Assembly (NCBI RefSeq): GCF_023715895.1
Contig: NZ_JAMBOO010000014.1
Location: 30,938 to 94,937 of the forward strand
Direction: 5' to 3'
From: Domibacillus indicus
GTDB taxonomy: Bacteria > Bacillota > Bacilli > Bacillales > Domibacillaceae
Length of the DNA stretch: 64,000 nt
Positions 1 through 64,000 of the stretch are shown here, in pieces. Made by a program: the position numbers and the translations under genes. The stretch's first letter is position 1, and every line of letters starts with the position of its first letter. Under the pieces are notes generated by a model. It made no database searches and had not been told where the DNA came from. It worked only from the letters and a program-made list of their open reading frames with translations.

Positions 1-681
1 TCTTATGAAGATCTCGGTTTTGTAAAAATTGATCATCACCGGCATAAACGACAGGGAGTTCCGGAGATCATTTTTGGGGAAGGAAAAACGGCTGAGCAGA
101 TTTTGGCGATTATCAAGTCGTTGAAGGGGCGCGGTCATGAAGTGCTTGCTACGCGTGTTTCCGAGGAAAAAGCAGCGTTTATTTTAAATGAACTGCCGGA
201 TCTATCGTATAACGAAATCGCTCAAACATTGTCTTTCGTAACGAAGAAGCCATCTGGAGAAGGTTTTATCGCTATTATATGTGCGGGTACGTCAGACCTG
301 CCAGTCGCAGAAGAAGCAGCGGTTACAGCGGAGACGCTCGGTGTACCGGTACGCCGTTTTTATGATGTGGGCGTGGCGGGGCTTCACCGGCTGCTTGATC
401 ATATTAGCGAGATACGCGAGGCAGCTGTTTCGGTCTGTGTGGCCGGCATGGAAGGTGCACTTCCAAGCGTGCTGGGCGGCCTTGTTGAAAATCCGATTAT
501 TGCTGTACCGACCAGCATTGGATATGGAGCTAACTTTAATGGATTATCTGCACTGCTGTCGATGCTAAATTCCTGTGCATCCGGAGTAAGTGTGGTAAAT
601 ATCGATAATGGTTTTGGAGCGGCTTACAACGCGGTGCTCATTCACCGTCTTGCATATAACAACAAAGGAGAAACAACATGA
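1..681 (+). CDS. larB: LarB, nickel-pincer cofactor biosynthesis (5' end cut off)
   Basis: LarB carboxylates nicotinic acid adenine dinucleotide and hydrolyses it to pyridinium-3,5-dicarboxylate mononucleotide, the first step towards the nickel-pincer nucleotide (NPN) of LarA-type racemases. The frame is open from base 1 with no start, so the 5' end lies outside the window; 226 residues are visible. It begins within the conserved N-terminal part (LGFVKIDHHRHKRQG, then PEIIFGEGKT). The C-terminal half is the PurE-like (AIR carboxylase) fold, with GTSDLPVAEEA near visible residue 96 and a glycine-rich VPTSIGYGANFNG stretch. Its stop overlaps the larC start by 4 bases (ATGA), implying translational coupling. 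larE is not in the window. Confidence 0.93.
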   Translation, partial: SYEDLGFVKIDHHRHKRQGVPEIIFGEGKTAEQILAIIKSLKGRGHEVLATRVSEEKAAFILNELPDLSYNEIAQTLSFVTKKPSGEGFIAIICAGTSDLPVAEEAAVTAETLGVPVRRFYDVGVAGLHRLLDHISEIREAAVSVCVAGMEGALPSVLGGLVENPIIAVPTSIGYGANFNGLSALLSMLNSCASGVSVVNIDNGFGAAYNAVLIHRLAYNNKGETT

Positions 682-1577
682 CAATATTATACTTTGACTG
701 TTTTTCAGGGATTAGCGGCGATATGGTTATTGGTGCTCTTTTAGATGCTGGCGCCGATTTTGCTCAAATGGAGGAAGAACTAAAAAAACTGAACATGGAA
801 GGTGAATATACACTTTCAAAAAAAACTGTAAACAAAAATGGCATTACCGCTGTTAAATTTGATGTAGAGCTGAATCAAGAAGAAAAGAATGGTTATCATG
901 ATCACGGCCACAGCCATAGCCATGCACATGACCATCATGATCACGGCCACAGCCATAGCCATAGCCATGTACATGACCATCATGATCACAGTCATAGCCA
1001 TAGCCATAGTCACTCACATGATGATCATGACCATGACCACAGCCATAGTCATTCGCATGACCATCACCACCGTGCGTATAAACAAATCGCTGAAATGATT
1101 GAAGCAGCCGGATTCAATAAAGCGGTTACAGATACAGCTCTGTCCATTTTTAAAAAGATCGGCGAAGCGGAGGGAAAGATTCATGGTCTGCCGCTTGAAC
1201 GTGTCCATTTTCATGAGGTGGGCGCTGTTGATTCCATCGTCGACATCGTTGGGACAGCCATTTTAATGGATCAGCTCGGCGTCACCAAGATTTATTGTTC
1301 TCCGATCCCGACTGGAAGCGGCCATATTCACATTGATCACGGAATATATCCGGTTCCCGCACCCGCAACACTGGAAATCTTAAGAGGTGTCCCTATTGCA
1401 CGGACAGCGGTTAAAGGCGAGCTTGTAACACCGACTGGTGCAGCAATTGCGGCTGTATTAGCTGACTCATTTGGCACAATGCCATCTATGACGGTTGAAA
1501 AAATCGGTTACGGCGCCGGCACGAAAACATTTAAAGACCGTCCAAATGTGTTGAGAGTAGTTATTGGAAAGGAATGA
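678..1577 (+). CDS. larC: LarC N-terminal part (LarC1), nickel insertion into the pincer cofactor
   Basis: LarC inserts nickel into the pincer nucleotide in a CTP-dependent reaction. This 299-residue ORF is the N-terminal part: it opens with MTILYFDCFSGISGDM and carries the conserved HFHEVGAVDSIVDI. Residues 74-131 are an extreme His/Asp/Ser stretch, probably nickel-binding, encoded by imperfect short DNA repeats (about 897-1072). The ORF ends with TGA at 1575-1577, right after RPNVLRVVIGKE, at the linker before the C-terminal domain. That domain follows in the SAME frame at 1584. In Lactobacillus plantarum larC1 and larC2 are joined by programmed frameshifting; here no shift could join them, only stop-codon readthrough or separate translation. 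Confidence 0.92.
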   Translation: MTILYFDCFSGISGDMVIGALLDAGADFAQMEEELKKLNMEGEYTLSKKTVNKNGITAVKFDVELNQEEKNGYHDHGHSHSHAHDHHDHGHSHSHSHVHDHHDHSHSHSHSHSHDDHDHDHSHSHSHDHHHRAYKQIAEMIEAAGFNKAVTDTALSIFKKIGEAEGKIHGLPLERVHFHEVGAVDSIVDIVGTAILMDQLGVTKIYCSPIPTGSGHIHIDHGIYPVPAPATLEILRGVPIARTAVKGELVTPTGAAIAAVLADSFGTMPSMTVEKIGYGAGTKTFKDRPNVLRVVIGKE

Positions 1578-1583
1578 ACAAGT

Positions 1584-2063
1584 ATGAACAGTCACCGTCC
1601 GCCGAATGAAGAGCATAAAGACAGCGGTATGATCAAAATGGAAGTTAACTTAGATGACATATCAGGAGAATGGCTTGGCTATGTTATGGATGTATTATTG
1701 GAAGCAGGCGCCAACGATGTATTTTACACACCGATTTACATGAAGAAAAACCGTCCTGGTGTGCTTCTTCAGGTTCTTTGTGCTGCCCAGGCGGCTCCCC
1801 AAATAGAAGCTATTTTATTTCGTGAAACAACGACTCTTGGCGTTCGTTATTATCCGCTTACTGTCCACCGTCTGGAAAGGCAGTTTATCCAGCTGGAAAC
1901 GAAATGGGGACTGGTTACAGTTAAATATGGCCTTATGGATGGGGACATTGTGCAGCGTGCTCCAGAGTATGAAGAGTGTAAAGCGATTGCTGTGAAATGG
2001 AATGTGCCATTAAAGGATGTGTATTTGGAAGTTTGGAAGCATTTAGAGAATAAACGGACCTGA
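1584..2063 (+). CDS. larC: LarC C-terminal part (LarC2)
   Basis: This 159-residue ORF is the C-terminal domain of LarC (IKMEVNLDDISGEWLGYV, YTPIYMKKNRPGVLLQVLC, IFRETTTLGVRYYP), the part carrying nucleotide- and nickel-binding functions in known LarC. It starts two codons after the TGA that ends the N-terminal ORF and is in the same frame. An own start is plausible: GGAAAGGA at 1566-1573 lies about 10 bases before ATG 1584. Alternatively the TGA is read through to give a full-length protein of about 460 residues. The boundary lies in the non-conserved linker, so separate polypeptides could assemble. A sequencing error or pseudogene cannot be excluded, but both halves look intact. Confidence 0.88.
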   Translation: MNSHRPPNEEHKDSGMIKMEVNLDDISGEWLGYVMDVLLEAGANDVFYTPIYMKKNRPGVLLQVLCAAQAAPQIEAILFRETTTLGVRYYPLTVHRLERQFIQLETKWGLVTVKYGLMDGDIVQRAPEYEECKAIAVKWNVPLKDVYLEVWKHLENKRT

Positions 2064-2194
2064 ATATCCTTGTTTTCAAAGAAGAGAATGATCAATCGCA
2101 AGCAAAGAAGAGAAGTCATGACTGGAATTTAAGATAAATATATTCCTTCATGATTAAACAGAAAAACAAGTTGTCAAAATAGTTTAAAAATATG

Positions 2195-2224
2195 TTGACA
2201 CCCACTAAATGAGGTAGTTATAAT
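2195..2224 (+). promoter_or_regulatory. Sigma-A-type promoter of the TRAP/sugar-acid operon
   Basis: TTGACA (2195-2200) and TATAAT (2219-2224) are separated by 18 bases: a near-consensus vegetative promoter about 235 bases before the first dctP. The leader that follows holds a cre-like site and two inverted repeats: TATAAAAC-N3-GTTCTATA at 2242-2260 and the 23-bp palindrome at 2383-2405. No gene lies between 2064 and 2457, and I saw no clear terminator for larC in 2064-2190. Confidence 0.7.
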
Positions 2225-2313
2225 CAGCTTAGGTTATAAATTATAAAACATTGTTCTATAATGTAAAACAAACTTGAAGTTGTTTTCTTTCAAGTTATTT
2301 TTTACAGTCCCTA

Positions 2314-2327
2314 TGTAAGCGCTTCAA
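2314..2327 (+). promoter_or_regulatory. cre-like site (CcpA) downstream of the operon promoter
   Basis: TGTAAGCGCTTCAA matches the Bacillus cre consensus TGWAARCGYTWNCW at 13 of 14 positions. It lies about 85 bases downstream of the inferred transcription start, where CcpA could act as a roadblock. A weaker relative, AGTAAGCGCTTTAA (3474-3487), sits at the dctP-dctQ junction. Binding is inferred from the match only. Confidence 0.6.
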
Positions 2328-2382
2328 ATTTAGTTGGCAGGAAAGGAATAAGCAGAAAACTTTTCTCATCAAATATGAGAAC

Positions 2383-2405
2383 GTAGTTTTATATTATAAA
2401 ACTAC
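2383..2405. promoter_or_regulatory. Perfect 11-1-11 palindrome in the dctP leader
   Basis: GTAGTTTTATA, one central T, then the exact inverted copy TATAAAACTAC, ending 52 bases before the dctP ATG. It shares TATAAAAC half-sites with the repeat at 2242-2260. A regulator binding site is likely, and the IclR-type protein encoded in the operon (10036-10803) is the natural candidate. An mRNA hairpin is possible, but no T-run follows. Confidence 0.5.
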
Positions 2406-2457
2406 TTGCAGCGAGAGGTTCCATTAATAAAAAATAAGCCAATTCAGGGAGGACAAA

Positions 2458-3474
2458 ATGAAAAAAACGTTTCTTGGTGTGCTAGCTGCTTCTGTGACGA
2501 GTGCAATGATTCTTGCTGGATGTAACGGTTCCGAAGAAGCTGCTTCAGGAGGGGGGCAGACAAAAACGATTAAAGTGGCTAACTACTTTGCAGAAGACCA
2601 TCCACAAAATATCGCATTAAAAGAAAAATTTAAAACGATGGTAGAAGAAGAGAGTGGAGGTCAATTAAAAGTTCAGATTTACGCAAACAGTACGCTAGGA
2701 GCTGAAAAAGAATTTTATGATGGTGTCCGAAACGGAACAATCGAAATGGGCATTCCAGGCTTAATTATGCAGGCAGATATTCCAAAGATGGGTGTTCCTG
2801 AATGGCCGTTCCTATTTAGGGACTTCGAGCATGTAAAGAATGTATTAAATGGTCCGATCGGTGAAGAAATAACCGCTGATTTAGAACCGAAACATGGAGT
2901 TACTCCACTTGCTTGGAGTGCAAATGGATTTAGAATGTTCTCAAGCAACCGCACGATCGAAAGCATGGAAGATTTTGACGGCCTCCGTCTCAGAATGCCG
3001 AACATTCCAAACTATATTAAATTAGGTGAATCGCTTGGGGCAAACGTAAGTCCATTACCTATTTCTGAAGTATTTACAGCGCTTGAACAAAAGGTAGTGG
3101 ATGCTCAGGACAATCCAATCGCTACGTTGAGAAATTCAGCATACTACGAAGTTCAAACAGATGTACTGGAATCGAAGCATATGTTCAGTCCAAATATTTA
3201 TATCATTAACACCAAGTTCTTTAATGGATTAACAAAAGAACAGCAGGATATTATTCAAAATGCTGCCAAAGAAGCTGCTGAATATGAGTTTGACTTGCTG
3301 GAAAAAAGCTATGAAGAAGATAAAAACTTCCTTGAGGAAAATGGCATAAAATTCACAACACCAGATGAAAAGTTTGCAAAAGAAATGGAAGAAGCAGCGA
3401 AGCCTGTATACGATGATGCTTTCAAAGAAAATGAGTGGGCAGAAGAGCTGGTTGAAAAAATTAAAGCAGAATAA
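2458..3474 (+). CDS. dctP: TRAP transporter solute-binding lipoprotein (DctP family), first copy
   Basis: DctP proteins capture organic or sugar acids outside the membrane and pass them to the DctQM permease. The 338-residue protein starts with a lipoprotein signal peptide (lipobox LAGC, Cys at about 22), then the DctP fold with TIKVANYFAEDHPQN and the specificity region LRMPNIPNYIKLGESLGA, which holds the arginine that usually binds the substrate carboxylate. EVFTALEQKVVDAQDNP is a family hallmark. A good ribosome site (GGGAGGA) precedes ATG 2458. It is the first gene of the operon, and its neighbours suggest an aldonate or uronate ligand. A second DctP follows at 5421. Confidence 0.93.
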   Translation: MKKTFLGVLAASVTSAMILAGCNGSEEAASGGGQTKTIKVANYFAEDHPQNIALKEKFKTMVEEESGGQLKVQIYANSTLGAEKEFYDGVRNGTIEMGIPGLIMQADIPKMGVPEWPFLFRDFEHVKNVLNGPIGEEITADLEPKHGVTPLAWSANGFRMFSSNRTIESMEDFDGLRLRMPNIPNYIKLGESLGANVSPLPISEVFTALEQKVVDAQDNPIATLRNSAYYEVQTDVLESKHMFSPNIYIINTKFFNGLTKEQQDIIQNAAKEAAEYEFDLLEKSYEEDKNFLEENGIKFTTPDEKFAKEMEEAAKPVYDDAFKENEWAEELVEKIKAE

Positions 3475-3508
3475 GTAAGCGCTTTAATAAGGAGAGTGAA
3501 GAAATAAG

Positions 3509-4084
3509 ATGAATAAACTATCGAGATATCTAGAAAACACTTTGAACATTGTCATGGCTGTTTCATTAGCAGTTATGGTCGTTCTCGTATTCGGCAACGT
3601 AGTTCTTCGCTACCTTTTCAATTCAGGTATTACCTGGTCAGAAGAAATGTCACGCTACCTTTTTATTTGGCTGACATTTCTCGGTGCCATTGGCGCTTTT
3701 AAAAACAAAGAACACTTAGGTGTGGACATGCTGATTAAGCGGCTTCCTACTAAGATGAAAAAAGTCGTCATCGTGATCAGTGATTTACTGATATTACTCG
3801 TCCTTTACCTTGTCCTTGACGGCAGCTGGAAGATGACGATGATTAACATTGACAGCAAGGCGCCAGCTACAGGCCTGCCGCTGGCTTTTGTATATGGGAC
3901 AGGCATTTTAGTCAGTATTTCTATGGGAATCATGACCATTTATAACTTGTATCAAGTGGTGTTTAACAAAATCAAAGATGAGGATTTAGTTAAGATTAGT
4001 GATTCAGAAGAATTGATTGCCCTTCACGAAGAGGAATTTGTGACAGACGACATCATGATAAGCAAGGAGGAGAAAAAGGCATGA
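3509..4084 (+). CDS. dctQ: TRAP transporter small permease subunit
   Basis: DctQ is the small four-helix membrane subunit that pairs with DctM. The 191-residue protein has hydrophobic segments near residues 12-35, 48-65, 85-105 and 130-150 and the family signature around SEEMSRYLFIWLTFLGA. The acidic C-terminal tail (SDSEELIALHEEEF) is longer than usual and probably cytoplasmic. Its stop overlaps the dctM start (ATGA at 4081-4084). A ribosome site (AAGGAGAG) precedes ATG 3509. Confidence 0.93.
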   Translation: MNKLSRYLENTLNIVMAVSLAVMVVLVFGNVVLRYLFNSGITWSEEMSRYLFIWLTFLGAIGAFKNKEHLGVDMLIKRLPTKMKKVVIVISDLLILLVLYLVLDGSWKMTMINIDSKAPATGLPLAFVYGTGILVSISMGIMTIYNLYQVVFNKIKDEDLVKISDSEELIALHEEEFVTDDIMISKEEKKA

Positions 4085-5358
4085 TCGGTGTATTTGTCGG
4101 ATCTTTACTCGGTGCAATGGCATTAGGAATGCCGATTGCCTTTGCCTTGCTTGTAAGCAGCGTTATCTTAATGTACGCCCTTGGTATTTTTGACAGCCAG
4201 ATTATCGCGCAGAACCTCATCAGCGGCGCAGATAACTTTCCTCTGATGGCGATTCCGTTCTTTATGCTGGCGGGAGAGTTAATGAATCAAGGAGGACTGT
4301 CGCGGCGGATCGTTGAAATGGCGATGACGCTGGTTGGCCATATTCGCGGAGGCCTTGGCTATGTAGCTATCATTGCGGCTTTATTATTTGCGAGTATCTC
4401 TGGTTCAGCTGTAGCCGATACAGCAGCTCTTGGTGCCGTCTTAATTCCGATTATGGCTAAAGCCGGCTATAACGTAAATCGTTCGAGCGGACTCATTGCT
4501 ACAGGGGGAATTATTGCCCCGGTCCTGCCGCCAAGTATTGGTTTTATCATTTTCGGTGTGGCAAGTGGTGTATCTATTACCCAGCTGTTTATGGCGGGAA
4601 TTGTGCCCGGCCTATTAATGGCTCTCGGCCTGGTGGTTACATGGGCGGTTGTGGCCCGCAAGGATAAGGTAGAAGTGCAGCCCCGCGCATCCGCCAAGGA
4701 GATGCTTGCTGCTGTTCGCCACGGAATCTGGGCTTTATTCCTTCCGGTTATTATTATTGCAGGATTGAAATTCGGAATTTTTACACCGACGGAAGCGGCG
4801 GTTGTAGCCGCTGTATACGCACTATTTGTCGGTCTTGTTGTATACCGTGAATTGAAAGTGAAAGACTTATTCAACGTATTTGTTCATGCAGGCAAGATGA
4901 CCAGTGTCGTCATGTTTCTTGTGGCAGCCGCACTCGTTTCCTCCTGGCTGATCACGGTGGCTAACCTGCCTGGCGCAGTCATTGGAATGTTAGAGCCGTT
5001 CCTGGACAAACCGCTCCTTCTGCTCATTATGATTAACCTGCTGGTGATCGTAGTTGGAACCGCCATGGATATGACGCCGACGATTCTAATTTTAACCCCT
5101 GTTTTAATGCCGATTATTGACGCAGCGGGCATTGATCCTGTTTACTTCGGTGTCCTGTTTATTTTAAATAACGCGATCGGACTGCTTACGCCGCCAGTTG
5201 GAACGGTCTTAAATGTCATGTGCGGAATAAGTAAAATTAGTTTAGAAGATTTGATGAAAGGCATCTGGCCTTTCCTGCTTGTAGAAGTCATTATCTTAAT
5301 TTTGTTAATTCTGTTCCCTTCATTAGTATTAGTCCCTCTTGAATGGTTTACATCTTAA
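4081..5358 (+). CDS. dctM: TRAP transporter large permease subunit
   Basis: DctM is the ion-coupled translocation subunit that moves the substrate with sodium or protons. The 425-residue length fits the family, and there are about twelve hydrophobic segments. Family motifs include PLMAIPFFMLAGELM, the SGSAVADTAALGAVLIP loop and GGIIAPVLPPSIGF in the first half, and the related NNAIGLLTPPVGTVLNV in the second. It overlaps dctQ by four bases and is followed 62 bases later by a second binding-protein gene. Confidence 0.95.
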   Translation: MIGVFVGSLLGAMALGMPIAFALLVSSVILMYALGIFDSQIIAQNLISGADNFPLMAIPFFMLAGELMNQGGLSRRIVEMAMTLVGHIRGGLGYVAIIAALLFASISGSAVADTAALGAVLIPIMAKAGYNVNRSSGLIATGGIIAPVLPPSIGFIIFGVASGVSITQLFMAGIVPGLLMALGLVVTWAVVARKDKVEVQPRASAKEMLAAVRHGIWALFLPVIIIAGLKFGIFTPTEAAVVAAVYALFVGLVVYRELKVKDLFNVFVHAGKMTSVVMFLVAAALVSSWLITVANLPGAVIGMLEPFLDKPLLLLIMINLLVIVVGTAMDMTPTILILTPVLMPIIDAAGIDPVYFGVLFILNNAIGLLTPPVGTVLNVMCGISKISLEDLMKGIWPFLLVEVIILILLILFPSLVLVPLEWFTS

Positions 5359-5420
5359 GAGGAAGAAAACAATAATTAGGCTTAAATACACTTATTAACA
5401 ATAGTTTAGGAGGAATGAGG

Positions 5421-6476
5421 ATGAATACTTGGCTGAAACGTTTGGCTGCTGGCGTTGTACTGCCGGGAGTTTTACTACTCGGAGCCTGTAGCGATGGTGG
5501 AGGGAATGCCACCAAAACTGGAAGCGCTTCAACGGAAGGCATTCAGGAAAGAACGATTAAAGCAGGAATTGGAAACAGTGAAAAACACCCCCAGGGACAG
5601 GGAATGGTCAAGTTCAAAGAACTGGTTGAAGAAAACAGCGGCGGAAAAATGAAGGTTCAAAACTTTTTTGATGCTACGCTCGGTGATGACCAAAAAATGA
5701 CGGAAGCACTTCAGGCCGGCATGCAGGAGGTAACGGTGCCATCCACTTCACCGCTTGTCGGAACGATCAAGGAATTTGGGATTTATGACTTCCCATTTGT
5801 TTTTAACAGTGAAGAAGAAGCGTATGCAGTTCTTGACGGTGCAGTCGGCCAAAAGCTTTTAGATAAATTGCCGGAGCATGATCTGGTTGGTCTTGGTTAC
5901 TGGGAAAACGGCTTCCGGAATTTAACAAACAGTAAACACCCAGTGGAAACAGCTGCTGATTTTAAAGGCCTCAAAATTCGCACCATGCAAAATGAAGTGC
6001 ATTTAGATGCTTTTTCAAAATTAGGAGCGAATCCATCGCCGATGGCTTTCTCTGAAGTGTTTACCGCGCTGGAAACAGGCACTGTAGACGGCCAGGAAAA
6101 TCCGCTCGCAACCATCCAAACACAAAAATATTATGAAGTACAAGACTATTTGAGCATTACAAAACACGTTTACACACCGTTTGTTTTCCTTGTCAGTAAA
6201 AAGTTCTGGGATGGCTTGTCGGAAGAAGAACAAAAGATTATGAGCGAAGCAGCACAAGAAGCGGGCAAGTATCAGCGTGAATTGAATCAAAAAGAAAATG
6301 AAAAAGCACTAAAAACTTTAAAAGAAGAAGGAATGAAAATCAACGAGGTAACACCAGAGGAAATGGAAAAAATGAAAGAAATCATTCAGCCGGTAACAGA
6401 CGAATATGCCCAAAAGTTTGGTGCTGATCTTGTAGAAGAAATGATGGCCGAAGTTGAAAAAGTGCGCGGCAATTAA
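5421..6476 (+). CDS. dctP: TRAP transporter solute-binding lipoprotein (DctP family), second copy
   Basis: This is a second, clearly diverged DctP-type lipoprotein (lipobox LLGAC; 351 residues). It keeps FRNLTNSKHPVETAADFKGL, LKIRTMQNEVHLDAFSKLGA and SEVFTALETGTVDGQENPL. AGGAGG at 5408-5413 is one base before ATG 5415 but seven before ATG 5421, so 5421 is taken as the start. No second DctQM exists nearby, so both proteins probably serve the single permease and widen its substrate range. Gene order is dctP-dctQ-dctM-dctP-larA. Confidence 0.92.
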   Translation: MNTWLKRLAAGVVLPGVLLLGACSDGGGNATKTGSASTEGIQERTIKAGIGNSEKHPQGQGMVKFKELVEENSGGKMKVQNFFDATLGDDQKMTEALQAGMQEVTVPSTSPLVGTIKEFGIYDFPFVFNSEEEAYAVLDGAVGQKLLDKLPEHDLVGLGYWENGFRNLTNSKHPVETAADFKGLKIRTMQNEVHLDAFSKLGANPSPMAFSEVFTALETGTVDGQENPLATIQTQKYYEVQDYLSITKHVYTPFVFLVSKKFWDGLSEEEQKIMSEAAQEAGKYQRELNQKENEKALKTLKEEGMKINEVTPEEMEKMKEIIQPVTDEYAQKFGADLVEEMMAEVEKVRGN

Positions 6477-6504
6477 TCCAGCGCTTCAGTAAGGAGATCA
6501 AATA

Positions 6505-7752
6505 ATGGATATTATTGCAGAGCTTTTACGAGACATCCAATTACCAAAAATGGTGAAAGTAAAACAGAAATTTCATGCACCTGAACTCGCTGATACAGCG
6601 GGTGAGGTGCATGAAGCCATAAAGAAAGCGGATGTTTTATCAAGGATTTCAAAAGGAGATCGTGTAGCCATTGCTGTAGGCAGCAGAGGGGTCGCGGATC
6701 TTCCTATACTCGTCAGAGAAACGGCAGCGGCTGTAAAAAAAGCAGGCGGGGAGCCATTTATCGTACCGGCAATGGGAAGCCATGGGGGAGCCACAGCGGA
6801 AGGACAAATTGATGTGCTGCTTCAGCTGGGGGTTACGGAAGAAGCGGTTGGGGCACCGATACATTCTTCAATGGAAGTAGAAAAACTCGGCGAATTGCCG
6901 AACGGGCTTCCTGTTTATATGGACAAGCTTGCTTTTGAAGCAGACAAGATTATCGTGATCAACAGGATCAAGCCACATACGGCTTTTCGCGGGCCTGTGG
7001 AAAGCGGCTTAATGAAAATGATCACCATCGGTCTCGGCAAACAAAAAGGAGCCGAAGCTGCACATGCATACAGCTTTAAATACATGGCTGAACATGTTCC
7101 GGAAATGGCGAAAATCTCTTTGGCGAAAGCACCGATCATTTTCGGTTTAGCCACACTGGAAAATGCTTACGACAGGCCGGCCAAAATGGTCGCAGTACCA
7201 GCAGAAGATTTGGAAAAAGCAGAGCCGGATTTGCTGCTGGAAGCCAAATCCCTTATGCCAAAAATTCACTTCGATAAGTTTGATGTGCTCATAGTAAATG
7301 AGCTTGGCAAAGACATTTCAGGTGACGGAATGGATCCGAATATTACGGGCAATTTTGCCACGCCGTATGCATCAGGCGGACCCGATATAGCGCGGACTGT
7401 CGTTCTCGGATTGACGGAGAAAACGCATGGCAATGCCAATGGCATCGGGATGGCCCATATGACAACGAAAGAAGTCGTTGACCAAATTGCTTGGGAAAAA
7501 GGGTATGCCAATGCTCTTACCAGCACTGTTATTGAAGTAATTAAGCTGCCGATGGTGTTAGCAACGAAAGAGCTGGCGGTGAAAGCAGCGATCAAAACCT
7601 GCAATGCCTTTGATTTATCGAAAGTGCGGCTTGTCCGGATTCAAAATACGTTAGAAATCGGTGAAATATGGATTTCAGAAAGCATGATTGAGGAAGCGGA
7701 ACAAAACCCAAATCTAGAAATCATTTCATCGTTAGAGCCGCTTTCACTTTAA
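6505..7752 (+). CDS. larA: LarA-family nickel-dependent 2-hydroxyacid racemase/epimerase
   Basis: LarA-type enzymes use the nickel-pincer cofactor to invert the alpha-carbon of 2-hydroxyacids; the superfamily includes lactate and malate racemases and a gluconate 2-epimerase. The 415-residue protein has the DUF2088 N-terminal domain. Candidate cofactor residues are His93 in GSHGGATAEG, Lys156/His158 in NRIKPHTAFRGP, Lys179 in GLGKQKGAEAAH and His187. Because it sits between a TRAP transporter and sugar-acid dehydratases, its substrate is more likely an aldonate than lactate (inference). The cofactor genes larB and larC lie 4.4 kb upstream. AAGGAGAT precedes the start. The larA symbol marks the family, not proven lactate racemase activity. 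Confidence 0.85.
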   Translation: MDIIAELLRDIQLPKMVKVKQKFHAPELADTAGEVHEAIKKADVLSRISKGDRVAIAVGSRGVADLPILVRETAAAVKKAGGEPFIVPAMGSHGGATAEGQIDVLLQLGVTEEAVGAPIHSSMEVEKLGELPNGLPVYMDKLAFEADKIIVINRIKPHTAFRGPVESGLMKMITIGLGKQKGAEAAHAYSFKYMAEHVPEMAKISLAKAPIIFGLATLENAYDRPAKMVAVPAEDLEKAEPDLLLEAKSLMPKIHFDKFDVLIVNELGKDISGDGMDPNITGNFATPYASGGPDIARTVVLGLTEKTHGNANGIGMAHMTTKEVVDQIAWEKGYANALTSTVIEVIKLPMVLATKELAVKAAIKTCNAFDLSKVRLVRIQNTLEIGEIWISESMIEEAEQNPNLEIISSLEPLSL

Positions 7753-7770
7753 AAAAGGAGGAGCACGCGT

Positions 7771-9975
7771 ATGACCCACTTATATCCATTGATTGAAAAT
7801 GACATTAACCCGTATCGGGACAATGTGCAGGGAAAAGCAAACGAACCAATTACGGTCGCCGGGCTGCTTGATCGGTCAAAGCAGGTGCTTGGTTCTACAT
7901 ACGAAGGAGGAAAACCGGACTGGACGCTGGAAGAAATTTATATGCGTTTAGAAAAAAATGCCCCGCGCATCGCGATTATCGGCGGGTCTTCCGATCATCC
8001 AGCCCATATTATGGATTATCAAACGTCCGCCAGGGCAGCAATCCGTATCTGGCAAAACGGCGGGGTCCCATTTTACTTTTCAACTCCGGTGATGTGTGAC
8101 GGAACAGCACAGAACAATCAAGGGATGAGCTATTCACTGCAAAGCCGCAACGCGGTTGCCCAGATGGTTGTCAATCAGCTTGAAGCCCACAGCTATCACG
8201 GTGCATTCGTCATTCAAGGATGTGATAAGCAGCCCTTGGGCGTCGTCAGTGCGCTGGCTCATGTTGACCGCGTCCGCCGTGAACGCGGGGAGGCTCCGTT
8301 TTTTGCAACGTTTGCACCGGCTCATGTATTGGAAGGCGGGTCCATACCGGATGATGTAATTGAAGAATTGGAGGCGCTGGCCCGGAAAGCAGAAGAAGAA
8401 GGAGCAGCAGACGTAGCGCTCGATTTGCGCGATACAATGGCTTATATTCTGCAATGCTCATCTAACACAGCATTTCAAGGTGTGTTCGAGCGGGCGTACG
8501 AACGGGGCATTTTAACGAAAGAGCAGCATAAATATTTTGAAATGCGGCTCGCGGTCGCAACATGTGATGGGCAGGGCGGTGTTTGTGCTTTTAACGGAAC
8601 AGGCAACAGCTCGCGGCACTTAGTGGCAGGATTGGGTCTCATTCATCCGGCGGTAGAATTGCTAACCGATCCGCCAACCCAGCGCCAGATCAATTCCGTG
8701 CTCGACAGCTTTTCTCACATGATTAATAAAGAAGAATACGGTGTGGCCAACATTGTCGGTGCCAACATTAAAAATGCGATTCGGATTCACAGCGCGTCCG
8801 GCGGCTCGACAAACTTAATGATGCATATGGTCGCAGGCATGCTGTATGCAGGATACAAATTCAGCCTTTGGGATGTAGATCGTATCCATCACGAGCATCC
8901 GATTCCAGACTTATTTGATTATAGTCTGACAGAAGGGCGCGACATTTATTCACTTGCCACGCAGTGCTGCAGCGGAACAAGCAGAGGAATGGAAACCCTG
9001 TTTTACGAATTGCTTGAGCATGGCGTACCGATGGATCAGGATGTGCCGACTGTCGCCGCTAAAACATGGCGGGAGCGGCTGGTCATTACCCGCAGCCTGC
9101 AGGCGGCCAATGTAAAAGAAAATCCAGTGATTTTGTCCACGCCGCGCCGCAGCTTCAGTGGAGTGGATGTACTGCAAGGCAACTTCTTTGAAAGTGCTGT
9201 AGTTAAAATCAGCGGGATGTCCACACCGCAGCTTGATTTGTTTGATGATAAGCTCGCATTTGTGCTGTATTACGAAAATGAAGATGATGCAAATAAAAGT
9301 CTATTGGATACAGCTCTGCTGGCCAGCATTCGTGACCAGAGATTGTTTGCCCATGAGCTGCTGATTGCTTCTTTAAAGTACAACAGCAAAGAAAATTGGC
9401 AGGATCATCAAAACAAGCCATATGACGAGCTGTTTGATTATATGGCAGAGGAAGGAATCTTAAAAATCAGCGTTATCATTGCCGGGCAGGGACCAGTCGC
9501 ATTCGGGATGCCGGAAATGTTTACGCCAATGCAGCACATCAATGCAAGCCGCGTCATGAAAAAACTGGCTACTATTATAAGTGACGGCCGTTACTCAGGT
9601 GTTACTTATGGGGCGGCAATTGGGCATATGACACCTGAAGCATATGAAGGCGGCGGGATTGGCCTTTTGCAGACAGGTGACATCGTTCATCTGCAGCTTC
9701 GTGGAAGACGCATTGACTTTGTGCAGGTGGACAAGCTGTTACAAGGAGAAATTGTCCACTCATTTGAAGAAGAACTAAAACAGCAGCGGGCCAGCTTAGC
9801 GGCAGAGCGGAAACAGCGCATGAAAGTAAGACAGAAAATGGTCGCAGCCAGCAATCGAATGTATGGCCATACCGATGCCGCCAACGGCGTTGTACCTCTT
9901 GCAGTAGTGGAAGATGCAGTTCACGATTACGAGAAAGATATTGTGCTGTTCGAACAGAACATTACGGCGAAGTAA
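7771..9975 (+). CDS. IlvD/Edd-family sugar-acid dehydratase
   Basis: IlvD/Edd enzymes use an Fe-S cluster and magnesium to dehydrate 2,3-dihydroxy acids to 2-keto-3-deoxy acids. Candidate cluster cysteines are Cys109 (VMCDGTAQNNQGM), Cys151 (IQGCDKQPLG) and Cys272 (CDGQGGVCAFNGTG). The conserved SASGGSTN and SDGRYSGVTYGAAIGH motifs of the C-terminal half are present. At 734 residues it is much longer than IlvD (about 560) or Edd (about 600) and nearer the YjhG/YagF xylonate dehydratase group, so an aldonic acid is likelier than a valine intermediate. A coiled, basic C-terminal extension (about 650-700) accounts for part of the length. The substrate is probably a pentonate, since a KdaD-type enzyme follows. 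Confidence 0.85.
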   Translation: MTHLYPLIENDINPYRDNVQGKANEPITVAGLLDRSKQVLGSTYEGGKPDWTLEEIYMRLEKNAPRIAIIGGSSDHPAHIMDYQTSARAAIRIWQNGGVPFYFSTPVMCDGTAQNNQGMSYSLQSRNAVAQMVVNQLEAHSYHGAFVIQGCDKQPLGVVSALAHVDRVRRERGEAPFFATFAPAHVLEGGSIPDDVIEELEALARKAEEEGAADVALDLRDTMAYILQCSSNTAFQGVFERAYERGILTKEQHKYFEMRLAVATCDGQGGVCAFNGTGNSSRHLVAGLGLIHPAVELLTDPPTQRQINSVLDSFSHMINKEEYGVANIVGANIKNAIRIHSASGGSTNLMMHMVAGMLYAGYKFSLWDVDRIHHEHPIPDLFDYSLTEGRDIYSLATQCCSGTSRGMETLFYELLEHGVPMDQDVPTVAAKTWRERLVITRSLQAANVKENPVILSTPRRSFSGVDVLQGNFFESAVVKISGMSTPQLDLFDDKLAFVLYYENEDDANKSLLDTALLASIRDQRLFAHELLIASLKYNSKENWQDHQNKPYDELFDYMAEEGILKISVIIAGQGPVAFGMPEMFTPMQHINASRVMKKLATIISDGRYSGVTYGAAIGHMTPEAYEGGGIGLLQTGDIVHLQLRGRRIDFVQVDKLLQGEIVHSFEEELKQQRASLAAERKQRMKVRQKMVAASNRMYGHTDAANGVVPLAVVEDAVHDYEKDIVLFEQNITAK

Positions 9976-10035
9976 TATGTGCGGGCTCGTCAAAAATCCG
10001 TTAAACTAAAACAAACGACAACGGGAGTGAGCAAC

Positions 10036-10803
10036 ATGCCTATTATCCAGTCAGTGGAAAGAGCATTGAAAATATTGGATTTATTTGACGAGCGCGATCG
10101 CGAATTAACGATTACAGAAATAAGCAAAAGAATGAATTTGCATAAAAGCACGGTTCATTCTCTGCTGAAAACACTTCAAGTGCAGCGCTATATTAAGCAG
10201 GATGAAGAAACAGGAAAGTACTCGCTGGGTTTAAAGCTTTTTGAGCGAGGCAGCTTAGTCGTTGGACACCTGGATGTAAGAAACGTTGCCAGAAAGCATT
10301 TAGAAGATCTGTCAGCTACAACCAACTTGACCGTTCACCTTGTGGTACTGGATGGGCAAGAAGGTGTTTATATTGACAAAGTAGAAGGCAGCGGTGTGAC
10401 CGTCGTGTATTCAAGAGTCGGGCGCAGGGTTCCGCTTCATACGAGTGCGGTCGGTAAATCACTGGTTGCAACAAAATCAGACGAAGAGCTGAACCAGTTG
10501 CTTGAAGGCTACCTGTACACAACGCCGACGGAAAAATCGATCCGGTCCAAAGAAGAATTTTTATCTGTTATTGAGCAGGCCCGGATTGCTGGTTATTCGG
10601 TAGACAATGAAGAAAACGAGCCAGGAATATTTTGCATGGCAGTTCCGATTAAAGACTACTCAGGAAAAGTCATCGCCGCCATTTCAATGTCGATGCCTTC
10701 TTCAAAAATGAACGAGGATGTGCAGGAGGAATATGTGGCAATGTTAAAAGAATGCACCACAAAAATTTCTCAAGCGCTTGGCTATGAGTATCAAAAAATA
10801 TAA
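10036..10803 (+). CDS. IclR-family transcriptional regulator
   Basis: IclR proteins bind operator DNA through an N-terminal winged helix and sense small acids through a C-terminal GAF-like domain. Start ATG 10036 (MPIIQSVERALKILDLF) is chosen because GGGAGTGAG lies just before it; upstream in-frame codons lack a ribosome site. The protein has 255 residues: helix-turn-helix at about 24-60 (LTITEISKRMNLHKSTVHSLL) and effector domain from about 80 (GRRVPLHTSAVGKSL, FCMAVPIKDYSGKV). KdgR, a repressor of 2-keto-3-deoxygluconate use, belongs to this family, so a keto-deoxy acid is a reasonable inducer (inference). It lies inside the operon it probably controls. Confidence 0.9.
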   Translation: MPIIQSVERALKILDLFDERDRELTITEISKRMNLHKSTVHSLLKTLQVQRYIKQDEETGKYSLGLKLFERGSLVVGHLDVRNVARKHLEDLSATTNLTVHLVVLDGQEGVYIDKVEGSGVTVVYSRVGRRVPLHTSAVGKSLVATKSDEELNQLLEGYLYTTPTEKSIRSKEEFLSVIEQARIAGYSVDNEENEPGIFCMAVPIKDYSGKVIAAISMSMPSSKMNEDVQEEYVAMLKECTTKISQALGYEYQKI

Positions 10804-10837
10804 ACGATGATGGTTCATCACATAGGAGGATATAACA

Positions 10838-11728
10838 ATGAGAATTATTCGCTATATGAATGGAAACGAAAAGAAGCTGGCTGTTGTAACGGAAGAAAAT
10901 CAAGCAGTAGATTTACCATACGCGGACTTTATGTCTCTTGTGGCTACTGCACGTTCAAATGATAAAACCGTATTTGATATTGTAAAACAGTTGAGCCTAA
11001 CAGGAGAAGGAAAAGCAATCGATTCGCTCGTTCTGACCACACCAATCGATGCGCCGGAAGTATGGGCATCGGGTGTCACATACAAAAAAAGCAAAGAAGC
11101 ACGCAATTACGAAGCGACACAAGGAAAGCTTGACCGCGAAACGTTTTACGACAAAGTGTATGATGCAGAGCGGCCGGAGATTTTTTTCAAATCAACGGCT
11201 GCCCGTACAGTCGGACCGAACGATCCAGTGTACCTTCGTTCAGATTCTAATTGGCAGATCCCAGAGCCGGAGCTGGGCCTGGTACTCGATAAAGAAGGAA
11301 ATGTGCTCGGCTACACGGTCGGCAATGATATGAGCTGCCGTGACATAGAAGGAGAAAATCCGCTTTATTTGCCGCAAGCAAAAATGTGGAAAAATTCCTG
11401 CTCGATCGGACCGGCAATTTTATTAAAAGAAGCCGTGAAAGATCCATATGAACTGCAAATCATTTGCAGAATTTTCAGAAACGAAGAGAAAGTATTTGAA
11501 GGCTCTGCTCACGTAAACCAGCTGAAGAGAACCTTGGATGAACTCGTTCAATATTTAGTGCGTGATAACGAGGTATTCGATGGAACGGTTCTTTTGACAG
11601 GCACATGTGTGGTGCCGCCAAATGAATTTACGCTGCAGGACCAGGATCAAATCGAAATTGAAATTCCAGGTATCGGCGTTTTGATCAACCCGGTGAAGCA
11701 AAGTGAAACAGCGGTCCAAGTAAACTAA
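10838..11728 (+). CDS. FAH-fold 2-keto-3-deoxypentonate dehydratase (KdaD-like)
   Basis: Members of this branch of the fumarylacetoacetate hydrolase fold dehydrate 2-keto-3-deoxy-arabinonate or -xylonate to alpha-ketoglutarate semialdehyde (2,5-dioxopentanoate), as KdaD does in Sulfolobus. The 296-residue protein shows the signature YKKSKEAR (82-89), FYDKVYDAERPEIFFK (103-118), metal-binding PEPELGLVL (142-150) and GNDMSCRDIEGENPLYLPQA (162-181). The neighbours complete a Weimberg-type route: an IlvD/Edd dehydratase before it and a semialdehyde dehydrogenase after it. A strong site (AGGAGG) precedes ATG 10838. The exact pentonate is unknown. Confidence 0.75.
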   Translation: MRIIRYMNGNEKKLAVVTEENQAVDLPYADFMSLVATARSNDKTVFDIVKQLSLTGEGKAIDSLVLTTPIDAPEVWASGVTYKKSKEARNYEATQGKLDRETFYDKVYDAERPEIFFKSTAARTVGPNDPVYLRSDSNWQIPEPELGLVLDKEGNVLGYTVGNDMSCRDIEGENPLYLPQAKMWKNSCSIGPAILLKEAVKDPYELQIICRIFRNEEKVFEGSAHVNQLKRTLDELVQYLVRDNEVFDGTVLLTGTCVVPPNEFTLQDQDQIEIEIPGIGVLINPVKQSETAVQVN

Positions 11729-11740
11729 AGAGGTGTCGGC

Positions 11741-12040
11741 ATGAGCGGATACAAAACGTTATATTTGAGCAGCAAAGACAGTGTGGCAGTTGCGCTCGAT
11801 GAGATCCCTGCCCATACAGCGGTAACCGTGAAGGTGGATGGCGAAGAACGCTCCCTGACTCTTACAGAGCCGATCCGGTTTGGCCATAAATTTGCGGTCA
11901 AACCAATCCGGCAGGGGGAGGACATTATCAAATACGGGGAAGTCATCGGAGCAGCCGTGACCGATATTCCGGCAGGCGCCCATGTTCACGTACACAACTT
12001 GGAAGGAAAACGGGGAAGAGGTGACAAAATTGCCAACTGA
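11741..12040 (+). CDS. Small SAF-domain subunit of an altronate-dehydratase-like enzyme
   Basis: This 99-residue SAF-domain protein corresponds to the N-terminal domain of UxaA/GarD dehydratases (LDEIPAHTAVTV, IRFGHKFAVKPIRQGEDIIKYGEVIGAA). In UxaA and GarD it is fused to the catalytic domain; here it is a separate polypeptide whose end overlaps the large subunit by 11 bases. The ribosome site is AAGAGGTG before ATG 11741. It should act as a heterodimer with the following protein. Compare the fused GarD at 22898-24433. Confidence 0.82.
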   Translation: MSGYKTLYLSSKDSVAVALDEIPAHTAVTVKVDGEERSLTLTEPIRFGHKFAVKPIRQGEDIIKYGEVIGAAVTDIPAGAHVHVHNLEGKRGRGDKIAN

Positions 12041-13202
12041 AAAAATGCAGTTTTGGGGTTACCGGCGTCCAGATGGACGCATCGGTGTCCGCAATCATGT
12101 ACTCATTTTACCGACGATTACATGCGCAACACAGACCGCTCAGCGTGTAACGGAACTCGTCAGCGGAACCGTCACTTTTATCCATCAGCACGGCTGCGCA
12201 CAGGTGGGAACCGACTACGATCAAACAGCTAGAACGTATGCGGGCATGGGCATGAACCCAAATGTATACGGTGTCATTGTGCTTGGACTTGGCTGCGAAA
12301 CCCATCAGGCTCACCGGATCGGCGATGAAATTGCAAAATGCGGTAAGCCGGTCCAAACGGTTTCGATCCAGGAGCATGGCGGCACACTTCAAACGATTGC
12401 GGAAGTCGCCAAAATTGCGGTAAAGATGGTACAGGATGCCTCTATGGTCCAGCGTGAACTGTGCGATTTTAGTGAGCTGATAATCGGAACGGAATGCGGA
12501 GGCTCAGATGCATGCTCGGGTCTTTCAGCGAACCCGGCTGTCGGGCGCACGAGCGATATGATTGTAGAGCAGGGCGGCACGGCCATCCTCGCGGAGACAA
12601 CAGAATTAATCGGTGCGGAGCACTTGCTTGCAAAACGGGCAGCGAATGATCAGGTAGCGAAAAAAGCGTATGCCGTCATTAAAATGATGGAAAACCGCTC
12701 CATTGAGATGGGCGTAGACATTCGAACAGGAAATCCAAGTCCCGGCAACATTGAAGGGGGCCTGAGCTCTTTAGAAGAAAAGTCACTGGGTGCCTCAACA
12801 AAGTCAGGCACCACCAGGCTGGAGGAAGTCATTGACTATGCGGAGCAGCCAACGAAAAAAGGGCTTGTCTGGATGGATACACCGGGCCATGATATCGAGC
12901 AGCTGACCGGGATGGTAGCAGGCGGCGCCCAAATTGTTTTGTTTACGAGCGGGCGCGGAACCCCAACCGGCTCGCCCATTGCTCCGGTTATTAAAATTTC
13001 AACCAATACTCCTATGTTTGAGCGAATGAATGAAAATATGGATTTAAATGCCGGCACGATTGTAGATGGACAAGAAACTGTCGCCCAGGTGGGGACACGG
13101 ATTATGGATGAAATTCAAGCTGTATCAAATGGAAAGCTGACAAAGTCAGAAATCCTGAAGCAGCATGATTTCGGTATTTGGCGCATTGGACCAACATTTT
13201 AA
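12030..13202 (+). CDS. Large subunit of an altronate-dehydratase-like enzyme (UxaA C-terminal family)
   Basis: This is the catalytic part of the UxaA/GarD iron-dependent dehydratases, which remove water from altronate or galactarate. Motifs are [63 protein letters not shown] and [18 protein letters not shown]; cysteine and histidine residues within them are the expected metal ligands. Start TTG 12030 is preferred because AGAGGTG lies six bases ahead; this gives 390 residues and an 11-base overlap with the SAF subunit. The substrate in this operon is unknown: an aldonate with altronate-like stereochemistry fits, perhaps the product of the LarA homologue (inference). Confidence 0.82.
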
Positions 13203-13221
13203 CTTAAAGGAGAGCGAAACG

Positions 13222-14691
13222 ATGACACTCACTACATTTGAAACGAAAACCTATCAAAACTTTATTAATAATGAATGGACAGCCAGTTCTTCTGATGAAA
13301 CGATTGAAAGCATAAATCCGGCAACAAAAGAAGTTGTAGGACTCGTGCAAAAGTCAACAGAAGAGGATTTGAATAAAGCGGTTGAAGCAGCACACCAGGC
13401 GAAAAAAGCATGGCGGCGGATCGGCCAGGCAGCACGCGGACAGTTTTTATTTAAAGCTGCCAATATTTTAGAAGAAAACCTGGATCATATTGCGGAAACA
13501 ATGACACGTGAAATGGGCAAAACCCTTCCAGAAGCAAAAGGAGAAACAGCGCGCGGTATAGCTATTTTGCGTTATTATGCGGGCGAAGGAATGAGAAAAG
13601 AAGGAGATGTTATTCCATCATCAGATAAAGATGCGCTTATGTTTACAAAGCGTATGCCGCTCGGTGTGGTTGGAGTAATTACACCTTGGAACTTCCCAGT
13701 CGCCATTCCGATTTGGAAATTTGCCCCGGCTCTTGTTTATGGAAACACAATTGTCTGGAAGCCGGCGACAGAAGGCGCCGTAACAGCAGCGAAAGTTGCC
13801 GAGTGCTTTATGGAGGCAGGATTGCCGGAAGGTGTTTTTAATTTTATTACCGGTTCGGGTTCAGTAATTGGGCAGGGGCTGATTGACCATCCTCTTTTAA
13901 ATGCCATCACGTTTACAGGTTCAGAAAACGTTGGCCAGAACGTGGCAAAATCAGCTGCTGCCCGCGGTATTAAATTCCAGCTTGAAATGGGCGGAAAAAA
14001 CCCAGTTATCATTACGAAGGATGCGAACATCGATCAGGCAGTAGAAGCTGTGATCAGCGGCGGGTTCCGTTCTTCCGGCCAGAAATGCACAGCGTCAAGC
14101 CGGGTGATTGTAGAAGAAGCGGTCTATGAGGAGTTCAAAGAAAAGCTTGTGGCAGCCACTGAAAAAATTACCGTTGGAAACGGCCTGCAAGAAGGAATCT
14201 GGATGGGACCGTGCGCAAGTGAAAGCCAGTTTAATACAGTAACAGAAAGCATTGAAAAAGGCCGGCAGGAAGGAGCTACATTGATTCACGGCGGTGAAGT
14301 GCTGACCGGTAGTGAGTATGATAATGGATTTTTCGTAACACCGGCGATTTTTGAAAATGTTACATCAGACATGACGATTGCGCAGGAAGAGATCTTCGGA
14401 CCAGTCATTGCCCTTATTAAAGCAGCTGATCTTGAAGAAGCCATTGAAATGGCGAACGATACGAAATACGGATTGAGCGCTTCTATTTTCACATCAAATA
14501 TCAGCTCTCTCCTTGAATTTATTGATGAAATTGAGGCAGGCCTCGTGCGTATCAATGCAGAAAGCGCTGGTGTGGAGCTGCAGGCGCCGTTCGGCGGCAT
14601 GAAAGCTTCAAGCTCAGGGTCACGCGAGCAGGGTGAAGCGGCCAAAGAATTCTTTACCGCGATTAAAACCGTATTTATTAAAGGCTCTTAA
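13222..14691 (+). CDS. NAD(P)-dependent alpha-ketoglutarate-semialdehyde dehydrogenase
   Basis: An aldehyde dehydrogenase expected to oxidise 2,5-dioxopentanoate to 2-oxoglutarate, the last step of oxidative pentonate or hexarate breakdown. The 489-residue protein has every ALDH hallmark: [10 protein letters not shown] (Asn157), the cofactor turn FTGSENVG, the general base Glu255 in LEMGGKNP and nucleophile Cys289 in [10 protein letters not shown]. Start ATG 13222 follows AAAGGAGAG. It is strikingly similar along its whole length to the ALDH at 30944-32410, which sits beside kdgD, a producer of the same semialdehyde; that supports the substrate assignment. Confidence 0.88.
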
Positions 14692-14730
14692 GAAAACAGC
14701 ATTTCAATTTACTGTTGGATGAGGTGCACA

Positions 14731-15879
14731 ATGAAAATTACTAAGCTTTCATTATACAAAGTCCCGCCGAGATGGCTGTTTTTAAAAATCGAAACCGATG
14801 AAGGCATCTCAGGCTGGGGTGAGCCTGTCGTAGAAGGACGTGCGGAAACAGTCAGAGCAGCGGTGGAGGAACTCTCCAGCCTGCTCGTCGGCCGCAATCC
14901 GAATGACATTGAAGATTTGTGGCAGACGATGTACCGGGGCGGTTTTTACCGGGGCGGCCCCATCTTAATGAGCGCGATCTCAGGTATTGAGCAGGCGCTT
15001 TGGGATATTAAAGGGAAGTATTACAACATCCCTGTGTATGAAATGCTGGGCGGAAAAGCCCGTCAGAAAATTAAAGTTTATTCATGGATTGGCGGCGACC
15101 GGCCGGCAGACGTTGCGGCAGCGGCGATCGAAAAGCAAAAGCAAGGGTTCCAGGCTGTGAAAATGAATGCTTCCGAAGAAATGAATTACATCGACAGTTT
15201 TTCTAAGGTGGAAAAAGTGATCGAGCGGGTCGCGTCAATTCGCGAAGCGCTTGGCAAAGACTTTGGCATCGGTGTTGATTTTCACGGCCGTATTCATAAA
15301 ACAATGGCGAAAACCCTTGTGAAAGAGCTGGAGCCGTACCGTCCTATGTTTATTGAGGAGCCGGTGCTGCCGGAAAACAATGAAGCGCTTCGCGACATTG
15401 CGCTTCATACCACATGCCCAATTGCGACAGGTGAGCGCATGTACACGAGATGGGGCTTTAAGCAGCTGCTCCAGGACGGGTATGTCGATATTATTCAGCC
15501 CGATTTATCCCATACAGGCGGTATTTTAGAAGGTAAAAAAATTGCGGCGATGGCAGAAGCATACGATGTGGCGGTTGCGCCGCATTGTCCGCTTGGTCCA
15601 ATGACACTGGCCTCTTCTATTCATTTGGACGCATCGACGCCGAATTTTATTATTCAAGAGCAAAGCCTCGGTATTCATTACAACGAGGGCATGGACATCT
15701 TAGACTATATAACCAATCCGGACGTTTTTCATTATGAAGACGGATATGTGAGCATCTCAGATGAACCGGGTCTTGGCATTCATATTAATGAAGAAAAAGT
15801 AAAAGAAGCGGCAAAAATCGGCCACGACTGGAAAAATCCGATCTGGCGCCATGAAGATGGCAGCATAGCGGAATGGTAA
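14731..15879 (+). CDS. dgoD: D-galactonate dehydratase (enolase superfamily, DgoD-like)
   Basis: DgoD dehydrates D-galactonate to 2-keto-3-deoxy-D-galactonate. The 382-residue length equals E. coli DgoD. Metal ligands and bases fall at the numbers I recall for the E. coli enzyme: Asp183 and His185 (GVDFHGRIH), Glu209 (MFIEEPV), Glu235 (IATGERM) and His285 (VAPHCPLGP). The N-terminal capping domain opens with [22 protein letters not shown] 14731 follows GAGGTG; an in-frame ATG at 14719 is possible. The product would be used by the KDG kinase and KDPG aldolase at the operon's end. Confidence 0.88.
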
Positions 15880-15891
15880 AGGAGGAGCAAA

Positions 15892-16803
15892 ATGACTTTT
15901 CATGGCATTATACCGCCGGTTGTCACGCTGTTTGATGAAGCGGGAAATTTAGATATTTCTTTGAATAAGCGTTATTTGGACGAGCTTTTGTCACGGAATG
16001 TAGATGGACTTCTTTTGATGGGAAGCTCTGGAGAGTTTTCTTCTCTGACGATTGAAGAGAGAAAGCTGTATGTGCGCGAAATGATCAAGCACATTAACGG
16101 ACGCGTGCCGGTCATGGTCGGTGTCGGCCACTCAGCATTAAAAGAAGTGATTGAGCTGACCCATTATGCCGAAGAGCAGGGAGCAGACGGTGTGCTTGCG
16201 GTCAGCCCGTATTATTGGAAGCTGTCGGAAGAGCAGCTGTATCGCTTTTTCTCTGCTTTAGCATCTGAAACGAGCCTGCCGGTGTTCCTTTACAATATTC
16301 CGATGCTGACCGGCCAAACGTTATCCATCGAGCTTATTCAAAAGCTTGCGGCAGCGTACCCAAACATTGCCGGCATCAAAGAAACGATCAGCGATTTTGG
16401 TCATATCCGGCAGGTCATTGCTTCTGTGAAAAAAATTAGGCCTGATTTTCTCGTTTTTACCGCTTTTGATGATCACCTGCTTCCAGGCCAAATGATCGGC
16501 GCAGATGGAAGCATTAATGGAAGCGCTGTTTTTATGCCGGAGATCTCTGTTGATTTATATAATGCTTATCAGCAGGGGGAGCTGCATGAAGCAGAGCGCC
16601 AGCATCAGCATCTGTCTCAATTAATGGACATCTATGCCGTCTGTCCGACGTTTTTTACGGCCATGAAAGAAGCCGTTCATCAGCGCTGGTTTGATCAGCC
16701 GGCCGGACACCGCGCTCCGTTTGATGTGTATCCAGCAGATTTAACAGAAAAAACAGCCGCTATTTTAAATACAATAAATGAGAAAGAAGGGGTTCAATTA
16801 TGA
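15892..16803 (+). CDS. DapA/NAL-family aldolase or dehydratase
   Basis: A 303-residue class I TIM-barrel lyase that forms a Schiff base with pyruvate-like substrates. GSSGE (44-48), Tyr134 (LYNIPMLTG) and Schiff-base Lys163 (AGIKETISD) are all present. In sugar-acid operons such proteins are usually 2-keto-3-deoxy-aldonate aldolases (YagE-like), splitting the acid into pyruvate and an aldehyde, or 2-keto-3-deoxy-acid dehydratases; which applies here cannot be told. AAGGAGGAG precedes ATG 15892. It overlaps the next gene by four bases, indicating tight coupling. Confidence 0.8.
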   Translation: MTFHGIIPPVVTLFDEAGNLDISLNKRYLDELLSRNVDGLLLMGSSGEFSSLTIEERKLYVREMIKHINGRVPVMVGVGHSALKEVIELTHYAEEQGADGVLAVSPYYWKLSEEQLYRFFSALASETSLPVFLYNIPMLTGQTLSIELIQKLAAAYPNIAGIKETISDFGHIRQVIASVKKIRPDFLVFTAFDDHLLPGQMIGADGSINGSAVFMPEISVDLYNAYQQGELHEAERQHQHLSQLMDIYAVCPTFFTAMKEAVHQRWFDQPAGHRAPFDVYPADLTEKTAAILNTINEKEGVQL

Positions 16804-17750
16804 AAGAAACGCGTGAATTTTTAGAGAGCTTAGGTTATCCTTCGTCTGATCCAGGTGAGCTGCCGACATCGACCAAAACTTTTCCGGACGGTGCACAATA
16901 TCGAATTGAGCTTCCAAGTGTGGAAGGGCCTGAAGCATTAAAAGCGACGCTGGCGGAAATTGACCGTCTTGGCCTGACCATTCACCGCATTTCACAGGGA
17001 AGCGGCATTATGCTGCAGACCGATGAAGAAATCAAGGAAATGTGCGAGCTGACAGCGGAACGCGGCATTGAATTAAGCCTGTTTGTCGGTCCGCGCGGAA
17101 CATGGGATATTAGTGCAGGGCCGCTTACTGCCGCCGGAAAAGCGCAGGCACTTCGTCATGAAGGAGCAAACCAGCTTGTATACGCGATGGAAGACTTAAA
17201 GCGCGGTGCGGCACTCGGCCTTCGTGGAGCGCTTGTTGCCGATGAAGGGCTTTTGCTCCTGACGAAAGAAATGAAAAAGCAAGGGCAGCTGCCGGAGGAT
17301 TTTGTGGTGAAAGTGTCGGTTCAAATGGGATCGGCTAACCCTGTGTCAGTGCGGCTAATGCAGGACATCGGAGCAGATACATACAACGTGCCGACCGGGT
17401 TAACGCTGTCAAAGCTCGCAGCGATCCGCCAGGCTATTGACATTCCTATTGATTTATATGTGGAAGTGCCGGACAATTTCGGCGGATTCCTCCGCTACTA
17501 TGAAATTCCGGAAATCATCCGAGTGCTCGCGCCGGTTTACATTAAATTCGGCTTGCGCAACCATCCCGACGTGTATCCGTCAGGAAAGCAGTGGGAAAGC
17601 ACGAATATTTCTCTTACCCAGGAGCGTGTACGCCGCGCATCAATCGGCATCCAAATGATTGAACGGTACTGCCCAGATGCCAAAACGTCAAAGCTCGGAG
17701 CCGAGGGGCTTGGCATCGCCAAAATCGTAAAAGAAGCACCCATGAATTAA
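16800..17750 (+). CDS. U32-peptidase-like TIM-barrel protein of unknown function
   Basis: I recognise the overall resemblance to the peptidase U32/sugar-phosphate-isomerase-like barrel family but no defined function. The 316-residue protein has barrel-like strands (GIELSLFVGPRG, LRGALVADEG, VKVSVQMGSANPVSVRLM, IPIDLYVEVPDNFGG, PVYIKFGLRNHPDVYPSG) and no signal peptide, so a cytoplasmic enzyme is likely. Aspartate and glutamate residues ending these strands could hold a metal. It overlaps the DapA-family gene by four bases and precedes a dehydrogenase gene by 18, so it belongs to the same branch. A role in carbohydrate-acid metabolism rather than proteolysis is inferred only from context. Confidence 0.6.
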   Translation: MKETREFLESLGYPSSDPGELPTSTKTFPDGAQYRIELPSVEGPEALKATLAEIDRLGLTIHRISQGSGIMLQTDEEIKEMCELTAERGIELSLFVGPRGTWDISAGPLTAAGKAQALRHEGANQLVYAMEDLKRGAALGLRGALVADEGLLLLTKEMKKQGQLPEDFVVKVSVQMGSANPVSVRLMQDIGADTYNVPTGLTLSKLAAIRQAIDIPIDLYVEVPDNFGGFLRYYEIPEIIRVLAPVYIKFGLRNHPDVYPSGKQWESTNISLTQERVRRASIGIQMIERYCPDAKTSKLGAEGLGIAKIVKEAPMN

Positions 17751-17768
17751 GAAAAGGAGCGGAATAAC

Positions 17769-18728
17769 ATGACTTTTAAAGTATTGTTGACAGATTATGA
17801 ATTTGCCCATCTTGAGTACGAAGAGCAGGTTTTCAATGAAAGCGGTCTCGACATTGAATTTATCAAAAAACAATGCAAAACAGAAGAAGACGTGATTGAG
17901 CACGCGAAAGAAGCAGATGCTCTTTTAAATCAATACGCGCCTATTTCAAAACGTGTGATCGATTCTCTTGAACGAACAAAAGTCATTTCCCGGTATGGTG
18001 TCGGCGTCAACACAATCGATATCGACGCTGCTCAGGCAAAAAACATTACCGTAGCCAATGTGCCGGATTACGGAATGGAAGAGGTATCGAATCATGCGCT
18101 CGCCTTGCTGCTGTCATGGGCTCGAAAAGTGACCCTATTAAACAATGAGGTCAAGCAGGGAAACTGGGATTTTAAAGCGTGTGTGCCAATCCACCGTTTT
18201 GATAAACAGACCGTTGGCGTACTCGGTTTCGGCCGAATTCCGCGCCGCTTTATTGAAAAGGTAAAGCCGCTCGGGTTCCAAACAGCTGCCTATGATCCGT
18301 TTGTGTCAGCCGAAGAGATGGCAGCGGCGGGCGTTCAAAAAATGGAACTGGATGAAATCATCAAAGAGTCAGATTACTTGTCTGTTCACGTTCCGCTTAT
18401 TAAAGAAACACATCATCTATTAAACGCTGAACGATTCAGCCAGATGAAGAAAAATGCTGTGGTTATCAATACAGCCCGGGGCCCGATTATTGATGAAAAA
18501 GCCCTGGCTGACGCGCTAGAGCAGGGCATCATCGCCGGCGCTGCGCTGGATGTTACAGAAGAAGAGCCGGTCAGTAAAACAAGTCCGCTCCTTCAAATGA
18601 ATAACGTTATCATTACACCGCACAGTGCCTGGTATTCAGAAGAAGCCATGATTGAACTGCGCCAAAAAGCAGCGAAAAATATTGTGCAAGTTTTAAAAGG
18701 CGAACAAACGCCTTATGCGCTTACGTAA
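17769..18728 (+). CDS. D-isomer-specific 2-hydroxyacid dehydrogenase
   Basis: A 319-residue NAD-dependent dehydrogenase of the D-2-hydroxyacid family, nearest to the CtBP-like branch. The cofactor motif is VLGFGRIPRRF (151-161); catalytic residues are Arg237 (NTARGPI), Glu266 (DVTEEEP) and His285 (ITPHSAWYS). RYGVGVNTIDI precedes the Rossmann domain. In the cofactor loop, Ile-Pro replaces the usual Ile-Gly. With the FAH hydrolase immediately downstream it could oxidise a hydroxyl of a keto-deoxy acid to give a diketo acid for hydrolysis (inference), or reduce a 2-keto acid. AAAGGAGCGG precedes ATG 17769. Confidence 0.85.
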   Translation: MTFKVLLTDYEFAHLEYEEQVFNESGLDIEFIKKQCKTEEDVIEHAKEADALLNQYAPISKRVIDSLERTKVISRYGVGVNTIDIDAAQAKNITVANVPDYGMEEVSNHALALLLSWARKVTLLNNEVKQGNWDFKACVPIHRFDKQTVGVLGFGRIPRRFIEKVKPLGFQTAAYDPFVSAEEMAAAGVQKMELDEIIKESDYLSVHVPLIKETHHLLNAERFSQMKKNAVVINTARGPIIDEKALADALEQGIIAGAALDVTEEEPVSKTSPLLQMNNVIITPHSAWYSEEAMIELRQKAAKNIVQVLKGEQTPYALT

Positions 18729-18746
18729 GAAAGGCGGAATGGAAAA

Positions 18747-19589
18747 ATGAAATTAGCCCTGTTTTCAGCAGAAGAAAAGCATCACCTCGGCGTTGTCCGG
18801 GGTGATCACATCGTCAGCTTAACGGCGATCGATCCTGAAACGTATCCACCCTGCATTAAAACATTTATCCAGCGGGGGAGCACAGTTCCTTCCCTTGAAG
18901 GACAGCCGTCGTTTTCTTTAGAGGATATTAACATTGACGTCCCCATCGCCTCACCGGAAAAAATCATTTGTGTCGGCTTGAACTATATTGATCATTGCCA
19001 TGAAACAGGCATGGAACCGCCGAAATCACCGGTTATTTTTTCGAAATACGCAAACGCGTTAACCGGCCATCATACCGCTGTAGAAATACCCGTTAATTCA
19101 AATGAAGTAGATTTCGAAGCGGAGCTGGCTATCGTAATCGGCAAAGAAGCAAAACATGTCTCAGAGGAAGAAGCAGAAGAATTCGTTTTTGGCTATACGA
19201 TCATGAATGATATAAGTGCCAGGGACCTGCAGTTTGCGGATGGACAGTGGTCACGCGGCAAAACAGCGGACACCTTTGCGCCAACGGGCCCGTATGTCGT
19301 GACGCGTGACGAAATCGGCAATCCACACGATCTAGCTATTTCACTGACATTGAATGGCGAAACGATGCAGGATTCCAATACGAGCAATTTGATTTTTACG
19401 GTTCCACAAATCGTTTCCTTTTTATCGCAATCTATGACGTTGAAGCCGGGAGACTTAATCGCGACTGGAACACCGCCGGGCGTCGGAATGGGCCGCAGCC
19501 CGAAAGTGTGGCTGAAGGACGGGGACCAAATGGACGTAACAATCGAAAAAATTGGTACGCTGTCCAATCATGTACGTGGAAGATCATAA
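18747..19589 (+). CDS. Fumarylacetoacetate hydrolase family protein
   Basis: A 280-residue FAH-fold enzyme of the acylpyruvate hydrolase type. Signature blocks are ICVGLNYIDHCHETGMEPP, PVIFSKYANALTG, metal-binding DFEAELAIVIGKEA, NDISARDLQF, SRGKTADTFAPTGPYVV and GDLIATGTPPGVGMG. It differs from the KdaD-like FAH protein of the same operon. Relatives hydrolyse C-C bonds in 2,4-diketo acids, for example 2,4-diketo-3-deoxyrhamnonate to pyruvate plus a hydroxyacid. Together with the upstream dehydrogenase this would form an oxidative-hydrolytic branch (inference). Confidence 0.83.
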   Translation: MKLALFSAEEKHHLGVVRGDHIVSLTAIDPETYPPCIKTFIQRGSTVPSLEGQPSFSLEDINIDVPIASPEKIICVGLNYIDHCHETGMEPPKSPVIFSKYANALTGHHTAVEIPVNSNEVDFEAELAIVIGKEAKHVSEEEAEEFVFGYTIMNDISARDLQFADGQWSRGKTADTFAPTGPYVVTRDEIGNPHDLAISLTLNGETMQDSNTSNLIFTVPQIVSFLSQSMTLKPGDLIATGTPPGVGMGRSPKVWLKDGDQMDVTIEKIGTLSNHVRGRS

Positions 19590-19610
19590 ACGAGAAAGAA
19601 GAGGATGAAC

Positions 19611-20567
19611 ATGGATGTTGTAACCGTGGGCGAAACGATGACCTTATTTTCACCAAATGAGCACGGCCAGCTGCGCCATGCTCATTCTTTTTCTATGAAG
19701 TTTGCTGGTGCGGAATCCAATGTTGCCATCGGATTAAGCCGTCTTGGCCATAAAGCGCGCTGGATCAGCCGATTAGGTGAGGACGAATTTGGTGATGCAA
19801 TGGAGATTTTTATTCGTGGAGAAGGTGTGGACGTATCGTATGTTACACGCGATGAGCGGGCGCCAACCGGTGTATTTTTTAAAGAATTCCGCCGTCCGAA
19901 TGATACGCGCGTTTATTACTATCGGAAAGATTCCGCTGCCAGCCAGCTGACGGCGGATCATATTAAGGCAGAAGCCATTAAAGGAGCCGCTTATCTGCAT
20001 ATAACCGGTATTACACCGGCTCTCGGTGAATCGTGCCAGTCTGTCATGGACAAAGCGATTCGGCTGGCGAAAGCGAACGGGGTAAAGATTGTGTTTGATC
20101 CAAATGTGCGTCTGAAAATCTGGAAAAGTGAAGAAGAAGCACGCCGGCTGATCAAACGGTATATAGCAGAAAGCGACATTGTATTGCCAGGTGAAGCGGA
20201 GGCCGAATTTTTATTTGGCAAAAAAGATAGATTCGCTTATGTAGAAGCATTTCATGATCTCGGTGCAGACATTGTCCTGATGAAAGTCGGAAAAGAAGGA
20301 TGTCTTGTATCACAAAGAGGAAAAGCAGTGGAGCATGTTTCCGGCTTTTATGTGGAGAGAGTGATCGATCCGATCGGTGCAGGTGACGCGTTCGCCGCTG
20401 GCGTTTTATCGGCTTTATTGGATGGACTGTCCGTTGAGGAAGCGGCCAGGCGAGGCAATGCAATGGGTGCGATGGTGACCATGGTAAATGGAGATGTCGA
20501 AGGGCTGCCTAACCGAGCGGACCTGTTTTCTTTTATGAATGGCGGATCGGATGATGTAACGAGATAG
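19611..20567 (+). CDS. kdgK: 2-keto-3-deoxygluconate kinase (PfkB family)
   Basis: Phosphorylates 2-keto-3-deoxygluconate (or the galacto epimer) with ATP to the 6-phosphate. This is a ribokinase-fold protein with the N-terminal substrate-binding region GGAESNVAI-like (FAGAESNVAIGLSRLG, 31-46) and the C-terminal anion-hole/catalytic motif DPIGAGDAFAAG (Asp259). AGAAGAGG abuts ATG 19605, so ATG 19611, six bases away, is taken as start (318 residues). The next gene is the matching aldolase, so substrate assignment is good. Confidence 0.88.
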   Translation: MDVVTVGETMTLFSPNEHGQLRHAHSFSMKFAGAESNVAIGLSRLGHKARWISRLGEDEFGDAMEIFIRGEGVDVSYVTRDERAPTGVFFKEFRRPNDTRVYYYRKDSAASQLTADHIKAEAIKGAAYLHITGITPALGESCQSVMDKAIRLAKANGVKIVFDPNVRLKIWKSEEEARRLIKRYIAESDIVLPGEAEAEFLFGKKDRFAYVEAFHDLGADIVLMKVGKEGCLVSQRGKAVEHVSGFYVERVIDPIGAGDAFAAGVLSALLDGLSVEEAARRGNAMGAMVTMVNGDVEGLPNRADLFSFMNGGSDDVTR

Positions 20568-20582
20568 AAAGGAGAAACATAC

Positions 20583-21215
20583 ATGAATCAGCTTGAACGA
20601 TTAAAAGAAGGTAAGCTGGTCGCAGTGATTCGTGGCGCCCAGCCGGAACAAGTGATACCAATTGCACAGGCGCTGCAAGAAGGCGGGATTGTCTCGCTTG
20701 AAATCACAGCCGATACGCCTAAAGTGTGTTCTGTGATCGAAGGAGTAAAAGAAACATTTGGGGACAATATCATTGTTGGAGCCGGCACGGTGCTGGACCC
20801 GGAAACCGCCCGTGCCGTCATTATGGCGGGAGCGGAATTTATTTTCTCTCCGACCGTTAATGTGGAAACGATTAAAATGGCGAAGCGCTACGGTGTAATC
20901 AGCATTCCAGGCGCACTGACGCCAACTGAAATTTTAACAGCGTATGAACATGGGGCTGATTTGATCAAAGTTTTTCCAGCCGGTGCAATGGGAGCCGGAT
21001 ACTTTAAAGATTTAAAAGGGCCGCTGCCGCATATCCCGCTTATGCCAACAGGCGGCATCACTCTCGATAATATAGCGGACTACTTTAAAGCCGGCGCAGC
21101 AGCAGCCGGGCTGGGCAGCGCCCTTGTGAATCCTGCGAAGCTTCAAACCGAGGAATCCTATAAGGAGCTGACCAAAATGGCGCAGGCTTTTTCAGAGCTA
21201 GCTGCTGGCTGGTAA
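20583..21215 (+). CDS. eda: 2-keto-3-deoxy-6-phosphogluconate aldolase
   Basis: Class I aldolase cleaving KDPG (or KDPGal) into pyruvate and glyceraldehyde 3-phosphate. The 210-residue size is typical. It shows AVIRGAQPEQ, Glu40 (SLEITADTP), the phosphate-site IPGALTPTEI and Schiff-base Lys129 in LIKVFPAGAMG. PTGGITLDNI follows near residue 155. It is the last gene of the operon and is followed 36 bases later by a strong terminator. Confidence 0.92.
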   Translation: MNQLERLKEGKLVAVIRGAQPEQVIPIAQALQEGGIVSLEITADTPKVCSVIEGVKETFGDNIIVGAGTVLDPETARAVIMAGAEFIFSPTVNVETIKMAKRYGVISIPGALTPTEILTAYEHGADLIKVFPAGAMGAGYFKDLKGPLPHIPLMPTGGITLDNIADYFKAGAAAAGLGSALVNPAKLQTEESYKELTKMAQAFSELAAGW

Positions 21216-21251
21216 GGCGTTTCTTTTGAATAAGGCACAACAGCAGACGTC

Positions 21252-21281
21252 GCTTTTGCTCTTAAGAGCAAAAGCTTTTTT
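21252..21281 (+). terminator. Rho-independent terminator of the sugar-acid operon
   Basis: GCTTTTGCTC, a TTAA loop and GAGCAAAAGC form a perfect 10-bp stem followed by six Ts. It closes the + strand operon begun at 2195. The stretch 21282-21529 contains nothing I can assign. Confidence 0.9.
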
Positions 21282-21529
21282 ATCGGTATGCCGTTACTTT
21301 ACAGAGATTATCTAGTTTCGAAGGAACAATTTTGTTCCATACATATCATTTTCCACTGAGTCATCCAAACGAAACAGCACATATGATCCTAGAGAATGAA
21401 GAATATACGGAAAGCTTTAGTAAAGTGCAATAGCGATATTTAAAAAACGGTTAGTATGCAGCATCAGGTACTAAGTGTAAAAGCAAAGTTCCAGGATACT
21501 AGGATTCATTTTTATATTTTAGGAAACAT

Positions 21530-21562
21530 AAGAGCACCTTAACACTACTGTTGGTGCTCTTT
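21530..21562. terminator. Bidirectional terminator-like hairpin after the DUF4188 gene
   Basis: AAGAGCACC and GGTGCTCTT are separated by a 14-base loop, with A/T runs on both sides. It lies just downstream (- strand) of the DUF4188 gene. Confidence 0.6.
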
Positions 21563-21579
21563 ACTATTCATTATAGGAA

Positions 21580-22065
21580 CTACTGCATTTTGTAGGAATT
21601 CAGCCGTTTTCTGGCAGAGTTTTGTTTTGTCGTAATCGGCATATGATTTAATGCTTTTCCTAAACCATAGTGAGGCATATTTCCATAGATCGATTCATAA
21701 TCTCCATTTTTTACTTGATAGGTTTCATGATAAATTCCCACAGCGGGGTTGTTACCGACCTTTTTATTAAAGTTGGCCCATGCTGTTAAATGCTTTTCAT
21801 TTTTAGCATAAGCGAGTAAGTCATCCATTGAACGCCAATATTGAATCATACAAGTGGTTCTAAGCCCAAAATAGCTTTCCATTGATAGGAAGCCCAATTC
21901 ATCCTTGTTTGTATAAAGCTCCCGAATCATTCCAGGCATCGCGTTAAATACCGGCAGCCACTTATTTAATGCGATGGGCTTGTTAATTCGCATGCCAATG
22001 ATAAAAACGACAATATCTTCTGTATTCTCCGTTGTATAACGACCAGGATAAATATGCTTGCCCAT
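21580..22065 (-). CDS. DUF4188-family protein (monooxygenase-like)
   Basis: A 161-residue protein of the DUF4188 type, a ferredoxin-like (dimeric alpha-beta barrel) fold related to haem-dependent monooxygenases; precise activity is unknown to me. Features are VVFIIGMRINKP at the start, MPGMIRELY and RTTCMIQYWRSMDDLLAYAK in the core, and a His-rich end to the fold (GIYHETYQV). Its ATG overlaps the stop of the upstream PadR regulator (TGATG), with GAGGGGGG ahead of it, so the two form a small operon. Such PadR-DUF4188 pairs are familiar from Bacillaceae and may answer to phenolic or other toxic compounds (inference). Confidence 0.75.
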   Translation of the reverse strand: MGKHIYPGRYTTENTEDIVVFIIGMRINKPIALNKWLPVFNAMPGMIRELYTNKDELGFLSMESYFGLRTTCMIQYWRSMDDLLAYAKNEKHLTAWANFNKKVGNNPAVGIYHETYQVKNGDYESIYGNMPHYGLGKALNHMPITTKQNSARKRLNSYKMQ

Positions 22066-22622
22066 CAGGAACCCCCCTCATTTAACAGCTTGTTAAGAGT
22101 ATCTTCACACCAGGCAACAGCAGCTTCCGCTATCCTTTTTCCATAGTCTAATGTAAACAGCCAATACATTGCATCCTCGGATTTCTCTTTATGATTGGCA
22201 ATGGCCTGTTCAATCGCTGCATACGTTTGATAACGAGTTTCTAAATCCCGTTTATAACTCTCCAGCAGCAATAGAGTTCTTTCTTTAGGCTGATGGCGGC
22301 TAAAAAATAATTTAAGTAATAGTTCATTTCGTTCAACAGGCAATTGTTGGATGGGCTTCTCTAACCAGCTCTTTAAAGTTTCTTTTCCTTTTGAAGTGAG
22401 GTAGTACTCATTTTTATCTGGCTTTCCCGGGGTGGATGAAATCCGAACTTCTGCAAATCCCTCTTCGACAATGGATTTTAATGTTGGATATATCTGGCCA
22501 TAACTAATTTTCCAGAAATGATTCAAGCTTTGATCAATAAACTGCTTAATGGCATAACCAGATTTACAGTCTGTCGTTAATATTCCTAAAATGGCGTAAG
22601 TAGTATCACTGTAACTTTTCAA
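22065..22622 (-). CDS. PadR-family transcriptional regulator
   Basis: A PadR regulator with the N-terminal winged helix (SYSDTTYAILGILTTDCKSG, ISYGQIYPTLKSIVEEGFAEV, YYLTSKGKETLKSWL) and the C-terminal dimerisation helices (ERNELLLKLFFSR onward). TTG 22622 is the likely start because GGGTGAG lies just before it and it aligns with the usual PadR beginning; this gives 185 residues. The promoter region is A/T-rich with repeated ATATATC/AGATATA motifs (about 22630-22665), a possible autoregulatory site. It probably represses itself and the coupled DUF4188 gene. Confidence 0.85.
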   Translation of the reverse strand: MKSYSDTTYAILGILTTDCKSGYAIKQFIDQSLNHFWKISYGQIYPTLKSIVEEGFAEVRISSTPGKPDKNEYYLTSKGKETLKSWLEKPIQQLPVERNELLLKLFFSRHQPKERTLLLLESYKRDLETRYQTYAAIEQAIANHKEKSEDAMYWLFTLDYGKRIAEAAVAWCEDTLNKLLNEGGS

Positions 22623-22837
22623 ATTACTCACCCTATCTAAAAGATATATATCATTTAGATATATAATATAGAACAAATCAAAAAAATACAAGTGCTTATT
22701 GGGAAAAATAACTAATTTAGCAAAGAGCCATAGTGCTGCTTCTTTTTAGAAAAAAGCGGGCTGCCAATACTGCAGACCGCCGAACAAAAAATTATAACGA
22801 AATATTTATTATATTTAACCGTGTTTTATTTTTTTAC

Positions 22838-22881
22838 AACAAAACCCACTGATGCTTGAAATATCAGCGGGTTTTGTTTTT
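22838..22881. terminator. Terminator hairpin downstream of garD
   Basis: AACAAAACCCACTGAT and ATCAGCGGGTTTTGTT form a long stem with one mismatch, flanked by T/A-rich runs on both strands. It can end the - strand garD transcript 17 bases after its stop, and perhaps + strand transcripts too. Confidence 0.75.
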
Positions 22882-22897
22882 TTAAAAGTTAGCATCA

Positions 22898-24433
22898 TTA
22901 CGTAATAGGAGCTGGGTTGAATAGGGCTAAATCATTATGCAAACCCCAATGCTCTGCCCAGGTTTTCTTGTGTCCACTTGCAACATCTAAAATGAATCGG
23001 AAAATTTCCCACCCAACTTCTTCAATGGTCGCTTCTCCGGTAGCGATCGTTCCAGCATTGATATCAATAAGATCTTTCCATTGTTCAGTTAAAGAATTTC
23101 GTGTAGATACTTTGATGACGGGGGCCATAGCCAGACTATAAGGTGTTCCTCTTCCTGTGGTAAACACTTGAAGATGCATGCCCGAAGCCAGCTGTAACGT
23201 TCCACAAACAAAGTCACTAGCGGGTGTAGCTGCAAAAATCAGTCCTTTTTCTGTCGCTTTTTCACCAGGAGCCAGTACGCCTGATATAGAGCTTCTTCCT
23301 GATTTAGCAATAGAACCTAGGGATTTTTCTACAACATTGGCGAGTCCGCCTTTTTTGTTTCCGGGAGAGGGATTGGCGCTTCGGTCAGCATCACCCAAAG
23401 CAAGATATTGATCATACCAGTCCATTTCTTTTATTAAAGCCTGCCCGACTTCTTCATTGATAGCACGCGGCGTTAACAGATGAATAGCATCGCGCACTTC
23501 TGTAACTTCTGAAAATAACACCGTTGCTCCTGCTCTAACTAATAAATCCGCAGCATAGCCGACTGCCGGATTAGCCGTTACACCCGAGAAGGCATCACTT
23601 CCCCCGCATTGCGTGCCGATAACCAGTTCAGAAACCGAACATGTTTCACGCTGCCTTTGGTTTAATTTTATCAATCGTTCCTCAGCCATTTCCATAATGG
23701 ACTGAACCATGCCCGCAAATCCTGGCTGATCCTGAAGGGAAATAATATCAGATTCTTTCCCGTTTGGGTTGATTCTCATTGGCGAAAGTTTCTCGCAGCC
23801 CAGGCCCACGACCAAGGCTTCGCCCCCGAAATTCGGGTGTTTCGCCAGGTTTTGAATCGTGCGAATAGGAATAACTGCTTCAGGGGCATTGATCGCCACT
23901 CCGCAGCCATAATTGTGGTTTAGGGCAACAACATCATCAACATTAGGATACTTCGGGAGAAGCTCTTTTTTAATGCGATTTACCACAAAATCCAGCACAC
24001 CTACTACACATTGAACACTTGTTGTAATGCCTAAGATATTCTTCGTTCCTACACTGCCATCTTCATTGCGAAATCCTTGAAACGTATACCCTTCAAGAGG
24101 GGGCAGGGTTTCCGGTATGTTCGTTGCTAACGGTAATTCACTGAGATTTGGAGATTGAGGCATTTTGACTAATGATTCCTCAACCCAGCTGCCTTTTTCG
24201 ATTGGTTTTAGCGCATGCCCGATCACTTCACCATAGCGAATAATAGGTTCATTCTCACTTATATCTGCTAAAGCTACTTTGTGCCCCTGAGGAACTCTGT
24301 CTTTCAATTCAAGGCCGTTTGGAAAATGGGTTCCTTTGTCCAGTCCTCCTGTATTCACAATAATGGCCACATTGTCTATTTCATTAACTTTGATATAAAG
24401 TGGTTCAACAGCTTGCATGCTTTTTGTGTTCAT
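22898..24433 (-). CDS. garD: Galactarate dehydratase (fused SAF + UxaA type)
   Basis: GarD dehydrates galactarate to 5-keto-4-deoxyglucarate. ATG 24433 is taken as start because CGGAGG sits eight bases before it; the 511 residues match B. subtilis GarD (YcbH, about 510). The SAF domain is N-terminal ([34 protein letters not shown]); the catalytic part carries [67 protein letters not shown] and [18 protein letters not shown]. Its product is the substrate of KdgD encoded at 29997. The preceding permease gene ends 101 bases upstream, so co-transcription is likely. Confidence 0.85.
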
Positions 24434-24533
24434 CAGAATCGCCTCCGTGTAAGCACTTTTATAATTAGCTAATCTATCACTCTGTTCATAAGGTAATACG
24501 CATATTCCTAGAAAAAAGTATTCCACTTTATTT

Positions 24534-25892
24534 TCATAACCCGGCGAGATATAAGTAGAACGGAAGTAAAATCACCATAATGAATCCGTATATCCAATTC
24601 CACCTGATTGCAATGTTTATCAGTTTTTCCCTTAAAGAGTAAGCAATTAAATTATTAACAGCGGTCGCTGGTGATAAAACATTTGAAATGCTCCAGCTGC
24701 CGAGAAGGGCAATCGCAAAATAATGGATAGAAAAATTCAAATCACTTGGTTTAATACTTGTAATTAATATGGTAACGACAACAATTGGATGAAGGCCGCC
24801 CATCGCTGTTCCAACAATAATAATAGACAGTATGATTGTCATCATGACAGGAGAATGACCGAACATACTGCTGAACGCTCCAACCAGCATTCCGCTCCAC
24901 TCTGAGGCAACAAAAGCGGAACTGAATAGGCCAGCCAGCAAAAATAAGGAAATTTCCTGATTTAAGTTCGGCAAAGTGATCATAATATGTTTTTTTACTT
25001 CCTCTTTGTAAAGAGGGATGGTTCCTTTGAAACAACACCAAATCGCAGGGAAAAACAACGCGGTAAAGCCGATCGAAACAATCATGTTAACAAACGTAAA
25101 ATGTTCAATAAGTAAAACGGTGCCGGTTGTCACAAACAGCAGTGAGATAAGTTCAAACAATATACGCCGCGTTCCAGGAAGAATGGGAACAGCTTCTTCT
25201 CCCGTCTCTATCTCGCTTAAGCGCTCTTCTTCACGTTTTATCACTTTTCCTTCCAGCAAAAAGCCGACAAGAAAGGAAAGAAGAGAAAACCCAATTGCAT
25301 ATAAAGCAATTGAAGTCCACTTTATATGCAGCTGGCTAATGACAAGTGCCATAGCCGCAAAATATGGTGACCAGGCAACCGCTCCGGCAAAGCCCCTGTT
25401 CAGCGCATTCGCAATCAGTCGATTTGATTTTACATTAGAGGCGCTTGATAAATAATAGTTGATTGAAATTGCACCTACATTAATAACGGCACCAAGAAGG
25501 TGGGTTAAAAGAGCGATACTTATATAGAAAAACGAGGCACTGTTTCTTTTCTTATATAAGATGGATCGTAAGGACTCAATGTAACCCCCTGTACGGAACG
25601 GAATCCCAAGGATAGGGGTAAGAACAAAGATTGCAACAATAGTTAAATTGACAAGAGCGCCGCTTATGATTATATTTATCCATTTTTCCTGGCCAATGAG
25701 CAGTAAAATGGTCAATGCAGCGAGTCCCCCCATTAATTTAGCTGTCATTCCTTTTAATGAAGGGATCGAAATAAGAATAAAGGTAAATACCGTGAAAGAG
25801 ACCAGCCATTGAAACCAAACGGGTTGGGAAAAGGTCATGATTATATAGCTAAGAGCTAAAAAGATAGACATCCCTTGCTTCATTTGCATCAA
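24534..25892 (-). CDS. Polytopic permease of uncertain family, candidate hexarate transporter
   Basis: A very hydrophobic 452-residue protein with about 12 membrane segments. I do not recognise the family with certainty; the organisation (two halves, polar helix breaks such as [15 protein letters not shown] and [20 protein letters not shown]) recalls ion-transporter-superfamily carboxylate permeases. The start is unclear: TTG 25892 and ATG 25889/25880 all lack a strong ribosome site. It sits between a FadR-type regulator gene and garD on the same strand, in addition to GudP encoded nearby, so a role in galactarate or related uptake is plausible (inference). Confidence 0.6.
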
Positions 25893-25993
25893 CTCATTTT
25901 CTAACAGTCTTATATATTGGATTGCATATTAGAAAAAGTAATGGTATATCATTTCCTCAATCATCCTTTTGCCTGTCGATATCATGAAAAGCT

Positions 25994-26698
25994 TTATTCT
26001 TGTGTAAGAGAGTACTGAAGTACTTTATTACGGACAAAATCAAGATGCTGATACATATGGATAAAGGCTTCTTGAGGGTTCCGCGCCTCAAGGGCCGCAT
26101 AAATCGCTTTATGGTACTCTAAAGTCCGTTCACGCTCTCTAATTTGAATTAAACTATTAATTCTATTATGGGTGATTAAAAGAGAGTCAATCATTCCTTC
26201 AAGAACTGGATTGTTAGCGCTTAGGGCAATAATCAAATGAAATTCTTTGTCCGCATTGCCATAGTCATCATCATTACTGTTGGCAATCGCATCGATTGTT
26301 GCTTTTAATCTTGCAAGCTGTTCGTCTGTTATCTTCTCAGCTGCTATAGTCACAAGCCCTAACTCCAGTGCCATACGCGCTTCAATGATAGCGGGTAAGT
26401 TATCGGTTGCCAGGGCCAGCATAACAGAGAAGGGGTGGGTACCGATTTTATTATTAAAAAAAGTTCCTTCGCGTGTTTTCCGTGTAATAACACCGAGCGT
26501 TTCAAGGGCACTAAGGGCTTCCCGCAATACCGACCTGCTCACTTCCAGTTCTTCCATGAGTTCCATTTCAGGAGGAAGCTTGTCACCGGCTTTCAATTGT
26601 CCGCTGACGAGCAGCTGTACAATCCGTTCTACTACCTGTTTTGAAAGAGTATTGCGGTTCACTGATTGAACCCCAAGCTTTCTTGCTGAAGCATTCAT
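25994..26698 (-). CDS. FadR-subfamily GntR regulator of the glucarate/galactarate genes (YcbG-like)
   Basis: GntR family, FadR subfamily: N-terminal winged helix (LKAGDKLPPEMELMEELEVS, RSVLREALSALETLGVI) and an all-helical C-terminal ligand domain whose conserved Asp/His residues usually bind a metal and carboxylate effector. ATG 26698 is chosen for the AGAGGTG six bases upstream; 234 residues match B. subtilis YcbG. Position within the gud/gar genes suggests that it senses a hexarate. Its own promoter carries TAGTCCTACAA (- strand, 26749-26739), a variant of the TTGTCTTACAA element of gudP and kdgD, consistent with autoregulation. Confidence 0.85.
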   Translation of the reverse strand: MNASARKLGVQSVNRNTLSKQVVERIVQLLVSGQLKAGDKLPPEMELMEELEVSRSVLREALSALETLGVITRKTREGTFFNNKIGTHPFSVMLALATDNLPAIIEARMALELGLVTIAAEKITDEQLARLKATIDAIANSNDDDYGNADKEFHLIIALSANNPVLEGMIDSLLITHNRINSLIQIRERERTLEYHKAIYAALEARNPQEAFIHMYQHLDFVRNKVLQYSLTQE

Positions 26699-26764
26699 TG
26701 TTTCACCTCTTTTCTGTATCATTCCGCATATAATCATATTGTAGGACTAATCATATGGTAGACT

Positions 26765-26797
26765 GATTGCTTTGGCTCAGGAGACGACAAAGCAATC
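26765..26797. repeat. Perfect 10-bp inverted repeat between the GntR gene and gudD
   Basis: GATTGCTTTG and CAAAGCAATC are separated by 13 bases. No T-run follows on either strand, so it is a weak terminator candidate; it may be a protein site or an mRNA hairpin between gudD and the GntR gene. A second stem, GAATGCGCC with GGCGCGTTC (about 26810-26840), lies next to it. Confidence 0.4.
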
Positions 26798-26851
26798 CGG
26801 GAAAACGGTGAATGCGCCGCTCATGAAGAGGGCGCGTTCACTAAAAAGAAC

Positions 26852-28210
26852 TTACCTAACAAAGCAAGGGCGCTTCGGATCAAACGTCCATCCTGGAACC
26901 AAATACTGCATAGCGAGTGCGTCATCGCGTGCACCGAGTCCTTTTTCTTTATACAGCTGGTGGGCTTTTTCCAGCTGCTCCATATCAATTTCTACGCCTA
27001 GTCCTGGTTTTGTTGGAACATCGACCATTCCACCTGCGATCTTAAACGGTTCTTTTGTGAGGCGCTGGCCATCCTGCCAGATCCAGTGTGTATCAATAGC
27101 GGTGATTTTCCCAGGGGCAGCGGCTGCCACATGCGTAAACATAGCCAGTGAAATATCAAAATGGTTGTTCGAATGAGATCCCCATGTTAATCCCCAGTCA
27201 TGGCACATCTGCGCGACCCGGACAGAACCCTGCATCGTCCAGAAATGGGGATCTGCCAGCGGAATATCAACCGATTGAAGCTGGATGGAGTGCCCCATCT
27301 GACGCCAGTCTGTGGCAATCATATTAGTTGCAGTAGGAAGCCCTGTCGCACGTCTGAATTCGGCCATCACCTCACGAGCTGAGAAGCCGCCTTCTGCTCC
27401 GCAAGGATCTTCTGCATAAGCAAGAACATGGTGCTGATCCCGGCATAAGCGGATGGCGTCTTTTAACAGCCAGCCGCCGTTCGGGTCCAGGGTAATGCGT
27501 GCTTCTGGGAACCGTTCTGCCAGTGCCGTGACGGCTTCGATTTCTTCTTCACCCCGTAAAACCCCGCCTTTTAATTTAAAATCATTAAAGCCATAGCGGG
27601 CGTGGGCCGCTTCTGCGAGGCGGACAACCGCTTCAGGGGTTAACGCTTCTTCATGACGGAGGCGGAACCAGTCATCCTCTGCATCTGCTTCGTTCCGGTA
27701 ATCCAGGTCTGTTTTGTTCCGGTCTCCTACGTAAAAGAGGTAGCCCAGCATTTCCACTTTGTCCCGCTGCTGTCCTTCACCCAAAAGAGCGGCGACTGGA
27801 ACGCCAAGGTATTTGCCGACTAAGTCGAGAAGAGCGGCTTCTAAAGCGGTTACAGCATGGATCGTAATGCGGAGGTCAAACGTCTGCAGGCCGCGTCCCG
27901 CTGCATCCCGGTCCGCAAACTGGCGGCGTACGTTATTTAAAATATTGTTGTAGGTGCCGATAGACTGGCCCACAACGAGTTCACGTGCATCTTCAAGCGT
28001 CTGGCGGATTTTTTCGCCGCCCGGGACTTCACCCACACCGACATTTCCTGCATTGTCTTTCAGCAGCACAATATTACGCGTAAAGTAAGGGGCGTGAGCT
28101 CCGCTTAAATTGAGGAGCATGCTGTCATGGCCCGCAACGGGAACGACGTTCATTTCTGTAATAATAGGCGTACCTGTCTGGACGTTTTCCTGGATTAATT
28201 GAGTGTTCAT
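26852..28210 (-). CDS. gudD: Glucarate dehydratase
   Basis: Enolase-superfamily enzyme dehydrating D-glucarate (and L-idarate) to 5-keto-4-deoxyglucarate. 452 residues, matching B. subtilis GudD (about 455). Recognisable blocks: [56 protein letters not shown] (general-base lysines), [11 protein letters not shown] and YAEDPCGAE (metal ligands), [14 protein letters not shown], and [19 protein letters not shown] with the catalytic histidine. The gene follows gudP by 34 bases on the - strand. Confidence 0.93.
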
Positions 28211-28244
28211 ATTTTTTCTCTCCTCTTCAAATTAAGATAATAGA

Positions 28245-29606
28245 TTACGATTTTAATTCAACCCGCTTAATTTCACCTACAAGGAACAGGTAGCTGCAGA
28301 TCGCGACTAATGCATTGGCACCGACGAAAACAAGCGCCCCGTTAAATGAACCGGTTGTGGCAATAATGTAGCCGATAATGATTGGCGTCGTAATACCGGC
28401 AATGTTGCCGAAGGTATTGAAAAGGCCGCCGCTGACGCCGGACATTTCTTTTGGCGATGTATCTGCGACCACTGCCCAGCCAAGTGCGCCAAACCCTTTT
28501 CCAAAGAAGGCAAGAGCCATAACAAAGATAACTACCCATTGTGTATCAACATAATTTGCGGCAACTAACGTCATAGACAATAACATGCCGACCACAATTG
28601 GTGTTTTACGGGCAACCGTTAAAGAGAAGCCTTTGCGAAGCAGGAAATCTGAAAACGTTCCTCCTAAAATTCCACCCACAAATCCGCAAATCGCAGGCAG
28701 GGAAGCGACAAAACCAACTTCAAGAATGGTCATGCCTCTTTCCTGTACAAGATAGACAGGAAACCAGGTAAGGAAAAAGTACGTAAGCGTTGTAATACAG
28801 TATTGGCCAAGGTAAACGCCTAAAAGCATACGGTTTGTCAGCAGCTGCTTAACCTGGCTCCAATTAATGCCTTTCTTTTTTTCTTTCTTTGTTTCCGTTT
28901 GATCCATGTTGATCAGGGCGCCGCCATCTTCAATATAAGTAAGCTCGGCCTCGTTAATCCGCGGATGTTCCTTTGGACTGTGGATTACTTTCATCCAGAT
29001 AAAAGCTACGATGATTCCGACCGCTCCCATAAAGAAGAAAACATATTCCCAGCCGAGTTTATATGCAATATAACCCATAATCGGTGCGAAGAGAACGGTT
29101 GCAAAATACTGTGCTGAGTTAAAGGTAGCTGCCGCTGTGCCGCGTTCATGGCTTGGAAACCAGGAAGCAACGATTCGGCTGTTGGCAGGAAAAGAAGGAG
29201 CTTCTGCCAATCCAACGAGAAACCGGAGTGCAAATAAAGCCACGATAGCTGTTCCGGCAGAGCCTAAAAATCCAATAAATCCTTGTAAAAGAGTAAATAC
29301 TGACCATATAAAGATGCTCCAAAAGTATACTTTCTTCGAACCGAACCGGTCTAGCAGCCAGCCGCCAGGAATTTGTCCGGCTACATAGGACCAGGCAAAA
29401 GCAGAGAAAACGTATCCCATCATGACAGAATCAAGGCTAAGCTGACTCGACATTTCTGGTCCTGCGATCGAGAGAGTAGCGCGGTCAGCGTAGTTAATCG
29501 CTGTAACAACAAACAGCATAAAAACAACAAACCAGCGTACGCGTGTTTTTTTCTGAGCGCCAGGAGCTATTGGAGAGGGCTGAAGGATTTTTTCTGGATT
29601 AGCCAT
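28245..29606 (-). CDS. gudP: Glucarate/galactarate MFS transporter
   Basis: MFS permease of the anion:cation symporter family (GudP/ExuT type) importing hexarates. About 12 membrane segments; family motifs include RWFVVFMLFVVTAINYADRA at the start, GWLLDRFGSKKVYFWS (the MFS loop 2-3 motif) and RFLVGLAEAPSFPANSRIVA. ATG 29606 follows AAAGGAA at a good distance; a GTG at 29612 is also in frame. 453 residues. The leader is about 200 bases long and carries two direct repeats with cre-like sites. Confidence 0.9.
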   Translation of the reverse strand: MANPEKILQPSPIAPGAQKKTRVRWFVVFMLFVVTAINYADRATLSIAGPEMSSQLSLDSVMMGYVFSAFAWSYVAGQIPGGWLLDRFGSKKVYFWSIFIWSVFTLLQGFIGFLGSAGTAIVALFALRFLVGLAEAPSFPANSRIVASWFPSHERGTAAATFNSAQYFATVLFAPIMGYIAYKLGWEYVFFFMGAVGIIVAFIWMKVIHSPKEHPRINEAELTYIEDGGALINMDQTETKKEKKKGINWSQVKQLLTNRMLLGVYLGQYCITTLTYFFLTWFPVYLVQERGMTILEVGFVASLPAICGFVGGILGGTFSDFLLRKGFSLTVARKTPIVVGMLLSMTLVAANYVDTQWVVIFVMALAFFGKGFGALGWAVVADTSPKEMSGVSGGLFNTFGNIAGITTPIIIGYIIATTGSFNGALVFVGANALVAICSYLFLVGEIKRVELKS

Positions 29607-29638
29607 ATACACACTTCCTTTTTGAAATATTTAACTTT

Positions 29639-29736
29639 TAATAACGCTTTCAAATAAGTAAATTTAATAGTTCAACAGATATTTAAAATATCCAACTTCT
29701 GATACCGCTTTCAAACGAATGAATTTAATAGTTCAA
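29639..29736 (-). promoter_or_regulatory. Two direct repeats with cre-like sites in the gudP leader
   Basis: Two 31-bp copies (29645-29675 and 29706-29736; 27 of 31 identical) start with CGCTTTCAAA and end with AATTTAATAGTTCAA. Read on the - strand, each overlaps a cre-like sequence: TGAAAGCGTTATTA (29652-29639) and TGAAAGCGGTATCA (29713-29700), each one mismatch from TGWAARCGYTWNCW. They lie downstream of the gudP promoter, suitable for CcpA roadblock repression. Confidence 0.55.
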
Positions 29737-29804
29737 TACTATAGAATTGTCTCAATCAAAAGCAACACTCCTTTTGTAAAATTCAAATTATTTTATTTTG
29801 TCCA

Positions 29805-29833
29805 ATAGTAAGACAAATATAATTGTTTGTCAA
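29805..29833 (-). promoter_or_regulatory. gudP promoter with overlapping operator
   Basis: On the - strand TTGACA (29833-29828), a 17-base spacer and TACTAT (29810-29805). TTGTCTTACTA (29816-29806) overlaps the -10 box, one mismatch from the TTGTCTTACAA of the kdgD promoter. The TTGT-N3-ACAA symmetry is the type bound by FadR-subfamily GntR proteins. Confidence 0.65.
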
Positions 29834-29939
29834 CCGTCTTTCAGAATGATTTTATGGCTGAAGTATGTCGTCAAAATCGCTATATTATCAGAAGAAAGCC
29901 GGCATTTTGGATAAAACTTTCAGAAAATAAAATTAAAAG

Positions 29940-29968
29940 TTGACCGATAAATAAATTTGTCTTACAAT
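29940..29968 (+). promoter_or_regulatory. kdgD promoter with overlapping operator
   Basis: TTGACC (29940-29945), 17 bases, TACAAT (29963-29968). TTGTCTTACAA (29957-29967), a perfect TTGT-N3-ACAA palindrome, overlaps the -10 box exactly as in the divergent gudP promoter. Control by the FadR-type regulator encoded at 25994-26698 is inferred. Confidence 0.7.
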
Positions 29969-29996
29969 AAAACAAAAAACACAAGGGGGATATACT

Positions 29997-30932
29997 ATGA
30001 ATCAAAATCGTCAAGCTCCGACCGGAATTTTAGGATTCCCGATTGCACCATTTACAAAAAACAACCAGCTAGATGAGCAGGCACTGGCCCAAAATGTACA
30101 GGATTTACTGGATGATGGGCTGGAAGCGATCTTTGTTGCATGCGCCGCAGCGGAATATCCATCATTAAGCAAGAGTGAATATGAAGCGATGGTAGAAATT
30201 GCCGTATCGGTGACCGGCGGGAAAGTACCGGTTTACACAGGTGTAGGGGGCAACATTCAAACGTCTTTGGAACTGGCCCAAATTTCAGCAGACAAAGGCG
30301 CAGATGGCTATCTGATTTTGCCGCCATATCTTGTAACAGGCGAACAGGAAGGGCAGGCTGCTTACTTTAAAGCGATTTCCGAAAGCACAGATTTAAATGC
30401 GATTGTCTATCAGCGTGACAATGTATCTTTTTCAATCTCTACTTTGGAAACGCTTGCTGAAGTGCCGCAGGTGGTCGGTGTTAAAGACGGCCTTGGCAAT
30501 ATGGAGTTAAATACACTGCTCACACAGACATTTGGAGACCGTTTTGGATGGCTGAACGGAATGCCGCTGGCGGAAGTGACAATGCCGGCGTATATCCCAT
30601 TAGGTTTTGATTCGTATTCATCGGCAATTTCGAATTACATTCCGCATATCTCACGGAAGTTTTACACGAGCCTGCAAAACGGCGATCAGGAAACCGTTCG
30701 TGATATTTTTAAACATGTGATTCTGCCAATCCACAATATCCGCTGCCAGCGCAAGGGATATGCCGTTTCGCTCATTAAAGCGGGAATGGAGATTGTCGGC
30801 AAGCCGGTTGGCGAACACGTAAGACTGCCGGTTCTTCCTGTGGAAAAAGAGCATTACGCACAAATGGAAAGCATCCTGAAAAATGCACTGGACCGTTTTC
30901 CAAAAGAAACAGCTGTACAACCAATCCAATAA
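29997..30932 (+). CDS. kdgD: 5-dehydro-4-deoxyglucarate dehydratase
   Basis: KdgD converts 5-keto-4-deoxyglucarate to 2,5-dioxopentanoate, with loss of carbon dioxide and water. A DapA-fold protein of 311 residues (B. subtilis YcbC about 308). Key segments are [38 protein letters not shown] (the family's variant of the GTTGE loop), the Schiff-base region [12 protein letters not shown] and [16 protein letters not shown] precedes ATG 29997. The ALDH gene for its product starts 12 bases after its stop. Confidence 0.9.
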
Positions 30933-30943
30933 AAGGCCGGATT

Positions 30944-32410
30944 ATGATGACAACAACAATTGACACAAAAACATACCTTAATTTTATCAATGGCGAATGG
31001 GTTCCTTCCGTTTCAAATGAAGTGGAAAAAAGCTTGAATCCAGCAGATAGAAATGAAGTCGTCGGCTATGTACAAAAATCAACAGCCGATGATTTGAACC
31101 AGGCGGTGGCCGCAGCGAAAGCAGCGAAAGAAGGATGGCGCAAGCTGTCAGGGGCAGCCCGTGGGGAGTACCTGTTTAAAGCGGCTTACATTTTAGAAAA
31201 AAGAATCGATGAAATTGCGGAATGTGCCACACGGGAAATGGGCAAAACGTTTGCGGAAGCAAAAGGCGAAACAGCCCGCGGCATTGCCATCTTAAAGTAT
31301 TATGCAGGAGAAGGCATGCGCAAAGTTGGCGATGTCATTCCATCTACGGACAGCTCAGCCCTTATGTTTACAACACGTGTACCGCTCGGAGTAGTCGGAG
31401 TCATTACTCCTTGGAACTTCCCGATTGCGATTCCCATCTGGAAAATGGCGCCGGCGCTTGTGTATGGCAACACGGTCGTCATGAAGCCGGCAACAGAAAC
31501 AGCGGTTACAGCTGCTAAAATTATTGAGTGCTTTGAAGAAGCCGGATTCCCAGCTGGCGTCGTTAATTTAATTACGGGACCAGGCAGAACGATCGGCCAG
31601 GGCATCGCCGATCATAAAGATATCAACGGCATTACGTTTACCGGTTCTAACGGCGTTGGCAAGCAGATTGGCCAGGCAGCGCTGGCACGCGGGGCAAAAT
31701 ACCAGCTTGAAATGGGCGGGAAAAATCCAGTGATTGTGGCGGCCGATGCCGATCTTGATTTGGCAGTGGAAGCGGTTGTAACAGGCGCTTTTCGTTCAAC
31801 GGGACAAAAATGTACGGCAACAAGCCGGGTGATTGTGGCATCTGAAGTGTTTGATGAATTTAAAGAAATGCTCGTTCAAAAAACAAAAGAGATCACGATT
31901 GGCAGCGGCCTTGACAGCAGTACATGGATGGGGCCGTGTGCAAGCGAAAATCAGCTGAATACGGTTCTTTCTTATATTAATAAAGGGGTAGAAGAAGGCG
32001 CCACGCTTCTTATCGGAGGAAAACGCGCAGAGGAAGGAAGCCAGGCAGACGGATACTATGTGGAACCAACCATTTTTGACAATTGCACGCCGGATATGGC
32101 CATTGCAAGAGAAGAAATTTTTGGTCCAGTGATTGCTCTTTTAAAAGCAGAATCTGCGGAAGAAGCGCTGAAGCTTGCGAATGATACCGAGTACGGCTTA
32201 AGTGCTTCTATCTTTACAACGAATATTGGGCACCTGCTGTCTTTCGTACAAGATATGGATGCCGGCTTGATCCGTGTAAATGCAGAAAGTGCAGGCGTAG
32301 AGCTGCAGGCTCCATTCGGCGGCATGAAGCAATCCAGCTCACATTCCCGTGAGCAGGGAGAAGCCGCGAAAGAATTCTTTACATCTATTAAAACTGTATT
32401 CGTTAAATAA
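30944..32410 (+). CDS. 2,5-dioxovalerate (alpha-ketoglutarate-semialdehyde) dehydrogenase
   Basis: Oxidises the KdgD product to 2-oxoglutarate; counterpart of B. subtilis YcbD (488 residues, the same length). Hallmarks: [41 protein letters not shown] with the general-base Glu, [10 protein letters not shown] with the nucleophile Cys, and the C-terminal [20 protein letters not shown]. It is closely related to the enzyme at 13222-14691, suggesting duplication within this lineage to serve two regulons. Confidence 0.9.
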
Positions 32411-32438
32411 AACGTTTGTTGAGAAAGGAAGAAGAAAA

Positions 32439-32561
32439 GTGTGGATCGTAACCGTTTTTTCTGAAAAACAGGTACGCATGTTTGAATACAGTAGTGAGAA
32501 TGATACACGATCGGCAATGAAGAATTTATCAGGAACAGCCTTTCTAACCAATGTAATATAA
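32439..32561 (+). CDS. Small ORF, 40 residues, unknown function
   Basis: GTG 32439 follows AAAGGAAGAAG at good spacing, 28 bases after the ALDH stop. The product (MWIVTVFSEKQVRMFEYSSE...) has a compact beta-beta-alpha pattern and resembles small conserved Bacillus proteins of the type xWIVTVFSxxxVxMFEF that I recall but cannot name. It ends right at the terminator, so it would be the last gene of the kdgD transcript. Its size alone makes the call uncertain. Confidence 0.5.
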   Translation: MWIVTVFSEKQVRMFEYSSENDTRSAMKNLSGTAFLTNVI

Positions 32562-32600
32562 AAAAAGCATGACAAGGTTAACCTTGTCGTGCTTTTTTTA
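32560..32600 (+). terminator. Terminator of the kdgD-ALDH transcript
   Basis: AAAAAAAGCATGACAAGG and CCTTGTCGTGCTTTTTTT form a nearly perfect stem (one G-T pair) with a TTAA loop and T-run. It could work on both strands. Confidence 0.9.
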
Positions 32601-32848
32601 TATCGATAAAAGTATTTAAATATTATGCCTGTCAAAAGCCTAATACATTGCTTTTATAAAGATATGAGGCGGATTTCAACAGGGTTTCCCATTATGTTTT
32701 CACTTGTATTTTAAGTTAGGTTTGAGTATTCGTTGACTGCATTTTTCGTTTGATTAGAACTATAAATTGAGAGAAAATCTTTATCTTTCCACGTGGTCTT
32801 CGAATGATGTGGATGAAAGTCTAAACTGTAAAATGTTAATGCAATCTG

Positions 32849-32877
32849 TTGACTTATAATAATATTTGTCTTACAAT
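32849..32877 (+). promoter_or_regulatory. Orphan copy of the glucarate-regulon promoter
   Basis: TTGACT (32849-32854), 17 bases, TACAAT (32872-32877), with TTGTCTTACAA (32866-32876) over the -10 box: the same architecture and operator as the kdgD promoter. Two cre-like sequences follow, TGAAAGGGATTACA (33024-33037) and TGAAAGCGATTACA (33125-33138). No sugar-acid gene follows; the next ORF starts at 33233. The stretch 32601-32848 shows nothing else I can assign. Confidence 0.6.
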
Positions 32878-33232
32878 TAAACAAAAGAATAATTTAAAAG
32901 TTAATGAAACTAAGGTGATAAAAAAACACTAGTACAAATATTTAGAAAGTTAATTTGTTAAATGTATACTTGTTTCTAAACAGATAATTAAACATGAGTT
33001 TGACCTAAATTCTTAGAAAGTTTTGAAAGGGATTACAAAAAGTAAAAAACCTTGTTAAGCGGGAAAAGTTCAAGCATTTGATTCTTTGCTAGCTCCTAAA
33101 AAAAGATTTTAAACAAGAATAATTTGAAAGCGATTACAATAAACTAGTTTGATGAGAGGTACTAAAAGAAATCCATACTGCATTCAATGTAACAACTTAG
33201 TTAAATCGAATAATAGATAGGAGTCGGGGTTC

Positions 33233-33412
33233 ATGATTCTAAAGAATGTTATAGATTTAAGGAAGAATATAAGAAAACATCGACAAGATATGTACGAATT
33301 AGCAAATTGCAAAGGAATAGCTCATCCTGATGTTATAAAAGCCAGCCAACAATTAGATGAAGAAATTGTAAGATTACAAAAAATTATTCAGGAAATTCGT
33401 TTATTCTCATAG
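33233..33412 (+). CDS. Spo0E-like aspartyl-phosphate phosphatase
   Basis: A 59-residue ORF with the Spo0E signature: a first helix with regularly spaced hydrophobics (LRKNIRKHRQDMYELA), then HPDVIKASQQLDEEIVRLQ, corresponding to the family motif SxxLDxxI. Such proteins dephosphorylate Spo0A-P and delay sporulation; members are typically 50-85 residues. A GGAG ribosome site lies ahead of ATG 33233. It stands alone between the orphan promoter region and the tnpB element. The stretch 33413-33600 holds nothing I can assign. Confidence 0.7.
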   Translation: MILKNVIDLRKNIRKHRQDMYELANCKGIAHPDVIKASQQLDEEIVRLQKIIQEIRLFS

Positions 33413-33606
33413 TGAACATTTCTTAAGAAGTATATCAACATATCGATGTCTGTAAGCGTCAATTAAAGTTATGTTACGCAATGCTGGAGACACCTAATTT
33501 TAAGAAATAAGTGGATGAGTATAAGATAATGTTTAGCAAGTAACTGTATCCTCAGAATAGTTAGCTATTAGCTAATTATGTAAAAAATCATTTGATTGAA
33601 CAAAAA

Positions 33607-33659
33607 TTAGCGCCGCATTCCCCTTCAAAATCTTCGATTTAGTGGGGGTTAGGCGCTAA
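33607..33659. repeat. Composite hairpin at the left border of the tnpB element
   Basis: Outer arms TTAGCGCC (33607-33614) and GGCGCTAA (33652-33659) enclose an inner hairpin (CCCC...AAATC-TTC-GATTT...GGGG). The inner part shares TCAAAATCTT(T/C)GATTTAG with the hairpin beyond the tnpB stop (35217-35245), as expected for paired subterminal structures of an IS200/IS605-type element. Confidence 0.55.
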
Positions 33660-33821
33660 GGTCTTTATTCTCCCTGTTCTTCTCTATATTTTTTCATTAC
33701 ACCGATTGCTGCTTCTTACTTATCATCACTCATACGGATTCTTTTTTGTTTTACAATTGTTTTCCATTTTGATACGATCAACATATTATAAGGCCTAAAA
33801 AATGGAAAGGAGGGTTTGATG

Positions 33822-35180
33822 ATGAAAGTTGCGAAGTCGCTGCTTCATAAAATTACAAATCAGACAGAAATCTTCAATGCTACGCTGGATATTTATAATG
33901 ACGCTTTGGCTTATGTGATTGAGATCATCGACAAAGAGTTTGATGATACCGAAAGCCTGACAACAAAGTCGATTGTGCCGGCAGTGGAAAAACTGATTCA
34001 TGCAACCAAATCAAAACCTCAACCTAAGTACAAGGAATTTAACGATCGTTTCTATAAATTTCCATCCTACTTTCGCAGAAGTGCCATTGCTTCTGCTTTT
34101 GGCAAAGTAAAGAGCTTCCGCTCTAACTATCAGAACTGGGAAAAAGAGCAGCAATACGCTCTTTCCGAAGGAAAGAAATTCAAGAAACAGCCTCCGAGGC
34201 TGCAGGTGAAGCATAAAGAGTTCCCCGTTTTTTATAGAGGGAATATGTTCAACAGAACATCCGATACGACCGCGCAAATTAAGGTATTCCATCAGAATGA
34301 CTGGGTATGGGTGGATATCAAATTCAAAGGGCAAGACCATTATAAGCGCGGTGTTTGGGAGTGGAAAGAGAACAATCCTAAGTTGATTAAGCGGGGAAAG
34401 AAATTCTTCCTTTCTATCAGTTATGAAAATAAAGTCACTTTAACGAAAATGCCTATTCAAGAGCAAAAAGTGTGTGCGGTAGATCTTGGACTGACGAATT
34501 CTGCGGTTTGTTCGGTTATCGATGCAACAGGCACTGTCTTAGGCCGGACATTTATTGACCAGCCTAAAGAAAAAGACCGTCTGCAGACGTTAACGAACAA
34601 ACTGCGGAAAGTCCAGCGGGCAAGCGGCCGTATTCATGCACCGAATTTTTGGCGGCAGATCAATGGGTACCAGCAGCATATTGTCCGCGACACAAGCCAT
34701 GAAATTATAAAATTTGCAGCAAAGCATGGCTGTAGCGTCATCGTATTCGAATACCTAAGCAGAATGAAAATCCCGAAGGGGTTCTATGGAGCCAGGAAAC
34801 TTCGTTTCAAGCTTCACGGGTGGCGGAAAATAGGCATCCAGAACAAGGTGGAAGAAATGGCGCACTGCCTGGGTATGCGCATTTCGCGGATCAACCCGCG
34901 AAACACCAGTGCCCTAGCGTTCGATGGATCTGGAAAGGTGGAACGGAACCCCAAAAAAGACCTTGCCACGTTTTCAACGGGTAAAGTCTATCACGCGGAT
35001 TTATCTGCTTCCTATAATATCGGAGCCCGTTATTTCATTCGGGCTTTCCAAAAATCCACTTCGGAAACGAAATGGTTGTCTCTTCAGGCAAAAGTTCCTG
35101 AGCTGGCAATAAGGACATCTCAGACCTTGTCTTCGTTCATTAGTCTCCATCATGCACTTGGGTTTCCGAAGGAAGCTTAA
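33822..35180 (+). CDS. tnpB: TnpB RNA-guided nuclease, IS200/IS605 group
   Basis: TnpB is the RNA-guided, RuvC-type nuclease of IS200/IS605 elements and the ancestor of Cas12. Catalytic residues appear intact: Asp at about 221 (VCAVDLGLTNSAV), Glu at about 310 (VIVFEYLSRMK) and Asp at about 393 (YHADLSASYNIGAR). The zinc-ribbon cysteines normally lying before the last Asp are absent: the segment reads NTSALAFDGSGKVERNPK and TFSTGKVYHAD. ATG 33822 is eight bases after AGGAGG; ATG 33819 is also possible. 452 residues. No tnpA accompanies it, so it moves, if at all, only with help in trans. Confidence 0.85.
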   Translation: MKVAKSLLHKITNQTEIFNATLDIYNDALAYVIEIIDKEFDDTESLTTKSIVPAVEKLIHATKSKPQPKYKEFNDRFYKFPSYFRRSAIASAFGKVKSFRSNYQNWEKEQQYALSEGKKFKKQPPRLQVKHKEFPVFYRGNMFNRTSDTTAQIKVFHQNDWVWVDIKFKGQDHYKRGVWEWKENNPKLIKRGKKFFLSISYENKVTLTKMPIQEQKVCAVDLGLTNSAVCSVIDATGTVLGRTFIDQPKEKDRLQTLTNKLRKVQRASGRIHAPNFWRQINGYQQHIVRDTSHEIIKFAAKHGCSVIVFEYLSRMKIPKGFYGARKLRFKLHGWRKIGIQNKVEEMAHCLGMRISRINPRNTSALAFDGSGKVERNPKKDLATFSTGKVYHADLSASYNIGARYFIRAFQKSTSETKWLSLQAKVPELAIRTSQTLSSFISLHHALGFPKEA

Positions 35181-35216
35181 CTAGCTGATGTTGTACCGTA
35201 TTCAAGATAAGGGATG

Positions 35217-35245
35217 CTCCATCAAAATCTTTGATTTAGGTGGAG
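35217..35245. repeat. Hairpin at the right border of the tnpB element
   Basis: CTCCA (35217-35221) and TGGAG (35241-35245) enclose AAATC-TTT-GATTT, related to the left-border hairpin. It lies 37 bases after the tnpB stop and could be the conserved 3' structure of an omega RNA. Confidence 0.5.
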
Positions 35246-35350
35246 AGGTTCACCGGCACCAAAAATATTTTTACTTTATGAGCGAGTTAGTCTAAGAAGA
35301 TAAATAAAAAACTTAGCGAGCAGGAGTGTACCTAATCATAAGTGCACCTA

Positions 35351-35390
35351 AACAAAAGTATACCTTTGAATAGGTAGACTTTTGTTTTAT
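35351..35390. terminator. Terminator-like hairpin downstream of the tnpB element
   Basis: AACAAAAGTATACC and GGTAGACTTTTGTT form a stem with one mismatch, followed by TTATT. From here to 35600 nothing else is recognisable. Confidence 0.6.
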
Positions 35391-35600
35391 TAGGATTCGC
35401 ATAAGTTTCGCTTTTACGCGACATTCACTTTGAGCGTCAAATACTTCACTGATAGGTTAAAAAAGTTCTAAAAAGAAAGTAAATCATTCTAAAGCGGTCG
35501 TTTGCGAGACAGTATTACAAGAGTGTAAATGTTCATTTTATTTTGAATGTTGATCAATAGTTGATCGAAACGGTTGATTTGCTTCACCATTCAATGTCCA

Positions 35601-35705
35601 TTGTCTTTAAAAATGTTATATGTTATATTGGCACTACACTTATTAAATATCTTTAATAAGTTTTCAAATATAATCTATGGCCACTTATTAAAGATATTTA
35701 ATAAG
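35601..35705 (+). promoter_or_regulatory. Promoter followed by two copies of a 22-bp palindrome, ahead of an MFS gene
   Basis: TTGTCT (35601-35606), 17 bases, TATATT (35624-35629), then two 22-bp near-palindromes at 35639-35660 and 35684-35705. Both have arms CTTATTAAA and TTTAATAAG, and one is the exact reverse complement of the other; centres are 45 bp apart. This is a typical double operator. The regulator is unknown; the HutC-type GntR encoded downstream is one candidate. The stretch 35706-35909 has no convincing ORF. Confidence 0.5.
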
Positions 35706-35909
35706 TTTTAGTTGGTAAATAGTTGGATGAATGATTAGCTGTTCCAAAATCGGTGAAGAAGGTGATACTTCGAGGGATTCGTACAGCTCTTTTAAAACTG
35801 AGAAGTGCCAGAAAGGTTAAACTTAGCCAAGCATTAGGGATGAGGTTCACCGCAGTAAGCAAGTTCCTGGCACAACTGATCACAAAATAATGAATGGTGA
35901 GGTTTAAAT

Positions 35910-37142
35910 ATGGCAATTTTCCTTTTAGTCATTATTTACTTGGCTTTTATCAGCTTAGGTTTACCCGATTCATTGCTGGGAGCAGCATGGCCAGTGATGC
36001 AATCAGACTATGGAGCTCCGCTTGAGACTGCTGGATTTCTTTTTATGATGATTGCAGGTGGTACCATTATCTCCAGTCTGGCTAGCGGAAAGATACTCGA
36101 ACGGTTTGGGACTGGCAATGTCACCTTTGTCAGCTGCTTCATGACTGCAGGTGCTTTGCTGGGGTTTCATTTTGCCCCATCGCTTGTATGGTTAATGATA
36201 TGCGCCATACCACTTGGATTAGGTGCAGGAGCTGTTGATACAGGATTAAACAATTATGTTGCTGTACATTACAAAGCACACCATATGAGCTGGCTGCATT
36301 GTTTTTGGGGAGTCGGGGCTACTTTAGGTCCTATCATAATGGCTCAGTTTATTTCAGGACAACATTCTTGGAGAAGTGGGTATCTTGTGATTGCTGGAAT
36401 TCAATTCGCATTGGTTGTCATTCTCTTCTTCACTTTGCCCCTATGGAACAGAGGAACAAAAAACAGCAATATCGCTTCAAATGAAGAGCCGGAGAATTCG
36501 AAAGATGCATTTGATAACGAAGATGCTCAACATGTAAAACCTTTACAAATTAAAGGCGTTAAACTGGCTCTGATGTCCTTCTTGTTTTATTGCGGGGTGG
36601 AAGCAACAATGGGTCTTTGGGGAAGCAGCTTTCTGGTAAACGTCAAGGAGCTACCGGCAGCAGTTGCTGCCCAATGGGTTTCCCTGTATTACGCTGGAAT
36701 CACAATCGGCCGATTTGTTACAGGCTTTATTACCTTTAAAATGAATAACCATACTCTCATGCGGAATGGGCAAATCATAGCGTTGGCGGGTGCTGCACTT
36801 CTATTCCTGCCATTGCCGTCCACTTTCTCGCTTGTTGGTTTTATCATGGTAGGATTCGGATTAGCACCGATCTTTCCATGTATGCTGAATGAAACACCCA
36901 TACGTTTCGGGAAGAAGCACTCCCAGACCATTATGGGCTATCAAATGGCTGTCGCCTATACAGGCAGTACCTTCATGCCGCCTCTTCTCGGTTTCATGGC
37001 ATCTCATTTAACAATAGGAATTTTCCCGTTTTGTATCGTTATTTTTGTTGCAATAATGTTCCTGAGTTCAGAAAAGCTAAACAGCTTGCTGAAAAAGAAT
37101 GATGTATTAAAGGGAAAAGAAACAAGCTCAACAACATTCTAA
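35910..37142 (+). CDS. MFS permease (FHS/sugar-permease-like)
   Basis: A 410-residue MFS protein with about 12 membrane segments. The N-terminal LAFISLGLPDSLLGAAWPVM, the loop ILERFGTGNVTFVSC and NNYVAVHYKAHHMSWLHCFWGVGATLGP recall the fucose/glucose permease (FHS) branch. A charged central loop (EEPENSKDAFDNEDAQHV) separates the halves. Substrate unknown, probably a sugar; the neighbouring acetyltransferase and HutC-type regulator genes fit a small sugar locus. GGTGAGG precedes ATG 35910. Confidence 0.75.
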   Translation: MAIFLLVIIYLAFISLGLPDSLLGAAWPVMQSDYGAPLETAGFLFMMIAGGTIISSLASGKILERFGTGNVTFVSCFMTAGALLGFHFAPSLVWLMICAIPLGLGAGAVDTGLNNYVAVHYKAHHMSWLHCFWGVGATLGPIIMAQFISGQHSWRSGYLVIAGIQFALVVILFFTLPLWNRGTKNSNIASNEEPENSKDAFDNEDAQHVKPLQIKGVKLALMSFLFYCGVEATMGLWGSSFLVNVKELPAAVAAQWVSLYYAGITIGRFVTGFITFKMNNHTLMRNGQIIALAGAALLFLPLPSTFSLVGFIMVGFGLAPIFPCMLNETPIRFGKKHSQTIMGYQMAVAYTGSTFMPPLLGFMASHLTIGIFPFCIVIFVAIMFLSSEKLNSLLKKNDVLKGKETSSTTF

Positions 37143-37209
37143 TTATGCGGGATCCAAATATACAAAGTTCATTGTTTTTAATGAAAGAAAAAATTAGGAG
37201 GTATCTAAT

Positions 37210-37770
37210 ATGAAAACTGAAAAAGAGAAAATGTTAGCGGCGGAAATGTACAACCCTGCTGACCCGGTATTATGGAAGGAACGTAAGGAAGCAAGACGCA
37301 AGGTTAGAATATATAATCAAACTTTAGAAACTGAAGGAGAAAAACGGACTAAGTTATTGAAGGAATTATTGGGTTCAACCGGAGAAAACGTATATATGGA
37401 ACCAAATATCAGGTTCGATTATGGCTATAACACACATGTAGGAGAAAACTTTTTTGCAAACTTTGACTGTACCATTTTAGATGTTTGTGAAGTGCGATTT
37501 GGGGACAATTGTATGCTTGCGCCTGGCGTACAAATCTATACAGCAACACATCCACTTCATCCAGCTGAACGTAATTCAGGTAAAGAATATGCAAAGCCAA
37601 TTATGTTTGGACATAATGTATGGATTGGAGGAAATGCAGTCATAAATCCGGGAGTAACGGTAGGAGACAATGTGGTGATTGCATCAGGTGCAGTAGTGAC
37701 GAAAGACGTACCAGATAATGCTGTCGTTGGAGGAAATCCAGCAAGAGTGATTAAACAAATTGAAATATAA
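37210..37770 (+). CDS. maa: Maltose/galactoside O-acetyltransferase family (left-handed beta helix)
   Basis: Acetyl-CoA-dependent sugar O-acetyltransferase. The 186-residue protein has the N-terminal Mac domain ([18 protein letters not shown]), then hexapeptide repeats; the catalytic His is in [14 protein letters not shown], and [19 protein letters not shown] and [11 protein letters not shown] are typical of Maa/LacA. It detoxifies non-metabolised sugars in known bacteria. The preceding gene is an MFS permease and a GntR regulator gene follows. AGGAGG lies before ATG 37210. Confidence 0.88.
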
Positions 37771-37811
37771 ATCACGTTTTTCTGTATATTTAGGGGTTTA
37801 AGGGATTTTTT

Positions 37812-38522
37812 ATGACCAAGTACCAGCAAATCGCAGCGGAAATTGAAATGTATATTGAAGAAAATGCCCTTCAGCAGGGCGATAAACTGCCTGTATTAGA
37901 AGCTTTAATGGCTCATTTTAATGTGAGTAAAAGTACGGTTACAAAAGCGCTAGATCTATTGGAGAAAAAAGGCGCCGTATTTCAAGTGAGGGGCAGCGGC
38001 ATTTTTGTTAGAAGGCAGAAAAGAAAAGGATACAGGGGCCTTCTTTCTAATCAAGGGTTTAAAAAAGAGATCGAAGGTGTTCATCTAACCTCAAAGGTAA
38101 TCGAATTAGAAGTGATGAAGCCGACAAAAGAAGCAGCTAATCATTTAAATATTGGACCCGATGACGATGTCTATTATGTAAAAAGGGTTCGGTATATGAA
38201 CGGACAAACCTTGTGTCTTGAGGAATCCTATTATAAAAAATCCATCATTACCTATTTAAATAAAGAAATCGTTTCTGAATCGATTTTTGATTATATTCAG
38301 AAAGGGTTAGGGTTAAAAATCGGCTTTTCGGATGTGTATCTTCACGCAGGAAAGCTAAAGGAAGAAGAGGCAAAACATTTATGCTTGGAAAGTGAAGCAC
38401 CTGCCTTTTATGTCGAATCCATTTTTCATTTAACCAATGGACAGCCGTTTGACTTTTCAAAAGTCACTTATCACTATGAACAATCCCAGTTCTTTGTCCA
38501 AACGAATAGCCACTTTTTCTAA
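37812..38522 (+). CDS. GntR-family regulator, HutC subfamily (YydK/TreR-like)
   Basis: A 236-residue regulator: N-terminal winged helix (QQGDKLPVLEALMAHFNVSK, STVTKALDLLEKKGAVFQV, GSGIFV) and the C-terminal UTRA effector domain (VYYVKRVRYMNGQTLCLEESY, FDFSKVTYHYEQSQFFV). HutC-type proteins usually sense phosphorylated sugars or amino acids. The two upstream genes (MFS permease, acetyltransferase) are the probable targets. There is no clear strong ribosome site: only GGGATTTTTT precedes ATG 37812. Confidence 0.85.
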   Translation: MTKYQQIAAEIEMYIEENALQQGDKLPVLEALMAHFNVSKSTVTKALDLLEKKGAVFQVRGSGIFVRRQKRKGYRGLLSNQGFKKEIEGVHLTSKVIELEVMKPTKEAANHLNIGPDDDVYYVKRVRYMNGQTLCLEESYYKKSIITYLNKEIVSESIFDYIQKGLGLKIGFSDVYLHAGKLKEEEAKHLCLESEAPAFYVESIFHLTNGQPFDFSKVTYHYEQSQFFVQTNSHFF

Positions 38523-38573
38523 AAGTTAAAACAGAGCTGTCTCATCAGTCTCATTTAAATAAAATTGCACAAG

Positions 38574-38612
38574 AAGCCGGAATGAGGGTAAAACTTTCAT
38601 TCCGGCTTTTTA
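38574..38612 (+). terminator. Terminator after the GntR gene
   Basis: AAGCCGGAATGA and TCATTCCGGCTT form a perfect 12-bp stem followed by Ts. Between here and the Fur boxes (38613-39180) I see only A/T-rich sequence, with a weak hairpin near 38720-38750 (GCAGCTTTCA/TGAAAGTTGC). Confidence 0.9.
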
Positions 38613-39182
38613 GGTTTAAAAGGAAGGGAAATATAAATCCACCTGCTCTTTTTAAAAATAAATAGCAACTCTATATATTTTTTTTGATATTAAGATTTTG
38701 TCACTCGTAAAAAAATAGCAGCTTTCAGTAAGGGATTGAAAGTTGCCATTTTCGTATCTTCAACAGCTTGAAAACGAGTGTTTTTAGGTTTTTTTATAAA
38801 CAGGTCATCTAGTAAAATCACATAATTTTTATGTATCAAAACATTGCTCAAAATCTATGTCTTATTAATGAACGAAGGAAGAAAGAAAAGACAATAACAA
38901 TAGGCAGCCAAATAAGTCAAACTTCTAAAAGTAAAGCAATGCGTAAGGTTAGAAAAGGCAACTTATTTCGCAAGCCAAGTAACCCGTAATTAAGTAAAAA
39001 TTATCCATATATGATTTGGGATCGCTGTTAAGAAAGAAAGCAGCGGAATTATATACTTTTCAAAACAAATACAATCTTTGCGATAACGCTGATTTTCATT
39101 TCTGATGCATAAGAACTACTATTCAACTTTATAACTTTAAATTGCTTCTTCTGGGATGATTTTCATATTTTTTATTTTTTAA

Positions 39183-39244
39183 TTGACTTTGATAATCATT
39201 ATCAACTAGTATAGAGTCTGTTAACGATAATGAAAATCATTATC
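39183..39244 (+). promoter_or_regulatory. Fur-controlled promoter of the siderophore operon (two Fur boxes)
   Basis: TTGACT (39183-39188), 18 bases, TAGTAT (39207-39212). A perfect 7-1-7 Fur box TGATAATCATTATCA (39190-39204) fills the spacer, and GATAATGAAAATCATTATC (39226-39244), one mismatch from the 19-bp consensus, covers the start region. Iron-dependent repression by Fur is therefore strongly indicated. Confidence 0.9.
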
Positions 39245-39334
39245 ACTTGAAACAATATCATGCGGCCGTTCAGATTGAGCAGCAAAATCTTAATCTAAAC
39301 GCAGCCATCATGATTACAAATAAAGGAGTGTTGG

Positions 39335-40702
39335 ATGATGAATGCATCTGTTGGAACTTATTCAGGAAATGAAGCTCTGTTATCAATGCAGGAAAAAAGG
39401 GAATCAAACGCAAGGTCTTATCCGCGAAGATTACCTCTTGCCATTAAACGGGCAGAAGGCGTTTATCTAACAGACATGGACGGAAAACAATATATCGATT
39501 GTTTAGCAGGAGCAGGAACACTGGCGCTAGGCCACAACCACACCGTCGTTCGGGAAGCCATTAAAGATTTTATGCAGTCTTATGTGCCTCTGCATACTCT
39601 TGATTTGACGACGCCAGTAAAAGAAGCATTTATTGATGAGGTATTCGCTTCTTTACCGCCTTCATTTGCTGAAAAAGCAAAAATTCATTTTTGTGGTCCA
39701 ACGGGTGCTGATGCAGTAGAGGCAGCCTTGAAGCTAGTAAAAACGGCAACCGGTAATAGAGCCATTCTTTCCTTTCAAGGAGGCTATCACGGTTCCACGC
39801 ACGGTACACTCAGCATCACCGGGACAACAGCTCCTAAAAAGAATATTCACGCACTTGTACCGGATACCCATTTTCTTCCGTATCCATATGAATACCGGTG
39901 CCCTTTCGGTGTGGGGAAAGATGGACACCGTATTGGCGCCCAATATATTGAGAATGTACTAGATGATCCAGAAGGTGGAATTGTTAAGCCCGCCGGTATC
40001 GTTGTAGAAGTCGTACAAGGCGAAGGAGGATCGATTCCTGCTCCTGTCGAGTGGTTAAAAGAGCTTCGCCGTATTACAAAAGAACGTGATATTCCGCTGA
40101 TCATTGATGAAGTACAAACAGGTATCGGACGAACAGGAAAAATGTTTGCGTTCGAGCATGCCGGCATTGAACCGGACGTTCTTGTGCTGTCAAAAGCAAT
40201 AGGGGGAAGTCTTCCGCTATCTGTTGTTGTGTATGATCGCCGTCTTGATCAATGGGAGCCGGGAACGCATATCGGAACATTTAGAGGAAACCAAATGGCT
40301 ATGGCAGCCGGCTGTGCCACTTTACGCTTTGTGAAAGATCACCAGCTTCCGGAACACGCACAAGAAATGGGGGCTTACTTAACGGCCCAATTAAAGTCTA
40401 TGCAAAAACAAGTAGGCTCCATTGGGGATGTAAGAGGCAGAGGACTTATGGTTGGTGTTGAAGTTATTAATCCAGCGGAACAGCCAAACCAAATAGGAAG
40501 TTATCCGGCATACTCTGAACTTGCCAAAAAAATTCAACAAGAATGCTTGAATCGAGGCTTAATTTTAGAGGTTGGAGGGCGTTTTGGCACGGTTATTCGC
40601 TGGCTGCCGCCGCTGATTATTTCAAAAGAGCAAATCGATGAAGTATTACAGCGCTTCTATGAGGCGATCACAAGCGCTGAAGCTCAATTTGGTCTGCGAT
40701 AG
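39335..40702 (+). CDS. dat: Diaminobutyrate-2-oxoglutarate aminotransferase
   Basis: Class III PLP aminotransferase making L-2,4-diaminobutyrate from aspartate semialdehyde with glutamate as amino donor (RhbA of rhizobactin synthesis). 455 residues. SFQGGYHGSTHGTLSITG, IIDEVQTGIGRTG and Schiff-base Lys287 (VLSKAIGGSLPL) are visible. AAAGGAG precedes ATG 39335. It is the first gene of the Fur-controlled operon; the next gene, encoding the decarboxylase, follows at once. Confidence 0.9.
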   Translation: MMNASVGTYSGNEALLSMQEKRESNARSYPRRLPLAIKRAEGVYLTDMDGKQYIDCLAGAGTLALGHNHTVVREAIKDFMQSYVPLHTLDLTTPVKEAFIDEVFASLPPSFAEKAKIHFCGPTGADAVEAALKLVKTATGNRAILSFQGGYHGSTHGTLSITGTTAPKKNIHALVPDTHFLPYPYEYRCPFGVGKDGHRIGAQYIENVLDDPEGGIVKPAGIVVEVVQGEGGSIPAPVEWLKELRRITKERDIPLIIDEVQTGIGRTGKMFAFEHAGIEPDVLVLSKAIGGSLPLSVVVYDRRLDQWEPGTHIGTFRGNQMAMAAGCATLRFVKDHQLPEHAQEMGAYLTAQLKSMQKQVGSIGDVRGRGLMVGVEVINPAEQPNQIGSYPAYSELAKKIQQECLNRGLILEVGGRFGTVIRWLPPLIISKEQIDEVLQRFYEAITSAEAQFGLR

Positions 40703-40714
40703 GAGGTGGCGGAA

Positions 40715-42238
40715 GTGGAAAAGAGTTTTGGAGAATGGTTTCTTCATCAAAGCGATAAAAGCGAGAAAATGTACCATACACTGATGGACAAAGCTGTCCG
40801 ATTAATTGCTGATCAAACAGCAAGAACAAATCAACCTTTTTCGGGTGCTTCTCGTCAAGAGATCCAATCAGCCGTGAGGGAAATGCTCATGATCCCGGCT
40901 GCAGGACAGAAAACGGACAGAGTGATGGAAGAGGTTCAAAATGTCATTGTGAAAAATTCGTTATGGGTTTCTCATCCTTCTGCCATGGCGCATCTTCATT
41001 GCCCGCCTTTAATTCCATCTCTCGCTGCAGAAGTGATTATTAATGCATTGAACCAATCGATGGATTCATGGGATCAAAGCCCTTCTGCTACTTATGTTGA
41101 AACAGAATTCATTCAGTTTTTTACGAAGCATATCGGCTACTCGGACGAGGCGGAAGGTGTCTTTACAACTGGTGGAACACAATCTAATTATATGGGATTG
41201 CTGCTTGCCCGAAACAAAGCATGCCAGACACATTTCTCCGTTCAAGTTCAGGAGGAAGGGCTTCCGGCGGAGGCGGGAAGGCTGCGGATTCTTTGTTCAG
41301 AGCACGCCCATTTTACAGTCCAAAAATCGGCGGCTCAGCTTGGGCTGGGAACGAATGCTGTCGTCAAAGTAGCGACAAATGATCAAAAGCAGCTTTGTGT
41401 AGAGGATGCCAAAGAAAAAATCGGGCACCTCAGACAACAAGGACTTCTTCCCTTTATGATCGTGGGAACCGCAGGAACAACGGATTTCGGGAGCGTAGAT
41501 TGTATAAAAGATATAGCTAAGCTGGCAGCCGAGGAGCAATTGTGGTTTCATGTCGATGCCGCCTATGGCGGTGCCCTGCTGTTTTCCCATCAATACAGCG
41601 GCCTCGTTCGTGATCTGCACTTAGCAGATTCAATCACAATTGATTTTCACAAGCTTTATTACCAATCGATCAGCTGCGGTGCTTTTTTCGTTAAACATAA
41701 GCAGGACTTTCAGCAAATCGCCTTCCATGCCGATTACCTGAATCCGGAAGAAGACCAGGAGAACGGCGTGATCAATTTAGTGGAAAAAAGCGTACAAACG
41801 ACAAAACGGTTTGATGCTTTGAAGCTGTTGATGACTTTTAAATTGATGGGAACGGATTTGTTTGGGGAGATGGTGGATTATACGATCAGTCTGGCGAAGG
41901 AAACGGCCAAGCTCTTAAAAAATGAACCTTGTTTTAAGGTGCTGAATGAGCCGGAACTTAACGCCGTCTTGTTTCGCTACGTGCCATTACATCCGTTCGA
42001 GGACGAGCGGTATATTGATGAAATAAATCTTGAGCTTCAGCGCGCTTTTTATCAAAGCGGGGAACTCATTATGGCTAAAACAAAGCAGGCTGGAAAAGTG
42101 TACTTAAAATTTACCATGCTGAATCCTCTCAATACGATAAGCCATATGAAAACACATATAGAGCAAATGAAGCAAGCTGGAGAAAAAATAGAGAAAGAGC
42201 AGGGAGAGATCCGCTATGAATATTCCGTTCGTGACTAA
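40715..42238 (+). CDS. ddc: L-2,4-diaminobutyrate decarboxylase
   Basis: PLP-dependent group II decarboxylase giving 1,3-diaminopropane (RhbB). 507 residues; VFTTGGTQSNYMGLLLAR, WFHVDAAYGGALLF and the PLP lysine in SITIDFHKLYYQ are clear. The start is GTG 40715: AGGAGG at 40701-40706 runs into an earlier in-frame GTG (40706), which is too close to be used. It overlaps the following IucA/IucC-type gene by 23 bases. Confidence 0.9.
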   Translation: MEKSFGEWFLHQSDKSEKMYHTLMDKAVRLIADQTARTNQPFSGASRQEIQSAVREMLMIPAAGQKTDRVMEEVQNVIVKNSLWVSHPSAMAHLHCPPLIPSLAAEVIINALNQSMDSWDQSPSATYVETEFIQFFTKHIGYSDEAEGVFTTGGTQSNYMGLLLARNKACQTHFSVQVQEEGLPAEAGRLRILCSEHAHFTVQKSAAQLGLGTNAVVKVATNDQKQLCVEDAKEKIGHLRQQGLLPFMIVGTAGTTDFGSVDCIKDIAKLAAEEQLWFHVDAAYGGALLFSHQYSGLVRDLHLADSITIDFHKLYYQSISCGAFFVKHKQDFQQIAFHADYLNPEEDQENGVINLVEKSVQTTKRFDALKLLMTFKLMGTDLFGEMVDYTISLAKETAKLLKNEPCFKVLNEPELNAVLFRYVPLHPFEDERYIDEINLELQRAFYQSGELIMAKTKQAGKVYLKFTMLNPLNTISHMKTHIEQMKQAGEKIEKEQGEIRYEYSVRD

Positions 42239-44018
42239 TCATCTTACCATACAGAATTTAATCAATTGTTATGTAAGAGAAACAGGGGAAGGAGAATGGA
42301 AGTCCGCCGATGAAGTCGCTGTTCCACTAGAAGACGAAAGAACCAAACAAGTATTGGTTATTTCATTTAGCCGGCAATCCGTTACTTTGTATATTCCAGC
42401 CCGGTATAAATCGGCAACAGAACGCCATCTGTTTTCGCCAATTATGTATTATCAAGTGAAAAACGGTGAAATGAAACAGCTTGACTACATGACACTAATC
42501 GTATTTATCCAACAAGAGCTGTCGCTCCTATCTGACAAGCCTGTAGAGACCGATGAATTTATGCTCCGGACTATTCTAAGCTATCAAAACATGAAAAGAA
42601 TTATTGGGGATAGAAGCAGTGATCTGGAAGAATGCTATCAAACGGAAAAAACGTTTCTTCAATCCGAGCAATCTTTGTTAATTGGACATCAAGTACATCC
42701 AACTCCGAAAAGCCGTCAAGGAATCGATGAGGAGGAAGAGCATATTTTCGCCCCGGAAAGAAAAGGGGCTTTCCAGCTTCATTATTTCCGGGCCGTACAT
42801 GAGATTGTCGATGAAGATTCTATGCTGGCTCAAAACGCTTCTATGCTTATAAAAGAAGAACTAAGGAAAGATCCATTCGTTACAGAATCTTTTCAAGACC
42901 GGTACTGCCAGGAAGATGATTTTTCACTGATCCCTGTTCATCCGCTGCAAGCACGAAAGCTGTTAGGGCGGGAGGATGTGTGCGATCTCATTCAATCAGG
43001 CAAACTCGCTTATCTTGGTCCGCAGGGAAGAAAGTTTTATCCAACTTCTTCTGTTCGGACGGTGTACCATCCGGAAGCAAGCTTTATGTACAAGTTTTCG
43101 ATTCCTGTGAAAATTACCAATTCACTGCGTGTGAACAAACGAAAAGAGCTTGACCGGGGAGTAGAAGTAAGCCGCTTGCTTCGCAGCGGGATTTCCGAAA
43201 AGTTAAAAGAACACCATCCTTCATTTCGCATTATCGAAGATCCTGCTTATATTACGTTAAAACTGGCCACAGAAGAAACGGGATTTGAAGTGGTGATCCG
43301 TGAAAATCCATTTCAAACGGGGAACGATTCACGGGTGACATTGCTTGCGGCTCTTTGCCAGGATCACATTGCAGGAGAGGGTTCTCACTTAACCAATGTT
43401 ATTTCCGCTATTGCAAAACGGGAAGGGATTTCTACTGCAGAAGCAAGTGAACAGTGGTTTGCCCGCTATTTAAAAGTAAGTTTGCGTCCACTGTACTGGT
43501 TATATGCTGCATATGGAATCGCGCTTGAAGCCCATCAGCAAAATTCGATTCTACAGCTTGACGAACAGGGCTATCCAGCTGTCTTTTATTATCGTGACAA
43601 TCAAGGATACTATTTTATGGAATCAAAGGCGAAAGCTTTAAAACAGCTCGTCCCGGCCTTAAATGAAAAAAGTGATACGGTATGTGCTGACTCGATTGCA
43701 GAGGAGCGATTCCGGTATTATGTCTTTTTCAATCACATGTTTGGTTTAATCAATGCCTTTGGGGTTAATCGTCTGATCGATGAGCAGCAATTGTTGTTCA
43801 TGATGAAAGAGGAGCTGGCAGGCTTTAAGAAGCAGCTAGGCGATCATACAGCTTTGTTAGATTCTTTGCTGTTTGAAAAAAAGCTCCCATGCAAAGCAAA
43901 TCTACTGACAAGGGTGCATGATATGGATGAGCTTGTCGGATCTCTTGAAACTCAATCAGTATATGTTCATGTCACGAATCCGCTGTTTGCAGCAACAGGT
44001 GAACTGCATGAAGTCTAA
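42216..44018 (+). CDS. IucA/IucC-family siderophore synthetase (RhbC-like)
   Basis: NRPS-independent siderophore synthetase that adenylates a citrate carboxyl and joins it to an amine. 600 residues with the family's ATP-site region GHQVHPTPKSRQG, SLIPVHPLQARKL, YPTSSVRTVYHP and, near the C-terminal FhuF-like part, LYWLYAAYGIALEAHQQN. By position it should perform the first or second condensation of citrate with N-acetyl-N-hydroxy-1,3-diaminopropane. GGGAGAG precedes ATG 42216, inside the ddc coding region. Confidence 0.9.
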   Translation: MNIPFVTNHLTIQNLINCYVRETGEGEWKSADEVAVPLEDERTKQVLVISFSRQSVTLYIPARYKSATERHLFSPIMYYQVKNGEMKQLDYMTLIVFIQQELSLLSDKPVETDEFMLRTILSYQNMKRIIGDRSSDLEECYQTEKTFLQSEQSLLIGHQVHPTPKSRQGIDEEEEHIFAPERKGAFQLHYFRAVHEIVDEDSMLAQNASMLIKEELRKDPFVTESFQDRYCQEDDFSLIPVHPLQARKLLGREDVCDLIQSGKLAYLGPQGRKFYPTSSVRTVYHPEASFMYKFSIPVKITNSLRVNKRKELDRGVEVSRLLRSGISEKLKEHHPSFRIIEDPAYITLKLATEETGFEVVIRENPFQTGNDSRVTLLAALCQDHIAGEGSHLTNVISAIAKREGISTAEASEQWFARYLKVSLRPLYWLYAAYGIALEAHQQNSILQLDEQGYPAVFYYRDNQGYYFMESKAKALKQLVPALNEKSDTVCADSIAEERFRYYVFFNHMFGLINAFGVNRLIDEQQLLFMMKEELAGFKKQLGDHTALLDSLLFEKKLPCKANLLTRVHDMDELVGSLETQSVYVHVTNPLFAATGELHEV

Positions 44019-44613
44019 CATCAGCATTCAACAAACGTATCCGTTTGAACAATACGAGCCTTTGATCCAAAAGACGATTTCATTTCGCCATGTGAGCATG
44101 AAAGAAGATGCAGAACGGCTTCATTCATGGATGCATGAAAAGCATGTTATTCCTTTTTGGAATTTAAATATTTCATTGGAAAACTACACAGCCCATTTAC
44201 AAAGATTTTTGCAGGATGATCATCAAACACTCTTGATTGGTGAACTCGGTGGTGTCCCCATGAGTTATTGGGAGTCGTACTGGGTGAAGGATGATATTAT
44301 CGGAACCCGCTATGCGTTTGGTGAATATGACCAGGGCATTCATTTGCTGATTGGACCAAAAGAGTTTTTAGGGAAAGGGTTCATCTACCCGCTGCTGCTG
44401 ACCATTTTATATAAGAAATTTCAAATAGTCGAAACAAACCAAATTATAGCAGAGCCTGATATACGAAATGAAAAAATGATTCATGTGTTTAAAAAGTGCG
44501 GTTTTCAGCCTGTCAAGGAGGTTGAACTGCCTGATAAAACAGGTTTATTGATGATATGTGAACGGAAAGGGTTTGAAAGAAGGTGGACAGATTGGCAAAC
44601 GAACAAATTTTAG
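44008..44613 (+). CDS. Siderophore N-acetyltransferase (RhbD/IucB-like)
   Basis: GNAT-type enzyme that acetylates the hydroxylamine of N-hydroxy-1,3-diaminopropane to a hydroxamate. ATG 44008 follows AGGTG and overlaps the preceding stop by 11 bases; the product is 201 residues. It matches the Acetyltransf_8 pattern of siderophore proteins: HSWMHEKHVIPFWNLN, MSYWESYWVKDD, GIHLLIGPKEFLGKGF and AEPDIRNEKMIHVFKKCGF. It overlaps the next gene as well. Confidence 0.87.
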   Translation: MKSNISIQQTYPFEQYEPLIQKTISFRHVSMKEDAERLHSWMHEKHVIPFWNLNISLENYTAHLQRFLQDDHQTLLIGELGGVPMSYWESYWVKDDIIGTRYAFGEYDQGIHLLIGPKEFLGKGFIYPLLLTILYKKFQIVETNQIIAEPDIRNEKMIHVFKKCGFQPVKEVELPDKTGLLMICERKGFERRWTDWQTNKF

Positions 44614-45884
44614 ATGTTATTGGAGTGGGGATTGGTCCATTTAATCTCGGATTAGCCGCATTGCTTGAAAAAACGGAATGCCGTTCCTTGTTTTTTGACC
44701 AAAAATCCCGATTTGAGTGGCATCCGGGGATGCTGCTGGAAGGAACCACGCTGCAAGTGCCTTTTATGGCGGATGTCGTGACGATGGCAGATCCGACAAG
44801 CTCTTTTAGCTTTTTGAATTATTTGCATGAACAAAAGCGGCTGTATCAGTTTTACTTTCTTGAAAAATTTCAAATTCCGCGTACGGAATATAATCATTAT
44901 TGTCAATGGGTAGCCGAGCGGCTCCCTCAGCTTCAGTTTGAATGCAAAGTGGAGAATATTGAGCAAACAGAGGAAGGGTATTTTCGCGTTACCGTTTTTT
45001 CCGGTATCGAAAAGCAGAAACAAACGTATTACGCCAAACATGTGGTAATAGGAGTGGGAACGAGGCCGTATGTGCCCGAGAAATTCGAGCCAGCTCTTGG
45101 TGATCGCATTTTTCATTCTTCAGCGTATAGAAGCAAGCGGGAAAATGTCCTGAGAACAAAAGCGGTCACGGTCATTGGTTCCGGACAGAGTGCTGCTGAA
45201 ATTTTCTATGACTTATTGTCCAGACAGCCGGATCATGATTATCAGCTGTCGTGGTTCACAAGATCCAAAGGATTTTATCCGATGGAATATTCCAAGCTGG
45301 GGCTTGAGCATTTCTCGCCTGATTATACCCGTTATTTTTATCACTTGCCGAAAGAAAAGAAACGAAGTGCTTTAAACAATCAGGCACTGTTGTACAAGGG
45401 AATCAGCTTTAATACGATCGGCGATATTTATGATTTATTGTATGAGCGGACAGTCGGAAATGGAGAACCGCCCGTTCATCTGCAAGCGTTGACTGAACTG
45501 TCATCCATTGAAGAAAGGGACAATCGATACTGCTTATCATTGTATCAGCATGAACAAGAAGAACATAAGCAGATAGAAAGTGATGCCGTTATTCTGGCGA
45601 CCGGTTATCATCCTTATATCCCAGATTGCTTAAAAGGGATGAAGCATCTAGTGGAAACGGACGAAATCGGCCAGCTTGTTATTAAAGAAGACTATAAATT
45701 GAAATTAAACAAGGAAGGCCGTAATCATGTATTTATTCAAAATGGTGAGCTTCATACACATGGTGTAGGGGCACCTGATTTAGGGCTGGGAGCATGTCGG
45801 AACGTGACGATTATTAACCAGCTCGTCGGAAAAGAAGTCTATCAAACCTATAACAAAAACGTATTCCAGCAGTTTGGCCTGTAG
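44592..45884 (+). CDS. L-lysine/ornithine-type N-monooxygenase (RhbE/IucD-like)
   Basis: Flavin- and NADPH-dependent N-hydroxylase; in this gene set its substrate should be 1,3-diaminopropane. FAD motif DVIGVGIGPFNLGLAALLE at the N-terminus, LQVPFMADVVTMADPTSSFSF, NADPH motif VTVIGSGQSAAEIFYDLL and the C-terminal ILATGYHPYIPDCL. TTG 44592 lies five bases after AGAAGGTGG and is preferred to GTG 44583, which overlaps that site. 430 residues. The start overlaps the acetyltransferase gene. Confidence 0.88.
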   Translation: MANEQILDVIGVGIGPFNLGLAALLEKTECRSLFFDQKSRFEWHPGMLLEGTTLQVPFMADVVTMADPTSSFSFLNYLHEQKRLYQFYFLEKFQIPRTEYNHYCQWVAERLPQLQFECKVENIEQTEEGYFRVTVFSGIEKQKQTYYAKHVVIGVGTRPYVPEKFEPALGDRIFHSSAYRSKRENVLRTKAVTVIGSGQSAAEIFYDLLSRQPDHDYQLSWFTRSKGFYPMEYSKLGLEHFSPDYTRYFYHLPKEKKRSALNNQALLYKGISFNTIGDIYDLLYERTVGNGEPPVHLQALTELSSIEERDNRYCLSLYQHEQEEHKQIESDAVILATGYHPYIPDCLKGMKHLVETDEIGQLVIKEDYKLKLNKEGRNHVFIQNGELHTHGVGAPDLGLGACRNVTIINQLVGKEVYQTYNKNVFQQFGL

Positions 45885-45893
45885 AAGAAAGAC

Positions 45894-47105
45894 ATGAAAA
45901 AGGGAGAAAAAGGGTTTGTTTATAGTTGTTTGCTTGTGACATTCATTTCAGAAATGCTGTTATCACCCTTTTATCCGCAGTTATTTTCCGGCTATTTCGG
46001 AGTAGACGGGGTGCAGGCAACGAGCTTATTTATTATTTGCTGCCGCCTTGTCGTCATGATCATGACACCCCTTTGGGCAATGGCTGCCAAAAGGTGGGAA
46101 CTTAAGAAACTGATTGCGATCGCGTTAATAGTAATGGGAGCATGCAAAATACTGCTGCCCATGAGCCACACCTTTCCGCAGTTTTTAATAGTGTCACTCG
46201 TTTTACTCCTTTTTCAAAGCAGCATTTATTTGCTGTATCCAGCCATGGTCGCTTCAAGCAAGAATGATCATGAAAAAGTAAGGGCAACGACGGCTTATTT
46301 ATTCGTATTTCACGGAAGTGTCATCGTATCAGGCATTGCAGGGAGCTTTGTCGTCACCCAGTTGTTTCCTTTAAACAGCTATTATCTATTTGCCCTAATC
46401 GATATCATTCTTGCTGGTATAAGTTGTTTTATTCTCTCAAACAATGGCGCTGTTACAAATCAGGAAACCTTGCGAAAGAAGGAAAATGTACCAAAAGGGA
46501 TGAGATGGCAAGGGGAGTTTCTGGTTTATTTACTGATTGTGTTTCTCTTTTATATCGGACATCAGACGATTCGTCCTTATTTTACGGTCTTTCTTGACAA
46601 TCGCTATACAATCTCAGAACAAGGGTTGAGCTTGTTGTATGTGATGCCGAGTCTTGCCGCGGTTGTGCTGCAGTTTTTACTGCCAAAACAGTATCTTCAA
46701 TCGCATATTCAGGTGACCTTAATCAGCTTAATGGGAATAACAGCAGGGTTACTCTTTATCCAAGCGTTCGTCGGACATATTTGGCTGTTTGTTTTGATTA
46801 GAGTGATGTATGGGATGTGCTTTTTTGTTAGTCTGGCGGCAATGGATATTCTCTTTTTCAAAATGAGAATTGGAAGAAAATCGCCGCTTTCATATAGCCT
46901 CGTGGCATCCGTACAAAACGCAGCTCTGTTGTTTTCGCCAATGGCTGCTTTGATGATGGTCGAACAAAATGGAACCGAAGGGCCGTTCCTTTTAAGTGGT
47001 TTTCTTTTAATTGGAGCAGCATTATGTACAGCTTTTCTTTTAATCATGATGCATAAATCATCATATCAAATAAAAATGGGAGTTGGACCTCATGAAAATG
47101 TGTGA
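45894..47105 (+). CDS. MFS transporter, probable siderophore exporter
   Basis: A 403-residue MFS protein with about 12 membrane segments, starting KKGEKGFVYSCLLVTFISEMLLSPFYPQLF and containing PLWAMAAKRWELKKLIAIAL (loop 2-3). It lies inside the siderophore operon, ten bases after the monooxygenase stop and overlapping the start of the last synthetase gene by 14 bases. Export of the finished siderophore is the likely role, as for YmfD in bacillibactin export (inference). Confidence 0.82.
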   Translation: MKKGEKGFVYSCLLVTFISEMLLSPFYPQLFSGYFGVDGVQATSLFIICCRLVVMIMTPLWAMAAKRWELKKLIAIALIVMGACKILLPMSHTFPQFLIVSLVLLLFQSSIYLLYPAMVASSKNDHEKVRATTAYLFVFHGSVIVSGIAGSFVVTQLFPLNSYYLFALIDIILAGISCFILSNNGAVTNQETLRKKENVPKGMRWQGEFLVYLLIVFLFYIGHQTIRPYFTVFLDNRYTISEQGLSLLYVMPSLAAVVLQFLLPKQYLQSHIQVTLISLMGITAGLLFIQAFVGHIWLFVLIRVMYGMCFFVSLAAMDILFFKMRIGRKSPLSYSLVASVQNAALLFSPMAALMMVEQNGTEGPFLLSGFLLIGAALCTAFLLIMMHKSSYQIKMGVGPHENV

Positions 47106-48897
47106 AACGCCTCTACAGATGTTAACAGAGGAAAATTGGGAAAATGCAGATCAGCAGCTTTTAGCTAAAATGCTTCAGGAATTTATGTATGAAGAAATTA
47201 TCACGCCAAAGCTGCTCAGCGAAACAGAGAACGTTCAATTTTACGAATGGATCGATAAAAAAGGAACCGTGTACCGTTTTCAAGCAAGGCCTCGTTTGTT
47301 TAATAGCTTCTATGTTTTGCCTGAAAGCATTGAAATCATCACAGGCGAGACAAAAGATATACCACTGTCCCTTGCTCTTTTGTTAAGCATTCAACAAGAG
47401 GGAAATATGACAGGCTCTACAGCGGGACATTTAATCAAAGAGTATTTGCATACACTGGTGGCAGACACTCATTTAAAAGAAAGATCCAAATCATCCGATG
47501 AGCTGACCGAATTGGATTATGCCGAGCTGGAAGGGGAGATGAAGGGACATCCATGGATTACATATAACAAAGGGCGGATTGGTTTCGGGTATGATGACTA
47601 TGTACAGTACGCGCCCGAACAAAAGAAAAAAGTACAGCTTTCATGGATTGCGGTCCATAAAAACCTCGGGACGTTTCATTCGGTGAAAGGATTGGATTAT
47701 GAGCATGTAATGGAGCAAGAGCTTGATGAAGAGGCTCGTCAGTGTTTTGTGGAGAAATTGAGAGCCAAAGAAGTACAAGAAAAGGATTATTATTTTATGC
47801 CCATACACGCATGGCAGTGGAACAACGTTATTGTATCCATGTTCGCTGCTGAAATTGCCAGCAAAGAGTTGATACCGCTAGGAGAAGGGGAAGACGAGTA
47901 TCTTCCTCAGCAGTCTATCCGTACATTTGCGAATGTAACGAAAAAAAACAAGTATCATGTGAAGCTGCCAATGAGTATTTTAAATACACTCGTATACCGA
48001 GGGTTGCCGAGCGAGAGAACGGTGATTGCTCCTGAGGTTACGACATTTATGAAAAACATATTGGATAATGATCTGTTTTTAAAAGAAGAATGCCGCCTTG
48101 GTCTATTGGGAGAGGTGGCGACCATGAACGTCAACCATCGGACTTTTTCGAAACTGGCGGGAGCTCCTTATCAATATCTTGAAATGCTTGGCGTCGTATG
48201 GAGAGAGAGCGTTTATCAGGAATTGCGGGATGATGAACAGGCTATTACACTGGCGGCGTTGCTGCACGTGGACCATGAAGGGACACCATTTGTATCAACG
48301 TTAATTGAAAAATCAGGTCTCACAGTGGAACAATGGGTGAACCAGCTTACGAAAGCGATTTTACCTCCATTGCTTCATTACTTGTATCAATACGGCACTG
48401 TATTTTCACCGCACGGACAAAACACGGTGCTTGTCTTGAAAAACTATAAGCCGGAGCGGACCATTATGAAAGATTTTGTAGATGATGTCAATATTAGTGA
48501 TCAGCCGTTTCCGGAGCTTTCGGTGCTGTCTCCTGAGCTGAAAAAAGTAATACGCAGCGAACCGCCTGAAGGTTTGACCCAGTTTATTTTTACCGGGTTA
48601 TTTATTTGTCACTTCCGTTATTTAAGTAACATCCTGCAGGAAAGTGAACAATTTTCCGAGCATCGTTTCTGGGGTATTGTGCGTGAGGAAATCCTGTCTT
48701 ACCAGCGAAGATTTCCGCATTTACAAGAACGATTCAAGCTATTTGATTTGCTGCGTCCGACATTCACAAAGCTGGCACTTAATCGAAACCGTATGTTTGA
48801 TTATGGCTATGAAGACGGGGATGACCGCCCGCATGCGAGTGAGTTTGGAAAAGTCGCTAATGCCCTTTATGAAGTTGCGTCTGAAACAATAATGTAA
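47092..48897 (+). CDS. IucA/IucC-family siderophore synthetase (RhbF-like)
   Basis: Second NRPS-independent synthetase of the operon, 601 residues, with the family blocks GHPWITYNKGRIGFGYDDY (ATP region; a shifted version of HPxxKxxxG), YYFMPIHAWQWNNVI, LPQQSIRTFANVT, NVNHRTFSKLAG and LYQYGTVFSPHGQNTVLVLKN. ATG 47092 follows GGGAG at nine bases. It should attach the second hydroxamate arm to the citryl intermediate, giving a schizokinen-type dihydroxamate. It is the last gene of the operon. Confidence 0.9.
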   Translation: MKMCETPLQMLTEENWENADQQLLAKMLQEFMYEEIITPKLLSETENVQFYEWIDKKGTVYRFQARPRLFNSFYVLPESIEIITGETKDIPLSLALLLSIQQEGNMTGSTAGHLIKEYLHTLVADTHLKERSKSSDELTELDYAELEGEMKGHPWITYNKGRIGFGYDDYVQYAPEQKKKVQLSWIAVHKNLGTFHSVKGLDYEHVMEQELDEEARQCFVEKLRAKEVQEKDYYFMPIHAWQWNNVIVSMFAAEIASKELIPLGEGEDEYLPQQSIRTFANVTKKNKYHVKLPMSILNTLVYRGLPSERTVIAPEVTTFMKNILDNDLFLKEECRLGLLGEVATMNVNHRTFSKLAGAPYQYLEMLGVVWRESVYQELRDDEQAITLAALLHVDHEGTPFVSTLIEKSGLTVEQWVNQLTKAILPPLLHYLYQYGTVFSPHGQNTVLVLKNYKPERTIMKDFVDDVNISDQPFPELSVLSPELKKVIRSEPPEGLTQFIFTGLFICHFRYLSNILQESEQFSEHRFWGIVREEILSYQRRFPHLQERFKLFDLLRPTFTKLALNRNRMFDYGYEDGDDRPHASEFGKVANALYEVASETIM

Positions 48898-48952
48898 GAG
48901 GACTGCGCGGTTTGGAAGAACAGCTATTGATCAGTTGTTAAATAGATATGTA

Positions 48953-48992
48953 AAGAAGGTGAGCATTGTACCCTATTTGCTCACCTTCTTTC
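48953..48992 (+). terminator. Terminator of the siderophore operon
   Basis: AAGAAGGTGAGCA and TGCTCACCTTCTT form a 13-bp perfect stem with a 12-base loop, then TTC and further A/T. Some 56 bases after the last synthetase stop. Confidence 0.85.
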
Positions 48993-49289
48993 ATGATTAT
49001 TGGCTCTTTGGTTGAGCTATAAAGTTTCTAGAGCAGCCTAGACGGCAGACACTTGATTCTGTCAGGTGCACTTTGCAGGAAACTAAATGAACGAAATAAT
49101 GTTTATCATGGAAGACATCTTATGGCCGGCTGATCTTTATAGCAAATACTAAATATATGCTGTTTGAAAAGGAAACGGTTGTATATAAAGATTATGCTAT
49201 ACTGTTGAAGGAGTTTACATAGGTGAAAGTTCTTAAGAGATCAGTTTTTTGGATTGGATACCGAATAAAATCAAAAAATGTATGCTATT

Positions 49290-49331
49290 AAGGTCTGGCT
49301 CCATTGGAATAATAGAGTCAGACCTTTTATG
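49290..49331 (+). terminator. Second terminator-like hairpin before the EamA gene
   Basis: AAGGTCTGGCTC and GAGTCAGACCTT with one mismatch, followed by TTATGTTTT. A 23-codon ORF with a fair ribosome site (GTG 49223) precedes it, but nothing supports it as a gene. No other feature is seen between 48993 and 49512. Confidence 0.6.
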
Positions 49332-49512
49332 TTTTCAAGGTTATGTATGGTCTCAAGGGTGAAAATCTTTTTTAAATCCAGCAGTAAGGCGGGTCCGTCG
49401 TTTAGGGTTGACCAGAGTACGGCAGGGAAGAAAAGAGCAAACTAGGTTAAATGCTGATGCATGAAAAAATGTATGGAAAACAGAGCAAAACAAGAGAAAA
49501 GAAGGTCATAAC

Positions 49513-50373
49513 ATGAGTATAACGCTGGCATTCATTGCGGCTTTATTTGCTTCATTAACGAGTATACTGGCCAAAATCGGCATTGAAGATGTCAATTCCA
49601 ATTTGGCTACAGCGATCCGGACAGTCATTGTTTTAATTATGGCTTTTGTGATCGTACTTATAACCGGACAGCTTGATACAATACCCGAGATTTCTCATAA
49701 AGCATTTCTATTTATTATCCTGTCAGGTCTAGCAACGGGTTTATCCTGGCTGTTTTTCTTTCGGGCACTTGCAATGGGTGACGTTTCGAAGGTAGTGCCC
49801 ATTGATAAATCAAGCGTCGTCTTAACCATCCTATTTTCAATTTTGGTGCTGGAGGAACAGGCGCTTCCGCACATTATGGCAGGAGGAGCTCTTATAGCTG
49901 TAGGTACTTTTGTTTTGATTGGCAAAAATGAAGAAAAGAAACGGTTTTCCGGTTCACAATTTTATATAGTGCACGCCATTTTAGGAGCCGTTTTTGCGGC
50001 ATTAACGACCATCCTGGCAAAGATCGGAATGGAAGGGGTCGATTCTAATGTAGCTACTTTTTTAAGAACGATCGTAATTCTTCTATTCGCCTGGGCGATT
50101 GTCCTTTTCAAAGGTACATTTAGGGAAATGAAGCTTATATCAAATAAAGGCTACCTCTTTTTAATTTTGTCGGGCATGGCAACAGGCTTATCCTGGCTGT
50201 GCTACTACGCTGCGATCGCCATTGGCAAAGTCTCTGTTGTCGCTCCCATTGACAAGTTTAGTGTGGTCATCACCATGATCCTCGGTTTCGTGATCTTAAA
50301 GGAAAAAGCAGCAAAACAAACGATTATAGGCGGCCTGATTATTACGATTGGCACAGTTTTACTCGTTTTTTAA
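49513..50373 (+). CDS. EamA/DMT-family permease
   Basis: A 286-residue drug/metabolite-superfamily protein with ten predicted membrane segments in two similar EamA halves: SITLAFIAALFASLTSILAKIG opens the first and HAILGAVFAALTTILAKIG the second (near residue 155); both contain GLATGLSWLFF/GMATGLSWLCY and a VPIDKSSV/APIDKFSV motif. The strong likeness of the halves suggests an internal duplication. Substrate unknown. AAAAGAAGG precedes ATG 49513. Confidence 0.82.
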   Translation: MSITLAFIAALFASLTSILAKIGIEDVNSNLATAIRTVIVLIMAFVIVLITGQLDTIPEISHKAFLFIILSGLATGLSWLFFFRALAMGDVSKVVPIDKSSVVLTILFSILVLEEQALPHIMAGGALIAVGTFVLIGKNEEKKRFSGSQFYIVHAILGAVFAALTTILAKIGMEGVDSNVATFLRTIVILLFAWAIVLFKGTFREMKLISNKGYLFLILSGMATGLSWLCYYAAIAIGKVSVVAPIDKFSVVITMILGFVILKEKAAKQTIIGGLIITIGTVLLVF

Positions 50374-50398
50374 ATACAGAATGGATGATAGATATTAT

Positions 50399-50516
50399 GA
50401 TGCCCAGGCAGCTCGGCTTTCCATAGGGCAGGCGCTGAGCCCGGCTTCGCTGGTCTCCGCTGTCCGCTAGTCCTATAGGAGTCTGCGCCCCCCTCCCGAC
50501 AAGACGGTATGGAGCT
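50399..50516. repeat. GC-rich intergenic repeat (Bacillaceae type), first unit
   Basis: A GC-rich block between AT-rich sequences, with GGGCAGGCGCTGAGCCCGG, the self-complementary TCCTATAGGA and TCTGCGCCCCCCTCCCGAC. It has no coding capacity. Such blocks recur in Bacillaceae intergenic regions from memory; copy number here cannot be checked. Confidence 0.45.
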
Positions 50517-50590
50517 AATAAGGTCGTATCTTTCTGTTTAAAAAAGAAAAAATGTCTATTCATTTCTTGCTTATGGATCTTCTAGACCAC

Positions 50591-50712
50591 TTAGTGAAGC
50601 CTGCCGGACGAAGACTCCTGCGGGAAGTACAGTGAGTCGGGAGACCCCGCAGGCGCAGCCGAGGAGGCTCCCGCACTGCCCGCGGAACGCGAAGTCCAGC
50701 AGGCTCCACTGA
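50591..50712. repeat. GC-rich 122-bp element with terminal inverted repeats (MITE-like)
   Basis: Ends TTAGTGAAGCCTGCCGG (50591-50607) and CCAGCAGGCTCCACTGA (50696-50712) are near inverted copies; inside are CGAAGACTCCTGCGGGA, GACCCCGCAGGCGCAGCCGA and GCCCGCGGAACGCGAAGTCC, a motif series I recall as an abundant Bacillaceae intergenic repeat. It folds into a large stem and is followed by TTTTTTT, so it may also end EamA transcripts. Confidence 0.6.
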
Positions 50713-50753
50713 TCGGCTCTTTTTTTAAAGCGAAAGACTTTATATTTTTTATA

Positions 50754-50774
50754 CGGTTAGACGTCCCTGTTTAA
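50754..50774 (+). repeat. 21-bp inverted repeat, left copy, flanking the siderophore-uptake locus
   Basis: Contains GACGTCCCTGTTTAA and matches the reverse complement of 55670-55690 at 20 of 21 positions. The two copies enclose the whole uptake/regulator block (50.8-55.6 kb). Confidence 0.5.
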
Positions 50775-50842
50775 GCTGGCTGTACTGGTTTCCATGATCA
50801 GCGGGCCGGTTTTTTTTAAGGTTCGTTCTACAAAAAAAAGCC

Positions 50843-50879
50843 TGTAGACATTGCCTTCAAGGTGGAGGCTATGTCTACA
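50843..50879 (-). terminator. Terminator of the siderophore-uptake operon
   Basis: Read on the - strand, TGTAGACATAGCCT and AGGCAATGTCTACA form a long stem (one internal mismatch), followed by GGCTTTTTTTT. It lies 29 bases after the binding-protein stop. Confidence 0.9.
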
Positions 50880-50907
50880 AGCAGAAGCGTAAAATCCGCT
50901 TTTTTTG

Positions 50908-51816
50908 TTACTTTGATAGAAGAGATTGTGCTTCATCCAGAGCCATTTTGTTGCCGACTGCAGAGTAATCCAGCCACGGCTGTTCTTTGATCACGAAAAC
51001 CTGCCCTTGCTTAACCGCTTTTAGTCCCTGCCAGATGGCGCTTTTTTGAATCTCTTTGAATGACTGCTGTGCGTCATCTTCTGCATCGACAACGACAAAA
51101 ATTGTATCGGCGTCAAAGTCTGGCAGCACTTCCTGAGAAATAACCTCATACGGTTCATTCGGATCAAGTTCCTTAATCCCTTTAGCAGGTGTTAAGCCAA
51201 GATCGTCAAACAAAATCGGTCCGAGCGGACGGTTTGTTGTAAAAACACGAAGCTCTTTTGCATTGATACGAATGGCCATGGCTGTGCCTGACTGGATGGT
51301 GTCCGGCAGTTCAGCTTTTACTTGCTGCGCTTTTTGGTCATATTCCTGAATAAATGTGCTTGCTTCCTTTTCACGATCGAGCAGCTTGCCAAGCTGTGTT
51401 AAATGGTCGCGCCATGTACCTTGGTCAAGGTCAATGACTTCGACAGGCGCCATGTCTTCATACTTGCTGAGGTCCTGGCCGGCAAATTCCTTATCAACGA
51501 GGATTAAGTCAGGTTCTAATGCAAGCAGTGCTTCCATGTTGACATCTTTTGCTTCACCGAGTTTTTCTGTTCCTTTCAGCTGATCGGCTACGTGGGGAAG
51601 AAAGTCTCCTACTTTGCCGCCGACAACGGAGCCGGCTGGCTGGATGCCAAGAGCTAATAGGTTATTCGTTACGTGAATCGACAAGGAAGCAATTTTTTGC
51701 CCGTTTTCTTGCGCCGGTGCTGATTCACCGGCAGAGTCAGCCGATTCCTTGCTTCCGCAAGCGGCAAGCAATAAGGTAAGGCACATACATAAGCAGAATA
51801 ATGTTATTTTTTTCAT
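50908..51816 (-). CDS. Iron-siderophore-binding lipoprotein (FeuA/YfiY-like)
   Basis: Class III ABC binding protein for ferric siderophores. ATG 51816 is chosen because AGGAG lies eight bases before it; 302 residues. Lipoprotein signal KKITLFCLCMCLTLLLAAC, then two lobes: ASLSIHVTNNLLALGIQPAG, NMEALLALEPDLILVDKEFAG and, in the second lobe, TNRPLGPILFDDLGLTPAKG. It is co-directional with two FecCD permease genes. Given the neighbouring operon the ligand could be ferric schizokinen, as for YfiY of B. subtilis (inference). Confidence 0.88.
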   Translation of the reverse strand: MKKITLFCLCMCLTLLLAACGSKESADSAGESAPAQENGQKIASLSIHVTNNLLALGIQPAGSVVGGKVGDFLPHVADQLKGTEKLGEAKDVNMEALLALEPDLILVDKEFAGQDLSKYEDMAPVEVIDLDQGTWRDHLTQLGKLLDREKEASTFIQEYDQKAQQVKAELPDTIQSGTAMAIRINAKELRVFTTNRPLGPILFDDLGLTPAKGIKELDPNEPYEVISQEVLPDFDADTIFVVVDAEDDAQQSFKEIQKSAIWQGLKAVKQGQVFVIKEQPWLDYSAVGNKMALDEAQSLLSK

Positions 51817-51830
51817 TACATAAGCTCCTA

Positions 51831-52841
51831 TCATGAGTGGGTAGATTTTCGAAACACATATAAAAAATAGGGGGCACCGAGCGCTGCAGTCACGATGCCA
51901 GCCGGAATGCCAGCTGGCGCAAACAATGACCGGCCGATCGTATCAGCTGCCATTAAAATCAGCATGCCAATCAAGCCGGACAGCGGCAGTACATACTGGT
52001 GAAGCGGCCCGGCAATCCGGCGGGCAATTTGTGGAGCGGCGAGTCCAATAAAGCCAATCCCTCCAGCCATGGAAACACTCGCACTCGACAGAGCAACGGC
52101 GCAAAGCAGCATTCCGGCCCGCTGTTTGGCCACATTAACACCAAGCCCGGCTGCCGGCGCTTCACCAAGCGACAGCATATTTAATGTGCCTGCATGGAAA
52201 AACGAATACGGTACCAAAACGAGCAGCCACGGCAGCAATGCTAGTACGTGTATCCATTCCCGTCCCCATATATTTCCCGCCAGCCAGTAGGCCGCAAAAG
52301 AATACACTTCCTCATCAAGGCGAAGCGACAGCACAAGTGTCAGGGCACTAAAGCCCGCTGCGAGCGCGATGCCGTTTAACAACAGGCGCTGCGGCAGAAA
52401 GCCGGCCTTGCGGTCAAAAGAAAAAACAGTAATTAGTCCGGCTGCGCAAAGCCCGCCGATAAAAGTAAAAAGCGGAATGAAAATGGTAAAGCTGCCTTCA
52501 AGCGTACCAAAAAAACGCAAAAAGAGAATCAGTCCGAAAGCGGCTCCGGCGTGAATGCCAATCACCCCTGGGTCTGCCAGCGCATTGCGCGATAAGCCCT
52601 GCAACAGGCATCCAGCGATTCCCAGACCGATACCGGCCAGCATCGCAATTAACAGGCGGGGAAGTCGGTAATCGAACAGGACGATGGAGTCACGGGGAGA
52701 ACCGAATCCAAGGGCTGTTTTGAATACCTCAACGGGACTGAGGCGAATCGTTCCGGTATTTAAGCTGATAAGCATCACACACAGGCATAAGAGTAATAAA
52801 ACAAGCGCGGCTGTTCCAGCTTTTTTTTGGCGTGTCTTCAT
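51831..52841 (-). CDS. FecCD-type siderophore ABC permease, second subunit
   Basis: A 336-residue permease with about nine membrane segments: MLAGIGLGIAGCLLQGLSRN, ALADPGVIGIHAGAAFG and GGIGFIGLAAPQIARRIAG (the coupling region for the ATPase) are characteristic. AAAGGAGGGGGG precedes ATG 52841, and the start overlaps the preceding permease stop by four bases, so the two subunits are coupled and form a heterodimer. Confidence 0.92.
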   Translation of the reverse strand: MKTRQKKAGTAALVLLLLCLCVMLISLNTGTIRLSPVEVFKTALGFGSPRDSIVLFDYRLPRLLIAMLAGIGLGIAGCLLQGLSRNALADPGVIGIHAGAAFGLILFLRFFGTLEGSFTIFIPLFTFIGGLCAAGLITVFSFDRKAGFLPQRLLLNGIALAAGFSALTLVLSLRLDEEVYSFAAYWLAGNIWGREWIHVLALLPWLLVLVPYSFFHAGTLNMLSLGEAPAAGLGVNVAKQRAGMLLCAVALSSASVSMAGGIGFIGLAAPQIARRIAGPLHQYVLPLSGLIGMLILMAADTIGRSLFAPAGIPAGIVTAALGAPYFLYVFRKSTHS

Positions 52842-53842
52842 GATTCCCCCCTCCTTTGCCGGCGGGAGAGGAACAAAAAGAAGGGTACGCCCAAAAGAGC
52901 AACCATCGCACTGATAGCCAGCTCACGCGGCGGGTTTACCATACGGGCCCCGTAATCAGCCAGCACAAGTAAAATCGAGCCTCCCAAGGCGCTGATCGGA
53001 ATAATAAACCGATAGTCAACGCCAACTAGTTTACGGGTAATGTGGGGAACGATCAGCCCGATAAACCCGATTGAGCCGGCTGCTGAAACCGATGTGCCCG
53101 CCAGAAGAACGGCGATTCCGATCGCAGCCAGGCGGATCAGCGGCACGTTTCCGCCAAGTCCAGCTGCGGTTTCTTCTCCAAGGGAGAGCAGTGTAAGCGG
53201 CCGGGCAAAAGAGAAAGACAGTAAAACAGCGGCCAGTATAATCGGTGCCAGGTATGTAAGGTGCCCCCATCTAATGCCGGCGGTGCCACCCGCAAACCAA
53301 AAAGCAAGGTCCTGGCTTAAGTCAAAGTAAATCGCAATTCCTGAGCTGAGTGAGCTGAACAGAGCAGCTAAAATGGCCCCGGCGACCGTCAGGCGAATCG
53401 GCGTGATGCCGCCCGGTGCACCAGAGGCAATGAAAAAAATGCATAGTGCACTGATGATCGATCCGAAAAAGCAAAACACAATCAGCAGAGAATACGGTAT
53501 GCCGGGGAAAAGAGCAAAACAAAGGGCTGTCATAAGAGAAGCGCCGGCATTGATCCCTAAAATGCCCGGGTCCGCCAAATCATTCCGGGTAACCGCCTGC
53601 ATTAAAGCGCCGGAAACGGCCAGGGCACAACCGACAAGCGCAGCGCCAAGCACGCGGGGAAGACGAAGCTCATGAACAATTTGATGAGACGTCAGCTCTG
53701 CATTGAACTGAAAAACAGCGGCCCAGACAGTGGGCAGGTTAAGCTCTTTCGCTCCCGAGGAAACGGCGGCGAACAGGGACACACCTAACAAACAAGTTGC
53801 GGCAAAAAAAATGATAATAAATAAGCTGTACCGTTTTTTCAT
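52838..53842 (-). CDS. FecCD-type siderophore ABC permease, first subunit
   Basis: A 334-residue FecCD permease with ELRLPRVLGAALVGCALAVS, MQAVTRNDLADPGILGINAG and GSIGFIGLIVPHITRKLVG. It is the first gene of the - strand uptake operon, transcribed divergently from the AraC-type regulator with a Fur-box-like palindrome between them. No ABC ATPase gene is adjacent; in B. subtilis several such systems share YusV, encoded elsewhere. Confidence 0.92.
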   Translation of the reverse strand: MKKRYSLFIIIFFAATCLLGVSLFAAVSSGAKELNLPTVWAAVFQFNAELTSHQIVHELRLPRVLGAALVGCALAVSGALMQAVTRNDLADPGILGINAGASLMTALCFALFPGIPYSLLIVFCFFGSIISALCIFFIASGAPGGITPIRLTVAGAILAALFSSLSSGIAIYFDLSQDLAFWFAGGTAGIRWGHLTYLAPIILAAVLLSFSFARPLTLLSLGEETAAGLGGNVPLIRLAAIGIAVLLAGTSVSAAGSIGFIGLIVPHITRKLVGVDYRFIIPISALGGSILLVLADYGARMVNPPRELAISAMVALLGVPFFLFLSRRQRRGES

Positions 53843-53871
53843 CAGAAGAAAACAAGACCTTTCTAACTGCT

Positions 53872-53890
53872 ATTGATAATCACTTTCAAT
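53872..53890. promoter_or_regulatory. Fur-box-like palindrome between the uptake operon and its regulator
   Basis: ATTGATAATCACTTTCAAT is an imperfect 9-1-9 palindrome related to the Fur consensus (TGATAAT conserved in one arm). It lies 30 bases before the permease start (- strand) and about 106 bases before the regulator start, so it could serve both. Confidence 0.6.
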
Positions 53891-53996
53891 TAAGTATAAT
53901 AATAGGTGAAATAAGCGTCAATGTACGATTTTTAGCTTCTTTTCATGTATTATTTTTCGTTTCATTATTTTTTTATCCAGCAGGGGGGCATCGCAG

Positions 53997-55568
53997 GTGA
54001 GAATGGAAATTTTAAAGACATGTCTTTTAAGCAGAAAGCAGACTCAGCAAACTTTGCCTTCTTTTTGTCTTTTATCGATTGAAAAAAGCAGCGGCTCGTT
54101 AATCATAAATGGGATTAAGCAGGCACTCAGAAAAAGGGCTGTTTTTCTGCTGCATCCAGGCACATCTTTTTCGATTGAAGCGGTAAATGAGGATGAAATA
54201 GATGGCTATATGCTGCTATTTGACTTATATGAGGAACAAAGCCGGACCGCTGAAAAACTCGTTTACCAAAAAGTTGGGACATTTTCGGCAGAAGGGCTGG
54301 TTTCCTATCACCGTTCGGCGATTTGCCGCCTTCTATCGTCTATATATCATGCTGATGCCAATCCTCCATATGTGAGGCAGGGAGCGGCGGCAGAACTGCT
54401 TCACTGGCTTTCCGACCAGCCGTCATCCCTGCGGCTTGAAGACAACGAAGAGCGTATTCATCAAACACTTGGTTATATGAGCACTTGTTTTACTGAACCT
54501 ATCACCCTTACAGGGCTGGCTGAAATGGCCGGCATGAACCCGGCGTATTATTCGCATCTGTTTAAACAAAAAATGAATAAAACACCGATGGAATGGCTGA
54601 CCCATCTCCGGCTGAACACGGCGAAAGAGCTGCTTTTAGCAGGAGACATTAAAATCAAGGAAGGCGCCCGGCAAACCGGGTATCAGGATGAACATTATTT
54701 CAGCCGCCGGTTTAAGCAGACCTTCGGCATTGCGCCCTCCCATTACAATAGAAGACATATTAAAAAAGTGGTTTCTCTTTCTTATCCGTATACCGACCAT
54801 TTGCTTGCACTGGGCGTGACTCCTGCAGCGGGCCAGCTTCAGGAAAGCTTCGACGGCCGAATAAAAGAGCTGACGCTTCCTTATCATGCGAGCGAGCCAT
54901 GGGATATTCAGCGGCAGTTTTTTTTAGAACAGAAGCCGGACTTAATTCTGTGTAAAAACAACGTCGCCGGTATGGCGAAAGAGCACATCGGGGACATTGC
55001 TCCTGTTGTATCGATTGACTGGACAAGCATGGACGTATACAGCCATGCAGACACCATTGCCCGCTTGCTGGGAAAAGAAGAGGCTTTGTCAGCATGGCAT
55101 ACAGCGCATAATGAAAAAGTCAGAAAAGCACGGGCTACAGTAGAAAATCGGATTGGAACCGGAAGATCTGCTGCTGTTTGGAGTGTAACAAACAAGGGAG
55201 TCCGGCTGTATGGAGCCCGTAATATGGGCCATGTGTTTTATCGGCTGCTGGGCTTTCGTGCTCCTGAGTATATTCGGGAAAAGATAGAGGAACATCCAAT
55301 GGGCACAATGTTTACCTGGATGCCCGCTTCTCTTGAACAGATGAAGAGAGATAGAAGTGATTTCATGTGGATTGTTACGGATAGTGAACACCGCCGGCGG
55401 GTGATGGAGCATGAAATTAAAACGGATCCTCTCTTGTCAGCTCATCCCGCTGTTCAAAATGGCCGCTGCTTTTTTCTGGACTGGCAGAAGTGGATTGTAT
55501 ACGCGCCTCTTGGTATTGAGAAACAGCTTGAGGAAGCCTTGCTTTTTTTACTATCAGATGGGAGCTGA
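53997..55568 (+). CDS. AraC-family regulator fused to a siderophore-binding domain (Btr-like)
   Basis: A 523-residue fusion like B. subtilis Btr (about 529), which activates feuABC when its binding-protein-like domain captures the siderophore. Residues 1-150 form the cupin-like part; about 155-255 the AraC double HTH (ITLTGLAEMAGMNPAYYSHL, IKIKEGARQTGYQDEHYFSR, RFKQTFGIAPSHYNRR); 260-523 a cytoplasmic periplasmic-binding-like domain (DHLLALGVTPAAG, FLEQKPDLILCKNN). The start codon may be GTG 53997 or ATG 54003. It is divergent from the uptake operon, its probable target. Confidence 0.9.
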   Translation: MRMEILKTCLLSRKQTQQTLPSFCLLSIEKSSGSLIINGIKQALRKRAVFLLHPGTSFSIEAVNEDEIDGYMLLFDLYEEQSRTAEKLVYQKVGTFSAEGLVSYHRSAICRLLSSIYHADANPPYVRQGAAAELLHWLSDQPSSLRLEDNEERIHQTLGYMSTCFTEPITLTGLAEMAGMNPAYYSHLFKQKMNKTPMEWLTHLRLNTAKELLLAGDIKIKEGARQTGYQDEHYFSRRFKQTFGIAPSHYNRRHIKKVVSLSYPYTDHLLALGVTPAAGQLQESFDGRIKELTLPYHASEPWDIQRQFFLEQKPDLILCKNNVAGMAKEHIGDIAPVVSIDWTSMDVYSHADTIARLLGKEEALSAWHTAHNEKVRKARATVENRIGTGRSAAVWSVTNKGVRLYGARNMGHVFYRLLGFRAPEYIREKIEEHPMGTMFTWMPASLEQMKRDRSDFMWIVTDSEHRRRVMEHEIKTDPLLSAHPAVQNGRCFFLDWQKWIVYAPLGIEKQLEEALLFLLSDGS

Positions 55569-55669
55569 TACAAGCCGGGCTTGTTTCTTGTACGCTTAAG
55601 CCGGATACAAAATAAAAAAAGCGGGAGATGATTAAGGTGGAACGGGAAAAGTAGACGTACTATGTAGAT

Positions 55670-55690
55670 TTAAACAGGGACGTTTAACCG
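55670..55690 (-). repeat. 21-bp inverted repeat, right copy
   Basis: Contains TTAAACAGGGACGT and is the inverted partner of 50754-50774 (20 of 21). Confidence 0.5.
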
Positions 55691-55749
55691 GATAAAAGAG
55701 ACAAAGCAGCCTCAAATCAGCGAGTTGAAAACCACTTTGTTTACAGTTT

Positions 55750-55780
55750 GAAAGGAAGCCTAAACGGCTTTCTTTTTTTC
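55750..55780 (+). terminator. Terminator after the Btr-like gene
   Basis: GAAAGGAAGCC, loop TAAAC, GGCTTTCTTT with a T-run. It lies 180 bases after the stop. Between 55569 and 55750 there is only the inverted repeat. Confidence 0.75.
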
Positions 55781-55920
55781 ATAGAGTCATATAAGAGGTG
55801 TTACTTACTGAACAAGTTTATTTTTGAATGAGGCGTTTTCCCACCAGTGAATATCGACTAAAAAGGGGAGTAGCTGAAGTAAATGCCAAAATGAAAACAA
55901 AACTTGAAATCACCTTGATA

Positions 55921-55956
55921 GAATGAGCTCTGTATCCAGCAGAGCTCATTCTTTTT
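55921..55956 (+). terminator. Strong terminator-like hairpin
   Basis: GAATGAGCTCTG and CAGAGCTCATTC form a perfect 12-bp stem with a 7-base loop, followed by five Ts. No + strand gene ends just before it; it insulates the promoter at 56004. Confidence 0.85.
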
Positions 55957-56003
55957 AATTTACGTGATCCTGTCTTCTGAAGATATTTCAAAAAAAGGAA
56001 AGT

Positions 56004-56060
56004 TTGACTTTCTGTATACGAATGTATACAATGAGTTTGTATACATTCGTATACAGAAAG
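56004..56060 (+). promoter_or_regulatory. Promoter embedded in a 23-bp-arm palindrome
   Basis: TTGACT (56004-56009), 17 bases, TACAAT (56027-56032). Arms 56008-56030 and 56038-56060 are perfect inverted copies. Each contains an 18-bp near-palindrome (TGTATACGAATGTATACA in the first), so one operator fills the spacer and the second covers the start region. This is the layout of a tightly repressed promoter; the repressor is unknown. Confidence 0.8.
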
Positions 56061-56071
56061 GGAGAGATAAC

Positions 56072-56452
56072 ATGAGAGACCAATATGGCAAAAGATATCG
56101 CCGGGATGAAAGACCTTTCGCCCATGAACATCACCGGGAAGAACATCATCATAGAGGCGGCGGCCACAGACGTAAGGATCATCCTCGTGGCGGTGCTAAA
56201 ACTTTCCGCCGGGGAAGAGCGATTGAATTTTTAGACAGGCTGAATGTAAAACGTGCCACATTAAAACAGCAATTAGAAACACCCGAGCTGCAATCGATTA
56301 ACCCGATTTTGGTGGGAGAACTAAAAGCAGTGGAAACGATTATGAATGAATTTACTCAGTTGTTTGAAATTCATGAAGATGAAATCAAGCGGCATGATGC
56401 TCCAGCAAACGAGGAAGAAGCATCAGAAAAAGGCCCGGCTGAAGAGGAATAA
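56072..56452 (+). CDS. Small His/Arg-rich protein with a helical domain, unknown function
   Basis: Not recognised with certainty. ATG 56072 follows AGAAAGGGAG at eight bases; 126 residues. Residues 1-45 are rich in His, Arg and Gly (HEHHREEHHHRGGGHRRKDH), a possible metal- or nucleic-acid-binding tail. Residues 48-108 form amphipathic helices (RGRAIEFLDRLNVKRATLKQ, VGELKAVETIMNEFTQLFEI), similar to C-terminal dimerisation parts of some small Bacillus regulators. The end is acidic. It is the sole gene between the symmetrical promoter and hmoA, and may encode the regulator acting there (speculative). Confidence 0.6.
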   Translation: MRDQYGKRYRRDERPFAHEHHREEHHHRGGGHRRKDHPRGGAKTFRRGRAIEFLDRLNVKRATLKQQLETPELQSINPILVGELKAVETIMNEFTQLFEIHEDEIKRHDAPANEEEASEKGPAEEE

Positions 56453-56534
56453 CAGGAATGGCTACCCTTTTATGGCCTAAAGGTGCAATTGATCCAACAT
56501 AAGAGTACGTAAAAAAGAGAATGGGGGATAAACG

Positions 56535-56861
56535 ATGTTCGTTCAATTAAGAAAAATGACGGTAACAGAAGGCAATGCTGAGCAGGTGGTGAATCGGTTC
56601 AGTAAACCAGGAATCCTTGAACAGCAGGAAGGGTTTGTGGACCTTAAGGTGCTGGTAAAGCAGGTTAGACGCGGCGAAGAAGAAGTAATCGTCTTAGTCA
56701 CCTGGGAGTCAGAAGCCTATTGGAAACAATGGGAGAAAAGTGATGCACATATCGCCGGCCATAAAGCAAAGCTGAATCAGCCAAAACCGGAATATATCAT
56801 TCATACAGAAGTCGGAAAGTATGAAGTAAAAGCCGTTAAAAAAGCAGAAGCATCTATATAA
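56535..56861 (+). CDS. hmoA: Haem-degrading monooxygenase HmoA-like
   Basis: A 108-residue ABM-fold protein very like B. subtilis HmoA (YetG): MFVQLRKMTVTEGNAEQVV, RGEEEVIVLVTWESEAYWKQ and WEKSDAHIAGHKAK with the likely haem-ligand histidine. HmoA opens haem to release iron. It fits the iron theme of the preceding genes, but no Fur box is evident upstream. ATG 56535 follows ATGGGGG. Confidence 0.88.
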   Translation: MFVQLRKMTVTEGNAEQVVNRFSKPGILEQQEGFVDLKVLVKQVRRGEEEVIVLVTWESEAYWKQWEKSDAHIAGHKAKLNQPKPEYIIHTEVGKYEVKAVKKAEASI

Positions 56862-56907
56862 GACTACAACGATTCTTTGCATCATGACGGGAAAGGAATA
56901 AAGCTCC

Positions 56908-57546
56908 ATGAAACAAATAAACGGCTATATTGATTCAGTATTTTGTACTGAGGACGCTCTTTTAGAAGAAGTCATTGCATCCATCAAAGAAAACGGAATG
57001 CCTTCTATATCAGTATCTCCTTCTTCAGGAAAACTGCTGACCATGCTTGTATCGATCTCAGGCGCTAAACAAGTACTGGAAATAGGAGCGCTTGGCGGCT
57101 ACAGCGGCATTTGCCTGGCAAGAGGATTCGGGAAAGAAGGAATGTTAACGTCTCTTGAGCTAGAAGAGAGATACGCAGAGTTAGCACACAGCAATCTAGC
57201 CAAAGCGGGCTTTGGCGATCAAGTATCCTACATGACCGGGGCAGCTTTAGAAAGTCTTGAAAAACTGGCTGGCGAAAACAAGCGATTTGATTTTTTCTTT
57301 ATTGATGCAGATAAAGCAAACTATGAACATTACCTGGAATACTGCATTCAACTGGCAGAACCGGGTGCATTAATTGTCGCGGATAACGTGCTTGTGAAAG
57401 GCAGTGTAGTGGACCCGAATATAACCCCTAAACGTTATACGGAAGCCATGAAGAAATTTAATGAATGGACAGCGCATCATCCGCAATTAGAATCCGTGCT
57501 TATGCCAGTTGGTGATGGGATGACACTTTCTAGAGTAAAGAAATAA
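56908..57546 (+). CDS. SAM-dependent O-methyltransferase (caffeoyl-CoA OMT family)
   Basis: A 212-residue class I methyltransferase: VLEIGALGGYSGICLARGFG is the SAM loop, LTSLELEERYAELA follows, DFFFIDADKANYEHYLEYC carries the metal-binding Asp residues and IVADNVLVKGSVVDP closes the site. The substrate cannot be told; family members methylate catechols and, in B. subtilis TrmR, tRNA. GGGAAAGG precedes ATG 56908. Probably a single gene, 46 bases after hmoA. Confidence 0.88.
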   Translation: MKQINGYIDSVFCTEDALLEEVIASIKENGMPSISVSPSSGKLLTMLVSISGAKQVLEIGALGGYSGICLARGFGKEGMLTSLELEERYAELAHSNLAKAGFGDQVSYMTGAALESLEKLAGENKRFDFFFIDADKANYEHYLEYCIQLAEPGALIVADNVLVKGSVVDPNITPKRYTEAMKKFNEWTAHHPQLESVLMPVGDGMTLSRVKK

Positions 57547-57653
57547 GGCGTATTCATTTGGAGTCAATGAGCTGTGATCCTATGTATGTTTTTCTTTATG
57601 AAAATAACGCGTAAAAAACACAATGACAAAGGGTATTGTGTCAGCTTGCAGAC

Positions 57654-57697
57654 AAAGCCTTCTGTTTTTGCTAAAGGCGAACAAACCAGAAGGCTCT
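57654..57697. terminator. Hairpin between the methyltransferase and ppk
   Basis: AGCCTTCTG and CAGAAGGCT are separated by 21 bases, followed on the + strand by CTATTAAAA. It may terminate the converging genes on either side; the T-run is weak. Confidence 0.45.
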
Positions 57698-57797
57698 ATT
57701 AAAATGGGCTGGCCTGAAATGCAAACTGCCTTTTGTTTTTTAACGCGCTGACTCCTTAGAGAAAACAATGATCGATTCATTTGGGGATGCCGGCTTG

Positions 57798-60029
57798 TTA
57801 GTGCAGCTGAATCAGCCCGTACACTTTGCGCAGTTTGGCCACAGAGGAACTGCCAATTCTCCCAAGTTTTTGTTTGAATTCAAAAGCGGATGCGTCAGGA
57901 ATATCATTAAGCAGTTTCATTTGCTGTGCCAGTTCACACAAGATCAGCTGGCTGTTGATTTCTTTTTCTCCATCTGTTCTTTTTACGTAATGATACTGAC
58001 CGCTGCTGTCTTGTTCCCGTGCCTTACGGTTATCTTGCAGCGCAAGCGCCAGACTGTCATAAATCCGTTTTTTCAAATGCGGCTTTAAGATCGGGAACAT
58101 GATTTCTACACGGTTTTCCATGTTTCGGGTCATCAAGTCAGCCGATGATAAAAACACTTTGTTTTCCCCATTATGGTGAAAATAATAAATTCGTGTGTGT
58201 TCAAGGAACGCACCGACAATGCTCCGGACCCGGATGTTTTCACTAACCCCTTCGATCCCCGGCCGCAGACAGCACACGCCTCTAACAATTAAATCGATTT
58301 CCACTCCAGCTTGGGACGCTTCATACAGCTTCATCATAATTTTTTTATCCGTCAGCGAGTTCATTTTCGCGATAATGCGCCCGTTTCCAAACAGCTCGTG
58401 AGCGGCAATTTCTTCGTCAATTAATTGCAGGAACGTATCTCGTATGCCAAAAGGCGAAACAGATAAATGATGGTAGTCCGGTTTTTCCATATGTCCGCTC
58501 AATGAATTGAAAAAATGGGTGGCATCAATGCCAATTCGTTCATCAGCAGTTAGAAGCCCCATATCCGTGTAAACCCGTGCAGTAGCGTCATTGTAGTTGC
58601 CAGTTCCAAGATGGACAAACCGTTCAATTTTTCCTTTGCGCCGGCGTACAACGAGCGTGATTTTACTGTGCGTTTTCAAATGCGTCATTCCGTAAATCAC
58701 GTGGCAGCCTGACTTTTCCAGCTCCTTTGCCCATTGAACGTTATTTTCTTCGTCAAACCGGGCCTTCAGCTCTACAAGAACGGTTACCTGTTTACCGTTT
58801 TCAGCAGCGCGCTCCAGGCTTTTAATAATTGGAGAATCGCCGCTTACCCGGTACAGCGTTTGCTTGATCGCCAATACGTCCGGATCATCAGCAGCCTGTG
58901 AAATAAAATCAACAATCGGTTCAAACGACTCGTACGGATGATGAAGCAGCACATCCTGCTTGAGAACCTGGCTGAAAATGCTTTCTTCTCCTTCTAAATC
59001 CTGCGGCGGCTGCGGAATAAAAGACGGGGCAGCCAAATGTTCGTGCGTTGCTTGAATGCTTTTGGAAAAAGAAAATAAAAACGTTAAATCCAATGGAGCT
59101 TGAATGGCATATACATCTTTACTGTGAATTTCCAGCTCTTCTTTTAAATACTCGACTACTTGCTCGTCATAACAGTCATGCTGCACTTCGAGCCGGACAG
59201 CGGCCCCCCATTTCCGTTTTTTCAGTTCTTCCTCAATTTCCTGCAGCAAGTCCTCCGCTTCGTCCTCGTGAATTGTCAAATCGGCGTTACGCGTAATGCG
59301 AAAAGGAGTCACAGATTTTACTCCATGTCCTTTAAATAATTTAGGCATAAATACAGAAATCACTTGTTCCAGTAAAACAAATACCCTTGCTTCCTTTTTT
59401 TCTGCAGGAAGCTCAATCAAACGGTTTATAACAGCAGGCACCTGTACAATCGTCAGTTTTCCCGCTAAAGAACCTGGGGCTTTTCCTTTTTCGTTTTCTT
59501 CCAGCATCACAGCTAAGTTTAATGATTTATTCAACAGCATTGGGAAAGGGCGATATGCGTCGATAGCCATTGGGGTTAAAACGGGGAAGATTTGCTCGTC
59601 AAAAAAGGTTTCCAAATAGGTACATGCAGCTGGGCTTATCTCCGTCATGGAGTTAATGGTCACATTTTCTTTTGCCAGTAAAGGAGTGAGTTCATTCAAG
59701 TATACGTCATCCTGCTTGCCCACAAGGTGATGCGTAATCTCGGAAATCAAACAAAGCTGTTCTTTCGGTGTTAATCCGGCTTTGTTTTCCGGGCGGTTAA
59801 ATCCGGCTTTCACTTGATCAAGCAAGCCTGCTACGCGCACCATAAAAAACTCATCTAGATTCGAGCTGAAAATCGCTAAAAATTTATAGCGTTCCAGCAG
59901 CGCATTTTGTTCGTCACTTGCTTCTTGCAGCACCCGTTCGTTAAAGCCAAGCCAGCTTAATTCCCGGTTGTTGTAAAAAGATGGACTGTTCAAGTTTTTC
60001 TCTTTGGTGGCTGTATTCACTGTTTGCAT
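57798..60029 (-). CDS. ppk: Polyphosphate kinase 1
   Basis: Membrane-associated enzyme that reversibly polymerises the gamma-phosphate of ATP into polyphosphate. ATG 60029 (GGGAG and AAGG upstream) is preferred to TTG 60062, which lacks a site; 743 residues. N-terminal domain begins NNRELSWLGFNERVLQEA. The autophosphorylated His454 (HLKTHSKITLVV) and His611 (FLEHTRIYYFH) are in place, as is LGTGNYNDATARVYTDMGLL. About 50 residues after LALQDN extend the usual C-terminus (SGQYHYVKRTDGEKEIN). No ppx is next to it. Confidence 0.95.
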   Translation of the reverse strand: MQTVNTATKEKNLNSPSFYNNRELSWLGFNERVLQEASDEQNALLERYKFLAIFSSNLDEFFMVRVAGLLDQVKAGFNRPENKAGLTPKEQLCLISEITHHLVGKQDDVYLNELTPLLAKENVTINSMTEISPAACTYLETFFDEQIFPVLTPMAIDAYRPFPMLLNKSLNLAVMLEENEKGKAPGSLAGKLTIVQVPAVINRLIELPAEKKEARVFVLLEQVISVFMPKLFKGHGVKSVTPFRITRNADLTIHEDEAEDLLQEIEEELKKRKWGAAVRLEVQHDCYDEQVVEYLKEELEIHSKDVYAIQAPLDLTFLFSFSKSIQATHEHLAAPSFIPQPPQDLEGEESIFSQVLKQDVLLHHPYESFEPIVDFISQAADDPDVLAIKQTLYRVSGDSPIIKSLERAAENGKQVTVLVELKARFDEENNVQWAKELEKSGCHVIYGMTHLKTHSKITLVVRRRKGKIERFVHLGTGNYNDATARVYTDMGLLTADERIGIDATHFFNSLSGHMEKPDYHHLSVSPFGIRDTFLQLIDEEIAAHELFGNGRIIAKMNSLTDKKIMMKLYEASQAGVEIDLIVRGVCCLRPGIEGVSENIRVRSIVGAFLEHTRIYYFHHNGENKVFLSSADLMTRNMENRVEIMFPILKPHLKKRIYDSLALALQDNRKAREQDSSGQYHYVKRTDGEKEINSQLILCELAQQMKLLNDIPDASAFEFKQKLGRIGSSSVAKLRKVYGLIQLH

Positions 60030-60191
60030 GATGCCTTCATCTCCCTGTTGTTGAAATTCCAATTTTGTTAATTAAATTTAAAATAACACTATTTTGTAAA
60101 TGTTTAGTAAACCCTTTGTAAATTGAATGTAAATATTCCGTATTATTTATCTGATTTTAAGAAAAGCGGCATGATTTTTGCCCAGTAAAAA

Positions 60192-60237
60192 ATGAATCGC
60201 ATAAAAACCCTTCTTTATTTAATAAAGAAGGATTCAT
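60192..60237. terminator. Hairpin between ppk and the exported repeat protein gene
   Basis: CCTTCTTTATT (60209-60219) pairs with AATAAAGAAGG (60221-60231), nested inside ATGAATC/GATTCAT outer arms. T-rich on the + side. Otherwise 60030-60486 contains only A/T-rich sequence and the leader of the next gene. Confidence 0.55.
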
Positions 60238-60486
60238 CTTTTAAACAAACTCTTCAGCTTAAAGTCTTTGTCTAAAAGCTTTTTTGTATGTAGGATCGTG
60301 ACTCAATGAATGTAGAGGGTGCGGGTCTTTGCTGTCAGAAGGTTTTGAAGAAAAATCATGTTTTTAAAAAAAGTTCTTGCTTGTTTTTTGTTTTTCACCA
60401 AACTTTCACTCTTGAAGAGTAAAGTGGCATTTGTACCAGGGAGGTACATACAAAATGAAACGAAACTATTCAGGAGGAATTTAAAC

Positions 60487-61347
60487 ATGAAAACTAAAAA
60501 CAAATTATTTGGACTAGCAATGGCAGGCATTATTGGCCTCGGCTCTTTAGGTACGGTTTCCGCTTATGCGGCAACAGACACAACAACAAGCACAGCAGCT
60601 GTCCAGGAAGAAAAAGCGAAAAATGTAAAAGCAACATTAGATGCAGCCTCTCAAGAAAAAGTGCAGGCGATCATGGATAAATTAACCACAGGGTTACAGG
60701 ATCTTGATGTTACATTGCCGGAAAAAGGAGATAAAGCGGACTTGTTTGCAGATCTAGATGCGGCCACAAAAGCGAAAGCGGAAGCCATTATGGATAAAAT
60801 GAAAGCCGGCACGATCACGTTTGAAGAAGCACAGAATCAGCTGAAAGAACTTGGCGTGACACTTCCAGACAGAGCGGACAAAGGCGATAGAGGCGGCAAG
60901 GGAGACCTGTTTGCGGATCTAGATGCAGATACAAAAGCGAAAGCAGAAGCCATTATGAAAAAAGCAAAAGCCGGCACAATCACATTTAAAGAAGCACAAA
61001 CTCAATTGAATGAACTTGGCGTGACACTTCCAGACAAAGGTGATCATGACATGTTTGCAGACCTGGATGCCGACACGAAAGCAAAAGCAGAAGCGATTAT
61101 GGATAAAGTAAAGGCGGGCACGATTACATTTGAAGAAGCACAAACTCAGTTGAAAGAGCTTGGTGTGACGCTTCCAGACAAAGCAGACAAAGACGATGAT
61201 AAAATAGCAGACCTACTAGCAGGATTAGATGCTGATACAAAAGCGAAAGCACAGAAGCTGATTGATCAAGCTGAAACACAGCTGGCTAAGTACGGTATTG
61301 ATCACCTGCCTCTGCATGGATTCAACGAATCAGCTAAAGCAGAGTAA
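60487..61347 (+). CDS. Secreted protein with three 42-residue repeats, unknown function
   Basis: ATG 60487 follows AGGAGG; 286 residues. A Sec signal peptide (KLFGLAMAGIIGLGSLGTVSAYAA, probable cleavage after about residue 29) is followed by a Thr-rich stretch and three near-identical repeats at about 87-128, 142-183 and 190-231. Each has the form LFADLDADTKAKAEAIM..., KAGTITFEEAQ and QLKELGVTLPD. Divergent half-repeats flank them (47-80, 244-275). The pattern recalls helical repeat proteins of the DUF2680 sort. Acidic linkers (DKADKDDDK) suggest a wall- or cation-associated role (inference). Confidence 0.75.
   Translation: MKTKNKLFGLAMAGIIGLGSLGTVSAYAATDTTTSTAAVQEEKAKNVKATLDAASQEKVQAIMDKLTTGLQDLDVTLPEKGDKADLFADLDAATKAKAEAIMDKMKAGTITFEEAQNQLKELGVTLPDRADKGDRGGKGDLFADLDADTKAKAEAIMKKAKAGTITFKEAQTQLNELGVTLPDKGDHDMFADLDADTKAKAEAIMDKVKAGTITFEEAQTQLKELGVTLPDKADKDDDKIADLLAGLDADTKAKAQKLIDQAETQLAKYGIDHLPLHGFNESAKAE
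60745..61179 (+). repeat. Tandem DNA repeats coding for the 42-residue units
   Basis: Three copies of roughly 125 bases with variable linkers. The clearest shared stretches are GATACAAAAGCGAAAGC-like and GTGACACTTCCAGACA segments. Synonymous differences among copies show that the duplication is not recent; the protein repeat is better conserved than the DNA. Confidence 0.75.
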
Positions 61348-61388
61348 TTCACTGCTTTTCATTTACTTCACTATTCCTTTATAAGTAC

Positions 61389-61423
61389 AAAAAACGCTGT
61401 CATGCTCATGACGGCGTTTTTTA
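61389..61423 (+). terminator. Terminator of the repeat-protein gene
   Basis: AAAAACGCTGTCATG, short loop, then CATGACGGCGTTTTTT; one mismatch in the stem. Usable also for the opposite gene at 61468. Confidence 0.88.
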
Positions 61424-61467
61424 ATATGAAGAAAATGAGAGTAAGGAAATACAATCTTTTTCATTCC

Positions 61468-62448
61468 TTATTTTATTTTGGCGACCATTTTTCCCTTTAC
61501 ATGTCTTTGGGAGAGATAGGAGAGCGCTTCCGGAATCTCATCCAATGAAATAACCTCTTTTAACATAGACGAAATGCTGCCTTGGGCTAATAGAGAGAGC
61601 ATCTCATCTCCTATTTTCGCTAACGCTTTTTCCGCGATAATATCACCTGATTGATGGGCGGCTCCCAGGGCTACTTCATGGTAGGAAAGAGATTTCGTAA
61701 ATGGTTTTATTTTTGTATAATCAGGAGCCCCGGCAATATGTACGATATGACCTGAAAAGGCAATGAGGTCCAATGCCTCTGTTGCACTTTGCCTGCTAAT
61801 CGTATCGATAACAGCATCGACTCCTCTTCCAGCGGTAATCAGGCTCACTTTGGAAGAGATATCTTCTGTCCGATAATCGACCACAAAGTCGGCCCCAAGC
61901 GATTTGACATATTCATGATTGTGAAGGGAAGCGGTAGTAATCACCTGTTTACCGGCTAGTTTGGCTAACTGAATGGCAAATCCTCCTACACCGCCTGCTC
62001 CTCCATGAATCAAAATCGTATTTAACTGTGAAAGAGGCAGCTTGCCATGTAAAGCCTGATAGGCAGTGTAACCCGCTGTCGGAAGGGCAGCAGCATCTTC
62101 AAAAGTCACACCTTCTGGAATGCGCGACACGGTGTGTGCGTTGGTAACAGCAAATTCAGCATACCCGCCTTTTTTGGTAAGATCTCCATGGTAGACGACT
62201 TTATCTCCTTGATTCCACTGTGTCACTCCCTCGCCAGCTTCAGCTACAACACCGGCAACGTCTAGTCCGAGAATGTGAGGATACGTCCAATTTGGATGGC
62301 CGCCTGTCGCTGTTTTATAGTCGACCGGATTCAGTCCCACAGCATGAACTTCAACCAGTATTTCTCCTTTGTCAGGAGCAGGAGAGTTTATTTCGCTTAC
62401 CCGCATTTCTTTCCATTCGCCTTTTTCCTGCAATAACAAAGCTTTCAT
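61468..62448 (-). CDS. NADPH:quinone reductase-like zinc-independent alcohol dehydrogenase (MDR)
   Basis: Medium-chain dehydrogenase/reductase of 326 residues from ATG 62448, nine bases after AGGAG. Features: GEILVEVHAVGLNPVDYKTA, HILGLDVAGVVAEAGEGV, NADPH motif LIHGGAGGVGGFAIQLAKLA and GRGVDAVIDTISR. No structural-zinc cysteine cluster is seen, as in quinone oxidoreductases. The substrate is unknown, probably quinones or enones. The stretch 62449-62837 has no ORF; a weak CGAATCA/TGATTCG hairpin with a T-run lies near 62585-62625. Confidence 0.88.
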   Translation of the reverse strand: MKALLLQEKGEWKEMRVSEINSPAPDKGEILVEVHAVGLNPVDYKTATGGHPNWTYPHILGLDVAGVVAEAGEGVTQWNQGDKVVYHGDLTKKGGYAEFAVTNAHTVSRIPEGVTFEDAAALPTAGYTAYQALHGKLPLSQLNTILIHGGAGGVGGFAIQLAKLAGKQVITTASLHNHEYVKSLGADFVVDYRTEDISSKVSLITAGRGVDAVIDTISRQSATEALDLIAFSGHIVHIAGAPDYTKIKPFTKSLSYHEVALGAAHQSGDIIAEKALAKIGDEMLSLLAQGSISSMLKEVISLDEIPEALSYLSQRHVKGKMVAKIK

Positions 62449-62837
62449 AAACATTCGCTCCTTAAAAGTTTAGTTTGTTTGAATGATTTATCATGGCTAA
62501 AAGGATATGCTTCTGCAATGTTAGCATCTGTTAACGATAGACTTTGATTATTTTACCATATGAAAAGCTTATGAATGAATAAGAACGAATCAGGGAAGAG
62601 GATCCTTGATTGATTCGCTTTTTTTCCAAGCACAAATCTTATTTAAAACTGCTTCTGGTGCATTCTCTGTATGGTTATATTCTGCTGTGGGCGACACTTT
62701 GTGGTAAACAAGTATAATAGATGATTTCATCATTCTCTAACTCCTTAGGCTGTTGGGGGTGCTTGTTAGGAGAAGGAGGCCTCATCATGTTATGCTTTAG
62801 AAGTAAAGGCTAAACCGATTAAACAGGAGGAATAGAA

Positions 62838-63713
62838 ATGCATACGTTAGGTTGGATTGGATTAGGTCATATGGGTGAACCTATGGCCATGAATCTTTTA
62901 CAAGCAGGGTATAAAGTGAACGTATACAACCGCTCCCAAGAAAAAACAATCCCTTTAGTAGAAGCAGGAGCTGTTAACCTGCATTCGCCAAAAGAAATAG
63001 CTGAACAATCGGATATTATCTTTACGATGTTATCGAACGCGGATGCTGTACAATCTGTTTTAACGCAAGATAACGGTGTACTAGAAGGGATCAAACCCGG
63101 CAAAGTGGTAGTAGACATGAGTACTATTTCACCAGAAGATTCACGTTCGTTTGCGGAGCTGGTATCAGAAAAAGGCGGAATCTACATAGACGCACCCGTA
63201 TCTGGTTCAGTAGGACCAGCCAAAGCAGGACAGTTAGTAATCCTTGCGGGTGGAGATGAAAGGGCTGTAGACATGTGCGAGCCTTATTTTAATGTCTTAG
63301 GCAAAGAAACGATTCATTTTGGCTCTAACAGTAAAGGCAGCTCTGCAAAATTAGCCATTAACCTGCTGCTGGGTATTATCGGACAGGGGATTGGAGAAAC
63401 CTTATTATTTGCAGAAAGATCAGGACTGGATAAGGAAAAAGTGTTGGATATGATCTCTTTTTCCGCAGTGAATACAGGATTATTTCAAGGGAAAAAAGAG
63501 ATGTATCGCAAAGAGGAATTTCCTTCTGCTTTTATGTTAGAACTGATGGCGAAAGACTTGGGCTTGATCAAAGCGGAGGCAGACAGAATGGAAACAACAT
63601 TGCCGCTTGCTGAAGTAACGAACACGACCTACCGTTCCGCCAAAGAAAATGGAAAAGCACAATTGGATATGGCAGCCGTTTATTTAGAGTTAAAAGACAA
63701 GAACAAGAAGTAA
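62838..63713 (+). CDS. Beta-hydroxyacid dehydrogenase (3-hydroxyisobutyrate dehydrogenase family)
   Basis: A 291-residue NAD(P)-dependent dehydrogenase: cofactor motif GWIGLGHMGEPMAMNLL, VVVDMSTISPEDSR, substrate loop YIDAPVSGSVGPAKAGQLVI and catalytic Lys at about 170 (KGSSAKLAINLLLG). Close relatives reduce tartronate semialdehyde, succinic semialdehyde or glyoxylate, so the substrate is open. Reduction of glucarate-derived tartronate semialdehyde is unlikely to be its role, as it is far from the hexarate genes. CAGGAGG precedes ATG 62838. Confidence 0.85.
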   Translation: MHTLGWIGLGHMGEPMAMNLLQAGYKVNVYNRSQEKTIPLVEAGAVNLHSPKEIAEQSDIIFTMLSNADAVQSVLTQDNGVLEGIKPGKVVVDMSTISPEDSRSFAELVSEKGGIYIDAPVSGSVGPAKAGQLVILAGGDERAVDMCEPYFNVLGKETIHFGSNSKGSSAKLAINLLLGIIGQGIGETLLFAERSGLDKEKVLDMISFSAVNTGLFQGKKEMYRKEEFPSAFMLELMAKDLGLIKAEADRMETTLPLAEVTNTTYRSAKENGKAQLDMAAVYLELKDKNKK

Positions 63714-63717
63714 AGCA

Positions 63718-63748
63718 GGGGAGCATCCTTTCGGGTGCTTCTTTTTAG
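63718..63748 (+). terminator. Terminator after the beta-hydroxyacid dehydrogenase
   Basis: GAGCATCC, loop TTTC, GGGTGCTTC and five Ts. Confidence 0.85.
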
Positions 63749-63873
63749 TATATAAAATATATATTAAAGCTGTCTTGACTAAGCGGTGTTGGGTGACTTC
63801 CACCTTTTCAAAACTTTATTATCTTGTAATTTAGTGCTTAATGTAGATTTATTAAAAAGTTTGATCATTTAAA

Positions 63874-63898
63874 GGGACCGTCAATAATTTTGTGTAAA
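63874..63898. mobile_element. Possible terminal inverted repeat of an insertion sequence
   Basis: The 25 bases starting GGGACCGTCAATAATTTTGT are like ends of IS256-group elements that I recall (GGGACTGTCAA... followed by TGTGTAAA). Only one end is in the window, so neither the partner repeat nor a target duplication can be seen. Confidence 0.3.
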
Positions 63899-63928
63899 TG
63901 GCGAATCCCTTTTCTTGCAGACTGTCAT

Positions 63929-64000
63929 TTAATCAGTCGTTTTAAACATGGCTGCGAGCTCTGCGCGCGCCTGGTCAAAACCAATATGGCACCGCAAAGC
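63929..64000 (-). CDS. Possible C-terminal end of a transposase (cut by the right edge)
   Basis: An open - strand frame runs in from the right edge and stops at 63929, leaving 23 visible residues that end DQARAELAAMFKTTD. It lies directly inside the putative IS end. Too short to identify; the transposase call rests only on position. Confidence 0.25.
   Translation of the reverse strand, partial: ALRCHIGFDQARAELAAMFKTTD

Follow-up and report, generated by a model that had tools for sequence, protein, structure and literature searches.

We describe here an operon of Domibacillus indicus whose core, judged from its sequence, is probably, though far from securely, a Weimberg-type (non-phosphorylative) D-pentonate pathway in which a LarA-type enzyme would invert C2 of the aldonates and bring them to one intermediate. 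The window, a stretch of 64,000 nucleotides, contains 18 open reading frames on the same strand at 2458-21215, with intergenic gaps of 57 bases or fewer. The first-pass annotation reported sixteen genes; the operon is confirmed and extends beyond that number, our count including a 99-aa SAF-domain ORF (11741-12040) that belongs with the UxaA-type enzyme. The enzyme classes named there (IlvD/Edd, UxaA-type, enolase-type, KdaD, semialdehyde dehydrogenase, kinase/aldolase and DapA-family) are all present on one strand. Its view is supported in that sugar-acid dehydratases of several types are encoded, together with two exit routes, in one conserved, apparently co-regulated operon that does not correspond to a single textbook pathway. 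The short gaps, a predicted sigma-A promoter upstream (TTGACA-18-TATAAT, 2195-2224, plus strand) that matches the consensus at 12 of 12 positions, and a predicted intrinsic terminator downstream (21252-21275, plus strand, with a 10-pair stem and T tail) support the 18 genes as one predicted transcription unit. Neither the promoter scan nor the terminator scan gives a total in excess of shuffled sequences (23 versus 29.5 and 24 versus 22.4, respectively), and the argument therefore rests on the position and quality of these signals.

All of the genes are on the plus strand. The first four encode a TRAP transporter, with a solute-binding protein, dctP1 (2458-3474; TIGR00787, 208 bits, cut-off 175), small and large permeases, dctQ (3509-4084; PF04290, 113 bits) and dctM (4081-5358; TIGR00786, 492 bits, cut-off 268), and a second solute-binding protein, dctP2 (5415-6476; TIGR00787, 292 bits), whose best PDB chain is 7bbr (328 bits), which we take to be CxaP. 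Next are a LarA homologue of NPN isomerase group 22, belonging to clade A (LarAH22, 6505-7752; NF052515, 556.1 bits, cut-off 400), a long IlvD/Edd-family protein of 734 aa representing a new subfamily (7771-9975; best curated-model score 189 bits, cut-off 644), an IclR-family regulator that is the candidate operator binder (9979-10803; PF01614 and PF09339), and FAH1, a predicted KdaD-like FAH-family 2-keto-3-deoxy-D-pentonate dehydratase (10838-11728; 252 bits to 2q18, E 5.7e-74). The SAF part (11741-12040; PF08666, 40.4 bits, cut-off 21) and the catalytic part (11982-13202; PF04295 and PF20629; 249 bits to 6u7l; likely start at 12021 or 12045) of a UxaA/GarD-type dehydratase are separate ORFs, and the small-subunit gene is conserved beside the large-subunit gene across loci. 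The 2-oxoglutarate semialdehyde (KGSA) dehydrogenase follows (13165-14691; NF042993, 863 bits, cut-off 770), its annotated start at 13165 being probably too early.

The distal genes encode the enolase-superfamily D-galactonate dehydratase DgoD (14719-15879; NF010624, 680 bits, cut-off 311), a DapA-family aldolase or dehydratase (15892-16803; PF00701, 242 bits), a U32-like protein (16800-17750), a D-2-hydroxyacid dehydrogenase family protein (17769-18728), a second FAH-family protein, FAH2 (18747-19589; NF053535, 244 bits, cut-off 500), a PfkB sugar-acid kinase resembling KDG/KDGal kinases (19605-20567; NF040938, 230 bits, cut-off 400), and a KDPG/KDPGal aldolase (20583-21215; TIGR01182, 184.5 bits, cut-off 156). 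Assignment of the DapA-family gene as KdgD was rejected (89 bits, cut-off 374); a KdgD scoring over the cut-off sits elsewhere in the window, at 29997-30932. A peptidase role for the U32-like protein, which is encoded close to the long IlvD/Edd gene at 17 of 27 loci, was likewise rejected, the PF01136 score being only 28 bits. No family match to an aldose dehydrogenase or lactonase was found among the proteins encoded in the operon.

In the pathway that we propose, the TRAP system with its two binding proteins would import aldonates, and LarAH22 would interconvert C2 epimers, either D-lyxonate and D-xylonate or D-ribonate and D-arabinonate; nothing would be lost by the epimerisation, as both C2 and C3 cease to be stereocentres on dehydration. 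The long IlvD/Edd protein and the SAF plus UxaA-type enzyme, with YjhG acting in trans, would convert D-pentonates to 2-keto-3-deoxy-D-pentonate, from which FAH1 would form 2-oxoglutarate semialdehyde and the dehydrogenase 2-oxoglutarate. The 2-keto-3-deoxy-D-pentonate dehydratase of a Weimberg pathway is represented at the sequence level by FAH1, whose likeness to 2q18 points to the pathway exit and not its input; the KGSA dehydrogenase exceeds its cut-off, and a D-xylonate dehydratase, YjhG, lies behind a shared operator elsewhere in the genome. DgoD, the kinase and the aldolase would constitute a side branch, likely attached to this core, that takes D-galactonate to pyruvate and triose phosphate; DgoD is well matched, and the best model for the kinase is KDG/KDGal kinase, at a score below the cut-off.

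The nickel-pincer isomerase is the most distinctive part of the operon, and was overlooked by the first-pass annotation, as were its larE-B-C genes, the separate SAF subunit and the shared operator. The cofactor genes lie directly upstream, each scoring above its cut-off: larB for NPN synthesis (103-681, its 5' end outside the window; NF033503, 258.6 bits, cut-off 175), larC1 and larC2, separate ORFs for the N- and C-terminal parts of the nickel insertion protein (678-1577, TIGR00299, 232.5 bits, cut-off 90; and 1584-2063, NF052512, 151.5 bits, cut-off 50; all plus strand), and larE, just outside the window directly upstream of larB (G000:C55:29962-30792; TIGR00268, 368 bits, cut-off 150). Neither the single LarAH22 protein (at E 0.001) nor its profile (at E 0.01) matches PDB sequences, and membership of the LarA superfamily was assessed by fold and by profile alignment to LarA proteins from the searched genomes. 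LarAH22 has the LarA fold in its predicted structure, and the profile-to-profile alignment has a probability of 95.4 and an E of 1.7e-8. H93 and H158 correspond to the LarA catalytic histidines H108 and H174, and K171 and H187 to the NPN lysine K184 and nickel histidine H200 with the same 16-residue spacing, all four being invariant in 21 of 21 sequences. LarAH22 is predicted to epimerise C2 of aldonates. The region of LarA D72/R75 is gapped in the alignment, which stops before K298, and the equivalents of these three residues are not placed. Other hydride-mediated reactions are allowed for LarA homologues in which part of the catalytic residues is missing (PMC7583248), and clade A might act instead by another hydride transfer on a keto-deoxy or 2-hydroxyacid intermediate without epimerisation; the invariance of both histidines and of the lysine and nickel ligand makes this very improbable.

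The long IlvD/Edd protein was not classed with YjhG/YagF, scoring 115 bits on TIGR03432 (cut-off 808), and at 169 bits it is below the cut-off of 618 for the IlvD model TIGR00110, on which two IlvD proteins from fetched loci score 850-856 bits. Dihydroxy-acid dehydratase models (169-189 bits) thus outscore the YjhG model, all being far under their cut-offs. Cysteines C109, C151 and C272 match those of YjhG, and the motifs are present in 29 of 30 YjhG rows, the exception (L181) being probably read on the wrong strand; loci were obtained for 30 of 35 places, and one alignment used the 14 of 30 rows that were on the plus strand and free of stops. The AlphaFold model has a mean pLDDT of 52. We infer that the protein is a D-pentonate dehydratase. 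Its gene is present in 39 of 398 genomes in a class sample, and group 22 is matched in 86 of 398 in a phylum sample; no published function for either group, and no description of this operon, was found in the open-licence PMC literature as judged by titles, abstract starts and passages.

The two genes are closely associated. In a tree of 82 LarAH22 proteins, the long IlvD/Edd gene accompanies 27 of the 32 in clade A (L013-L044), within 2.6 kb, and none of the 48 others; five clade-A loci are without it. Counts among 27 loci draw on L013-L092 only, minus these five (L128, L130, L133 and L191 being repeats of L024, L032, L036 and L028), and because related loci share ancestry they are not independent. 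In the class sample, 23 of 25 LarAH22 places (at least 65% identity) are within 5 kb of the long IlvD/Edd gene; conversely, 25 of the 39 genomes with that gene have LarAH22 (E <= 1e-80) within 5 kb, G463 has a broken copy nearby, and 13 have neither; the long IlvD/Edd protein therefore does not depend on the epimerase. Eight of these 13 form a group at 61-62% identity, and the operator is absent from the four loci of that group that were fetched.

Comparison of gene order in other genomes confirms a conserved operon, in which two layers can be told apart: the core comprises TRAP uptake, the LarA homologue, long IlvD/Edd, IclR, the KdaD-like protein and KGSA dehydrogenase, whereas SAF/UxaA, DgoD and kinase/aldolase are optional modules. 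The smallest operons, in Geobacillus and Parageobacillus (L034, L036 and L037), contain TRAP, LarAH22, long IlvD/Edd, IclR, FAH1, KGSADH, larE-B-C and DapA, and neither DgoD, kinase nor aldolase was found within their 10-kb flanks; an Anoxybacillus operon (L031) has kinase and aldolase genes upstream. The proposal of a broad-range aldonate island survives in part, as a pentonate core with optional modules, but not as an unstructured collection; the operator ties the core to a D-xylonate dehydratase. Its plainer form, in which independent dehydratases for unrelated aldonates share an operon without a dedicated epimerase step, fits the gene content, the coming and going of modules between genomes, and the occurrence of the long IlvD/Edd gene without LarAH22; however, the tight linkage of clade A to that gene, the proximity of NPN cofactor genes to the operon (11 of 27 loci have larE in the flank covered) and a single operator for the whole set render it improbable.

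Upstream of the operon, a perfect operator, GTTTTATATTATAAAAC, lies at 2386-2402, and copies with two mismatches are at 2233-2249 and 2253-2269. The window contains five sites with up to three mismatches, whereas shuffled sequences average 0.42 and none reached five. With up to two mismatches allowed, the 27 related loci (548,598 bases) contain 66 copies of the pattern GTTTTATAWTATAAAAC, spread over 26 of them, and the 48 comparison loci (932,955 bases) contain none; in 23 of 27 loci a copy precedes the transporter genes, and in 14 of 26 one stands 20-60 bases before FAH1. Among the clade-A loci without the long IlvD/Edd gene, L018 has two sites, L026 one, and the remaining three none. Within the genus, 6 of 13 genomes have sites with at most one mismatch, and these are precisely the genomes that encode the long IlvD/Edd protein; the reversed pattern, as a control, gives 0. 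In G011, of the same genus, the operator is directly before the long IlvD/Edd gene, and the 1.5 kb upstream contain no LarAH22. When two mismatches are allowed, a genome-wide count gives no more operator sites than reversed-control sites (6 versus 7). From this co-occurrence the IclR protein is the presumed ligand of the operator; it would repress from the sites at the transcription start and be released by the shared 2-keto-3-deoxy intermediate. A predicted CcpA (cre) site, TGTAAGCGCTTCAA, with two mismatches to the consensus, is at 2314-2327, and similar sites (up to two mismatches) are upstream of dctP1 in 15 of 25 loci versus 2.6% of shuffles.

The one other perfect operator copy in this genome (G000:C158) lies between two dehydratase genes, one for a YjhG D-xylonate dehydratase (1148 bits in G000, cut-off 808) and the other of the enolase type, as does the only other off-operon site in the genus (G016:C46), and the G000 YjhG is presumably under the same control as the operon. 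Among nine class-sample genomes with both long IlvD/Edd and YjhG, only D. indicus has an operator at the YjhG locus examined, a count that leaves aside the second YjhG copy of G573, in which yjhG is within the same gene run as the operon. Two genomes (G575 and G675) have a simpler version, consisting of IclR, FAH1, KGSADH and YjhG; operators precede both YjhG and FAH1, and there is no LarAH22 in the 18 kb covered. This simpler version, and the link between the core and D-xylonate dehydratase, point to a Weimberg-type core.

A LarAH22 paralogue in the same genome (56% identity) sits in the order uxaC-LarAH22-mannonate oxidoreductase-larE-gluconokinase-larB-larC1-larC2, the context expected for a D-mannonate/D-gluconate 2-epimerase. 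It raises the alternative that the operon enzyme is a hexonate 2-epimerase (D-mannonate/D-gluconate or D-talonate/D-galactonate) and the long IlvD/Edd protein a hexonate dehydratase, with KDG or KDGal passing to the DapA-family enzyme or the kinase and aldolase, and FAH1 and KGSADH serving a separate pentonate substrate. The DgoD score and the presence of the DapA-family gene in 19 of 27 loci favour this, as do the gluconate 2-epimerases named as characterised NPN sugar-acid enzymes in the available text (PMC7583248) and the reported binding of D-galactonic, D-gluconic and D-xylonic acid by CxaP (PMC12076931). We nonetheless regard it as unlikely, because the smallest operons keep FAH1 and KGSADH although DgoD, kinase and aldolase are not found within their 10-kb flanks, and because D-xylonate dehydratase shares its operator with the core. 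Within the Weimberg-type reading, a bolder and more tentative version, plausible but short of probable, would make clade A the first nickel-pincer enzyme to act as a pentonate 2-epimerase, and would have all four D-pentonates (xylonate, lyxonate, arabinonate and ribonate) funnelled through the new IlvD/Edd subfamily to one 2-keto-3-deoxy-D-pentonate, the same intermediate inducing through the IclR operator.

These analyses propose a concrete function for two enzyme groups, NPN isomerase group 22 and the long IlvD/Edd subfamily, and identify a candidate for the operator of a XynR-like IclR regulator. If they are correct, different five-carbon sugar acids would likely converge on a single route to 2-oxoglutarate, a nickel cofactor made from genes beside the operon broadens the range of sugar acids that these bacteria can use, and conversion of pentose acids to 2-oxoglutarate would be a useful application of the epimerase and the dehydratase.

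The De Ley-Doudoroff D-galactonate pathway uses a DgoD-type dehydratase, a sugar-acid kinase and a KDPGal-type aldolase; the putative Domibacillus branch has counterparts of these enzymes, but its PfkB kinase is below the curated cut-off and the branch is embedded in a probable pentonate operon. The UxaA/GarD enzyme has a SuyAB-like two-subunit layout, with SAF and catalytic parts on separate genes. Weimberg/Route II pentonate clusters are known in Herbaspirillum huttiense and P. mimosarum, and have in common with the Domibacillus operon an FAH-family 2-keto-3-deoxypentonate dehydratase en route to 2-oxoglutarate, whose gene is accompanied in the cluster by one for a D-arabinonate dehydratase of the UxaA/GarD type; the Domibacillus operon differs in its TRAP uptake, separate SAF subunit, new IlvD/Edd subfamily, NPN isomerase with cofactor genes, and D-galactonate branch (PMC6336799). 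LarAH22 shares with the D-gluconate 2-epimerases GntE1 and GntE2 the LarA fold, NPN chemistry, sugar-acid context and, presumably, C2 inversion, but these belong to groups 19 and 20, and the words 'group 22' are absent from the main text of that paper (PMC7583248). Groups 14, 15 and 17, which have a single catalytic histidine (PMC12393405), are also LarA-like and in carbohydrate gene contexts, whereas group 22 retains the equivalents of both histidines. The E. coli yagEFG and yjhIHG D-xylonate operons, with XynR and YjhI, share IclR-type regulators and a YjhG-type dehydratase with the Domibacillus system, but have an aldolase exit, with no LarA homologue or KdaD named in the accessible portion of the source; the effector of both regulators is 2-keto-3-deoxy-D-xylonate, and while no consensus binding sequence is characterised for them there, the Domibacillus operon has a clear candidate operator (PMC13279387).

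Eighteen open reading frames lie on one strand within 2458-21215, with intergenic gaps of no more than 57 bases, and family scans bear out the sugar-acid operon proposed there in the first-pass annotation, although with 18 genes rather than the 16 proposed. Proteins 97-98% identical to those encoded here carry Domibacillus names, which places the source organism in that genus. The operon begins with genes for a TRAP binding protein, small and large permeases, a second binding protein and a LarA homologue, followed by a 734-aa IlvD/Edd protein, an IclR regulator, a KdaD-like FAH protein (FAH1), an SAF small subunit and a UxaA-type large subunit, and ends with a KGSA dehydrogenase (KGSADH), DgoD, a DapA-family protein, a U32-like protein, a 2-hydroxyacid dehydrogenase, a second FAH protein, a PfkB kinase and a KDPG aldolase. 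A predicted promoter (2195-2224) matches the consensus at 12 of 12 positions and a terminator-like hairpin with a 10-pair stem is located at 21252-21275, with the totals of promoters and terminators in the scan showing no excess over shuffles. The nearby larC (678-2063), one of the nickel-pincer cofactor genes, is present as two ORFs 6 bases apart; another locus, L191, has a single 408-aa larC ORF.

The LarA homologue belongs to isomerase group 22 (LarAH22, 6505-7752), and 80 named loci were compared, taken from the top of a longer list that a scan of GTDB genomes produced. Among these listed matches the tree separates a clade A of 32 loci (L013-L044) from the remainder. The gene for the long (734-aa) IlvD/Edd protein is no more than 2.6 kb from LarAH22 at 27 clade-A loci and is absent from the flanks of the other 48. 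In an even sample of the class, 23 of the 25 places with LarAH22 of at least 65% identity have the long IlvD/Edd gene no more than 5 kb away; the exceptions are G478, which has a 41-residue dehydratase remnant, and a second copy in G542. Flanks of 10 kb around the 27 loci, too short to count every distal gene, contain dctP1 in 25, IclR in 25, FAH1 in 26, KGSADH in 21, DapA in 19, U32 in 17, UxaA in 16, DgoD in 14, and kinase and aldolase in 5 each. Three Geobacillus/Parageobacillus loci (L034, L036 and L037) contain TRAP, LarAH22, long IlvD/Edd, IclR, FAH1, KGSADH, larE-B-C and DapA genes, and no further dehydratase of the operon's families in their flanks. This smallest version thus reads as a route in which uptake would be followed by epimerization, dehydration, the KdaD step, and oxidation to 2-oxoglutarate. 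Kinase and aldolase genes do occur upstream in an Anoxybacillus locus (L031), and the upstream side of L038 is truncated. A conserved protein of about 447 aa, membrane-like by eye and lacking Pfam or NCBIfam matches, follows LarAH22 at L020 (11284-12627) and also in L023, L025, L027, L033 and L044, and was not seen in the window.

The long IlvD/Edd protein (7771-9975) exceeds no curated cut-off, scoring at best 189 bits of 644, and its relatives in our searches are 61-98% identical. Cysteines C109, C151 and C272 are retained in 28 of 28 aligned members; C109 lies within a C-D-G motif found in 29 of 30 YjhG proteins, while two IlvD proteins, which score 850-863 bits with IlvD models, have D-D-G at this position. 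Judged from these sequences it would constitute a subfamily of its own whose cluster site resembles that of YjhG, although its overall scores lean to the IlvD models. Of the 39 class-sample genomes encoding it, 25 have LarAH22 no more than 5 kb away, one (G463) has a broken copy adjoining, and 13 have neither, which suggests that the epimerase is probably an addition to an older dehydratase module. Eight of the 13 form a group of 61-62% identity, and in the four loci examined from this group (L139-L142) KGSADH, FAH1 or UxaA is present in some and the operator described below was not found. A gene for a U32-like protein (16800-17750 in the window) accompanies the long IlvD/Edd gene in each of these four loci, all of which lack LarAH22.

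A 17-base palindrome, GTTTTATAWTATAAAAC, taken as the operator, is located upstream of the transporter genes and is often repeated 20-60 bases before FAH1. Allowing up to two mismatches, the 27 loci together have 66 sites in 548,598 bases, with at least one in 26 of them, against none in the 932,955 bases of the 48 other LarAH22 loci; base shuffles of a larger locus set give 0-1 matches. The five clade-A loci lacking the long IlvD/Edd gene have 2, 1, 0, 0 and 0 sites. Within the genus, six of 13 genomes, two of them from the same species, contain the operator (up to one mismatch), and these are exactly the six with the long IlvD/Edd gene; a reversed-pattern control yields no matches in the 13. 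Across the whole source genome at up to two mismatches, however, it is no commoner than the reversed control (6 versus 7). In the window, a perfect copy is present at 2386-2402 and two copies begin 9 and 29 bases past the -10 box, a position where a repressor would act. Putative CcpA sites accompany the operator in 15 of 25 loci. An operator-like sequence with three mismatches lies within the FAH1 coding region (10972-10988); three close relatives (L015, L019 and L021) have sites with one or two mismatches at a similar place, and more distant loci have a comparable site just upstream of FAH1. The operon, its conserved core, the operator, and the LarA membership are all well supported.

Outside clade A the context differs, and the listed matches at the 48 loci include a mannonate-oxidoreductase-type SDR in 40 and a gluconokinase-like gene in 36; a 6-phosphogluconate dehydrogenase gene is also present in one scanned Paenibacillus locus. 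The source genome itself has a second LarAH22, 56% identical to the window copy, on contig C117 (L010, 3015-10975), in the order uxaC, LarAH22, mannonate oxidoreductase, larE, gluconokinase-like, larB, larC1, larC2. This order fits a route from glucuronate through fructuronate, mannonate and gluconate to 6-phosphogluconate, in which LarAH22 would likely be a D-mannonate/D-gluconate 2-epimerase, and argues for aldonates as group 22 substrates. The main rival to a pentonate substrate for the window copy is that LarAH22 acts on hexonates. What seems to be a degraded version of the uxaC-LarAH22 cluster is present on contig C66 (L011, 8832-9554), where two short ORFs match parts of glucuronate isomerase (UxaC) and the second continues into the C-terminus of a clade-B LarAH22. 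In Anaerospora (L053) a LarAH22 relative lies beside genes for an IlvD/Edd protein of 578 aa that passes no cut-off and for SAF, UxaA-type and DapA-family proteins, a similar logic with different parts.

The operator also provides a link to D-xylonate. The other perfect copy in the source genome (contig C158) lies between genes for a YjhG/YagF D-xylonate dehydratase (1148 bits against a cut-off of 808) and an enolase-type dehydratase, and G016 has the same pair at an operator, with the enolase-type gene broken. G575 and G675 lack the long IlvD/Edd gene and have IclR (53-54%), FAH1 (56-57%), KGSADH (66-67%) and YjhG, with operators preceding both YjhG and FAH1; in G573 yjhG lies within the operon's gene run. 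Against this link, among 30 YjhG loci examined, sites with up to one mismatch occur only in the source genome, G575 and G675, and of nine sampled genomes that combine YjhG with the long IlvD/Edd gene, the source genome alone has the operator at the YjhG locus examined; yjhG is probably under other control elsewhere. In G011 operator sites directly precede the long IlvD/Edd gene, and the 1.5 kb upstream contains no LarAH22; this placement and the YjhG counts slightly lower the confidence in a pentonate pathway with an epimerase step. All D-pentonates yield one and the same 2-keto-3-deoxy acid, and a C2 epimerase therefore fits a pentonate pathway. A C2 epimerase of pentonates is our best reading of LarAH22, held with about as much doubt as confidence.

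A separate hexarate (aldarate) route adjoins the operon, with GarD (22898-24526), GudD (26852-28210), an MFS transporter (28245-29612), KdgD (29997-30932) and a second KGSA dehydrogenase (30944-32410) all over their cut-offs. Both routes would end in 2-oxoglutarate, and the aldarate route's own KdgD and KGSADH suggest control independent of the aldonate operon. Further along is a siderophore-type cluster (39335-48897) encoding diaminobutyrate transaminase and decarboxylase-like, N-monooxygenase-like and SbnF-like proteins, followed by a Btr-like regulator (53997-55568).

The best match of the second TRAP binding protein is 7bbr (328 bits), which we take to be CxaP. PMC12076931 describes CxaP as binding D-xylonic, D-fuconic, D-galactonic and D-gluconic acids, a range that would pair with a pentonate core and a DgoD branch. 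2-Keto-3-deoxy-D-xylonate is the effector of two IclR-type regulators in E. coli, XynR and YjhI (PMC13279387), and in Herbaspirillum and P. mimosarum a UxaA-type D-arabinonate dehydratase gene occurs together with a FAH-type dehydratase gene (PMC6336799). The operon most likely encodes a variant of the Weimberg-type pathway that includes an unexpected nickel enzyme.
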